DNA of 64,000 bases from Odiellus spinosus (Eukaryota > Arthropoda > Arachnida > Opiliones > Phalangiidae), in assembly GCA_963920705.1 (NCBI GenBank), contig OY987233.1, positions 868,001 to 932,000 on the forward strand, in the 5' to 3' direction. The notes under the pieces are model-generated. The model had not been told where the DNA came from. It did no database searches and was given only the letters and a program-made list of their open reading frames with translations. Both the position numbers and the translations under genes were made by a program. Position 1 is the first letter of the stretch. Every line of letters begins with the position of its first letter. Shown here in pieces: positions 1 through 64,000 of the stretch.

Positions 1-1
1 C

Positions 2-3000
2 TTCTATTTCTTTGTCTAGGTTGGGCCACCAGAACGTTGAACGAGCCAATGCTTTCATTTTAACCATTCCTTGGTGAGTTTCGTGAAGATTTTGAAGCAT
101 AGATTTCCGTAAGAATTTCGGAATGACGACTCTTCTTCCTATCATCAAGAGATCTTCAAGGGTAGATAGTTCTAATCGTCGTTTATAATAAGTTTCAAAT
201 TCTCCAGTGGTGTAGTGCGACTGCCATCCATTTCTTAATTGATGTAAGACTGTGGTCAGAGTGTAATCATTCTTCGTTTCTTCTCGCAGTTGTTTTGGAG
301 TAATTGGTCCGGATTCCAGTTGTTTGATAAGTAGAACTGACTCTACTGGAAGTGTGATTTCTTTTAGTGGAGCTTCCAATGGTAATCGGCTAAGAGCGTC
401 TGCGTTGCTATGCAATATCCCTTTTTTGTATTCGATGGTATAACGATATGCTGACAGAGTTAAAGCCCATCGTTGAAGTCTTGCTGCAGCCATTTGAGGG
501 ATTGGTTTCTTCTCCGATAACAGGTAGATTAGAGGCTGGTGATCAGTGACTAATGTAAATTTTCTTCCTAGTAAGTAATCTCTAAATTTCGTTACTCCAA
601 AGACGAGAGATAACGCTTCACGTTCCAGTTGTGCGTAATTCTTCTCTGCAGGTGCCAACGTTCTTGAGGCAAATGCAATTGGGAACTCTGAACCGTCTAT
701 GACGTGTGAAATGACTGCTCCAATTCCTTTCGGTGATGCGTCGCAAGCAAGCCTAATATCTTTCGTTGGATCGAAGTGCGTCAAGAATCTTGATTTTGCT
801 AATAAGTTCTTTGCGTTGATATAAGCTTGTGCATGTTCTGGAGTCCATTTCCACGCTGATGATTTCTTCATCAAGTCGTAAAGTGGTGATAACGCAATTG
901 CTTGATTAGGAATAAATTTGGAGTAATAGTTTAGCAGTCCGATGAATGATCGTAATTCTTCCAGGTTACATGGTTCAGGTGCTTCCATGATGGCTTTTAG
1001 TTTTGATTGTTGAGGGTGTAAACCTTCTTTATCCAGATGATATCCAAGAAAATCCAAGCTTGGTACCATAAATTGACATTTGTCTCTTCGCAATTTGAGT
1101 CCAGATTTTAGTAGCGTAGCTAGTAAAAAATCCAATTTCGTGAGATGATCTTTGTCATCCAGGCCGCCAAGAAGAATATCGTCCTGATACGGTGACACAG
1201 ATTTGTGATCTGTCAACAAGATTTCCATATGTTTTTGAAAAATTGCAGAGGCAGATGATATGCCAAATGGTAGTCTGTTGTATTCGAATAGTCCTTTAGA
1301 GGTGTTGATGACAGTGAGCTTCTTTGATTCATCGTCCAGTTGTAGTTGACTATAGGCATCTTTCATATCGATCCTCGAGAATACTGTGCATCTGGACATC
1401 TTCGCGAATATGTCTTCTGCTTTTGGCAAAGGATACTTGTCGGCATCGATGATAGTGTTGGTCGTCACACTAAAGTCTCCACAAATTCGAACTTTGCCAT
1501 TTGGTTTTAGTACAGGAACTATAGGTGTTGCGAATTTGGCGAAAGGAACTTGTGTGATTATGCCTTGATCTTCCATCCTTTGTAATTCGTCTTCGACTTT
1601 ATCTCTCAGTGCGTAAGGAACTGATCGTGCTTTGAAGAAAGTGGGCAGGATATTTGACTTTTGATGAAGATGAACTTCCGTATCTTTGAGGCATCCCAGT
1701 TGGTCATCGAAGAGATCTTCATATTTGTCCAAAATGACATCCAGTGCTGTCTTCTGAGTAATGTGCGATATTTTTGACGCTTGTGGTACAACTCCGGTTT
1801 GCAATATAGGTAATTTTGACGAAGTCCAAGTTCTTCCACATAGTATTGGACCTTGACCACAATAGATGACTAAAGGTAATTCGGCGTGCTCGTTTTTGTA
1901 AAATATCTTCGGATATATAACTCCTGCTACGTTTACTTCATGACCAGAGAATGAAGTTAATCTCGTTGCGAATGGTTCCAGTTCGTAAGTCTTCAATAGA
2001 TCTTGGACTTTACTACTTGGCAAGAGTGAATACGCGGAACCCGTATCAACTTCCATCTCGAAGGCTTGGTTGTTCATGGTTACAGTAATCTTGTAAGGAG
2101 CTGGTAAATTACTGGTTTGACGACTTCGGGCTTCCATCATGTGAAAGGTTCCTGTTGAACTTTGTTCGATGGGAAGTACGGAAGAGTCTTGAAAGTGATT
2201 TGACATATTCGTGATATGATTTACGGTTGAATCTTGTGTGGCATACTCTGGAAAAACGTCATATCTTGAACTGGTATGAGTGATCTGATTCGTGTTCGCA
2301 CTGCTGGGCTTGGAACTACGACATGCTCTCGCTATGTGACCTTGTTTTGAACAATTATGACACTTGGAATCTCGGAATGGGCAATCAGCTGCTGAATGTA
2401 CAGGATCATTGCATCGATTACATTTAGAAGACTGCCTCCCTTGTGGTTTGTAAGGTTGCTTCTTGTTAGTATCTCGCTGTTGCGCTCCCGATTGATAATG
2501 ATTTTGACTTCCGGATTGACTATGACTTCGAATTCCGTTGGACCGTCTCTTCTTATGAAGAATGGATATAGCGTTGACTTGGTCATTTACTGCTGTTGCT
2601 GTCTGGCCTTTGATGTCTTGTAAATTTCGATTTGCTGACTCCATGGCTTGAGCGTATTGAATGGCTTTGGCTAACGTTTGTTTTTCCTCAGATAGTAGCT
2701 TTTTCTGAAGTGCGTCGTCTCGGCATCCACAGACTAATCTGTCTCGTAGCATGTCGTCGAGAACCGTTCCATAATTACAAAATTCGCTCATCTTGCGTAG
2801 CTCGGCTATGTAAGTGGCTATTGACTCGCCTGGTTTTCGCTCTCTGATATTGAACTTGTATCTCTGAATGATTTCGGAAGGGATAGGATTGAAATGCTTC
2901 GTAAGTGAATCCGTCAATTCTGGAAACGTCATGTCTTTGGGTGACACTGGTGATACAATACTCCGTAAGATTGCATATGTTTCTGCACCAATGAAAGTCA

Positions 3001-3130
3001 GTAGTTGAGCTCGTTTCATATTATCTTCAGTGACTTTGGTAACAATGAAGAATTGTTCTAGTCTTTCAGCATACAATGGCCACGACTCTGTTCTACTATT
3101 GAAAGATCCAAATTGACTTATAGATTCCAT
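2..3130 (-). CDS. gag-pol: Gag-Pol polyprotein of a Ty3/gypsy retrotransposon (partial, C-terminus off the window)
   Basis: One frame of 1043 visible codons starts at ATG 3130-3128, with an in-frame TAG upstream at 3205-3203. Residues about 1-205 are a retrotransposon Gag (for example YAERLEQFF, KHFNPIPSE and LDDMLRDRLVCG). Two CX2CX4HX4C zinc knuckles span residues 237-270 (2422-2321). The aspartic protease has its DTGS motif at residue 362. Reverse transcriptase covers about 450-720, with catalytic Asp588 (RIDMKDAY) and Asp650/651 in YQDD at 648-651. RNase H follows with Asp797 (CDAS), Glu838 (LEREAL) and Asp863 (VTDH). The integrase HHCC finger begins with His1016 and His1019 (LHETHQG), and the frame leaves the window before its cysteines. 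The product would be cleaved by its own protease and would drive reverse transcription and integration. Gag and Pol are in the same frame, so no ribosomal frameshift is needed. All key residues visible are present. The start choice fits the usual Gag N-terminus, a short lead before the YAERLEQFF motif. Confidence 0.95.
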   Translation of the reverse strand, partial: MESISQFGSFNSRTESWPLYAERLEQFFIVTKVTEDNMKRAQLLTFIGAETYAILRSIVSPVSPKDMTFPELTDSLTKHFNPIPSEIIQRYKFNIRERKPGESIATYIAELRKMSEFCNYGTVLDDMLRDRLVCGCRDDALQKKLLSEEKQTLAKAIQYAQAMESANRNLQDIKGQTATAVNDQVNAISILHKKRRSNGIRSHSQSGSQNHYQSGAQQRDTNKKQPYKPQGRQSSKCNRCNDPVHSAADCPFRDSKCHNCSKQGHIARACRSSKPSSANTNQITHTSSRYDVFPEYATQDSTVNHITNMSNHFQDSSVLPIEQSSTGTFHMMEARSRQTSNLPAPYKITVTMNNQAFEMEVDTGSAYSLLPSSKVQDLLKTYELEPFATRLTSFSGHEVNVAGVIYPKIFYKNEHAELPLVIYCGQGPILCGRTWTSSKLPILQTGVVPQASKISHITQKTALDVILDKYEDLFDDQLGCLKDTEVHLHQKSNILPTFFKARSVPYALRDKVEDELQRMEDQGIITQVPFAKFATPIVPVLKPNGKVRICGDFSVTTNTIIDADKYPLPKAEDIFAKMSRCTVFSRIDMKDAYSQLQLDDESKKLTVINTSKGLFEYNRLPFGISSASAIFQKHMEILLTDHKSVSPYQDDILLGGLDDKDHLTKLDFLLATLLKSGLKLRRDKCQFMVPSLDFLGYHLDKEGLHPQQSKLKAIMEAPEPCNLEELRSFIGLLNYYSKFIPNQAIALSPLYDLMKKSSAWKWTPEHAQAYINAKNLLAKSRFLTHFDPTKDIRLACDASPKGIGAVISHVIDGSEFPIAFASRTLAPAEKNYAQLEREALSLVFGVTKFRDYLLGRKFTLVTDHQPLIYLLSEKKPIPQMAAARLQRWALTLSAYRYTIEYKKGILHSNADALSRLPLEAPLKEITLPVESVLLIKQLESGPITPKQLREETKNDYTLTTVLHQLRNGWQSHYTTGEFETYYKRRLELSTLEDLLMIGRRVVIPKFLRKSMLQNLHETHQGMVKMKALARSTFWWPNLDKEIE

Positions 3131-3202
3131 ATTGAGATTTCTTACGTCAGGCAGATGTTGTGACAATTCTTGCAGATTGAGATAGCTAGCTAGAACTGTT
3201 CC

Positions 3203-3217
3203 CTAGTTTCCTTCCAT
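3203..3217 (-). other. Four-codon upstream frame in the gag leader
   Basis: ATG GAA GGA AAC TAG (MEGN, stop) sits in the same frame as Gag, 87 bases upstream of the Gag ATG. It may be a genuine minimal upstream ORF that lowers Gag translation, or the original Gag start now closed by an amber codon. The downstream ATG gives a normal Gag N-terminus, so I favour the first. Confidence 0.4.
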
Positions 3218-3230
3218 ACGTTTATCTTTT

Positions 3231-3243
3231 ATCTCCGTCGCCA
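3231..3243 (-). other. Primer-binding site for minus-strand DNA synthesis
   Basis: Minus-strand TGGCGACGGAGAT begins three bases (AAT) after the LTR end. TGG complements the CCA end of a tRNA. A TGGCGAC start is typical of arginine-tRNA-primed gypsy elements, but the tRNA assignment is an inference from memory. Confidence 0.65.
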
Positions 3244-3297
3244 ATTTGTTGTGTATTCCCATACTAACAAAAGATCGATCCACTTAAATAAAACTTC

Positions 3298-3303
3298 TTT
3301 ATT
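3298..3303 (-). terminator. LTR polyadenylation signal AATAAA
   Basis: AATAAA on the minus strand (CAATAAAGAAG), about 75 bp downstream of the TATA box. In the missing 3' LTR the same signal would end the genomic RNA. Confidence 0.6.
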
Positions 3304-3376
3304 GATGATAGTTAAAATGTTACATTCCAGAGCGAGAGTCCAAACACAAGTGGTCTGGTTAAGATAATAAGGCCTG

Positions 3377-3384
3377 CTTATATA
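3377..3384 (-). promoter_or_regulatory. TATA box of the LTR promoter
   Basis: TATATAAG on the minus strand, inside GTATATAAGC, 28 bp into the LTR. It is correctly placed to start a transcript leftward through the LTR into gag-pol. Confidence 0.7.
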
Positions 3385-3412
3385 CTATGATTAACGCCCC
3401 CCCATATTTACA

Positions 3413-3458
3413 TTTGGTTTCTTTATCAGTGTAATGTTTTTTATGTACATATACAACA
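3413..3458. other. 46-bp unique spacer between LTR and satellite
   Basis: A/T-rich non-repetitive DNA. The first five bases next to the LTR (TTTGG, 3413-3417) would be one copy of the target-site duplication; the other copy would lie beyond the 3' LTR, outside the window. The last bases before 3459 (ACA) may be the tail of a monomer. No gene is seen. Confidence 0.6.
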
Positions 3459-3809
3459 CTTGGCAAATTTGTGGATCTACACTTGGCAAATTTGTGGATC
3501 TACATTTGGGAAATTTGTTGATCTACACTTGGCAAATTTGTGGATCTACACTTGTGAAATTTGTGCATCTACACTTGGGAAATTTGTGGATCTACACTTG
3601 GGAAATTTGTGGATCTACACTTGGGAAATTTGTGAATTTATACTTGGGAAATTTGTGGATTTATACTTGGGAAATTTGTGGATTTATACTGGGGAAATTT
3701 GTGGATTTATACTTGGGAAATTTGTGGAATTATACTTAGGAAATTTGTGGATTTATACTTGGGACATTTGTGGATCTAGACTTGGGACATTTGTGGATAT
3801 AGACCTAGG
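3459..3809 (+). repeat. Array start, about 15 monomers before the first HOR junction
   Basis: The first monomer is a perfect D-type copy, so the array edge is abrupt and not degraded. D, A and then B monomers follow. The stretch closes with C-like monomers (CTAGACTTGGGACATT, ATAGACCTAGGACATT). Confidence 0.85.
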
Positions 3810-4707
3810 ACATTTTTGAATTTATACTTGGGAAATTTGTGAATTTATACTTGGGAAATTTGTGGATTTATACTTGGGAAATTTGTGGATTTATACTTGG
3901 GGAATTTGTGGATTTATACTTGGGAAATTTGTGGATTTATACTTAGGAAATTTGTGGATTTACACTTGACAAATTTGTGGATCTACACTTTGCAAATTTG
4001 TGGATCTACACTTGGTAAATTTGTGGATCTACACTTGGCAAATTTGTGGATCTACACTTGGCAAATTTGTGGATCTACACTTGGCAAATTTGTGGATCTA
4101 CACTTGGCAAATTTTGTGGATCTACACTTGGGAAATTTGTGGATTTACACTTGGCAAATTTGTGGATCTACACTTGTGAAATTTGTGGATCTACACTTGG
4201 GAAATTTGTGGATCTACACTTGGGAAATTTGTGGATCTACACTTGGGAAATTTGTGGATCTACACTTGGGAAATTTGTGGATCTACACTTGGAAAATTTG
4301 TGGATCTACATTTGGGAAATTTGTGGATCACCACTTGGGAAATTTGTGGTTCTACACTTGGGAAATTTGTGGATCTACACTTGGGAAATTTGTGGATTTA
4401 TACTTGGGAAATTTGTGGATTTATACTTGGGAAATTTGTGGATTTATACTTGGGAAATTTGTGGATTTATACATGGGAAATTTGTGGATTTATACTTTGG
4501 AAATTTGTGGATTTATACTTGCGAAATTTGTGGATTTATAATTGGGAAATTTGTGGATTTATACTTGTTAAATTTGTGGGTCTAGACTTGGGACATTTGT
4601 GGATCTAGACTTGGGACATTTGTGGATCTAGACTTGGGATATTTGTGGATTTATACTTGGGACATTTGTTGATCTAGACTTGGGACATTTGTGGATCTAG
4701 ACTTGGG
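3810..4707 (+). repeat. HOR unit 1 (898 bp, 39 monomers)
   Basis: Opens with junction monomer CATTTTTGAATTTATA. One monomer near 4111 has an extra T (AAATTTTG), giving 39x23+1. It ends in an imperfect C block (4570-4707) interrupted by a GGATTTATA monomer. It lacks the 20-bp monomer and the CTACGC pair found in later units. Confidence 0.8.
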
Positions 4708-6314
4708 ACATTTTTGAATTAATACTTGGGAAATTTTTGAATTAATACTTGGGAAATTTTTGAATTTACACTTGGGAAATTTGTGGATTTATACTTGGGA
4801 AATTTGTGAATTTATACTTGGGAAATTTGTGGATTTATACTTGGGAAATTTGTGGATTTATACTTGGGAAATTTGTGGATTTATACTTGGGAAATTTGTG
4901 GATTTATACTTGGGAAATTTGTGGATTTATACTTGGGAAATTTGTGGATTTATACTTAGGAAATTTGTGGATTTACACTTGGCAAATTTGTGGATCTACA
5001 CTTTGAAAATTTGTGGATCTTCACTTGGGAAATTTGTGGATCTACACTTGGCAAATTTGTGGGTCTACACTTTGCAAATTTGTGGATCTACACTTGGGAA
5101 ATTTGTGGATCTACACTTGGGAAATTTGTGTATCTACACTTGGGAAATTTTCTGATCTACACTTGGGAAATTTGTGGATCTACACTTGGGAAATTTGTGG
5201 ATCTACACTTGAGAAATTTGTGGATCTACTCTTGGGAAATTGGATCTACACTAGGGAAATTTGTGGATCTACACTTGGGAAATTTGTGGATTTACACTTG
5301 GCAAATTTGTGGATCTACACTTGGTAAATTTGTGGATCTACACTTTGCAAATTTGTGGATCTACACTTGGCAAATTTGTGGATCTACACTTGGCAAATTT
5401 CTGGATCTACACTTGGCAAATTTGTGGATCTACACTTGGGAAATTTTTGGATCTACACTTGGCAAATTTGTGGATCTACACTTTGCAAATTTGTGGATCT
5501 ACACTTTGGAAATTTGTGGATCTACACTTGGCAATTTTGTGGGTCTACACTTTGCAAATTTGTGGATCTACACTTGGGAAATTTGTGGATCTACACTTGG
5601 GAAATTTGTGGATCTCCACTTGGTAAATTTGTGGATCTACACTTGGTAAATTTGTGGATCTACACTTGGCAAATTTGTGGATCTACACTTGGCAAATTTG
5701 TGGATCTACACTTGTCAAATTTGTGGGTCTACACTTTGCAAATTTGTGGATCTACACTTGGGAAATTTGTGGATCTACACTTGGGAAATTTGTGGATCTA
5801 CACTTGTGAAATTTGTGGATCTACACTTGTGAAATTTGTGGATCTACGCTTGGGAAATTTGTGGATCTACGCTTGGGAAATTTTTGGATCTACACTTGGG
5901 AAATTTGTGGATCTACACTTGGGAAATTTGTGGATCTACACTTTTGAAATTTGTGGATATACATTTGGGAAATATGTGGATCTACACTTGGGAAATTTGT
6001 GGATCTACACTTGGAAAATTTGTGGATCTACACTTTGAAAATTTGTGGATCTACACTTGGGAAATTTGTGGATCTACACTTGGGAAATTTGTGGATCTAC
6101 ACTTGGGAAATTTGTGGATTTATACTTGGGAAATTTGTGGAATTATACTTGGGAAATTTGTGGATCTAGACTTGGGACATTTGTGGATCTAGACTTGGTA
6201 CATTTGTGGATCTAGACTTGGTACATTTGTGGATCTAGACTTGGGACATTTGTGGATCTAGACTTGGGACATTTGTGGATCTAGACTTGGGACATTTGTG
6301 GATCTAGACTTGGG
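4708..6314 (+). repeat. HOR unit 2 (1607 bp, 70 monomers)
   Basis: Starts with three degenerate junction-like monomers (ATTTTTGAATTAATAC and similar). It contains one 20-bp monomer at 5231-5250, a CTACGC pair near 5845/5868, and the AAATATGTGG marker near 5971. It ends in a C block of seven, two of which read TTGGTACATT. This looks like the fullest form of the unit, from which shorter ones could be derived. Confidence 0.8.
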
Positions 6315-7257
6315 ACATTTTTGAATTTATACTTGGGAAATTTGTGGATTTATACTTGGGAAATTTGTGGATTTATACTTGGGAAATTTGTGGATTTATA
6401 CTTGGGAAATTTGTGGATTTATACTTAGGAAATTTGTGGATCTACACTTTGCAAATTTGTGGATCTACACTTTGGAAATTTGTGGATCTACACTTGGCAA
6501 TTTTGTGGGTCTACACTTTGCAAATTTGTGGATCTACACTTGGGAAATTTGTGGATCTACACTTGGGAAATTTGTGGATCTCCACTTGGTAAATTTGTGG
6601 ATCTACACTTGGTAAATTTGTGGATCTACACTTGGCAAATTTGTGGATCTACACTTGGCAAATTTGTGGATCTACACTTGTCAAATTTGTGGGTCTACAC
6701 TTTGCAAATTTGTGGATCTACACTTGGGAAATTTGTGGATCTACACTTGGGAAATTTGTGGATCTACACTTGTGAAATTTGTGGATCTACACTTGGGAAA
6801 TTTGTGGATCTACGCTTGGGAAATTTGTGGATCTACACTTGGGAAATTTGTGGATCTACACTTGGGAAATTTGTGGATCTACACTTTTGAAATTTGTGGA
6901 TATACATTTGGGAAATATGTGGATCTACACTTGGGAAATTTGTGGATCTACACTTGGAAAATTTGTGGATCTACACTTGGGAAATTTGTGGATCTACACT
7001 TGGGAAATTTGTGGATCTACACTTGGGAAATTTGTGGATTTATACTTGGGAAATTTGTGGAATTATACTTGGGAAATTTGTGGATCTAGACTTGGGACAT
7101 TTGTGGATCTAGACTTGGGACATTTGTGGATCTAGACTTGGGACATTTGTGGATCTAGACTTGGGACATTTGTGGATCTAGACTTGGGACATTTGTGGAT
7201 CTAGACTTGGGACATTTGTGGATCTAGACTTGGGACATTTGTGGATCTAGACTTGGG
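6315..7257 (+). repeat. HOR unit 3 (943 bp, exactly 41 monomers)
   Basis: Resembles unit 2 with an internal deletion: the segment holding the 20-bp monomer and the TTTTCTGATC monomer is missing, so the length is an exact multiple of 23. C block of eight. Confidence 0.8.
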
Positions 7258-8130
7258 ACATTTTTGAATTTATACTTGGGAAATTTGTGGATTTATACTT
7301 GGGAAATTTGTGGATTTATACTTGGGAAATTTGTGGATTTATACTTGGGAAATTTGTGGATTTATACTTAGGAAATTTGTGGATTTACACTTTTGGCAAA
7401 TTTGTGGATCTACAATTTGAAAATTTGTGGATCTACACTTGGGAAATTTGTGGATCTACACTTGGCAAATTTGTGGGTCTACACTTTGCAAATTTGTGGA
7501 TCTACACTTGGGAAATTTGTGGATCTACACTTGGGAAATTTGTGGATCTACACTTGGGAAATTTTCTGATCTACACTTGGGAAATTTGTGGATCTACACT
7601 TGGGAAATTTGTGGATCTACACTTGAGAAATTTGTGGATCTACTCTTGGGAAATTGGATCTACAGTAGGGAAATTTGTGGATCTACACTTGGCAAATTTG
7701 TGGATCTACACTTGGGAAATTTGTGGATCTACACTTTTGAAATTTGTGGATATACATTTGGGAAATATGTGGATCTACACTTGGGAAATTTGTGGATCTA
7801 CACTTGGAAAATTTGTGGATCTACACTTGGGAAATTTGTGGATCTACACTTGGGAAATTTGTGGATCTACACTTGGGAAATTTGTGGATTTATACTTGGG
7901 AAATTTGTGGAATTATACTTGGGAAATTTGTGGATCTAGACTTGGGACATTTGTGGATCTAGACTTGGGACATTTGTGGATCTAGACTTGGGACATTTGT
8001 GGATCTAGACTTGGGACATTTGTGGATCTAGACTTGGGACATTTGTGGATCTAGACTTGGGACATTTGTGGATCTAGACTTGGGACATTTGTGGATCTAG
8101 ACTTGGGACATTTGTGGATCTAGACTTGGG
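7258..8130 (+). repeat. HOR unit 4 (873 bp, 38 monomers)
   Basis: Contains a 2-bp insertion near 7391 (ACACTTTTGGCAAA) and a 20-bp monomer at 7645-7664. It goes directly from the latter region to the AAATATGTGG segment, so its middle is deleted. C block of nine, the longest seen. Confidence 0.8.
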
Positions 8131-9323
8131 ACATTTTTGAATTTATACTTGGGAAATTTGTGGATTTATACTTGGGAAATTTGTGGATTTATACTTGGGA
8201 AATTTGTGGATCTACACTTGGGAAATTTGTGGATCTACACTTGGCAAATTTGTGGGTCTACACTTTGCAAATTTGTGGATCTACACTTGGGAAATTTGTG
8301 GATCTACACTTGGGAAATTTGTGGATCTACACTTGGGAAATTTTCTGATCTACACTTGGGAAATTTGTGGATCTACACTTGGGAAATTTGTGGATCTACA
8401 CTTGAGAAATTTGTGGATCTACTCTTGGGAAATTGGATCTACAGTAGGGAAATTTGTGGATCTACACTTGGCAAATTTGTGGATCTACACTTGGCAAATT
8501 TCTGGATCTACACTTGGCAAATTTGTGGATCTACACTTGGGAAATTTTTGGATCTACACTTGGCAAATTTGTGGATCTACACTTTGCAAATTTGTGGATC
8601 TACACTTTGGAAATTTGTGGATCTACACTTGGCAATTTTGTGGGTCTACACTTTGCAAATTTGTGGATCTACACTTGGGAAATTTGTGGATCTACACTTG
8701 GGAAATTTGTGGATCTCCACTTGGTAAATTTGTGGATCTACACTTGGTAAATTTGTGGATCTACACTTGGCAAATTTGTGGATCTACACTTGGCAAATTT
8801 GTGGATCTACACTTGTCAAATTTGTGGGTCTACACTTTGCAAATTTGTGGATCTACACTTGGGAAATTTGTGGATCTACACTTGGGAAATTTGTGGATCT
8901 ACACTTGTGAAATTTGTGGATCTACACTTGTGAAATTTGTGGAGCTACGCTTGGGAAATTTGTGGATCTACGCTTGGGAAATTTGTGGATCTACACTTGG
9001 GAAATTTGTGGATCTACACTTGGGAAATTTGTGGATCTGCACTTTTGAAATTTGTGGATATACATTTGGGAAATATGTGGATCTACACTTGGGAAATTTG
9101 TGGATCTACACTTGGAAAATTTGTGGATCTACACTTGGGAAAGTTGTGGATCTACACTTGGGAAATTTGTGGATCTACACTTGGGAAATTTGTGGATTTA
9201 TACTTGGGAAATTTGTGGAATTATACTTGGGAAATTTGTGGATCTAGACTTGGGACATTTGTGGATCTAGACTTGGGACATTTGTGGATCTAGACTTGGG
9301 ACATTTGTGGATCTAGACTTGGG
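8131..9323 (+). repeat. HOR unit 5 (1193 bp, 52 monomers)
   Basis: Contains the 20-bp monomer (8424-8443), the GGAGCTACGC and GGATCTACGC pair near 8940 and 8963, and a private GGGAAAGTTG monomer near 9140. C block of only four. Confidence 0.8.
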
Positions 9324-10220
9324 ACATTTTTGAATTTATACTTGGGAAATTTGTGGATTTATACTTGGGAAATTTGTGGATTTATACTTGGGAAATTTGT
9401 GGATTTATACTTGGGAAATTTGTGGATTTATACTTAGGAAATTTGTGGATCTACACTTTGCAAATTTGTGGATCTACACTTTGGAAATTTGTGGATCTAC
9501 ACTTGGCAATTTTGTGGGTCTACACTTTGCAAATTTGTGGATCTACACTTGGGAAATTTGTGGATCTACACTTGGGAAATTTGTGGATCTCCACTTGGTA
9601 AATTTGTGGATCTACACTTGGTAAATTTGTGGATCTACACTTGGCAAATTTGTGGATCTACACTTGGCAAATTTGTGGATCTACACTTGTCAAATTTGTG
9701 GGTCTACACTTTGCAAATTTGTGGATCTACACTTGGGAAATTTGTGGATCTACACTTGGCAAATTTGTGGATCTACACTTGTGAAATTTGTGGATCTACA
9801 CTTGTGAAATTTGTGGAGCTACGCTTGGGAAATTTGTGGATCTACGCTTGGGAAATTTGTGGATCTACACTTGGGAAATTTGTGGATCTACACTTGGGAA
9901 ATTTGTGGATCTACACTTTTGAAATTTGTGGATATACATTTGGGAAATATGTGGATCTACACTTGGGAAATTTGTGGATCTACACTTGGAAAATTTGTGG
10001 ATCTACACTTGGGAAATTTGTGGATCTACACTTGGGAAATTTGTGGATTTATACTTGGGAAATTTGTGGAATTATACTTGGGAAATTTGTGGATCTAGAC
10101 TTGGGACATTTGTGGATCTAGACTTGGGACATTTGTGGATCTAGACTTGGGACATTTGTGGATCTAGACTTGGGACATTTGTGGATCTAGACTTGGGACA
10201 TTTGTGGATCTAGACTTGGG
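9324..10220 (+). repeat. HOR unit 6 (897 bp, exactly 39 monomers)
   Basis: Lacks the 20-bp monomer. Otherwise it follows the order B run, D/E mixture, CTACGC pair, AAATATGTGG, A run, GGAATTATA, C block of six. Confidence 0.8.
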
Positions 10221-11618
10221 ACATTTTTGAATTTATACTTGGGAAATTTGTGGATTTATACTTGGGAAATTTGTGGATTTATACTTGGGAAATTTGTGGA
10301 TTTATACTTGGGAAATTTGTGGATTTATACTTAGGAAATTTGTGGATTTACACTTGGCAAATTTGTGGATCTACACTTTGAAAATTTGTGGATCTACACT
10401 TGGGAAATTTGTGGATCTACACTTGGCAAATTTGTGGGTCTACACTTTGCAAATTTGTGGATCTACACTTGGGAAATTTGTGGATCTACACTTGGGAAAT
10501 TTTCTGATCTACACTTGGGAAATTTGTGGATCTACACTTGGGAAATTTGTGGATCTACACTTGAGAAATTTGTGGATCTACTCTTGGGAAATTGGATCTA
10601 CAGTAGGGAAATTTGTGGATCTACACTTGGGAAATTTGTGGATTTACACTTGGCAAATTTGTGGATCTACACTTGGTAAATTTGTGGATCTACACTTTGC
10701 AAATTTGTGGATCTACACTTGGCAATTTGTGGACCTACACTTGGCAAATTTCTGGATCTACACTTGTAAATTTGTGGATCTACACTTGGGAAATTTTTGG
10801 ATCTACACTTGGCAAATTTGTGGATCTACACTTTGCAAATTTGTGGATCTACACTTTGGAAATTTGTGGATCTACACTTGGCAATTTTGTGGGTCTACAC
10901 TTTGCAAATTTGTGGATCTACACTTGGGAAATTTGTGGATCTACACTTGGGAAATTTGTGGATCTCCACTTGGTAAATTTGTGGATCTACACTTGGTAAA
11001 TTTGTGGATCTACACTTGGCAAATTTGTGGATCTACACTTTGCAAATGTGTGGATCTACACTTTGCAAATGTGTGGATCTACACTTGGGAAATTTGTGGA
11101 TCTACACTTGGGAAATTTGTGGATCTACACTTGTGAAATTTGTGGATCTACACTTGTGAAATTTGTGGAGCTACGCTTGGGAAATATGTGGATCTACGCT
11201 TGGGAAATTTGTGGATCTACACATGGGAAATTTGTGGATCTACACTTGGGAAATTTGTGGATCTACACTTTTGAAATTTGTGGATATACATTTGGGAAAT
11301 ATGTGGATCTACACTTGGGAAATTTGTGGATCTACACTTGGAAAATTTGTGGATCTACACTTGGGAAATTTGTGGATCTACACTTGGGAAATTTGTGGAT
11401 CTACACTTGGGAAATTTGTGGATTTATACTTGCGAAATTTGTGGAATTATACTTGGGAAATTTGTGGATTTATACTTGGGAAATTTGTGGAATTATACTT
11501 GGGAAATTTGTGGAACTAGACTTGGGACATTTGTGGATCTAGACTTGGGACATTTGTGGATCTAGACTTGGGACATTTGTGGATCTAGACTTGGGACATT
11601 TGTGGATCTAGACTTGGG
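10221..11618 (+). repeat. HOR unit 7 (1398 bp, 61 monomers)
   Basis: Length is 61x23-5: the 20-bp monomer at 10583-10602 (-3) and two 22-bp monomers near 10722 and 10764. It has AAATGTGTGG monomers near 11046 and 11069, the first doubled GGAATTATA segment, and a C block of five opening with GGAACTAGAC. Confidence 0.8.
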
Positions 11619-12630
11619 ACATTTTTGAATTTATACTTGGGAAATTTGTGGATTTATACTTGGGAAATTTGTGGATTTATACTTGGGAAATTTGTGGATT
11701 TATACTTGGGAAATTTGTGGATTTATACTTAGGAAATTTGTGGATTTACACTTGGCAAATTTGTGGATCTACACTTTGAAAATTTGTGGATCTACACTTG
11801 GGAAATTTGTGGATCTACACTTGGCAAATTTGTGGGTCTACACTTTGCAAATTTGTGGATCTACACTTGGGAAATTTGTGGATCTACACTTGGGAAATTT
11901 GTGGATCTACACTTGGGAAATTTTCTGATCTACACTTGGGAAATTTGTGGATCTACACTTGGGAAATTTGTGGATCTACACTTGGGAAATTTGTGGATCT
12001 CCACTTGGTAAATTTGTGGATCTACACTTGGTAAATTTGTGGATCTACACTTGGCAAATTTGTGGATCTACACTTGGCAAATTTGTGGATCTACACTTGT
12101 CAAATTTGTGGGTCTACACTTTGCAAATTTGTGGATCTACACTTGGGAAATTTGTGGATCTACACTTGGGAAATTTGTGGATCTACACTTGTGAAATTTG
12201 TGGATCTACACTTGTGAAATTTGTGGAGCTTCGCTTGGGAAATTTGTGGATCTACGCTTGGGAAATTTGTGGATCTACACTTGGGAAATTTGTGGATCTA
12301 CACTTGGGAAATTTGTGGATCTACACTTTTGAAATTTGTGGATATACATTTGGGAAATATGTGGATCTACACTTGGGAAATTTGTGGATCTACACTTGGA
12401 AAATTTGTGGATCTACACTTGGGAAATTTGTGGATCTACACTTGGGAAATTTGTGGATCTACACTTGGGAAATTTGTGGATTTATACTTGGGAAATTTGT
12501 GGAATTATACTTGGGAAATTTGTAGATCTAGACTTGGGACATTTGTGGATCTAGACTTGGGACATTTGTGGATCTAGACTTGGGACATTTGTGGATCTAG
12601 ACTTGGGACATTTGTGGATCTAGACTTGGG
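11619..12630 (+). repeat. HOR unit 8 (1012 bp, exactly 44 monomers)
   Basis: Has the TTTTCTGATC monomer but not the 20-bp monomer that normally follows it, so a deletion starts just after it. C block of five, its first monomer reading TGTAGATCTAGAC. Confidence 0.8.
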
Positions 12631-15105
12631 ACATTTTTGAATTTATACTTGGGAAATTTGTGGATTTATACTTGGGAAATTTGTGGATTTATACTTGGGA
12701 AATTTGTGGATTTATACTTGGGAAATTTGTGGATTTATACTTAGGAAATTTGTGGATTTACACTTGGCAAATTTGTGGATCTACACTTTGAAAATTTGTG
12801 GATCTACACTTGGGAAATTTGTGGATCTACACTTGGCAAATTTGTGGGTCTACACTTTGCAAATTTGTGGATCTACACTTGGGAAATTTGTGGATCTACA
12901 CTTGGGAAATTTTCTGATCTACACTTGGGAAATTTGTGGATCTACACTTGGGAAATTTGTGGATCTACACTTGAGAAATTTGTGGATCTACTCTTGGGAA
13001 ATTTTATCTACAGTAGGGAAATTTGTGGATCTACACTTGGGAAATTTGTGGATTTACACTTGGCATATTTGTGGATCTACACTTGGTAAATTTGTGGATC
13101 TACACTTTGCAAATTTGTGGATCTACACTTGGCAAATTTGTGGATCTACACTTGGCAAATTTCTGGATCTACACTTGGCAAATTTTTGGATCTACACTTG
13201 GGAAATTTTTGGATCTACACTTGGCAAATTTGTGGATCTACACTTTGCAAATTTGTGGATCTACACTTTGGAAATTTGTGGATCTACACTTGGCAATTTT
13301 GTGGGTCTACACTTTGCAAATTTGTGGATCTACTCTTGGGAAATTTTATCTACAGTAGGGAAATTTGTGGATCTACACTTGGGAAATTTGTGGATTTACA
13401 CTTGGCAAATTTGTGGATCTACACTTGGTAAATTTGTGGATCTACACTTTGCAAATTTGTGGATCTACACTTGGGAAATTTGTGGATCTCCACTTGGTAA
13501 ATTTGTGGATCTACACTTGGTAAATTTGTGGATCTACACTTGGCAAATTTGTGGATCTACACTTGGCAAATTTGTGGATCTACACTTTGCAAATGTGTGG
13601 ATCTACACTTGGGAAATTTGTGGATCTACACTTGGGAAATTTGTGGATCTACACTTGTGAAATTTGTGGATCTACACTTGTGAAATTTGTGGAGCTACGC
13701 TTGGGAAATATGTGGATCTACGCTTGGGAAATTTGTGGATCTACACATGGGAAATTTGTGGATCTACACTTTGAAAATTTGTGGATCTACACTTGGGAAA
13801 TTTGTGGATTTATACTTAGGAAATTTGTGGATTTACACTTGGCAAATTTGTGGATCTACACTTTGAAAATTTGTGGATCTACACTTGGGAAATTTGTGGA
13901 TCTACACTTGGCAAATTTGTGGGTCTACACTTTGCAAATTTGTGGATCTACACTTGGGAAATTTGTGGATCTACACTTGGGAAATTTTCTGATCTACACT
14001 TGGGAAATTTGTGGATCTACACTTGGGAAATTTGTGGATCTACACTTGAGAAATTTGTGGATCTACTCTTGGGAAATTTTATCTACAGTAGGGAAATTTG
14101 TGGATCTACACTTGGGAAATATGTGGATTTACACTTGGCAAATTTGTGGATCTACACTTGGTAAATTTGTGGATCTACACTTTGCAAATTTGTGGATCTA
14201 CACTTGGCAAATTTCTGGATCTACACTTGGCAAATTTTTGGATCTACACTTGGGAAATTTTTGGATCTACACTTGGCAAATTTGTGGATCTACACTTTGC
14301 AAATTTGTGGATCTACACTTTGGAAATTTGTGGATCTACACTTGGCAATTTTGTGGGTCTACACTTTGCAAATTTGTGGATCTACACTTGGGAAATTTGT
14401 GGATCTACACTTGGGAAATTTGTGGATCTCCACTTGGTAAATTTGTGGATCTACACTTGGTAAATTTGTGGATCTACACTTGGCAAATTTGTGGATCTAC
14501 ACTTGGCAAATTTGTGGATCTACACTTTGCAAATGTGTGGATCTACACTTGGGAAATTTGTGGATCTACACTTGGGAAATTTGTGGATCTACACTTGTGA
14601 AATTTGTGGATCTACACTTGTGAAATTTGTGGAGCTACGCTTGGGAAATATGTGGATCTACGCTTGGGAAATTTGTGGATCTACACATGGGAAATTTGTG
14701 GATCTACACTTGGGAAATTTGTGGATCTACACTTTTGAAATTTGTGGATATACATTTGGGAAATATGTGGATCTACACTTGGGAAATTTGTGGATCTACA
14801 CTTGGAAAATTTGTGGATCTACACTTGGGAAATTTGTGGATCTACACTTGGGAAATTTGTGGATCTACACTTGGGAAATTTGTGGATTTATACTTGGGAA
14901 ATTTGTGGAATTATACTTGGGAAATTTGTGGATTTATACTTGGGAAATTTGTGGAATTATACTTGGGAAATTTGTGGAACTAGACTTGGGACATTTGTGG
15001 ATCTAGACTTGGGACATTTGTGGATCTAGACTTGGGACATTTGTGGATCTAGACTTGGGACATTTGTGGATCTAGACTTGGGACATTTGTGGATCTAGAC
15101 TTGAT
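12631..15105 (+). repeat. Compound HOR unit 9 (2475 bp, 108 monomers)
   Basis: Two units fused without the usual C block and B run between them (join near 13760-13815). The TTAGGAAA marker recurs at 12740 and 13815, 1075 bp apart. Three 20-bp monomers (12993, 13335, 14068) all carry a local variant, AAATTTTATCTACAG, in place of AAATTGGATCTACA. C block of six, ending in a unique TTGATACATT. Confidence 0.8.
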
Positions 15106-16459
15106 ACATTTTTGAATTTATACTTGGGAAATTTGTTGATTTATACTTGGGAAATTTGTGGATTTATACTTGGGAAATTTGTGGATTTATACTTGGGAAA
15201 TTTGTGGATTTATACTTAGGAAATTTGTGGATTTACACTTGGCAAATTTGTGGATCTACACTTTGAAAATTTGTGGATCTACACTTGGGAAATTTGTGGA
15301 TCTACACTTGGCAAATTTGTGGGTCTACACTTTGCAAATTTGTGGATCTACACTTGGGAAATTTGTGGATCTACACTTGGGAAATTTGTGGATCTACACT
15401 TGGGAAATTTTCTGATCTACACTTGGGAAATTTGTGGATCTACACTTGGGAAATTTGTGGATCTACTCTTGGGAAATTGGATCTACACTAGGGAAATTTG
15501 TGGATCTACACTTGGGAAATTTGTGGATCTACACTTGGTAAATTTGTGGATCTACACTCTGCAAATTTGTGGATCTACACTTGGCAAATTTGTGGATCTA
15601 CACTTGGCAAATTTGTGGATCTACACTTGGCAAATTTCTGGATCTACACTTGGCAAATTTGTGGATCTAAACTTGGGAAATTTTTGGATCTACACTTGGC
15701 AAATTTGTGGATCTACACTTTGCAAATTTGTGGACCTACACTTGGGAAATTTGTGGATCTACACTTGGCAATTTTGTGGGTCTACACTTTGCAAATTTGT
15801 GGATCTACACTTGGGAAATTTGTGGATCTACACTTGGGAAATTTGTGGATCTACACTTGGTAAATTTGTGGATCTACACTTGGGAAATTTTTGGATCTAC
15901 ACTTGGGAAATTTGTGGGTCTACACTTTGCAAATTTGTGGATCTACACTTGGGAAATTTTTGGATCTACACTTGGGAAATTTGTGGATCTATACTTGTGA
16001 AATTTGTGGAGCTACGCTTGGGAAATATGTGGATCTACGCTTGGGAAATTTGTGGATCTACACATGGGAAATTTGTGGATCTACACTTGGGAAATTTGTG
16101 GGTCTACACTTTTGAAATTTGTGGATATACATTTGGGAAATATGTGGATCTACACTTGGGAAATTTGTGGATCTACACTTGGAAAATTTGTGGATCTACA
16201 CTTGGGAAATTTGTGGATCTACACTTGGGAAATTTGTGGATCTACACTTGGGAAATTTGTGGATTTATACTTGGGAAATTTGTGGAATTATACTTGGGAA
16301 ATTTGTGGATTTATACTTGGGAAATTTGTGGATTTATACTTGGGAAATTTGTGGAATTATACTTGGGAAATTTGTGGAACTAGACTTGGGACATTTGTGG
16401 ATCTAGACTTGGGACATTTGTGGATCTAGACTTGGCACATTTGTGGATCTAGACTTGGG
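15106..16459 (+). repeat. HOR unit 10 (1354 bp, 59 monomers)
   Basis: 59x23-3, with the 20-bp monomer at 15468. It introduces CTCTGCAAA and GGACCTACAC monomers that persist in later units. C block of four, one monomer reading TTGGCACATT. Confidence 0.8.
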
Positions 16460-17860
16460 ACATTTTTGAATTTATACTTGGGAAATTTGTGGATTTATAC
16501 TTGGGAAATTTGTGGATTTATACTTGGGAAATTTGTGGATTTATACTTGGGAAATTTGTGGATTTATACTTAGGAAATTTGTGGATTTACACTTGGCAAA
16601 TTTGTGGATCTACACTTTGAAAATTTGTGGATCTACACTTGGGAAATTTGTGGATCTACACTTGGCAAATTTGTGGGTCTACACTTTGCAAATTTGTGGA
16701 TCTACACTTGGGAAATTTGTGGATCTACACTTGGGAAATTTGTGGATCTACACTTGGGAAATTTTCTGATCTACACTTGGGAAATTTGTGGATCTACACT
16801 TGGGAAATTTGTGGATCTACTCTTGGGAAATTGGATCTACACTAGGGAAATTTGTGGATCTACACTTGGGAAATTTGTGGATTTACACTTGGCAAATTTG
16901 TGGATCTACACTTGGTAAATTTGTGGATCTACACTCTGCAAATTTGTGGATCTACACTTGGCAAATTTGTGGATCTACACTTGGCAAATTTGTGGATCTA
17001 CACTTGGCAAATTTCTGGATCTACACTTGGCAAATTTGTGGATCTAAACTTGGGAAATTTTTGGATCTACACTTGGCAAATTTGTGGATCTACACTTTGC
17101 AAATTTGTGGACCTACACTTGGGAATATTTGTGGATCTACACTTGGCAATTTTGTGGGTCTACACTTTGCAAATTTGTGGATCTACACTTGGGAAATTTG
17201 TGGATCTACACTTGGGAAATTTGTGGATCTACACTTGGTAAATTTGTGGATCTACACTTGGGAAATTTTTGGATCTACACTTGGGAAATTTGTGGGTCTA
17301 CACTTTGCAAATTTGTGGATCTACACTTGGGAAATTTTTGGATCTACACTTGGGAAATTTGTGGATCTACACTTGTGAAATTTGTGGAGCTACGCTTGGG
17401 AAATATGTGGATCTACGCTTGGGAAATTTGTGGATCTACACATGGGAAATTTGTGGATCTACACTTGGGAAATTTGTGGATCTACACTTTTGAAATTTGT
17501 GGATATACATTTGGGAAATATGTGGATCTACACTTGGGAAATTTGTGGATCTACACTTGGAAAATTTGTGGATCTACACTTGGGAAATTTGTGGATCTAC
17601 ACTTGGGAAATTTGTGGATCTACACTTGGGAAATTTGTGGATTTATACTTGGGAAATTTGTGGAATTATACTTGGGAAATTTGTGGATTTATACTTGGGA
17701 AATTTGTGGAATTATACTTGGGAAATTTGTGGAACTAGACTTGGGACATTTGTGGATCTAGACTTGGGACATTTGTGGATCTAGACTTGGGACATTTGTG
17801 GATCTAGACTTGGGACATTTGTGGATCTAGACTTGGGACATTTGTGGATCTAGACTTGGG
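16460..17860 (+). repeat. HOR unit 11 (1401 bp, 61 monomers)
   Basis: One 20-bp monomer at 16822 and one 24-bp monomer near 17123 (GGGAATATTTG) give 61x23-3+1. C block of six. Confidence 0.8.
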
Positions 17861-18896
17861 ACATTTTTGAATTTATACTTGGGAAATTTGTGGATTTATA
17901 CTTGGGAAATTTGTGGATTTATACTTGGGAAATTTGTGGATTTATACTTAGGAAATTTGTGCATTTACACTTGGCAAATTTGTGGATCTACACTTTGAAA
18001 ATTTGTGGATCTACACTTGGGAAATTTGTGGATCTACACTTGGCAAATTTGTGGGTCTACACTTTGCAAATTTGTGGATCTACACTTGGGAAATTTGTGG
18101 ATCTACACTTGGGAAATTTGTGGATCTACACTTTGCAAATTTGTGGACCTACACTTGGGAATATTTGTGGATCTACACTTGGCAATTTTGTGGGTCTACA
18201 CTTTGCAAATTTGTGGATCTACACTTGGGAAATTTGTGGATCTACACTTGGGAAATTTGTGGATCTACACTTGGTAAATTTGTGGATCTACACTTGGGAA
18301 ATTTTTGGATCTACACTTGGGAAATTTGTGGGTCTACACTTTGCAAATTTGTGGATCTACACTTGGGAAATTTTTGGATCTACACTTGGGAAATTTGTGG
18401 ATCTACACTTGTGAAATTTGTGGAGCTACGCTTGGGAAATATGTGGATCTACGCTTGGGAAATTTGTGGATCTACACATGGGAAATTTGTGGATCTACAC
18501 TTGGGAAATTTGTGGATCTACACTTTTGAAATTTGTGGATATACATTTGGGAAATATGTGGATCTACACTTGGGAAATTTGTGGATCTACACTTGGAAAA
18601 TTTGTGGATCTACACTTGGGAAATTTGTGGATCTACACTTGGGAAATTTGTGGATCTACACTTGGGAAATTTGTGGATTTATACTTGGGAAATTTGTGGA
18701 ATTATACTTGGGAAATTTGTGGATTTATACTTGGGAAATTTGTGGAATTATACTTGGGAAATTTGTGGAACTAGACTTGGGACATTTGTGGATCTAGACT
18801 TGGGACATTTGTGGATCTAGACTTGGGACATTTGTGGATCTAGACTTGGGACATTTGTGGATCTAGACTTGGGACATTTGTGGATCTAGACTTGGG
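17861..18896 (+). repeat. HOR unit 12 (1036 bp, 45 monomers)
   Basis: Like unit 11, including the GGGAATATTTG monomer (near 18159), but missing about 16 monomers around the 20-bp monomer. It has GTGCATTTAC in place of GTGGATTTAC near 17960. C block of six. Confidence 0.8.
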
Positions 18897-20251
18897 ACAT
18901 TTTTGAATTTATACTTGGGAAATTTGTGGATTTATACTTGGGAAATTTGTGGATTTATACTTGGGAAATTTGTGGATTTATACTTAGGAAATTTGTGCAT
19001 TTACACTTGGCAAATTTGTGGATCTACACTTTGAAAATTTGTGGATCTACACTTGGGAAATTTGTGGATCTACACTTGGCAAATTTGTGGGTCTACACTT
19101 TGCAAATTTGTGGATCTACACTTGGGAAATTTGTGGATCTACACTTGGGAAATTTGTGGATCTACACTTGGGAAATTTTCTGATCTACACTTGGGAAATT
19201 TGTGGATCTACGCTTGGGAAATTTGTGGATCTACTCTTGGGAAATTGGATCTACACTAGGGAAATTTGTGGATCTACACTTGGGAAATTTGTGGATCTAC
19301 ACTCTGCAAATTTGTGGATCTACACTTGGCAAATTTGTGGATCTACACTTGGCAAATTTGTGGATCTACACTTGGCAAATTTCTGGATCTACACTTGGCA
19401 AATTTGTGGATCTAAACTTGGGAAATTTTTGGATCTACACTTGGCAAATTTGTGGATCTACACTTTGCAAATTTGTGGACCTACACTTGGGAATATTTGT
19501 GGATCTACACTTGGCAATTTTGTGGGTCTACACTTTGAAAATTTGTGGATCTACACTTGGGAAATTTGTGGATCTACACTTGGGAAATTTGTGGATCTAC
19601 ACTTGGTAAATTTGTGGATCTACACTTGGGAAATTTTTGGATCTACACTTGGGAAATTTGTGGGTCTACACTTTGCAAATTTGTGGATCTACACTTGGGA
19701 AATTTTTGGATCTACACTTGGGAAATTTGTGGATCTACACTTGTGAAATTTGTGGAGCTACGCTTGGGAAATATGTGGATCTACGCTTGGGAAATTTGTG
19801 GATCTACACATGGGAAATTTGTGGATCTACACTTGGGAAATTTGTGGATCTACACTTTTGAAATTTGTGGATATACATTTGGGAAATATGTGGATCTACA
19901 CTTGGGAAATTTGTGGATCTACACTTGGAAAATTTGTGGATCTACACTTGGGAAATTTGTGGATCTACACTTGGGAAATTTGTGGATCTACACTTGGGAA
20001 ATTTGTGGATTTATACTTGGGAAATTTGTGGAATTATACTTGGGAAATTTGTGGATTTATACTTGGGAAATTTGTGGAATTATGCTTGGGAAATTTGTGG
20101 AACTAGACTTGGGACATTTGTGGATCTAGACTTGGGACATTTGTGGATCTAGACTTGGGACATTTGTGGATCTAGACTTGGGACATTTGTGGATCTAGAC
20201 TTGGGACATTTGTGGATCTAGACTTGGGACATTTGTGGATCTAGACTTGGG
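18897..20251 (+). repeat. HOR unit 13 (1355 bp, 59 monomers)
   Basis: Keeps both the 20-bp monomer (near 19236) and GGGAATATTTG (near 19490), plus the GTGCATTTAC variant. C block of seven. Confidence 0.8.
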
Positions 20252-21650
20252 ACATTTTTGAATTTATACTTGGGAAATTTGTGGATTTATACTTGGGAAA
20301 TTTGTGGATTTATACTTGGGAAATTTGTGGATTTATACTTGGGAAATTTGTGGATTTATACTTAGGAAATTTGTGCATTTACACTTGGCAAATTTGTGGA
20401 TCTACACTTTGAAAATTTGTGGATCTACACTTGGGAAATTTGTGGATCTACACTTGGCAAATTTGTGGGTCTACACTTTGCAAATTTGTGGATCTACACT
20501 TGGGAAATTTGTGGATCTACACTTGGGAAATTTGTGGATCTACACTTGGGAAATTTTCTGATCTACACTTGGGAAATTTGTGGATCTACACTTGGGAAAT
20601 TTGTGGATCTACTCTTGGGAAATTGGATCTACACTAGGGAAATTTGTGGATCTACACTTGGGAAATTTGTGGATTTACACTTGGCAAATTTGTGGATCTA
20701 CACTTGGTAAATTTGTGGATCTACACTCTGCAAATTTGTGGATCTACACTTGGCAAATTTGTGGATCTACACTTGGCAAATTTGTGGATCTACACTTGGC
20801 AAATTTCTGGATCTACACTTGGCAAATTTGTGGATCTAAACTTGGGAAATTTTTGGATCTACACTTGGCAAATTTGTGGATCTACACTTTGCAAATTTGT
20901 GGACCTACACTTGGGAAATTTGTGGATCTACACTTGGCAATTTTGTGGGTCTACACTTTGCAAATTTGTGGATCTACACTTGGGAAATTTGTGGATCTAC
21001 ACTTGGGAAATTTGTGGATCTACACTTGGTAAATTTGTGGATCTACACTTGGGAAATTTTTGGATCTACACTTGGGAAATTTGTGGGTCTACACTTTGTA
21101 AATTTGTGGATCTACACTTGGGAAATTTTTGGATCTACACTTGGGAAATTTGTGGATCTACACTTGTGAAATTTGTGGAGCTACGCTTGGGAAATTTGTG
21201 GATCTACGCTTGGGAAATTTGTGGATCTACACTTGGGAAATTTGTGGATCTACACTTGGGAAATTTGTGGATCTACACTTTTGAAATTTGTGGTTCTACA
21301 CAAGGAAATTTGTGGATTTATACTTGGGAAATATGTGGATCTACACTTGGGAAATTTGTGGATCTACACTTGGAAAATTTGTGGATCTACACTTGGGAAA
21401 TTTGTGGATCTACACTTGGGAAATTTGTGGATCTACACTTGGGAAATTTGTGGATTTATACTTGGGAAATTTGTGGAATTATACTTGGGAAATTTGTGGA
21501 TCTAGACTTGGGACATTTGTGGATCTAGACTTGGGACATTTGTGGATCTAGACTTGGGACATTTGTGGATCTAGACTTGGGACATTTGTGGATCTAGACT
21601 TGGGACATTTGTGGATCTAGACTTGGGACATTTGTGAATCTAGACTTGGG
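20252..21650 (+). repeat. HOR unit 14 (1399 bp, 61 monomers)
   Basis: The 20-bp monomer lies near 20614. A 22-bp monomer near 21299 (ACACAAGGAAATTTG) replaces the AAATATGTGG precursor segment. GGTTCTACAC first appears here. C block of seven with GTGAATCTAGAC next to last, the form kept in later units. Confidence 0.8.
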
Positions 21651-24600
21651 ACATTTTTGAATTTATACTTGGGAAATTTGTGGATTTATACTTGGGAAAT
21701 TTGTGGATTCATACTTGGGAAATTTGTGGATTTATACTTAGGAAATTTGTGGATTTACACTTGGCAAATTTGTGGATCTACACTTTGAAAATTTGTGGAT
21801 CTACACTTGGGAAATTTGTGGATCTACACTTGGCAAATTTGTGGGTCTACACTTTGCAAATTTGTGGATCTACACTTTGGAAATTTGTGGATCTACACTT
21901 GGGAAATTTGTGGATCTACACTTGGGAAATTTTCTGACCTACACTTGGGAAATTTGTGGATCTACACTTGGGAAATTTGTGGATCTACTCTTGGGAAATT
22001 GGATCTACACTAGGGAAATTTGTGGATCTACACTTGGGAAATTTGTGGATTTACACTTGACAAATTTGTGGATCTACACTTGGTAAATTTGTGGATCTAC
22101 ACTTGGCAAATTTGTGGATCTACACTTGTCAAATTTGTGGATCTACACTTGGCAAATTTCTGGATCTACACTTGGCAAATTTGTGGATCTACACTTGGGA
22201 AATTTTTAATCTACACTTGGCAAATTTGTGGATCTAAACTTTGCAAATTTGTGGACCTACACTTGGGAAATTTGTGGATCTACACTTGGCAATTTTGTGG
22301 GTCTACACTTTGCAAATTTGTGGATCTACACTTGGGAAATTTGTGGATCTACACTTGGGAAATTTGTGGATCTACACCTGGGAAATTTGTGGATCTACAC
22401 TTGGCAAATTTGTGGATCTACACTTGGCAAATTTGTGGATCTACACTTGGCAAATTTGTGGGTCTACACTTTGCAAATTTGTGGATCTACACTTGGGAAA
22501 TTTGTGGATCTACACTTGGAAAATTTGTGGATCTACACTTGGGAAATTTGTGGGTCTACACTTTGCAAATTTGTGGATCTACACTTGGTAAATTTTTGGG
22601 TCTACACTTGGGAAATTTGTAGATCTACACTTGGGAAATTTGTGGATCTACACTTGGGAAATTTGTGGATCTACACTTGGGAAATTTGTGGATTTATACT
22701 TGGGAAATTTGTGGAATTATACTTGGGAAATTTGTGGATTTATACTTCGGAAATTTGTGGATTTATACTTGGGAAATTTGTGGATTTATACTTGGGAAAT
22801 TTGTGGATTTATACTTGAGAAATTTTTGGGTCTAGTCTTTGGACATTTGTGGATCTAGACTTGGGACATTTGTGGATCTAGACTTGGGACATTTGTGGAT
22901 CTATACTTGGGAAATTTGTGGATTTATACTTGGGAAATTTGTGGATTTATACTTGGGAAATTTGTGGATTTATACTTGGGAAATTTGTGGATTTATATTT
23001 GGGAAATTTGTTTATTTATACTTGGGAAATTTGTGGATTTATACTTAGGAAATTTGTGGATTTACACTTGGCAAATTTATGGATCTACACTTGGGAAATT
23101 TTCTGATCTACACTTGGGAAATTTGTGGATCTACACTTGGGAAATTTGTGGATCTACACTTGAGAAATTTGTGGATCTACTCTTGGCAAATTTCTGGATT
23201 TTCACTTGGCAAATTTGTGGATCTACACTTGGTAAATTTGTGGATCTACACTTTGCAAATTTGTGGATCTACACTTGGCAAATTTGTGGATCTACACTTG
23301 GCAAATTTCTGGATCTACACTTGGCAAATTTGTGGATCTACACTTGGGAAATTTTTGGATCTACACTTGGCAAATTTGTGGATCTACACTTTGCAAATTT
23401 GTGGATCTACACTTTGGAAATTTGTGGATCTACACTTGGCAATTTTGTGGGTCTACACTTTGCAAATTGGTGGATCTACACTTGGGAAATTTGTGGATCT
23501 ACACTTGGGAAATTTGTGGATCTCCACTTGGTAAATTTGTGGATCTACACTTGGTAAATTTGTGGATCTACACTTGGCAAATTTGTGGATCTACACTTGG
23601 CAAATTATGGATCTACACTTGGCAAATTTGTGGATCTACACTTGTCAAATTTGTGGATCTACACTTGGCAAATTTGTGGATCTACACTTGGCAAATTTTG
23701 TGGATCTACACTTGGCAAATTTATGGATCTACACTTGGCAAATTTTTGGATCTACACTTTGCAAATTTGTGGATCTACACTTGGGAAATTTGTGGATCTA
23801 CACTTGGGAAATTTGTGGATCTACACTTGGGAAATTTGTGGATCTACACTTGGGTAATTTGTGGATCTACACTTGGGAAATTTGTGGATCTACACTTGGG
23901 AAATTTGTGGATCTACACTTGGGAAATTTGTGAATTTATACTTGGGAAATTTGTGGATTTATACTTGGGAAATTTGTGGATTTATACTTGGGAAATTTGT
24001 GGATTTATACTTGGGAAATTTGTGGATTTATATTTGGGAAATTTGTTTATTTATACTTGGGAAATTTGTGGATTTATACTTGGAAAATTTGTGGATTTAT
24101 ACTTGGGAAATTTGTGGATTAATACTTGGGAAATTTGTGGATTTATACTTAGGAAATTTGTGGATTTACACTTTTCAAATTTATGGATCTTCACTTGGAA
24201 AATTTGTGGATCTACACTTGGTAATTTTGTGGATCTACACTTGGAAAATTTGTGGATCTACACTTGGGAAATTTGTGGATCTACACTTGGGAAATTTGTG
24301 GATCTACACTTGGGAAATTTGTGGATTTATACTTGGGAAATTTGTAGATTTATACTTGTGAAATTTATGGATTTATATTTGGGAAATTTGTTTATTTATA
24401 CTTGGGAAATTTGTGGATTTATACTTGGAAAATTTGTGGATTTATACTTGGGAAATTTGTGGATTTATACTTGGGAAATTTGTGGATTTATACTTGGGAA
24501 ATTTGTGGATTTATACTTAGGAAATTTGTGGATTTACACTTGGCAAATTTATGGATCTACACTTGGTAAATTTGTGGATCTACACTTGGCAAATTTGTGG

Positions 24601-25050
24601 ATCTAAACTTGGCAAATTTGTGGATCTACACTTGGAAAATTTGTTAATCTACACTTGGCAAATTTGTGGATCTACACTTGGCAAATTTGTTTATCTATAC
24701 TTTGCAAATTTGTGGATCTACACTTGGGAAATTTGTGGATCTACACTTGGCAAATTTGTGGGTCTACACTTGGGAAATTTTTGGATCTACACTTGGGAAA
24801 TTTGTGGATTTATACTTGGGAAATTTGTGGAATTATACTTGGGAAATTTGTGGATTTATACTTGGGAAATTTGTGGAATTATACTTGGGAAATTTGTGGA
24901 ATTATACTTGGGAAATTTGTGGAACTAGACTTGGGACATTTGTGGATCTAGACTTGGGACATTTGTGGATCTAGACTTGGGACATTTGTGGATCTAGACT
25001 TGGGACATTTGTGGATCTAGACTTGGGACATTTGTGGATCTAGACTTGGG
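21651..25050 (+). repeat. Long HOR block Y, copy 1 (3400 bp, 148 monomers)
   Basis: Starts like the 1377-bp units (GGATTCATAC, 20-bp monomer near 21988), then diverges into a long block with its own 22- and 24-bp monomers near 22201, 23600 and 23690. It has a three-monomer mini C block near 22830-22890 and GTTTATTTATAC monomers. It is repeated 7531 bp later (29182-32581). Confidence 0.85.
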
Positions 25051-26427
25051 ACATTTTTGAATTTATACTTGGGAAATTTGTGGATTTATACTTGGGAAAT
25101 TTGTGGATTTATACTTGGGAAATTTGTGGATTTATACTTAGGAAATTTGTGGATTTACACTTGGCAAATTTGTGGATCTACACTTTGAAAATTTGTGGAT
25201 CTACACTTGGGAAATTTGTGGATCTACACTTGGCAAATTTGTGGGTCTACACTTTGCAAATTTGTGGGTCTACACTTGGGAAATTTGTGGATCTACACTT
25301 GGGAAATTTGTGGATCTACACTTGGGAAATTTTCTGATCTACACTTGGGAAATTTGTGGATCTACACTTGGGAAATTTGTGGATCTACTCTTGGGAAATT
25401 GGATCTACACTAGGGAAATTTGTGGATCTACACTTGGGAAATTTGTGGATTTACACTTGGCAAATTTGTGGATCTACACTTGGTAAATTTGTGGATCTAC
25501 ACTCTGCAAATTTGTGGATCTACACTTGGCAAATTTGTGGATCTACACTTGGCAAATTTGTGGATCTACACTTGGCAAATTTCTGGATCTACACTTGGCA
25601 AATTTGTGGATCTAAACTTGGGAAATTTTTGGATCTACACTTGGCAAATTTGTGGATCTACACTTTGCAAATTTGTGGACCTACACTTGGGAAATTTGTG
25701 GATCTACACTTGGCAATTTTGTGGGTCTACACTTTGCAAATTTGTGGATCTACACTTGGGAAATTTGTGGATCTACACTTGGGAAATTTGTGGATCTACA
25801 CTTGGTAAATTTGTGGATCTACACTTGGGAAATTTTTGGATCTACACTTGGGAAATTTGTGGGTCTACACTTTGCAAATTTGTGGATCTACACTTGGGAA
25901 ATTTTTGGATCTACACTTGGGAAATTTGTGGATCTACACTTGTGAAATTTGTGGAGCTACGCTTGGGAAATTTGTGGATCTACGCTTGGGAAATTTGTGG
26001 ATCTACACTTGGGAAATTTGTGGATCTACACTTGGGAAATTTGTGGATCTACACTTTTGAAATTTGTGGTTCTACACTTGGGAAATTTGTGGATTTATAC
26101 TTGGGAAATATGTGGATCTACACTTGGGAAATTTGTGGATCTACACTTGGAAAATTTGTGGATCTACACTTGGGAAATTTGTGGATCTACACTTGGGAAA
26201 TTTGTGGATCTACACTTGGGAAATTTGTGGATTTATACTTGGGAAATTTGTGGAATTATACTTGGGAAATTTGTGGATCTAGACTTGGGACATTTGTGGA
26301 TCTAGACTTGGGACATTTGTGGATCTAGACTTGGGACATTTGTGGATCTAGACTTGGGACATTTGTGGATCTAGACTTGGGACATTTGTGGATCTAGACT
26401 TGGGACATTTGTGAATCTAGACTTGGG
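25051..26427 (+). repeat. 1377-bp HOR, copy a
   Basis: 59 monomers of 23 bp plus one of 20 bp. It differs from copies b and c at several sites, for example GGATTTATAC where they have GGATTCATAC, CTTGGGAAA where they have CTTTGGAAA, and TTTGCAAAT near 25870 where they have TTTGTAAAT. C block of seven. Confidence 0.9.
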
Positions 26428-27804
26428 ACATTTTTGAATTTATACTTGGGAAATTTGTGGATTTATACTTGGGAAATTTGTGGATTCATACTTGGGAAAT
26501 TTGTGGATTTATACTTAGGAAATTTGTGGATTTACACTTGGCAAATTTGTGGATCTACACTTTGAAAATTTGTGGATCTACACTTGGGAAATTTGTGGAT
26601 CTACACTTGGCAAATTTGTGGGTCTACACTTTGCAAATTTGTGGATCTACACTTTGGAAATTTGTGGATCTACACTTGGGAAATTTGTGGATCTACACTT
26701 GGGAAATTTTCTGACCTACACTTGGGAAATTTGTGGATCTACACTTGGGAAATTTGTGGATCTACTCTTGGGAAATTGGATCTACACTAGGGAAATTTGT
26801 GGATCTACACTTGGGAAATTTGTGGATTTACACTTGGCAAATTTGTGGATCTACACTTGGTAAATTTGTGGATCTACACTCTGCAAATTTGTGGATCTAC
26901 ACTTGGCAAATTTGTGGATCTACACTTGGCAAATTTGTGGATCTACACTTGGCAAATTTCTGGATCTACACTTGGCAAATTTGTGGATCTAAACTTGGGA
27001 AATTTTTGGATCTACACTTGGCAAATTTGTGGATCTACACTTTGCAAATTTGTGGACCTACACTTGGGAAATTTGTGGATCTACACTTGGCAATTTTGTG
27101 GGTCTACACTTTGCAAATTTGTGGATCTACACTTGGGAAATTTGTGGATCTACACTTGGGAAATTTGTGGATCTACACTTGGTAAATTTGTGGATCTACA
27201 CTTGGGAAATTTTTGGATCTACACTTGGGAAATTTGTGGGTCTACACTTTGTAAATTTGTGGATCTACACTTGGGAAATTTTTGGATCTACACTTGGGAA
27301 ATTTGTGGATCTACACTTGTGAAATTTGTGGAGCTACGCTTGGGAAATTTGTGGATCTACGCTTGGGAAATTTGTGGATCTACACTTGGGAAATTTGTGG
27401 ATCTACACTTGGGAAATTTGTGGATCTACACTTTTGAAATTTGTGGTTCTACACTTGGGAAATTTGTGGATTTATACTTGGGAAATATGTGGATCTACAC
27501 TTGGGAAATTTGTGGATCTACACTTGGAAAATTTGTGGATCTACACTTGGGAAATTTGTGGATCTACACTTGGGAAATTTGTGGATCTACACTTGGGAAA
27601 TTTGTGGATTTATACTTGGGAAATTTGTGGAATTATACTTGGGAAATTTGTGGATCTAGACTTGGGACATTTGTGGATCTAGACTTGGGACATTTGTGGA
27701 TCTAGACTTGGGACATTTGTGGATCTAGACTTGGGACATTTGTGGATCTAGACTTGGGACATTTGTGGATCTAGACTTGGGACATTTGTGAATCTAGACT
27801 TGGG
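26428..27804 (+). repeat. 1377-bp HOR, copy b
   Basis: Same length and monomer order as copy a. I found no difference from copy c in any of the three frames compared. Confidence 0.9.
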
Positions 27805-29181
27805 ACATTTTTGAATTTATACTTGGGAAATTTGTGGATTTATACTTGGGAAATTTGTGGATTCATACTTGGGAAATTTGTGGATTTATACTTAGGAAAT
27901 TTGTGGATTTACACTTGGCAAATTTGTGGATCTACACTTTGAAAATTTGTGGATCTACACTTGGGAAATTTGTGGATCTACACTTGGCAAATTTGTGGGT
28001 CTACACTTTGCAAATTTGTGGATCTACACTTTGGAAATTTGTGGATCTACACTTGGGAAATTTGTGGATCTACACTTGGGAAATTTTCTGACCTACACTT
28101 GGGAAATTTGTGGATCTACACTTGGGAAATTTGTGGATCTACTCTTGGGAAATTGGATCTACACTAGGGAAATTTGTGGATCTACACTTGGGAAATTTGT
28201 GGATTTACACTTGGCAAATTTGTGGATCTACACTTGGTAAATTTGTGGATCTACACTCTGCAAATTTGTGGATCTACACTTGGCAAATTTGTGGATCTAC
28301 ACTTGGCAAATTTGTGGATCTACACTTGGCAAATTTCTGGATCTACACTTGGCAAATTTGTGGATCTAAACTTGGGAAATTTTTGGATCTACACTTGGCA
28401 AATTTGTGGATCTACACTTTGCAAATTTGTGGACCTACACTTGGGAAATTTGTGGATCTACACTTGGCAATTTTGTGGGTCTACACTTTGCAAATTTGTG
28501 GATCTACACTTGGGAAATTTGTGGATCTACACTTGGGAAATTTGTGGATCTACACTTGGTAAATTTGTGGATCTACACTTGGGAAATTTTTGGATCTACA
28601 CTTGGGAAATTTGTGGGTCTACACTTTGTAAATTTGTGGATCTACACTTGGGAAATTTTTGGATCTACACTTGGGAAATTTGTGGATCTACACTTGTGAA
28701 ATTTGTGGAGCTACGCTTGGGAAATTTGTGGATCTACGCTTGGGAAATTTGTGGATCTACACTTGGGAAATTTGTGGATCTACACTTGGGAAATTTGTGG
28801 ATCTACACTTTTGAAATTTGTGGTTCTACACTTGGGAAATTTGTGGATTTATACTTGGGAAATATGTGGATCTACACTTGGGAAATTTGTGGATCTACAC
28901 TTGGAAAATTTGTGGATCTACACTTGGGAAATTTGTGGATCTACACTTGGGAAATTTGTGGATCTACACTTGGGAAATTTGTGGATTTATACTTGGGAAA
29001 TTTGTGGAATTATACTTGGGAAATTTGTGGATCTAGACTTGGGACATTTGTGGATCTAGACTTGGGACATTTGTGGATCTAGACTTGGGACATTTGTGGA
29101 TCTAGACTTGGGACATTTGTGGATCTAGACTTGGGACATTTGTGGATCTAGACTTGGGACATTTGTGAATCTAGACTTGGG
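27805..29181 (+). repeat. 1377-bp HOR, copy c
   Basis: Apparently identical to copy b. It is followed directly by the second Y block, so three 1377-bp units and one Y block form the 7531-bp super-repeat. Confidence 0.9.
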
Positions 29182-32100
29182 ACATTTTTGAATTTATACT
29201 TGGGAAATTTGTGGATTTATACTTGGGAAATTTGTGGATTCATACTTGGGAAATTTGTGGATTTATACTTAGGAAATTTGTGGATTTACACTTGGCAAAT
29301 TTGTGGATCTACACTTTGAAAATTTGTGGATCTACACTTGGGAAATTTGTGGATCTACACTTGGCAAATTTGTGGGTCTACACTTTGCAAATTTGTGGAT
29401 CTACACTTTGGAAATTTGTGGATCTACACTTGGGAAATTTGTGGATCTACACTTGGGAAATTTTCTGACCTACACTTGGGAAATTTGTGGATCTACACTT
29501 GGGAAATTTGTGGATCTACTCTTGGGAAATTGGATCTACACTAGGGAAATTTGTGGATCTACACTTGGGAAATTTGTGGATTTACACTTGACAAATTTGT
29601 GGATCTACACTTGGTAAATTTGTGGATCTACACTTGGCAAATTTGTGGATCTACACTTGTCAAATTTGTGGATCTACACTTGGCAAATTTCTGGATCTAC
29701 ACTTGGCAAATTTGTGGATCTACACTTGGGAAATTTTTAATCTACACTTGGCAAATTTGTGGATCTAAACTTTGCAAATTTGTGGACCTACACTTGGGAA
29801 ATTTGTGGATCTACACTTGGCAATTTTGTGGGTCTACACTTTGCAAATTTGTGGATCTACACTTGGGAAATTTGTGGATCTACACTTGGGAAATTTGTGG
29901 ATCTACACCTGGGAAATTTGTGGATCTACACTTGGCAAATTTGTGGATCTACACTTGGCAAATTTGTGGATCTACACTTGGCAAATTTGTGGGTCTACAC
30001 TTTGCAAATTTGTGGATCTACACTTGGGAAATTTGTGGATCTACACTTGGAAAATTTGTGGATCTACACTTGGGAAATTTGTGGGTCTACACTTTGCAAA
30101 TTTGTGGATCTACACTTGGTAAATTTTTGGGTCTACACTTGGGAAATTTGTAGATCTACACTTGGGAAATTTGTGGATCTACACTTGGGAAATTTGTGGA
30201 TCTACACTTGGGAAATTTGTGGATTTATACTTGGGAAATTTGTGGAATTATACTTGGGAAATTTGTGGATTTATACTTCGGAAATTTGTGGATTTATACT
30301 TGGGAAATTTGTGGATTTATACTTGGGAAATTTGTGGATTTATACTTGAGAAATTTTTGGGTCTAGTCTTTGGACATTTGTGGATCTAGACTTGGGACAT
30401 TTGTGGATCTAGACTTGGGACATTTGTGGATCTATACTTGGGAAATTTGTGGATTTATACTTGGGAAATTTGTGGATTTATACTTGGGAAATTTGTGGAT
30501 TTATACTTGGGAAATTTGTGGATTTATATTTGGGAAATTTGTTTATTTATACTTGGGAAATTTGTGGATTTATACTTAGGAAATTTGTGGATTTACACTT
30601 GGCAAATTTATGGATCTACACTTGGGAAATTTTCTGATCTACACTTGGGAAATTTGTGGATCTACACTTGGGAAATTTGTGGATCTACACTTGAGAAATT
30701 TGTGGATCTACTCTTGGCAAATTTCTGGATTTTCACTTGGCAAATTTGTGGATCTACACTTGGTAAATTTGTGGATCTACACTTTGCAAATTTGTGGATC
30801 TACACTTGGCAAATTTGTGGATCTACACTTGGCAAATTTCTGGATCTACACTTGGCAAATTTGTGGATCTAAACTTGGGAAATTTTTGGATCTACACTTG
30901 GCAAATTTGTGGATCTACACTTTGCAAATTTGTGGATCTACACTTTGGAAATTTGTGGATCTACACTTGGCAATTTTGTGGGTCTACACTTTGCAAATTG
31001 GTGGATCTACACTTGGGAAATTTGTGGATCTACACTTGGGAAATTTGTGGATCTCCACTTGGTAAATTTGTGGATCTACACTTGGTAAATTTGTGGATCT
31101 ACACTTGGCAAATTTGTGGATCTACACTTGGCAAATTATGGATCTACACTTGGCAAATTTGTGGATCTACACTTGTCAAATTTGTGGATCTACACTTGGC
31201 AAATTTGTGGATCTACACTTGGCAAATTTTGTGGATCTACACTTGGCAAATTTATGGATCTACACTTGGCAAATTTTTGGATCTACACTTTGCAAATTTG
31301 TGGATCTACACTTGGGAAATTTGTGGATCTACACTTGGGAAATTTGTGGATCTACACTTGGGAAATTTGTGGATCTACACTTGGGTAATTTGTGGATCTA
31401 CACTTGGGAAATTTGTGGATCTACACTTGGGAAATTTGTGGATCTACACTTGGGAAATTTGTGAATTTATACTTGGGAAATTTGTGGATTTATACTTGGG
31501 AAATTTGTGGATTTATACTTGGGAAATTTGTGGATTTATACTTGGGAAATTTGTGGATTTATATTTGGGAAATTTGTTTATTTATACTTGGGAAATTTGT
31601 GGATTTATACTTGGAAAATTTGTGGATTTATACTTGGGAAATTTGTGGATTAATACTTGGGAAATTTGTGGATTTATACTTAGGAAATTTGTGGATTTAC
31701 ACTTTTCAAATTTATGGATCTTCACTTGGAAAATTTGTGGATCTACACTTGGTAATTTTGTGGATCTACACTTGGAAAATTTGTGGATCTACACTTGGGA
31801 AATTTGTGGATCTACACTTGGGAAATTTGTGGATCTACACTTGGGAAATTTGTGGATTTATACTTGGGAAATTTGTAGATTTATACTTGTGAAATTTATG
31901 GATTTATATTTGGGAAATTTGTTTATTTATACTTGGGAAATTTGTGGATTTATACTTGGAAAATTTGTGGATTTATACTTGGGAAATTTGTGGATTTATA
32001 CTTGGGAAATTTGTGGATTTATACTTGGGAAATTTGTGGATTTATACTTAGGAAATTTGTGGATTTACACTTGGCAAATTTATGGATCTACACTTGGTAA

Positions 32101-32581
32101 ATTTGTGGATCTACACTTGGCAAATTTGTGGATCTAAACTTGGCAAATTTGTGGATCTACACTTGGAAAATTTGTTAATCTACACTTGGCAAATTTGTGG
32201 ATCTACACTTGGCAAATTTGTTTATCTATACTTTGCAAATTTGTGGATCTACACTTGGGAAATTTGTGGATCTACACTTGGCAAATTTGTGGGTCTACAC
32301 TTGGGAAATTTTTGGATCTACACTTGGGAAATTTGTGGATTTATACTTGGGAAATTTGTGGAATTATACTTGGGAAATTTGTGGATTTATACTTGGGAAA
32401 TTTGTGGAATTATACTTGGGAAATTTGTGGAATTATACTTGGGAAATTTGTGGAACTAGACTTGGGACATTTGTGGATCTAGACTTGGGACATTTGTGGA
32501 TCTAGACTTGGGACATTTGTGGATCTAGACTTGGGACATTTGTGGATCTAGACTTGGGACATTTGTGGATCTAGACTTGGG
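29182..32581 (+). repeat. Long HOR block Y, copy 2 (3400 bp)
   Basis: Matches 21651-25050 at an offset of 7531 bp. The only difference I found is A at 30872 against C at 23341 (CTAAAC against CTACAC). Confidence 0.85.
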
Positions 32582-33981
32582 ACATTTTTGAATTTATACT
32601 TGGGAAATTTGTGGATTTATACTTGGGAAATTTGTGGATTTATACTTGGGAAATTTGTGGATTTATACTTAGGAAATTTGTGGATTTACACTTGGCAAAT
32701 TTGTGGATCTACACTTTGAAAATTTGTGGATCTACACTTGGGAAATTTGTGGATCTACACTTGGCAAATTTGTGGGTCTACACTTTGCAAATTTGTGGGT
32801 CTACACTTGGGAAATTTGTGGATCTACACTTGGGAAATTTGTGGATCTACACTTGGGAAATTTTCTGATCTACACTTGGGAAATTTGTGGATCTACACTT
32901 GGGAAATTTGTGGATCTACTCTTGGGAAATTGGATCTACACTAGGGAAATTTGTGGATCTACACTTGGGAAATTTGTGGATTTACACTTGGCAAATTTGT
33001 GGATCTACACTTGGTAAATTTGTGGATCTACACTCTGCAAATTTGTGGATCTACACTTGGCAAATTTGTGGATCTACACTTGGCAAATTTGTGGATCTAC
33101 ACTTGGCAAATTTCTGGATCTACACTTGGCAAATTTCTGGATCTACACTTGGCAAATTTGTGGATCTAAACTTGGGAAATTTTTGGATCTACACTTGGCA
33201 AATTTGTGGATCTACACTTTGCAAATTTGTGGACCTACACTTGGGAAATTTGTGGATCTACACTTGGCAATTTTGTGGGTCTACACTTTGCAAATTTGTG
33301 GATCTACACTTGGGAAATTTGTGGATCTACACTTGGGAAATTTGTGGATCTACACTTGGTAAATTTGTGGATCTACACTTGGGAAATTTTTGGATCTACA
33401 CTTGGGAAATTTGTGGGTCTACACTTTGCAAATTTGTGGATCTACACTTGGGAAATTTTTGGATCTACACTTGGGAAATTTGTGGATCTACACTTGTGAA
33501 ATTTGTGGAGCTACGCTTGGGAAATTTGTGGATCTACGCTTGGGAAATTTGTGGATCTACACTTGGGAAATTTGTGGATCTACACTTGGGAAATTTGTGG
33601 ATCTACACTTTTGAAATTTGTGGTTCTACACTTGGGAAATTTGTGGATTTATACTTGGGAAATATGTGGATCTACACTTGGGAAATTTGTGGATCTACAC
33701 TTGGAAAATTTGTGGATCTACACTTGGGAAATTTGTGGATCTACACTTGGGAAATTTGTGGATCTACACTTGGGAAATTTGTGGATTTATACTTGGGAAA
33801 TTTGTGGAATTATACTTGGGAAATTTGTGGATCTAGACTTGGGACATTTGTGGATCTAGACTTGGGACATTTGTGGATCTAGACTTGGGACATTTGTGGA
33901 TCTAGACTTGGGACATTTGTGGATCTAGACTTGGGACATTTGTGGATCTAGACTTGGGACATTTGTGAATCTAGACTTGGG
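32582..33981 (+). repeat. HOR unit, 1400 bp (1377 plus one extra monomer)
   Basis: Equivalent to copy a of the 1377-bp unit but with one added monomer near 33110-33150, where TTTCTGGATCTACAC occurs twice. It is the last unit that ends in a full C block. Confidence 0.85.
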
Positions 33982-35633
33982 ACATTTTTGAATTTATACT
34001 TGGGAAATTTGTGGATTTATACTTGGGAAATTTGTGGATTCATACTTGGGAAATTTGTGGATTTATACTTAGGAAATTTGTGGATTTACACTTGGCAAAT
34101 TTGTGGATCTACACTTTGAAAATTTGTGGATCTACACTTGGGAAATTTGTGGATCTACACTTGGCAAATTTGTGGGTCTACACTTTGCAAATTTGTGGAT
34201 CTACACTTTGGAAATTTGTGGATCTACACTTGGGAAATTTGTGGATCTACACTTGGGAAATTTTCTGACCTACACTTGGGAAATTTGTGGATCTACACTT
34301 GGGAAATTTGTGGATCTACTCTTGGGAAATTGGATCTACACTAGGGAAATTTGTGGATCTACACTTGGGAAATTTGTGGATTTACACTTGGCAAATTTGT
34401 GGATCTACACTTGGTAAATTTGTGGATCTACACTTGGCAAATTTGTGGATCTACACTTGTCAAATTTGTGGATCTACACTTGGCAAATTTCTGGATCTAC
34501 ACTTGGCAAATTTGTGGATCTACACTTGGGAAATTTTTGGATCTACACTTGGCAAATTTGTGGATCTACACTTTGCAAATTTGTGGATCTACACTTTGGA
34601 AATTTGTGGATCTACACTTGGCAATTTTGTGGGTCTACACTTTGCAAATTGGTGGATCTACACTTGGGAAATTTGTGGATCTACACTTGGGAAATTTGTG
34701 GATCTCCACTTGGTAAATTTGTGGATCTACACTTGGTAAATTTGTGGATCTACACTTGGCAAATTTGTGGATCTACACTTGGCAAATTTGTGGATCTACA
34801 CTTGGCAAATTTGTGGATCTACACTTGTCAAATTTGTGGATCTACACTTGGCAAATTTGTGGATCTACGCTTGGCAAATTTTGTGGATCTACACTTGGCA
34901 AATTTATGGATCTACACTTGGCAAATTTGTGGATCTACACTTGGGAAATTTGTGGATCTACACTTGGGAAATTTGTGGATCTACACTTGGGAAATTTGTG
35001 GATCTACACTTGGGAAATTTGTGGATCTACACTTGGGTAATTTGTGGATCTACACTTGGGAAATTTGTGGATCTACACTTGGGAAATTTGTGGATCTACA
35101 CTTGGGAAATTTGTGGATTTATACTTGGGAAATTTGTGGATTTATACTTGGGAAATTTGTGGATTTATACTTGGGAAATTTGTGGATTTATATTTGGGAA
35201 ATTTGTTTATTTATACTTGGGAAATTTGTGGATTTATACTTGGAAAATTTGTGGATTTATACTTGGGAAATTTGTGGATTAATACTTGGGAAATTTGTGG
35301 ATTTATACTTAGGAAATTTGTGGATTTACACTTTTCAAATTTATGGATCTTCACTTGGAAAATTTGTGGATCTACACTTGGTAATTTTGTGGATCTACAC
35401 TTGCGAAATTTGTGGATCTACACTTGGGAAATTTGTGGATCTACACTTGGGAAATTTGTGGATTTATACTTGGGAAATTTGTGGATTTATACTTGGGAAA
35501 TTTGTAGATTTATACTTGTGAAATTTATGGATTTATATTTGGGAAATTTGTTTATTTATACTTGGGAAATTTGTGGATCTAAACTTGGCAAATTTGTGGA
35601 TCTACACTTGGAAAATTTGTGGATCTACACTTG
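33982..35633 (+). repeat. Shortened Y-type block
   Basis: Begins as the other units (last CATTTTTGAATTTATA junction, 20-bp monomer at 34321-34340), then follows Y with about 1.1 kb of its middle missing. The 24-bp monomer near 34880 and GTTTATTTATAC monomers confirm the relationship. No C block follows, here or further right. Confidence 0.7.
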
Positions 35634-37574
35634 GCAAATTTGTGGATCTACACTTGGGAAATTTGTGGATCTACACTTGGCAAATTTGTTTATCTATACT
35701 TTGCAAATTTGTGGATCTACACTTGGGTAATTTGTGGATCTACACTTGGGAAATTTGTGGATCTACACTTGGGAAATTTGTGGATCTACACTTGGGAAAT
35801 TTGTGGATTTATACTTGGGAAATTTGTGGATTTATACTTGGGAAATTTGTGGATTTATACTTGGGAAATTTGTGGATTTATACTTGGGAAATTTGTGGAT
35901 TTATATTTGGGAAATTTGTTTATTTATACTTGGGAAATTTGTGGATTTATACTTGGAAAATTTGTGGATTTATACTTGGGAAATTTGTGGATTAATACTT
36001 GGGAAATTTGTGGATTTATACTTAGGAAATTTGTGGATTTACACTTTTCAAATTTATGGAACTTCACTTGGAAAATTTGTGGATCTACACTTGGTAATTT
36101 TGTGGATCTACACTTGGAAAATTTGTGGATCTACACTTGGGAAATTTGTGGATCTACACTTGGGAAATTTGTGGATTTATACTTGGGAAATTTGTGGATT
36201 TATACTTGGGAAATTTGTAGATTTATACTTGTGAAATTTATGGATTTATATTTGGGAAATTTGTTTATTTATACTTGGGAAATTTGTGGATTTATACTTG
36301 GAAAATTTGTGGATTTATACTTGGGAAATTTGTGGATTTATACTTGGGAAATTTGTGGATTTATACTTAGGAAATTTGTGGATTTACACTTGGCAAATTT
36401 ATGGATCTATACTTGGTAAATTTGTGGATCTACACTTGGCAAATTTGTGGATCTAAACTTGGCAAATTTGTGGATCTACACTTGGAAAATTTGTGGATCT
36501 ACACTTGGCAAATTTGTGGTTCTACACTTGGGAAATTTGTGGATCTACACTTGGCAAATTTGTTTATCTATACTTTGCAAATTTGTGGATCTACACTTGG
36601 GAAATTTGTGGATCTACACTTGGCAAATTTGTTTATCTATACTTTGCAAATTTGTGGATCTACACTTGGGTAATTTGTGGATCTACACTTGGGAAATTTG
36701 TGGATCTACACTTGGGAAATTTGTGGATCTACACTTGGGAAATTTGTGGATTTATACTTGGGAAATTTGTGGATTTATACTTGGGAAATTTGTGGATTTA
36801 TACTTGGGAAATTTGTGGATTTATACTTGGGAAATTTGTGGATTTATATTTGGGAAATTTGTTTATTTATACTTGGGAAATTTGTGGATTTATACTTGGA
36901 AAATTTGTGGATTTATACTTGGGAAATTTGTGGATTAATACTTGGGAAATTTGTGGATTTATACTTAGGAAATTTGTGGATTTACACTTTTCAAATTTAT
37001 GGAACTTCACTTGGAAAATTTGTGGATCTACACTTGGTAATTTTGTGGATCTACACTTGGAAAATTTGTGGATCTACACTTGGGAAATTTGTGGATCTAC
37101 ACTTGGGAAATTTGTGGATTTATACTTGGGAAATTTGTGGATTTATACTTGGGAAATTTGTAGATTTATACTTGTGAAATTTATGGATTTATATTTGGGA
37201 AATTTGTTTATTTATACTTGGGAAATTTGTGGATTTATACTTGGAAAATTTGTGGATTTATACTTGGGAAATTTGTGGATTTATACTTGGGAAATTTGTG
37301 GATTTATACTTAGGAAATTTGTGGATTTACACTTGGCAAATTTATGGATCTATACTTGGTAAATTTGTGGATCTACACTTGGCAAATTTGTGGATCTAAA
37401 CTTGGCAAATTTGTGGATCTACACTTGGAAAATTTGTGGATCTACACTTGGCAAATTTGTGGTTCTACACTTGGGAAATTTGTGGATCTACACTTGGCAA
37501 ATTTGTTTATCTATACTTTGCAAATTTGTGGATCTACACTTGGGAAATTTGTGGATCTACACTTGGCAAATTTG
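35634..37574 (+). repeat. 943-bp tandem duplication, about 2.06 copies
   Basis: The sequence from 35634 recurs from 36577 at exactly 943 bp (41 monomers) and stays matched to about 37574, where GTTTATC becomes GTGGGTC. I saw no difference between the copies. The left edge is set by the TTGGCAAA/TTTGCAAA mismatch just before it. Confidence 0.85.
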
Positions 37575-39261
37575 TGGGTCTACACTTTGCAAATTTGTGG
37601 ATCTACACTTGGGAAATTTTTGGATCTACACTTGGGAAATTTTTGGATCTACACTTGGGAAATTTGTGGATCTACACTTGGGAAATTTGTGGATCTACAC
37701 TTGGGAAATTTGTGGATCTACACTTGGCAAATTTGTGGGTCTACACTTTGCAAATTTGTGGATCTACACTTGGGAAATTTGTGGATCTACACTTGGGAAA
37801 TTTTTGGATCTACACTTGGGAAATTTGTGGATCTACACTTGGGAAATTTGTGGATCTACACTTGGGAAATTTGTGGATCTACTCTTGGGAAATTTGTGGA
37901 TCTACACTAGGGAAATTTGTGGATCTACACTTGGGAAATTTGTGGATCTACACTTGGGAAATTTGTGGATCTACACTTGGCAAATTTGTGGATCTACACT
38001 TGGCAAATTTGTGGATTTATACTTGGGAAATTTGTGGATTTATACTTGGGAAATTTGTGGATTTATACTTGGGAAATTTGTGGATTTATATTTGGGAAAT
38101 TTGTTTATTTATACTTGGGAAATTTGTGGATTTATACTTTTAAAATTTGTGGATTTATACTTGGGAAATTTGTGGATTTATACTTGGGAAATTTGTGGAT
38201 TTAGACTTAGGAAATTTGTGGATTTACACTTTTCAAATTTATGGATCTTCACTTGGTAAATTTGTGGATCTACACTTGGTAAATTTGTGGATCTACACTT
38301 GGAAAATTTGTGGATCTACACTTGGGAAATTTGTGGATCTACACTTGGGAAATTTGTGGATTTATACTTGTTAAATTTGTTTATTTATACTTGGGAAATT
38401 TGTGGATTTATACTTTGCAAATTTGTGGATCCACACTTGGGAAATTTGTGGATCTACACTTGGCAAATTTGTGGGTCTACACTTTGCAAATTTGTGGATC
38501 TACACTTGGGAAATTTTTGGATCTACACTTGGGAAATTTGTGGATCTACACTTGGGAAATTTTTGGATCTACACTTGGGAAATTTGTGGATCTACACTTG
38601 GGAAATTTGTGGATCTACACTTGGGAAATTTGTGGATCTACTCTTGGGAAATTTGTGAATCTACACTAGGGAAATTTGTGGATCTACACTTGGGAAATTT
38701 GTGGATCTACACTTGGGAAATTTGTGGATCTATACAAAGCAAAATTTGGATTTATACTTGGAAAATTTGTGGATCTATTCTTTGAAAATTTTTGGATATA
38801 TGCTTGGAAATTTGTTGATCTATACTTGGGAAATATGTGTATCTATACTTGGGATTTTTGTGGATCTACACTTGGCAAATTTGTGGATCTACACTTTGCA
38901 AATTTGTGTATCTACACTTGGGAAATTTGTGGATCTACACTTGGGAAATTTGTGGATCTACACTTGGGAAATTGGTGGATCTACACTTGGGAAATTTGTG
39001 GATCTACACTTGGGAAATTTGTGGATTTATATTTGGGAAATTTGTTTATTTATACTTGGGAAATTTGTGGATTTATACTTTGAAAATTTGTGGATTTATA
39101 CTTGGGAAATTTGTGGATTTATACTTGGGAAATTTGTGGATTTAGACTTAGGAAATTTGTGGATTTACACTTTTCAAATTTATGGATCTTCACTTGGTAA
39201 ATTTGTGGATCTACACTTGGTAAATTTGTGGATCTACACTTGGAAAATTTGTGGATTTATA
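37575..39261 (+). repeat. HOR segment with the first ACAAAGC marker monomer
   Basis: Mixed A, B and E monomers. A 22-bp degenerate monomer with ACAAAGCAAAATTTGG at 38734 is followed about 70 bp later by another 22-bp form (GCTTGGAAATTTGTTG). Parts recur at offsets of 2686, 4293 and 4316 bp to the right. Confidence 0.7.
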
Positions 39262-42200
39262 CTTGGGAAATTTGTGGATTTATACTTTTCAAATTTATGG
39301 ATCTTCACTTGGTAAATTTGTGGATCTACACTTGGGAAATTTGTGGATCTACACTTGGGAAATTTGTGGATTTATACTTGGGAAATTTGTGGATTTATAC
39401 TTGGGAAATTTGTGGATTTATACTTTGCAAATTTGTGGATCTACACTTGGGAAATTTGTGGATCTACACTTGGCAAATTTGTGGGTCTACACTTTGCAAA
39501 TTTGTGGATCTACACTTGGGAAATTTTTGGATCTACACTTGGGAAATTTGTGGATCTACACTTGGGAAATTTTTGGATCTACACTTGGGAAATTTGTGGA
39601 TCTACACTTGGGAAATTTGTGGATCTACACTTGGGAAATTTGTGGATCTACACTTGGGAAATTTGTGGATCTACACTTGGGAAATTTGTGGATCTATACA
39701 AAGCAAAATTTGGATTTATACTTGGAAAATTTGTGGATCTATTCTTTGAAAATTTGGGGATATATGCTTGGAAATTTGTTGATCTATACTTGGGAAATAT
39801 GTGTATCTATACTTGGGATTTTTGTGGATCTACACTTGGCAAATTTGTGGATCTACACTTTGCAAATTTGTTTATCTACACTTGGGAAATTTGTGGATTT
39901 ACACTTGCAAATTTGTGGATTTACACTTGGCAAATTTGTGGATCTACACTTTGCAAATTTGTGGATCTTCACTTGGGAAATTTGTGGATCTACACTTGGG
40001 AAATTGGTGGATCTACACTTGGGAAATTTGTGGATCTACACTTGGCAAATTTGTGGATCTACACTTGGCAAATTTGTGGATCTAAACTTGGCAAATTTGT
40101 GGATCTACACTTGGAAAATTTGTGGATCTACACTTGGCAAATTTGTGGTTCTACACTTGGGAAATTTGTGGATCTACACTTGGCAAATTTGTTTATCTAT
40201 ACTTTGCAAATTTGTGGATCTACACTTGGGAAATTTGTGGATCTACACTTGGCAAATTTGTGGGTCTACACTTTGCAAATTTGTGGATCTACACTTGGGA
40301 AATTTTTGGATCTACACTTGGGAAATTTTTGGATCTACACTTGGGAAATTTGTGGATCTACACTTGGGAAATTTGTGGATCTACACTTGGGAAATTTGTG
40401 GATCTACACTTGGCAAATTTGTGGGTCTACACTTTGCAAATTTGTGGATCTACACTTGGGAAATTTGTGGATCTACACTTGGGAAATTTTTGGATCTACA
40501 CTTGGGAAATTTGTGGATCTACACTTGGGAAATTTGTGGATCTACACTTGGGAAATTTGTGGATCTACTCTTGGGAAATTTGTGGATCTACACTAGGGAA
40601 ATTTGTGGATCTACACTTGGGAAATTTGTGGATCTACACTTGGGAAATTTGTGGATCTACACTTGGCAAATTTGTGGATCTACACTTGGCAAATTTGTGG
40701 ATTTATACTTGGGAAATTTGTGGATTTATACTTGGGAAATTTGTGGATTTATACTTGGGAAATTTGTGGATTTATACTTGGGAAATTTGTGGATTTATAT
40801 TTGGGAAATTTGTTTATTTATACTTGGGAAATTTGTGGATTTATACTTTTAAAATTTGTGGATTTATACTTGGGAAATTTGTGGATTTATACTTTTCAAA
40901 TTTATGGATCTTCACTTGGTAAATTTGTGGATCTACACTTGGGAAATTTGTGGATCTACACTTGGGAAATTTGTGGATTTATACTTGGGAAATTTGTGGA
41001 TTTATACTTGGGAAATTTGTGGATTTATACTTTGCAAATTTGTGGATCTACACTTGGGAAATTTGTGGATCTACACTTGGCAAATTTGTGGGTCTACACT
41101 TTGCAAATTTGTGGATCTACACTTGGGAAATTTTTGGATCTACACTTGGGAAATTTGTGGATCTACACTTGGGAAATTTTTGGATCTACACTTGGGAAAT
41201 TTGTGGATCTACACTTGGGAAATTTGTGGATCTACACTTGGGAAATTTGTGGATCTACACTTGGGAAATTTGTGGATCTACACTTGGGAAATTTGTGGAT
41301 CTATACAAAGCAAAATTTGGATTTATACTTGGAAAATTTGTGGATCTATTCTTTGAAAATTTGGGGATATATGCTTGGAAATTTGTTGATCTATACTTGG
41401 GAAATATGTGTATCTATACTTGGGATTTTTGTGGATCTACACTTGGCAAATTTGTGGATCTACACTTTGCAAATTTGTGTATCTACACTTGGGAAATTTG
41501 TGGATTTACACTTGCAAATTTGTGGATTTACACTTGGCAAATTTGTGGATCTACACTTTGCAAATTTGTGGATCTTCACTTGGGAAATTTGTGGATCTAC
41601 ACTTGGGAAATTGGTGGATCTACACTTGGGAAATTTGTGGATCTACACTTGGCAAATTTGTGGATCTACACTTGGCAAATTTGTGGATCTAAACTTGGCA
41701 AATTTGTGGATCTACACTTGGAAAATTTGTGGATCTACACTTGGCAAATTTGTGGTTCTACACTTGGGAAATTTGTGGATCTACACTTGGCAAATTTGTT
41801 TATCTATACTTTGCAAATTTGTGGATCTACACTTGGGAAATTTGTGGATCTACACTTTGCAAATTTGTGGGTCTACACTTTGCAAATTTGTGGATCTACA
41901 CTTGGGAAATTTTTGGATCTACACTTGGGAAATTTTTGGATCTACACTTGGGAAATTTGTGGATCTACACTTGGGAAATTTGTGGATCTACACTTGGGAA
42001 ATTTGTGGATCTACACTTGGCAAATTTGTGGGTCTACACTTTGCAAATTTGTGGATCTACACTTGGGAAATTTGTGGATCTACACTTGGGAAATTTTTGG
42101 ATCTACACTTGGGAAATTTGTGGATCTACACTTGGGAAATTTGTGGATCTACACTTGGGAAATTTGTGGATCTACTCTTGGGAAATTTGTGGATCTACAC

Positions 42201-42475
42201 TAGGGAAATTTGTGGATCTACACTTGGGAAATTTGTGGATCTACACTTGGGAAATTTGTGGATCTACACTTGGCAAATTTGTGGATCTACACTTGGCAAA
42301 TTTGTGGATTTATACTTGGGAAATTTGTGGATTTATACTTGGGAAATTTGTGGATTTATACTTGGGAAATTTGTGGATTTATACTTGGGAAATTTGTGGA
42401 TTTATATTTGGGAAATTTGTTTATTTATACTTGGGAAATTTGTGGATTTATACTTTTAAAATTTGTGGATTTATA
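39262..42475 (+). repeat. 1607-bp tandem duplication (two copies)
   Basis: Each copy is 70 monomers including three of 22 bp (70x23-3). Between copies I found T at 39872 against G at 41479, and G at 40251 against T at 41858. Both copies carry the ACAAAGC marker (39698, 41305). Edges are approximate. Confidence 0.85.
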
Positions 42476-44640
42476 CTTGGGAAATTTGTGGATTTATACT
42501 TGGGAAATTTGTGGATTTAGACTTAGGAAATTTGTGGATTTACACTTTTCAAATTTATGGATCTTCACTTGGTAAATTTGTGGATCTACACTTGGTAAAT
42601 TTGTGGATCTACACTTGGAAAATTTGTGGATCTACACTTGGGAAATTTGTGGATCTACACTTGGGAAATTTGTGGATTTATACTTGTTAAATTTGTTTAT
42701 TTATACTTGGGAAATTTGTGGATTTATACTTTGCAAATTTGTGGATCCACACTTGGGAAATTTGTGGATCTACACTTGGCAAATTTGTGGGTCTACACTT
42801 TGCAAATTTGTGGATCTACACTTGGGAAATTTTTGGATCTACACTTGGGAAATTTGTGGATCTACACTTGGGAAATTTTTGGATCTACACTTGGGAAATT
42901 TGTGGATCTACACTTGGGAAATTTGTGGATCTACACTTGGGAAATTTGTGGATCTACTCTTGGGAAATTTGTGAATCTACACTAGGGAAATTTGTGGATC
43001 TACACTTGGGAAATTTGTGGATCTACACTTGGGAAATTTGTGGATCTATACAAAGCAAAATTTGGATTTATACTTGGAAAATTTGTGGATCTATTCTTTG
43101 AAAATTTGGGGATATATGCTTGGAAATTTGTTGATCTATACTTGGGAAATATGTGTATCTATACTTGGGATTTTTGTGGATCTACACTTGGCAAATTTGT
43201 GGATCTACACTTTGCAAATTTGTGTATCTACACTTGGGAAATTTGTGGATCTACACTTGGGAAATTTGTGGATCTACACTTGGGAAATTTGTGGATCTAC
43301 ACTTGGGAAATTTGTGGATTTATATTTGGGAAATTTGTTTATTTATAGTTGGGAAATTTGTGGATTTATACTTTGAAAATTTGTGGATTTATACTTGGGA
43401 AATTTGTGGATTTATACTTGGGAAATTTGTGGATTTAGACTTAGGAAATTTGTGGATTTACACTTTTCAAATTTATGGATCTTCACTTGGTAAATTTGTG
43501 GATCTACACTTGGTAAATTTGTGGATCTACACTTGGAAAATTTGTGGATTTATACTTGGGAAATTTGTGGATTTATACTTTTCAAATTTATGGATCTTCA
43601 CTTGGTAAATTTGTGGATCTACACTTGGGAAATTTGTGGATCTACACTTGGGAAATTTGTGGATTTATACTTGGGAAATTTGTGGATTTATACTTGGGAA
43701 ATTTGTGGATTTATACTTTGCAAATTTGTGGATCTACAATTGGGAAATTTGTGGATCTACACTTGGCAAATTTGTGAGTCTACACTTTGCAAATTTGTGG
43801 ATCTACACTTGGGAAATTTTTGGATCTACACTTGGGAAATTTGTGGATCTACACTTGGGAAATTTTTGGATCTACACTTGGGAAATTTGTGGATCTACAC
43901 TTGGGAAATTTGTGGATCTACACTTGGGAAATTTGTGGATCTACTCTTGGGAAATTTGTGAATCTACACTAGGGAAATTTGTGGATCTACACTTGGGAAA
44001 TTTGTGGATCTACACTTGGGAAATTTGTGGATCTATACAAAGCAAAATTTGGATTTATACTTGGAAAATTTGTGGATCTATTCTTTGAAAATTTGGGGAT
44101 ATATGCTTGGAAATTTGTTGATCTATACTTGGGAAATATGTGTATCTATACTTGGGATTTTTGTGGATCTACACTTGGCAAATTTGTGGATCTACACTTT
44201 GCAAATTTGTGTATCTACACTTGGGAAATTTGTGGATCTACACTTGCAAATTTGTGGATTTACACTTGGCAAATTTGTGGATCTACACTTTGCAAATTTG
44301 TGGATCTTCACTTGGGAAATTTGTGGATCTACACTTGGGAAATTGGTGGATCTACACTTGGGAAATTTGTGGATCTACACTTGGGAAATTTGTGGATCTA
44401 CACTTGGGAAATTTGTGGATCTACACTTGGGAAATTTGTGGATCTACACTTGGGAAATTTGTGGATCTACACTTGGGAAATTTATGGATCTACACTTGGG
44501 AAATTTGTGGATCTACACTTGGGAAATTTGTGGATCTACACTTGGGAAATTTTTGGATCTACACATGGGAAATTTGTGGATCTACACTTGGGAAATTTGT
44601 GGATTTATACTTGGGAAATTTCTGGATTTATACTTGGGAA
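42476..44640 (+). repeat. Further ACAAAGC-marked HOR units
   Basis: Much of this is a copy of 38.2-39.3 kb at offsets of 4316 and then 4293 bp. Marker monomers lie at 43050 and 44037, 987 bp apart. Private changes include GTTTATTTATAGTTG near 43341 and CTACAATTGG near 43738. Confidence 0.7.
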
Positions 44641-46060
44641 ATTTATGGATTTATACTTGGGAAATTAGTGGATTTATAATTGGGAAATTTGTGGATTTAT
44701 ATTTGAGAAATTTGTGGATCTACACTTGGGAAATTTGTGGATCTACACTTGGGAAATTTGTGGATCTACACTTGGAAAATTTGTGGATCTACTCTTGGGA
44801 AATTTGTGGATCTACACTTGGGAAATTTGTGGATCTACACTTGGCAAATTTGTGGATCTACACTTGGCAAATTTGTGGATTTGTACTTGGGAAATTTGTG
44901 GATTTATACTTGGGAAATTTGTGGATTTATACTTGGGAAATTTGTGGATTTATACTTGGGAAATTTGTGGATTTATATTTGGGAAATTTGTTTATTTATA
45001 CTTGGGAAATTTGTGGATTTATACTTTGAAAATTTGTGGATTCATACTTGGGAAATTTGTGGATTTATACTTGGGAAATTTGTGGATTTAGACTTAGGAA
45101 ATTTGTGGATTTACACTTTTCAAATTTATGGATCTTCACTTGGTAAATTTGTGGATCTACACTTGGTAAATTTGTGGATCTACACTTGGAAAATTTGTGG
45201 ATCTACACTTGGGAAATTTGTGGATCTACACTTGGGAAATTTGTGGATTTATACTTGGGAAATTTGTGGATTTATACTTGGGAAATTTGTGGATTTATAC
45301 TTGGGAAATTTATGGATTTATATTTGGGAAATTTGTTTATTTATACTTGGGAAATTTGTGGATTTATACTTGGAAAATTTGTGGATTTATACTTGGGAAA
45401 TTTGTGGATTTATACTTGGGAAATTTGTGGATTTATACTTAGGAAATTTGTGGATTGACACTTGGCAAATTTATGGATCTACACTTGGTAAATTTGTGGA
45501 TCTACACTTGGCAAATTTGTGGGTCTACACTTTGCAAATTTGTGGATCTACAATTGGGGAATTTGTGGATCTACACTTGGGAAATTTGTGGATCTACACT
45601 TGGGAAATTTGTGGATCTAGACTTGGGAAATTTGTGGATTTATACTTGGGAAATTTGTGGATTTATACTTGGGAAATTTGTGGATTTATACTTGGGAAAT
45701 TTGTGGATTTATATTTGGGAAATTTGTTTATTTATACTTGGGAAATTTGTGGATTTATACTTAGGAAATTTGTGGATTTACACTTGGCAAATTTATGGAT
45801 CTACACTTGGGAAATTTTCTGATCTACACTTGGGAAATTTGTGGATCTACACTTGGGAAATTTGTGGATCTACACTTGAGAAATTTGTGGATCTACTCTT
45901 GGGAAATTGGATCTACACTAGGGAAATTTGTGGATCTACACTTGGGAAATTTGTGGATTTACACTTGGCAAATTTGTGGATCTACACTTGGTAAATTTGT
46001 GGATCTACACTTTGCAAATTTGTGGATCTACACTTGGCAAATTTGTGGATCTACACTTTG
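44641..46060 (+). repeat. Transitional segment of A, B and D monomers
   Basis: Unique order with B runs and one isolated CTAGAC monomer near 45617. A TTTTCTGATC monomer near 45819 and a 20-bp monomer (near 45899) recall the first domain. Confidence 0.65.
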
Positions 46061-49000
46061 CAAATTGGTGGATCTACACTTGGAAAATTTGTGGATCTAC
46101 ACTTGGGAAATTTGTGGATCTCCACTTGGTAAATTTGTGGATCTACACTTGGTAAATTTGTGGATCTACACTTGGCAAATTTGTGGATCTACACTTGGCA
46201 AATTTGTGGATCTACACTTGGGAAATTTGTGGATCTACACTTGGCAAATTTGTGGATCTACACTTGGCAAATTTGTGGATTTATACTTGGGAAATTTGTG
46301 GATTTATACTTGGGAAATTTGTGGATTTATACTTGGGAAATTTGTGGATCTACACTTTGCAAATTTGTGGATCTACACTTGGCAAATTTGTGGATCTACA
46401 CTTGGCAAATTTCTGGATCTACACTTGGCAAATTTGTGGATCTACACTTGGGAAATTTTTGGATCTACACTTGGCAAATTTGTGGATCTACACTTTGCAA
46501 ATTTGTGGATCTACACTTTGGAAATTTGTGGATCTACACTTAGCAAATTTGTGGGTCTACACTTTGCAAATTGGTGGATCTACACTTGGTAAATTTGTGG
46601 ATCTACACTTGGCAAATTTGTGGATCTACACTTGGCAAATTTGTGGATCTACACTTGGGAAATTTGTGGATCTACACTTGGCAAATTTGTGGATCTACAC
46701 TTGGCAAATTTGTGGATTTATACTTGGGAAATTTGTGGATTTATACTTGGGAAATTTGTGGATTTATACTTGGGAAATTTGTGGATTTATACTTGGGAAA
46801 TTTGTGGATCTACACTTTGCAAATTTGTGGATCTACACTTGGCAAATTTGTGGATCTACACTTGGCAAATTTCTGGATCTACACTTGGCAAATTTGTGGA
46901 TCTACACTTGGGAAATTTTTGGATCTACACTTGGCAAATTTGTGGATCTACACTTTGCAAATTTGTGGATCTACACTTTGGAAATTTGTGGATCTACACT
47001 TAGCAATTTTGTGGGTCTACACTTTGCAAATTGGTGGATCTACACTTGGGAAATTTGTGGATCTACACTTGGGAAATTTGTGGATCTCCACTTGGTAAAT
47101 TTGTGGATCTACACTTGGTAAATTTGTGGATCTACACTTGGCAAATTTGTGGATCTACACTTGGCAAATTTGTGGATCTACACTTGGCAAATTTGTGGAT
47201 CTACATTTGGCAAATTTGTGGATCTACACTTGGCAAATTTGTGGATCTACACTTGGCAAATTTGTGGATCTACACTTGGCAAATTTTGTGGATCTACACT
47301 TGGCAAATTTATGGATCTACACTTGGCAAATTTTTGGATCTACACTTTGCAAATTGGTGGATCTACACTTGGAAAATTTGTGGATCTACACTTGGGAAAT
47401 TTGTGGATCTCCACTTGGTAAATTTGTGGATCTACACTTGGTAAATTTGTGGATCTACACTTGGCAAATTTGTGGATCTACACTTGGGAAATTTGTGGAT
47501 CTACACTTGGCAAATTTGTGGATCTACACTTGGCAAATTTGTGGATCTACACTTGGCAAATTTGTGGATTTATACTTGGGAAATTTGTGGATTTATACTT
47601 GGGAAATTTGTGGATTTATACTTGGGAAATTTGTGGATCTACACTTTGCAAATTTGTGGATCTACACTTGGCAAATTTGTGGATCTACACTTGGCAAATT
47701 TGTGGATCTACACTTGGCAAATTTCTGGATCTACACTTGGCAAATTTGTGGATCTACACTTGGGAAATTTTTGGATCTACACTTGGCAAATTTGTGGATC
47801 TACACTTTGCAAATTTGTGGATCTACACTTTGGAAATTTGTGGATCTACACTTAGCAATTTTGTGGGTCTACACTTTGCAAATTGGTGGATCTACACTTG
47901 GTAAATTTGTGGATCTACACTTGGCAAATTTGTGGATCTACACTTGGCAAATTTGTGGATCTACACTTGGGAAATTTGTGGATCTATACTTGGCAAATTT
48001 GTGGATCTACACTTGGCAAATTTGTGGATTTATACTTGGGAAATTTGTGGATTTATACTTGGGAAATTTGTGGATTTATACTTGGGAAATTTGTGGATTT
48101 ATACTTGGGAAATTTGTGGATCTACACTTTGCAAATTTGTGGATCTACACTTGGCAAATTTGTGGATCTACACTTGGCAAATTTCTGGATCTACACTTGG
48201 CAAATTTGTGGATCTACACTTGGGAAATTTTTGGATCTACACTTGGCAAATTTGTGGATCTACACTTTGCAAATTTGTGGATCTACACTTTGGAAATTTG
48301 TAATCTACACTTAGCAATTTTGTGGGTCTACACTTTGCAAATTGGTGGATCTACACTTGGGAAATTTGTGGATCTACACTTGGGAAATTTGTGGATCTCC
48401 ACTTGGTAAATTTGTGGATCTACACTTGGTAAATTTGTGGATCTACACTTGGCAAATTTGTGGATCTACACTTGGCAAATTTGTGGATCTACACTTGGCA
48501 AATTTGTGGATCTACACTTGGCAAATTTGTGGATCTACACTTGGCAAATTTGTGGATCTACACTTGGCAAATTTGTGGATCTACACTTGGCAAATTTTGT
48601 GGATCTACACTTGGCAAATTTATGGATCTACACTTGGCAAATTTTTGGATCTACACTTGGGAAATTTGTGGATCTACACTTGGGAAATTTGTGGATTTAT
48701 ACTTGGGAAATTTGTGGATTTATACTTGGGAAATTTGTGGATTTATACTTGGGAAATTTGTGGATTTATACTTGGGAAATTTGTGGATCTACACTTTGCA
48801 AATTTGTGGATCTACACTTGGCAAATTTGTGGATCTACACTTGGCAAATTTCTGGATCTACACTTGGCAAATTTGTGGATCTACACTTGGGAAATTTTTG
48901 GATCTACACTTGGCAAATTTGTGGATCTACACTTTGCAAATTTGTGGATCTACACTTTGGAAATTTGTGGATCTACACATAGCAATTTTGTGGGTCTACA

Positions 49001-49300
49001 CTTTGCAAATTGGTGGATCTACACTTGGGAAATTTGTGGATCTACACTTGGGAAATTTGTGGATCTCCACTTGGTAAATTTGTGGATCTACACTTGGTAA
49101 ATTTGTGGATCTACACTTGGCAAATTTGTGGATCTACACTTGGCAAATTTGTGGATCTACACTTGGCAAATTTGTGGATCTACACTTGGCAAATTTGTGG
49201 ATCTACACTTGGCAAATTTGTGGATCTACACTTGGCAAATTTGTGGATCTACACTTGGCAAATTTTGTGGATCTACACTTGGCAAATTTATGGATCTACA
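46061..49300 (+). repeat. D-rich domain with short HOR units marked by AATTGGTGG
   Basis: Dominated by CTTGGCAAATTTG monomers. A marker monomer CAAATTGGTGG occurs at 46061, 46567, 47027, 47350, 47879, 48338 and 49006, that is at spacings of 506, 460, 323, 529, 459 and 668 bp. These are short HOR units (14-29 monomers) differing by whole monomers. Confidence 0.8.
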
Positions 49301-49724
49301 CTTGGGAAATTTGTGGATCTACACTTGGGAAATTTGTGGATCTACACTTGGGAAATTTGTGGATCTACACTTGGGTAATTTGTGGATCTACACTTGGGAA
49401 ATTTGTGGATCTACTTTCGAAATTTGTGGATCTACACTTGGGAAATTTGTGGATCTACACTTGGGAAATTTGCGGATTTATTCTTGGGAAATTTGTGGAT
49501 TTATACTTGGGAAATTTGTAGATTTATACTTGGGAAATTTATGGATTTATATTTGGGAAATTTGTTTATTTATACTTGGGAAATTTGTGGATTTATACTT
49601 GGAAAATTTGTGGATTTATACTTGGGAAATTTGTGGATTTATACTTGGGAAATTTGTGGATTTATACTTGGCAAATTTATGGATCTACACTTGGTAAATT
49701 TGTGGATCTACACTTGGCAAATTT
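49301..49724 (+). repeat. Transition into the third domain
   Basis: A monomers, then one shortened monomer near 49414 (CTACTTTCGAAATTTG), then a B run. Nothing other than satellite is seen. Confidence 0.65.
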
Positions 49725-52091
49725 GTGGATCTAAACTTGGCAAATTTGTGGATCTACACTTGGAAAATTTGTGGATCTACACTTGGCAAATTTGTGGATC
49801 TACACTTGGGAAATTTGTGGATCTACACTTGGCAAATTTGTTTATCTACACTTTGCAAATTTGTGGATCTACACTTGGGAAATTTGTGGATCTACACTTG
49901 GCAAATTTGTGGGTCTACACTTTGCAAATTTGTGGATCTACACTTGGGAAATTTTTGGATCTACACTTGGGAAATTTGTGGATCTACACTTGGGAAATTT
50001 TTGGATCTACACTTGGGAAATTTGTGGATCTACACTTGGGAAATTTGTGGATCTACACTTGGGAAATTTGTGGATCTACTCTTGGGAAATTTGTGGATCT
50101 ACACTAGGGAAATTTGTGGATCTACACTTGGGAAATTTGTGGATCTACACTTGGGAAATTTGTGGATCTATACAAAGCAAAATTTGGATTTATACTTGGA
50201 AAATTTGTGGATCTACTCTTGGGAAATTTGTGGATCTACACTTGGGAAATTTGTGGATCTACACTTGGGAAATTTGTGGATCTACACTTGGGAAATTTGT
50301 GGATCTACACTTGGGAAATTTATGGATCTACACTTGGGAAATTTGTGGATCTACACTTGGGAAATTTTTGGATCTACACTTGGGAAATTTGTGGATCTAC
50401 ACTTGGGAAATTTGTGGATTTATACTTGGGAAATTTGGGGATTTATACTTGGGAAATATGTGTATATATACTTGGGATATTTGTGGATCTACACTTGGCA
50501 AATTTGTGGATCTACACTTTGCAAATTTGTGGATCTACACTTGGGAAATTTGTGTATCTACACTTGCAAATTTGAGGATTTACACTTGGCAAATTTGTGG
50601 ATCTACACTTTGCAAATTTGTGTATCTACACTTGGGAAATTTGTGGATCTACACTTGGGAAATTTGTGGATCTACACTTGGGAAATTTGTGGATCTACAC
50701 TTGGGAAATTTGTGGATCTACACTTGGGAAATTTGTGGATCTACACTTTGGGAAATTTTTGGATCTACACTTGGGAAATTTGTGGATCTACACTTGGGAA
50801 ATTTGTGGATCTACACTTGGGAAATTTGTGGATCTACACTTGGGAAATTTGTGGATCTACACTTGGGAAATTTGTGGATCTACACTTGGGAAATTTGTGG
50901 ATCTACACTTGGGAAATTTGTGGATCTATAATTTGCAAATTTGTGGATATACACTTGGGAAATTTGTGGATCTACACTTGGCAAATTTGTGGATCTACAC
51001 TTTGTTATTTTGTGGATCTACACTTGGAAAATTTGTGGATCTACACTTGGGAAATTTGTGGATCTACACTTGGTAAAATTGTGGATCTACTCTTGGGAAA
51101 TTTGTGGATCTACACTAGTAAAATTTGTGGATCTATACTTGGGAAATTTGTGGATCTACACTTGGGAAATTTGTGGATCTACACTTGGGAAATTTGTGGA
51201 TCTACACTTGGGAAATTTGTGGATTTATACTTGGGAAATTTGTGGATTTATACTTGTGAAATTTGTGGATTTATAATTGGGAAATTTGTGGATTTATATT
51301 TGGGAAATTTGTTGATCTACACTTGGGAAATTTGTGGATTTACATTTGGGAAATTTGTGGATCTACACTTGGAAAATTTGTGGATCTACACTTGGGAAAT
51401 TTGTGGATTTATACTTGGAAATTTGTGGATTTATTCTTGGGAAATTTGTGGATTTATAATTATGAAATTTGTGGATTTATATTTTGGAAATTTTTGGATT
51501 TATACTTGGGAAATTTGTGGACTTATACTTGGGAAATTTGTGGATTTATACTTAGGAAATTTGTGGATTTACACTTGGCAAATTTGTGGATCTACACTTG
51601 GCAAATTTGTGGATCTACACTTCGTAATTTTGCGGATCTACACTTGGAAAATTTGTGGATTTACACTTGGGAAATTTGTGGATCTACACTTGGGAAATTT
51701 GTGGATTTATACTTGGGAAATTTGTGGATTTATACTTGGGAAATTTGTGGATCTACACTTGGGAAATTTGCGGATTTATACTTGGGAAATTTGTGGATCT
51801 ACACTTGGGAAATTTGTGGATCTACACTTGGGAAATTTGCGGATTTATACTTGGGAAATTTGCGGATTTATACTTGGGAAATTTGTGGATTTATACTTGG
51901 GAAATTTATGGATTTATATTTGGGAAATTTGTTTATTTATACTTGGGAAATTTGTGGATTTATACTTGGAAAATTTGTGGATTTATACTTGGGAAATTTG
52001 TGGATTTATACTTGGGAAATTTGTGGATTTATACTTGGCAAATTTATGGATCTACACTTGGTAAATTTGTGGATCTACACTTGGCAAATTT
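49725..52091 (+). repeat. 2.3-kb HOR, copy 1 (2367 bp)
   Basis: Begins at GTGGATCTAAACTTGGC. It holds the ACAAAGC marker at 50172, ATATGTGTATATATAC near 50456, a TATAATTTGC monomer near 50928 and the first ACTAGT at 51114. Confidence 0.8.
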
Positions 52092-54274
52092 GTGGATCTA
52101 AACTTGGCAAATTTGTGGATCTACACTTGGAAAATTTGTGGATCTACACTTGGCAAATTTGTGGATCTACACTTGGGAAATTTGTGGATCTACACTTGGC
52201 AAATTTGTTTATCTACACTTTGCAAATTTGTGGATCTACACTTGGGAAATTTGTGGATCTACACTTGGCAAATTTGTGGGTCTACACTTTGCAAATTTGT
52301 GGATCTACACTTGGGAAATTTTTGGATCTACACTTGGGAAATTTGTGGATCTACACTTGGGAAATTTGTGGATCTACACTTGGGAAATTTGTGGATCTAC
52401 TCTTGGGAAATTTGTGGATCTACACTAGGGAAATTTGTGGATCTACACTTGGGAAATTTGTGGATCTACACTTGGGAAATTTGTGGATCTATACAAAGCA
52501 AAATTTGGATTTATACTTGGAAAATTTGTGGATCTAGTCTTGGGAAATTTGTGGATCTACACTTGGGAAATTTGTGGATCTACACTTGGGAAATTTGTGG
52601 ATCTACACTTGGGAAATTTGTGGATCTACACTTGGGAAATTTATGGATCTACACTTGGGAAATTTGTGGATCTACACTTGGGAAATTTTTGGATCTACAC
52701 TTGGGAAATTTGTGGATCTACACTTGGGAAATTTGTGGATTTATACTTGGGAAATTTGGGGATTTATACTTGGGAAATATGTGTATATATACTTGGGATA
52801 TTTGTGGATCTACACTTGGCAAATTTGTGGATCTACACTTTGCAAATTTGTGGATCTACACTTGGGAAATTTGTGTATCTACACTTGCAAATTTGAGGAT
52901 TTACACTTGGCAAATTTGTGGATCTACACTTTGCAAATTTGTGTATCTACACTTGGGAAATTTGTGGATCTACACTTGGGAAATTTGTGGATCTACACTT
53001 GGGAAATTTGTGGATCTACACTTGGGAAATTTGTGGATCTACACTTGGGAAATTTGTGGATCTACACTTTGGGAAATTTTTGGATCTACACTTGGGAAAT
53101 TTGTGGATCTACACTTGGGAAATTTGTGGATCTACACTTGGGAAATTTGTGGATCTACACTTGGGAAATTTGTGGATCTACACTTGGAAAATTTGTGGAT
53201 CTATAATTTGCAAATTTGTGGATATACACTTGGGAAATTTGTGGATCTACACTTGGCAAATTTGTGGATCTACACTTTGTTATTTTGTGGATCTACACTT
53301 GGAAAATTTGTGGATCTACACTTGGGAAATTTGTGGATCTACACTTGGTAAAATTGTGGATCTACTCTTGGGAAATTTGTGGATCTACACTAGTAAAATT
53401 TGTGGATCTACACTTGGGAAATTTGTGGATCTACACTTGGGAAATTTGTGGATCTACACTTGGGAAATTTGTGGATCTACACTTGGGAAATTTGTGGATT
53501 TATACTTGGGAAATTTGTGGATTTATACTTGTGAAATTTGTGGATTTATAATTGGGAAATTTGTGGATTTATATTTGGGAAATTTGTTGATCTACACTTG
53601 GGAAATTTGTGGATTTACATTTGGGAAATTTGTGGATCTACACTTGGAAAATTTGTGGATCTACACTTGGGAAATTTGTGGATTTATACTTGGAAATTTG
53701 TGAATTTATTCTTGGGAAATTTGTGGATTTATACTTATGAAATTTGTGGATTTATATTTTGGAAATTTTTGGATTTATACTTGGGAAATTTGTGGACTTA
53801 TACTTGGGAAATTTGTGGATTTATACTTAGGAAATTTGTGGATTTACACTTGGCAAATTTGTGGATCTACACTTGGCAAATTTGTGGATCTACACTTGGT
53901 AATTTTGCGGATCTACACTTGGAAAATTTGTGGATTTACACTTGGGAAATTTGTGGATCTACACTTGGGAAATTTGTGGATTTATACTTGGGAAATTTGT
54001 GGATTTATACTTGGGAAATTTGTGGATTTATACTTGGGAAATTTGTAGATTTATACTTGGGAAATTTATGGATTTATATTTGGGAAATTTGTTTATTTAT
54101 ACTTGGAAAATTTGTGGATTTATACTTGGAAAATTTGTGGATTTATACTTGGGAAATTTGTGGATTTATACTTGGGAAATTTGTGGATTTATACTTAGGA
54201 AATTTGTGGATTTACACTTGGCAAATTTATGGATCTACACTTGGTAAATTTGTGGATCTACACTTGGCAAATTT
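52092..54274 (+). repeat. 2.3-kb HOR, copy 2 (2183 bp)
   Basis: Follows copy 1 at an offset that falls from 2367 to 2321 and then 2275 bp, showing two losses of two monomers each. ACAAAGC marker at 52493 and ACTAGT at 53389. Confidence 0.8.
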
Positions 54275-54944
54275 GTGGATCTAAACTTGGCAAATTTGTG
54301 GATCTACACTTGGAAAATTTGTGGTACTACACTTGGCAAATTTGTGGATCTACACTTGGGAAATTTGTGGATCTACACTTGGCAAATTTGTTTATCTACA
54401 CTTTGCGAATTTGTGGATCTACACTTGGGAAATTTGTGGATCTACACTTGGAAAATTTGTGGGTCTACACTTGGGAAATTTGTGGATCTACACTTGGGAA
54501 ATTTTTGGATCTACACTTGGGAAATTTGTGGATCTACACTTGGGAAATTTGTGGATCGACACTTGGGAAATTTGTGGATCTACTCTTGGGAAATTTGTGG
54601 ATCTACACTAGGGAAATTTGTGGATCTACACTTGGGAAATTTGTGGATCTACACTTGGGAAATTTGTGGATCTATACAAAGCAAAATTTGGATTTATACT
54701 TGGAAAATTTGTGGATCTATTCTTGGAAAATTTGGGGATATATGCTTGGAAATTTGTTGACCTATACTTGGGAAATATGTGTATCTATACTTGGGATTTT
54801 TGTGGATCTACACTTGGCAAATTTGTGGATCTACACTTTGCAAATTTGTGTATCTACACTTGGGAAATTTGTGGATCTACACTTGCAAATTTGTGGATCT
54901 ACACTTGGCAAATTTGTGGATCTACACTCTGGAAATTTGTGGAT
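54275..54944 (+). repeat. 2.3-kb HOR, start of copy 3
   Basis: Starts with the same GTGGATCTAAACTTGGC monomer as the two preceding units. ACAAAGC marker at 54676, followed by GCTTGGAAATTTGTTG as in the 38-44 kb units, so it joins features of both domains. Confidence 0.75.
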
Positions 54945-56612
54945 CTACACTTGGGAAATTTGTGGATCTACACTTGGGAAATTTGTGGATCTACACTTGG
55001 GAAATTTATGGATCTACACTTGGGAAATTTGTGGATCTACACTTGGGAAATTTGTGGATCTACACTTGGGAAATTTTTGGATCTACACTTGGGAAATTTG
55101 TGGATCTACACTTGGGAAATTTGTGGATTTATACTTGGGAAATTTGGGGATTTATACTTGGGAAATATGTGTATATATACTTGGGATTTTTGTGGATCTA
55201 CACTTGGCAAATTTGTGGATCTACACTTTGCAAATTTGTGGATCTACACTTGGGAAATTTGTGTATCTACACTTGCAAATTTGAGGATTTACACTTGGCA
55301 AATTTGTGGATCTATTCTTTGCAAATTTGTGTATCTACACTTGGGAAATTTGTGGATCTACACTTGGGAAATTTGTGGATCTACACTTGGGAAATATGTG
55401 GATCTACACTTGGGAAATTTGTGGATCTACACTTGGGAAATTTGTGGATCTACACTTGGGAAATTTGTGGATCTACACTTGGGAAATTTGTGGATCTACA
55501 CTTGGGAAATTTGTGGATCTACACTTGGGAAATTTGTGGATCTACACTTGGGAAATTTGTGGATCTACACTTGGGAAATTTGTGGATCTACACTTGGGAA
55601 ATTTGTGGATCTACACTTGGGAAATTTGTGGATCTACACTTGGGAAATTTGTGGATCTATAATTTGCAAATTTGTGGATATACACTTGGGAAATTTGTGG
55701 ATCTACACTTGGCAAATTTGTGGATCTACACTTTGTTATTTTGTGGATCTACACTTGGAAAATTTGTGGATCTACACTTGGGAAATTTGTGGATCTACAC
55801 TTGGGAAATTTATGGATCTACACTTGGGAAATTTGTGGATCTACACTTGGGAAATTTGTGGATCTACACTTGGGAAATTTTTGGATCTACACTTGGGAAA
55901 TTTGTGGATCTACACTTGGGAAATTTGTGGATTTATACTTGGGAAATTTGGGGATTTATACTTGGGAAATATGTGTATATATACTTGGGATTTTTGTGGA
56001 TCTACACTTGGCAAATTTGTGGATCTACACTTTGCAAATTTGTGGATCTACACTTGGGAAATTTGTGTATCTACACTTGCAAATTTGAGGATTTACACTT
56101 GGCAAATTTGTGGATCTATTCTTTGCAAATTTGTGTATCTACACTTGGGAAATTTGTGGATCTACACTTGGGAAATTTGTGGATCTACACTTGGGAAATT
56201 TGTGGATCTACACTTGGGAAATTTGTGGATCTACACTTGGGAAATTTGTGGATCTACACTTGGGAAATTTGTGGATCTACACTTGGGAAATTTGTGGATC
56301 TACACTTGGGAAATTTGTGGATCTACACTTGGGAAATTTGTGGATCTACACTTGGGAAATTTGTGGATCTACACTTGGGAAATTTGTGGATCTACACTTG
56401 GGAAATTTGTGGATCTACACTTGGGAAATTTGTGGATCTACACTTGGGAAATTTGTGGATCTATAATTTGCAAATTTGTGGATATACACTTGGGAAATTT
56501 GTGGATCTACACTTGGCAAATTTGTGGATCTACACTTTGTTATTTTGTGGATCTACACTTGGAAAATTTGTGGATCTACACTTGGGAAATTTGTGGATCT
56601 ACACTTGGGAAA
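54945..56612 (+). repeat. 804-bp tandem duplication, about 2.07 copies
   Basis: 35 monomers with one of 22 bp. I found one difference: A at 55396 (AAATATG) against T at 56200. Copies diverge at about 56613. The plus-strand frame 54618-57185, 855 codons, spans this segment and is open because no stop-bearing variant falls in it. Confidence 0.85.
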
Positions 56613-59410
56613 TTTGTGGATCTACACTTGGGAAAATTGTGGATCTACTCTTGGGAAATTTGTGGATCTACACTAGTAAAATTTGTGGATCTACACTTGG
56701 GAAATTTGTGGATCTACACTTGGGAAATTTGTGGATCTACACTTGGGAAATTTGTGGATTTATACTTGGGAAATTTGTGGATTTATACTTGTGAAATTTG
56801 TGGATTTATAATTGGGAAATTTGTGGATCTACACTTGGGAAATTTGTGGATCTACACTTGGGAAATTTGTGGATCTACACTTGGAAAATTTGTGGATCTA
56901 CACTTGGGAAATTTGTGGATTTATACTTGGAAATTTGTGGATTTATTCTTGGGAAATTTGTGGATTTATACTTATGAAATTTGTGGATTTATATTTTGGA
57001 AATTTTTGGATTTATACTTGGGAAATTTGTGGACTTATACTTGGGAAATTTGTGGATTTATACTTAGGAAATTTGTGGATTTACACTTGGCAAATTTGTG
57101 GATCTACACTTGGCAAATTTGTGGATCTACACTTGGGAAATTTGTGGATCTACACTTGGCAAATTTGTGGGTCTACACTTTGTAAATTTGTGGATCTACA
57201 CTTGGGAAATTTGTGGATCTACACTTGGGAAATTTTTGGATCTACACTTGGGAAATTTGTGGATCTACACTTGGAAAATTTGTGGATCTACACTTGGGAA
57301 ATTTGTGGATCTACACTTGGGAAATTTGTGGATCTACACTTGGGAAAATTGTGGATCTACTCTTGGGAAATTTGTGGATCTACACTAGTAAAATTTGTGG
57401 ATCTACACTTGGGAAATTTGTGGATCTACACTTGGGAAATTTGTTATTCTACACTTAGGAAATTTGTTTATTTATACTTGGGAAATTTGGGGATTTACAC
57501 TTGGCAAATTTGTGGATCTACACTTGGCAAATTTGTGGATCTACACTTGGGAAATTTGTGGATCTACACTTGGGAAATTTGTGGATTTACACTTGGGAAA
57601 TTTGTGGATCTACTCTTGCAAATTTGTGGATCTACACTTGGCAAATTTGTGGATCTACACTTTGCAAATTTGTGGATATACACTTGGGAAATTTGTGGAT
57701 CTACACTTGGCAAATTTGTGGGTCTACACTTTGTAAATTTGTGGATCTACACTTGGAAAATTTGTGGATCTACACTTGGGAAATTTGTGGATCTACACTT
57801 GGGAAATTTGTGGATCTACACTTGGGAAAATTGTGGATCTACTCTTGGGAAATTTGTGGATCTACACTAGTAAAATTTGTGGATCTACACTTGGGAAATT
57901 TGTGGATCTACACTTGGGAAATTTGTGGATCTACACTTGGGAAATTTGTGGATTTATACTTGGCAAATTTGGGGATTTATACTTGGGAAATTTGTGGATT
58001 TATACTTGTGAAATTTGTGGATTTATAATTGGGAAATTTGATAATTTATATTTGGGAAATTTGTGGATCTACACTTGGGAAATTTGTGGATCTACACTTG
58101 GGAAATGTGTGGATCTACACTTGGAAAATTTGTGGATCTACACTTGGGAAATTTGTGGATCTACACTTGCGAAATTTGTGGATCTACACTTGGGAAATTT
58201 GTGGATCTACACTTGGGAAATTTGTGGATTTATACTTGGGAAATTTGTGGATTTATACTTGGAAATTTGTGGATTTATTCTTGGGAAATTTGTGGATTTA
58301 TACTTAGGAAATTTGTGGATTTATATTTGGGAAATTTGTGGATTTATACTTGGGAAATTTGTGGACTTATACTTGGGAAATTTGTGGATTTATACTTAGG
58401 AAATTTGTGGATTTACACTTGGCAAATTTGTGGATCTACACTTGGGAAATTTGTGGATCTACTATTGCAAATTTGTGGATCTACACTTGGCAAATTTGTG
58501 GATCTACACTTTGCAAATTTGTGGATCTACACTTGGGAAATTTGTGGATCTACACTTGGGAAAATTGTGGATCTACTCTTGGGAAATTTGTGGATCTACA
58601 CTAGTAAAATTTGTGGATCTACACCTGGGAAATTTGTGGATCTACACTTGGGAAATTTGTGGATCTACACTTGGGAAATTTGTGGATTTATACTTGGCAA
58701 ATTTAGGGATTTATACTTGGGAAATTTGTGGATTTATACTTGTGAAATTTGTGGATTTATAATTGGGAAATTTGTGAATTTATATTTGGGAAATTTGTGG
58801 ATCTACACTTAGGAAATTTGTGGATCTACACTTGGGAAATGTGTGGATCTACACTTGGAAAATTTGTGGATCTACACTTGGGAAATTTGTGGATCTACAC
58901 TTGGGAAATTTGTGGATCTACACTTGCGAAATTTGTGGATCTACACTTGGGAAATTTGTGGATCTACACTTGGGAAATTTGTGGATTTATACTTGGGAAA
59001 TTTGTGGATTTATACTTGGAAATTTGTGGATTTATTCTTGGGAAATTTGTGGATTTATACTTAGGAAATTTGTAGATTTATATTTGGGAAATTTGTGGAT
59101 TTATACTTGGGAAATTTGTGGACTTATACTTGGGAAATTTGTTGATTTATACTTAGGAAATTTGTGGATTTACACTTGGCAAATTTTTGGATCTACACTT
59201 GGCAAATTTGTGGATCTACACTTTGCAAATTTGTGGATCTACACTTGGGAAATTTGTGGATCTACACTTTGCAAATTTGTGGATCTACACTTGGGAAATT
59301 TGTGGATCTACACTTGGGAAATTTGTGGATCTACACTTGGGAAATTTGTGGATCTATAATTTGCAAATTTGTGGATATACACTTGGGAAATTTGTGGATC
59401 TACACTTGGC
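56613..59410 (+). repeat. ACTAGT-marked HOR units, irregular
   Basis: ACTAGT monomers at 56672, 57384, 57866 and 58600 give units of 712, 482 and 734 bp, whole monomers minus one or two bases. Each is preceded by AAAATTGTGG and CTACTCTTGGG monomers. Confidence 0.75.
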
Positions 59411-62400
59411 AAATTTGTGGATCTACACTTTGTTAATTTGTGGATCTACACTTGGAAAATTTGTGGATCTACACTTGGGAAATTTGTGGATCTACACTTG
59501 GGAAATTTGTGGATCTACACTTGGGAAAATTGTGGATCTACTCTTGGGAAATTTGTGGATCTACACTAGTAAAATTTGTGGATCTACACTTGGGAAATTT
59601 GTGGATCTACACTTGGGAAATTTGTGGATCTACACTTGGGAAATTTGTGGATTTATACTTGGGAAATTTGTGGATTTATACTTGTGAAATTTGTGGATTT
59701 ATAATTGGGAAATTTGTGGATTTATATTTGGGAAATTTGTGGATCTACACCTGGGAAATTTGTGGATCTACACTTGGGAAATTTGTGGATCTACACTTGG
59801 AAAATTTGTGGATCTACACTTGGGAAATTTGTGGATTTATACTTGGAAATTTGTGGATTTATTCTTGGGAAATTTGTGGATTTATACTTATGAAATTTGT
59901 GGATTTATATTTTGGAAATTTGTGGATTTATACTTGGGAAATTTGTGGACTTATACTTGGGAAATTTGTGGATTTATACTTAGGAAATTTGTGGATTTAC
60001 ACTTGGCAAATTTGTGGATCTACACTTGGCAAATTTGTGGATCTACACTTGGCAAATTTGTGGATCTACACTTGGGAAATTTGTGGATCTACTCTTGCAA
60101 ATTTGTGGATCTACACTTGGCAAATTTGTGGATCTACACTTGGGAAATTTGTGGATCTACACTTGGCAAATTTGTGGGTCTACACTTTGTAAATTTGTGG
60201 ATCTACACTTGGGAAATTTGTGGATCTACACTTGGGAAATTTTTGGATCTACACTTGGAAAATTTGTGGATCTACACTTGGGAAATTTGTGGATCTACAC
60301 TTGGGAAATTTGTGGATCTACACTTGGGAAAATTGTGGATCTACTCTTGGGAAATTTGTGGATCTACACTAGTAAAATTTGTGGATCTACACTTGGGAAA
60401 TTTGTGGATCTACACTTGGGAAATTTGTGAATCTACACTTGGGAAATTTGTGGATTTATACTTGGCAAATTTGGGGATTTATACTTGGGAAATTTGTGGA
60501 TTTATACTTGTGAAATTTGTGGATTTATAATTGGGAAATTTGTGAATTTATATTTGGGAAATTTGTGGATCTACACTTGGGAAATTTGTGGATCTACACT
60601 TGGGAAATTTGTGGATTTATACTTGGGAAATTTGTGGATTTATACTTGGAAATTTGTGGATCTACACTTGGGAAATTTGTGGATCTACACTTGCGAAATT
60701 TGTGGATCTACACTTGGGAAATTTGTGGATCTACACTTGGGAAATTTGTGGATTTATACTTGGGAAATTTGTGGATTTATACTTGGAAATTTGTGGATTT
60801 ATTCTTGGGAAATTTGTGGATTTATACTTAGGAAATTTGTAGATTTATATTTGGGAAATTTGTGGATTTATACTTGGGAAATTTGTGGACTTATACTTGG
60901 GAAATTTGTGGATTTATACTTAGGAAATTTGTGGATTTACACTTGGCAAATTTGTGGATCTACACTTGGCAAATTTGTGGATCTACACTTTGCAAATTTG
61001 TGGATCTACACTTGGGAAATTTCTGGATCTACACTTTGCAAATTTGTGGATCTACACTTGGGAAATTTGTGGATCTACACTTGGGAAATTTGTGGATCTA
61101 CACTTGGGAAATTTGTGGATCTATAATTTGCAAATTTGTGGATATACACTTGGGAAATTTGTGGATCTACACTTGGCAAATTTGTGGATCTACACTTTGT
61201 TAATTTGTGGATCTACACTTGGAAAATTTGTGGATCTACACTTGGCAAATTTGTGGGTCTACACTTTGTAAATTTGTGGATCTACACTTGGGAAATTTGT
61301 GGATCTACACTTGGGAAATTTTTGGATCTACACTTGGAAAATTTGTGGATCTACACTTGGGAAATTTGTGGATCTACACTTGGGAAATTTGTGGATCTAC
61401 ACTTGGGAAAATTGTGGATCTACTCTTGGGAAATTTGTGGATCTACACTAGTAAAATTTGTGGATCTACACTTGGGAAATTTGTGGATCTACACTTGGGA
61501 AATTTGTGAATCTACACTTGGGAAATTTGTGGATTTATACTTGGCAAATTTGGGGATTTATACTTGGGAAATTTGTGGATTTATACTTGTGAAATTTGTG
61601 GATTTATAATTGGGAAATTTGTGAATTTATATTTGGGAAATTTGTGGATCTACACTTGGGAAATTTGTGGATCTACACTTGGGAAATTTGTGGATTTATA
61701 CTTGGGAAATTTGTGGATTTATACTTGGAAATTTGTGGATCTACACTTGGGAAATTTGTGGATCTACACTTGCGAAATTTGTGGATCTACACTTGGGAAA
61801 TTTGTGGATCTACACTTGGGAAATTTGTGGATTTATACTTGGGAAATTTGTGGATTTATACTTGGAAATTTGTGGATTTATTCTTGGGAAATTTGTGGAT
61901 TTATACTTAGGAAATTTGTAGATTTATATTTGGGAAATTTGTGGATTTATACTTGGGAAATTTGTGGACTTATACTTGGGAAATTTGTGGATTTATACTT
62001 AGGAAATTTGTGGATTTACACTTGGCAAATTTGTGGATCTACACTTGGCAAATTTGTGGATCTACACTTGGCAAATTTGTGGATCTACACTTTGTTAATT
62101 TGTGGATCTACACTTGGAAAATTTGTGGATCTACACTTGGGAAATTTGTGGATCTACACTTGGGAAATTTGTGGATCTACACTTGGGAAAATTGTGGATC
62201 TACTCTTGGGAAATTTGTGGATCTACACTAGTAAAATTTGTGGATCTACACTTGGGAAATTTGTGGATCTACACTTGGGAAATTTGTGGATCTACACTTG
62301 GGAAATTTGTGGATTTATACTTGGGAAATTTGTGGATTTATACTTGTGAAATTTGTGGATTTATAATTGGGAAATTTGTGGATTTATATTTGGGAAATTT

Positions 62401-64000
62401 GTGGATCTACACCTGGGAAATTTGTGGATCTACACTTGGGAAATTTGTGGATCTACACTTGGAAAATTTGTGGATCTACACTTGGGAAATTTGTGGATTT
62501 ATACTTGGAAATTTGTGGATTTATTCTTGGGAAATTTGTGGATTTATACTTATGAAATTTGTGGATTTATATTTTGGAAATTTGTGGATTTATACTTGGG
62601 AAATTTGTGGAATTATACTTGGGAAATTTGTGGATTTATACTTAGGAAATTTGTGGATTTACACTTGGCAAGTTTGTGGATCTACACTTGGCAAATTTGT
62701 GGATCTACACTTGGCAAATTTGTGGATCTACACTTGGGAAATTTGTGGATCTACTCTTGCAAATTTGTGGATCTACACTTGGCAAATTTGTGGATCTACA
62801 CTTGGGAAATTTGTGGATCTACACTTGGCAAATTTGTGGGTCTACACTTTGTAAATTTGTGGATCTACACTTGGGAAATTTGTGGATCTACACTTGGGAA
62901 ATTTTTGGATCTACACTTGGAAAATTTGTGGATCTACACTTGGGAAATTTGTGGATCTACACTTGGGAAATTTGTGGATCTACACTTGGGAAAATTGTGG
63001 ATCTACTCTTGGGAAATTTGTGGATCTACACTAGTAAAATTTGTGGATCTACACTTGGGAAATTTGTGGATCTACACTTGGGAAATTTGTGAATCTACAC
63101 TTGGGAAATTTGTGGATTTATACTTGGCAAATTTGGGGATTTATACTTGGGAAATTTGTGGATTTATACTTGTGAAATTTGTGGATTTATAATTGGGAAA
63201 TTTGTGAATTTATATTTGGGAAATTTGTGGATCTACACTTGGGAAATTTGTGGATCTACACTTGGGAAATTTGTGGATTTATACTTGGGAAATTTGTGGA
63301 TTTATACTTGGAAATTTGTGGATTTATTCTTGGGAAATTTGTGGATTTATACTTAGGAAATTTGTGGATTTATATTTGGGAAATTTGTGGATTTATACTT
63401 GGGAAATTTGTGGACTTATACTTGGGAAATTTGTGGATTTATACTTAGGAAATTTGTGGATTTACACTTGGCAAATTTGTGGATCTACACTTGGGAAATT
63501 TGTGGATCTACACTTTGCAAATTTGTGGATCTACACTTGGGAAATTTGTGGATCTACACTTTGCAAATTTGTGGATCTACACTTGGGAAATTTGTGGATC
63601 TACACTTGGGAAATTTGTGGATCTACACTTGGGAAATTTGTGGATCTATAATTTGCAAATTTGTGGATATACACTTGGGAAATTTGTGGATCTACACTTG
63701 GCAAATTTGTGGATCTACACTTGGCAAATTTGTGGATCTACACTTTGTTAATTTGTGGATCAACACTTGGAAAATTTGTGGATCTACACTTGGGAAATTT
63801 GTGGATCTACACTTGGGAAATTTGTGGATCTACACTTGGGAAAATTGTGGATCTACTCTTGGGAAATTTGTGGATCTACACTAGTAAAATTTGTGGATCT
63901 ACACTTGGGAAATTTATGGATCTACACTTGGGAAATTTGTGGATCTACACTTGGGAAATTTGTGGATTTATACTTGGGAAAAATGTGGATTTATACTTGT
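59411..64000 (+). repeat. 2662-bp super-repeat with nested 1079-bp repeat, to the window edge
   Basis: About 59.41-60.65 kb recurs at 62.07-63.31 kb (offset 2662). I found C at 59950 against A at 62612, and A at 60010 against G at 62672. Between them lies a 1079-bp tandem repeat (60.2-61.0 against 61.3-62.1 kb). ACTAGT sites: 59565, 60368, 61447, 62227, 63030, 63880. The array continues beyond 64000. Confidence 0.8.

Follow-up and report, generated by a model that had tools for sequence, protein, structure and literature searches.

The window analysed here, a stretch of 64,000 nucleotides, looks like a slice of a satellite block of more than 1 Mb that occupies one end of C11, a chromosome contig of an arthropod. 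The array is real, but is an ordinary kind of satellite DNA. We hold it likely, with good confidence, that this is a non-coding and probably heterochromatic satellite of a CENP-A-bearing arthropod, which has grown, and been kept alike, by homology-guided unequal exchange.

The array and its left edge

Tandem Repeats Finder, applied to positions 1..16000 of the window, reports a period of 23 with 546 copies and 92% matches, starting at 3456. Wrap-around alignment from 3441 onward yields the consensus ACACTTGGGAAATTTGTGGATCT and 2636 monomers (two end fragments left out): 2557 are exactly 23 bp, and the others are 20-25 bp. The array contains 227 distinct monomer forms, and mean identity of the 23-bp monomers to the consensus is 93.2%. 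The wider region examined was 264 kb, C11:848001-1112000, with the window inside it. There, every complete monomer (11,285 of 11,285, again leaving out two end fragments) measures 20-25 bp, and three monomer 9-mers occur 15,699 times in forward and 0 times in reverse orientation. The sequence-only reading of 3459-64000 as a one-orientation 23-bp satellite is thus confirmed by alignment and by 9-mer strand counts, with no interruption. Samples of C11 between base 2252 and about 1.48 Mb are satellite also: short units repeated head to tail over a great length, as befits satellite DNA.

Coordinates of the features in the window (Table 1) include a retroelement at the left edge of the array. Position 3459 is the junction with an LTR retroelement inserted within the array, which we take to be of the Ty3/gypsy type by its domain order. 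No clear target-site duplication was found at this element, and about four bases at the inner edge of the LTR may fall outside it. Being a retroelement junction, position 3459 is rejected as a true array end, despite the excess of once-only monomers in the first 3 kb (14.6%, versus 0-7.7% in other bins). Nor is the element a special domain border: one block pair (score >50) crosses it, and 4 of 40 ordinary cuts are crossed by none. A satellite-seeking element is likewise rejected: its 14 LTR matches (14 of 14 candidates scored) fall on C7, C11, C12, C13, C15, and C17, a judgement made from contig placement of the LTR matches.

Table 1. Features of the window, with positions, strand, and supporting evidence
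Feature	Position	Strand	Evidence
Uninterrupted gag-pol reading frame of LTR retroelement	2..3202	-	RVT_1, RNase H, integrase H2C2 (Pfam); runs off window
LTR of inserted retroelement	3243..3458	-	216 bp identical to other LTR, C11:866547-866762
Slice of 23-bp satellite array	3459..64000	+	Tandem Repeats Finder, wrap-around alignment
1036-bp exact tandem duplication	17092..19163	+	Base-by-base alignment, no mismatch
7530-bp offset duplication	20128..33121 (20128-25590 = 27658-33121)	+	5450 identical columns, 13 mismatches, 1 gap
1377-bp unit, about 3.4 consecutive copies	24927..29583 (24927-28206 = 26304-29583)	+	6 mismatches
943-bp tandem duplication	35650..37558	+	0 mismatches in 966 compared bases
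1607-bp tandem duplication	39259..42495	+	2 mismatches in 1630
804-bp tandem duplication	54970..56600	+	1 mismatch in 827
2662-bp offset duplication	59402..63303 (59402-60641 = 62064-63303)	+	2 mismatches in 1240

Could the array encode a repetitive protein? Its consensus lacks stops in all three forward frames and would give a 23-residue repeat, and stop-to-stop forward frames reach 857 aa. Even so, we give this idea almost no credence. In 20 shuffles of monomer order the longest frame averages 626 aa with a maximum of 858; frames of at least 300 aa number 29 in the array versus a mean of 26.7 after shuffling; and stops number 637 versus 635.7. Protein coding is rejected, since the reading frames of the array lie within the range of the shuffles; in this respect, too, it behaves as satellite DNA.

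Duplications within the array

All six blocks named in the sequence-only reading (1377, 943, 1607, 804, 2662, and 7531 bp) were recovered by alignment, the last of them with an offset of 7530 bp. The block signal in the window is strong: the best score is 818, and 60 lags exceed 60. In 20 monomer shuffles the best block score never exceeds 16.6 and no lag passes 60; 20 first-order Markov re-orderings peak at 77.7 and average 0.5 such lags. Base-by-base alignment of thirteen block pairs gives identities of 98.7-100%, versus the monomer-to-consensus figure of 93.2%, so that kilobase-scale blocks are more alike than their own monomers, as in the irregular higher-order repeats (HORs) of simple-sequence satellites such as HsatII, GAATG, and VNTRs. 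Across the 264 kb, 77% of monomers lie inside some detected block copy, and 260 block pairs score above 90, with offsets of median 12.3 kb and maximum 74.5 kb.

Consecutive copies are few. No large block in the 264 kb has a longer run than the 1377-bp unit, other large tandem blocks being present in about two copies. Ranked by number of consecutive copies, the top 12 block pairs comprise one with 3.4 copies and eleven with 2.0, the latter at eleven different sizes; a two-monomer unit reaches 4.0 consecutive copies (score 27). Two-copy blocks include those of 943, 1036, 3099, 4805, and 6932 bp. Most layers are single tandem duplications. An HOR array of the alpha-satellite type is rejected, because the longest large-block run in the 264 kb is 3.4 copies. 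The term HOR itself, as first applied, was generous for such short runs, although the blocks of distinct monomers are real. Similarly, the proposed three-level hierarchy holds at about 20.1-34.5 kb, where 23-, 1377-, and 7530-bp units are nested; the 943-, 1607-, 804-, and 2662-bp blocks, however, are separate duplications elsewhere.

Distribution in the genome

Two exact patterns indicate about 180,000 monomers genome-wide. Arrays of the 23-bp satellite are present on at least six large contigs: C2, C8, C11, C12, C15, and C16. C8, C12, C15, and C16 begin with satellite. On C2, which measures 34.5 Mb, the array is interstitial and extends from 27.09 Mb to 27.96 Mb or beyond. C2 and C13 begin with N only. 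C1 has one isolated match among the matches listed, and at some contig ends there are short satellites of other kinds. Of 38 unplaced contig starts probed, three are 23-bp satellite (C21, C90, and C160), ten are only N, and 25 are something else. This spread over six contigs does not support the suggested sex-chromosome specificity, and confinement of the satellite to a sex chromosome is rejected.

With a piece of C11 as query, all matches listed are on C11 (at least 183; 39 of 2758 candidates scored). With a piece of C15, the best ten are on C15 and the eleventh on C12 (at least 279 matches; 40 of 2205 candidates scored). The nearest copies of each piece thus appear to be local.

Origin and turnover

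These features suggest a model in which misaligned 23-bp repeats would engage in sister-chromatid exchange or break repair, a single event copying or deleting a block that may be a few monomers long or as long as a few hundred. Copies would then become marked by point mutations, and later events would re-copy blocks already containing copies. The nested pattern would be a record of this turnover, requiring no function of its own. That all monomers are 20-25 bp points to in-register unequal exchange; joins at random points would be expected to stay in phase only about one time in 23. Exchange is the preferred route, but slippage during replication, gene conversion, or break-induced replication may be at work instead.

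Simulations with duplication, deletion, and point mutation only produce similar monomer diversity and identity, and many long blocks. The layering from these neutral simulations is comparable to that observed, not identical. In the 24 runs of the first simulation set, none matched all seven measures at once, and those of its runs that had larger blocks (score up to 2056) had monomers too diverged. The best 14 of 72 runs in a second set gave largest-block scores of 166-605, versus 818 observed. The interstitial array on C2, the isolated C1 match, and a CENP-C domain search with 0 matches also count against the account as a whole.

Exact repeats might also arise in part from assembly, through false duplications or wrong joins. 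The 943- and 1036-bp copies show no mismatch, and every monomer is identical between copies of the 3099- and 4805-bp blocks. In other copies, however, substitutions lie dispersed along the sequence, 13 over 5.5 kb in one case and 16 over 1.4 kb in another, and block copies recur across the 264 kb. We consider a partial artefact improbable. Since more than 1 Mb (by sampling) is assembled on one contig, the duplication history is readable event by event, and the array is well suited to studies of the size spectrum of unequal exchange.

Telomeres and the centromere question

Telomeres of (TTAGG)n, the arthropod motif (PMC8977481), are present in the genome. A TCAGG-like stretch at the start of C1 was set against beetle telomere papers (PMC8233369, PMC8977481) without result. 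Mitochondrial COX1 is readable under code 5, which, together with the telomere motif, points to an arthropod.

A heterochromatic role for the 23-bp satellite, as first proposed, or a pericentromeric one, is plausible. The array might go further and be the functional centromere, that is, CENP-A-loading DNA, of C11 and a group of chromosomes, others using other short satellites. On C11, C12, and C15 the satellite occupies the start and (TTAGG)n the opposite end, whereas at C8 and C16, which also start with satellite, no telomere was found at the other end. A divergent H3-like exon (C8:14476880-14477113) is open for 75 codons and 51% to H3. In the PDB it is most similar to two H3/CENP-A chimeras; next come an H3.3 chain, a Cse4 fusion, and CENP-A, closely followed by canonical H3. 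This candidate CENP-A is known from a single exon, however, and a search for the CENP-C_C domain, blind to introns, gave no match (4 of 4 candidates scored), whereas Ndc80 was found. The lone match on C1 among those listed would also tell against a centromeric array. Of the insects examined in one survey, CenH3 occurs in all monocentric and no holocentric species (PMC4359364), and CenH3 of Timema douglasi is described as binding repeats, some of them arranged in HORs, that groups of autosomes have in common (PMC11691646). On balance, a centromeric array is a tentative proposal, and rather doubtful.

A broader version, which we think unlikely, is that satellites of 14-23 bp form a library in which each is fixed on a separate chromosome group, where it serves as the CENP-A centromere; within this library, the 23-bp family would serve C11 and several others through megabase arrays with few orientation flips. 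If so, 23 bp would be among the shortest monomers carrying monocentric animal centromeres. Should CENP-A sit on the array, group-specific centromere repeats would be extended to a 23-bp monomer.

Comparison with known satellites

The family was not recognised at first, and it appears to be absent from print: among main texts searched, no published report was found with both consensus halves on one strand. Of the four consensus half-strings, at least one occurs in 33 papers; a single paper has two, and these are a half together with the reverse complement of that half. A 30-mer, searched for exactly, has no match in prokaryote and viral contigs, collections in which this result says little.

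Alpha-satellite HOR arrays resemble the 23-bp array in that block units consist of distinct monomers and copies are nearly identical. Their monomer is 171 bp rather than 23 bp, and their HORs stand in many consecutive copies. The bovine 1.706 satellite has a 23-bp subrepeat within a "patchwork" unit, a likeness of length. The horse 2PI satellite has a 23-bp repeat too (PMC9024551), again a likeness of length.

Among insects, Timema douglasi centromere repeats (PMC11691646) are similarly common to chromosome groups and sometimes form HORs, with a 5-bp motif among them; CenH3 binding is demonstrated there, whereas for the 23-bp satellite it would be hypothetical. Tribolium madens (PMC13081366) likewise has megabase satellite regions with orientation flips, but as described there its units derive from a sequence of about 110 bp, unlike the 23-bp monomer. 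Its flips form macro-dyads; for the 23-bp satellite, flips are seen only as strands of matches and probes.

The sequence-only reading judged such depth unusual for a 23-bp monomer. This is not borne out, as Melters 2013 and Warburton 2008 already describe long blocks on short monomers. In the former, 76 of the 171 species for which Sanger data existed are reported to have HORs, more commonly for short monomers owing to read length. The latter (PMC2588610) describes human "simple" arrays with HORs of 5.8, 3.36, and 3.6 kb, and a 61-bp VNTR at Xp22.33 with irregular HORs of 1.6/2.5 kb. This VNTR shares with our array a short monomer, irregular kilobase HORs, and a complex arrangement; it occupies 18 kb, whereas the 23-bp array exceeds 1 Mb by sampling and extends over several contigs. 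Human HsatII / GAATG, as presented in the same source, likewise combines a very short monomer with kilobase-scale higher-order blocks, domains, and, in some arrays, orientation flips. The monomer sequences differ, and the HsatII / GAATG 3.6-kb HOR spans one whole sequenced array, whereas large blocks of the 23-bp array are limited to 3.4 consecutive copies.

Block structure of the array

ACACTTGGGAAATTTGTGGATCT is the monomer of a single head-to-tail array at window positions 3459-64000, the one long 23-bp satellite that the sequence-only reading had proposed. The array comprises 2636 monomers in 227 distinct forms; 2557 of the monomers are exactly 23 bp. All six duplicated blocks described in that reading (6/6) were recovered, with 99.7-100% identity across the compared stretches, and nothing comparable was reproduced by monomer-order shuffles (n=20) or first-order Markov re-orderings (n=20).

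A continuous 264 kb of the source contig, C11:848001-1112000, holds 11,285 monomers, all of 20-25 bp except two end fragments, and 77% of them fall within some detected block copy. The 260 block pairs have offsets up to 74.5 kb. Among the 12 pairs ranked highest by number of consecutive copies, all different in size, the 1377-bp unit reaches 3.4 copies and the remaining eleven 2.0; no unit of fewer than 60 monomers exceeds 4.0 consecutive copies, a length reached by a two-monomer unit (score 27). Such short runs of differently sized blocks, together with a maintained monomer register, are the traces expected when arbitrary blocks are duplicated in register again and again, the most likely origin of the layering. 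Exchange may be the mechanism behind the blocks, and the array may be heterochromatic.

Simulations with duplication, deletion, and point mutation only (24 runs, then a further 72) produced arrays with monomer diversity comparable to that observed and many long blocks; 24 of the 72 runs had at least 30 lags above 60. All seven measures at once were matched by no run in the first set or among the best 14 and worst 4 of the 72. Largest-block scores were 166-605 in those best 14, versus 818 observed, and first-set simulations with larger blocks had monomers that were too diverged.

The array within these 264 kb is divided into domains: cuts at 905, 915, 1020, and 1070 kb are crossed by no block pair scoring >50, and every cut placed between 935 and 960 kb by >100 pairs.

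Coordinates of the retroelement and of other short satellites (C numbers are contigs of the host assembly)
Feature	Location	Strand	Details
gag-pol frame	window 2-3202	minus	uninterrupted; Pfam RVT_1, RNase H, integrase H2C2
LTR after gag-pol frame	ends at window 3458		
Inserted LTR element	C11:866547-871458		4912 bp
Other short satellites	C2:28.0, 28.5, 30.0 Mb; C18 start; C8 end; C17 start; C13 end		
Other short satellites	C35, C40, C150, C280		unplaced

A recent insertion

The LTR element is a recent insertion within the satellite array. Its second LTR, at C11:866547-866762, is identical at 216/216 bases to the first, and beyond it the satellite resumes on the host contig. No target-site duplication is recognisable at the element, despite the identical LTRs. 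The LTR has 14 genome matches (14/14 candidates scored). Contig C17 carries multiple nuclear copies of partial mitochondrial COX1 (at 1.1, 2.96, 3.13, 4.24, and 4.38-4.39 Mb), and two of these lie a few kb away from a copy of this LTR.

Extent and copy number

The assembly is 443 Mb in 286 contigs, with C11 at 23.9 Mb, and the window corresponds to C11:868001-932000; array extent on C11 was sampled by three continuous stretches and spaced probes. Satellite begins at C11:2252, fills 848-1112 kb except for the retroelement, as well as 1212-1222 and 1312-1327 kb, and occurs in probes at 100, 300, 500, 700, 1340, 1360, 1400, 1450, 1460, 1470, and 1480 kb. The listed C11 matches to a rare-variant pattern span 56 to 1424 kb, all of them on the + strand. 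Probes at 1500, 1520, and 1550 kb contain degenerate satellite in reversed orientation, that at 1600 kb two short matches, and those at 1490, 1800, 2200, and 3000 kb zero satellite. Reading frames are present at C11:1-2251, ahead of the satellite; presumably they resemble a polinton/adintovirus-type element.

Across the genome there are 74,915 exact copies of the consensus and 107,691 matches to a second pattern, designed for an ATAC-type subfamily (reversed-pattern controls, 0). Because the two overlap in only 12/3080 places in the C11 sample, together they represent ~180,000 monomers, equal to about 4 Mb. A hand estimate from how often the patterns occur in that sample and in eight selected probes (20 hits/144 monomers) puts the whole satellite at roughly 20 Mb, possibly off severalfold.

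Chromosomal context

The satellite also stands at the contig starts of C8, C12, C15, and C16, and of unplaced C21, C90, and C160; C12 has both-strand matches up to 2.5 Mb among those listed. (TTAGG)n was found at 12/18 probed ends of C1-C18 (C1-C7, C11, C12, C15, C17, C18) and was absent at six (C8, C9, C10, C13, C14, C16); C10 and C14 have a telomere at the contig start. The arrays sit where assembly of near-telocentric chromosomes might break, making a pericentromeric location plausible. A simple pericentromeric rule is opposed, however, by C1, with a single isolated match among those listed, and by the interstitial C2 array. The latter starts at 27.09 Mb and extends to at least 27.96 Mb, its listed matches on the + strand up to 27.53 Mb and on the - strand from 27.67 Mb; the 27.60-Mb probe fell on non-satellite sequence.

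A single divergent H3-like exon, within C8:14476841-14477240, is open for 75 codons. In PDB its top matches are two H3/CENP-A chimeras, followed in order by an H3.3 chain, a Cse4 fusion, and CENP-A; canonical H3 ranks closely after these. Judged by these sequence traits, it is a candidate CENP-A gene. Taken with an insect survey in which CenH3 is present in all monocentric and absent from all holocentric insects examined (PMC4359364), this exon favours localised centromeres. A genome search blind to introns returned 0 matches to the CENP-C_C domain (4/4 candidates scored).

Relation to other satellites

Other short satellites, of ~14-21 bp by eye, occupy a number of contig ends and the neighbourhood of the C2 array; the genome therefore seems to carry a library of them. 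The sequence-only reading did not recognise the 23-bp family, and this stands: ACACTTGGGAAATTTGTGGATCT was not found in the main texts of the literature searched, and none of the 8 papers found by a word search for 23-bp satellites was recognised, from its title and the opening of its abstract, as describing this family. Its supposedly unusual depth for a 23-bp monomer proves unexceptional in light of two surveys: higher-order repeats (HORs) occur in 76/171 species (Melters 2013), and Warburton 2008 (PMC2588610) describes HORs on the kb scale for both GAATG and HsatII, as well as irregular HORs in a 61-bp VNTR. The monomer family is new to the main-text literature searched; its layered short-monomer kind is already known, the array's layering resembling the HORs of GAATG, HsatII, and the 61-bp VNTR.
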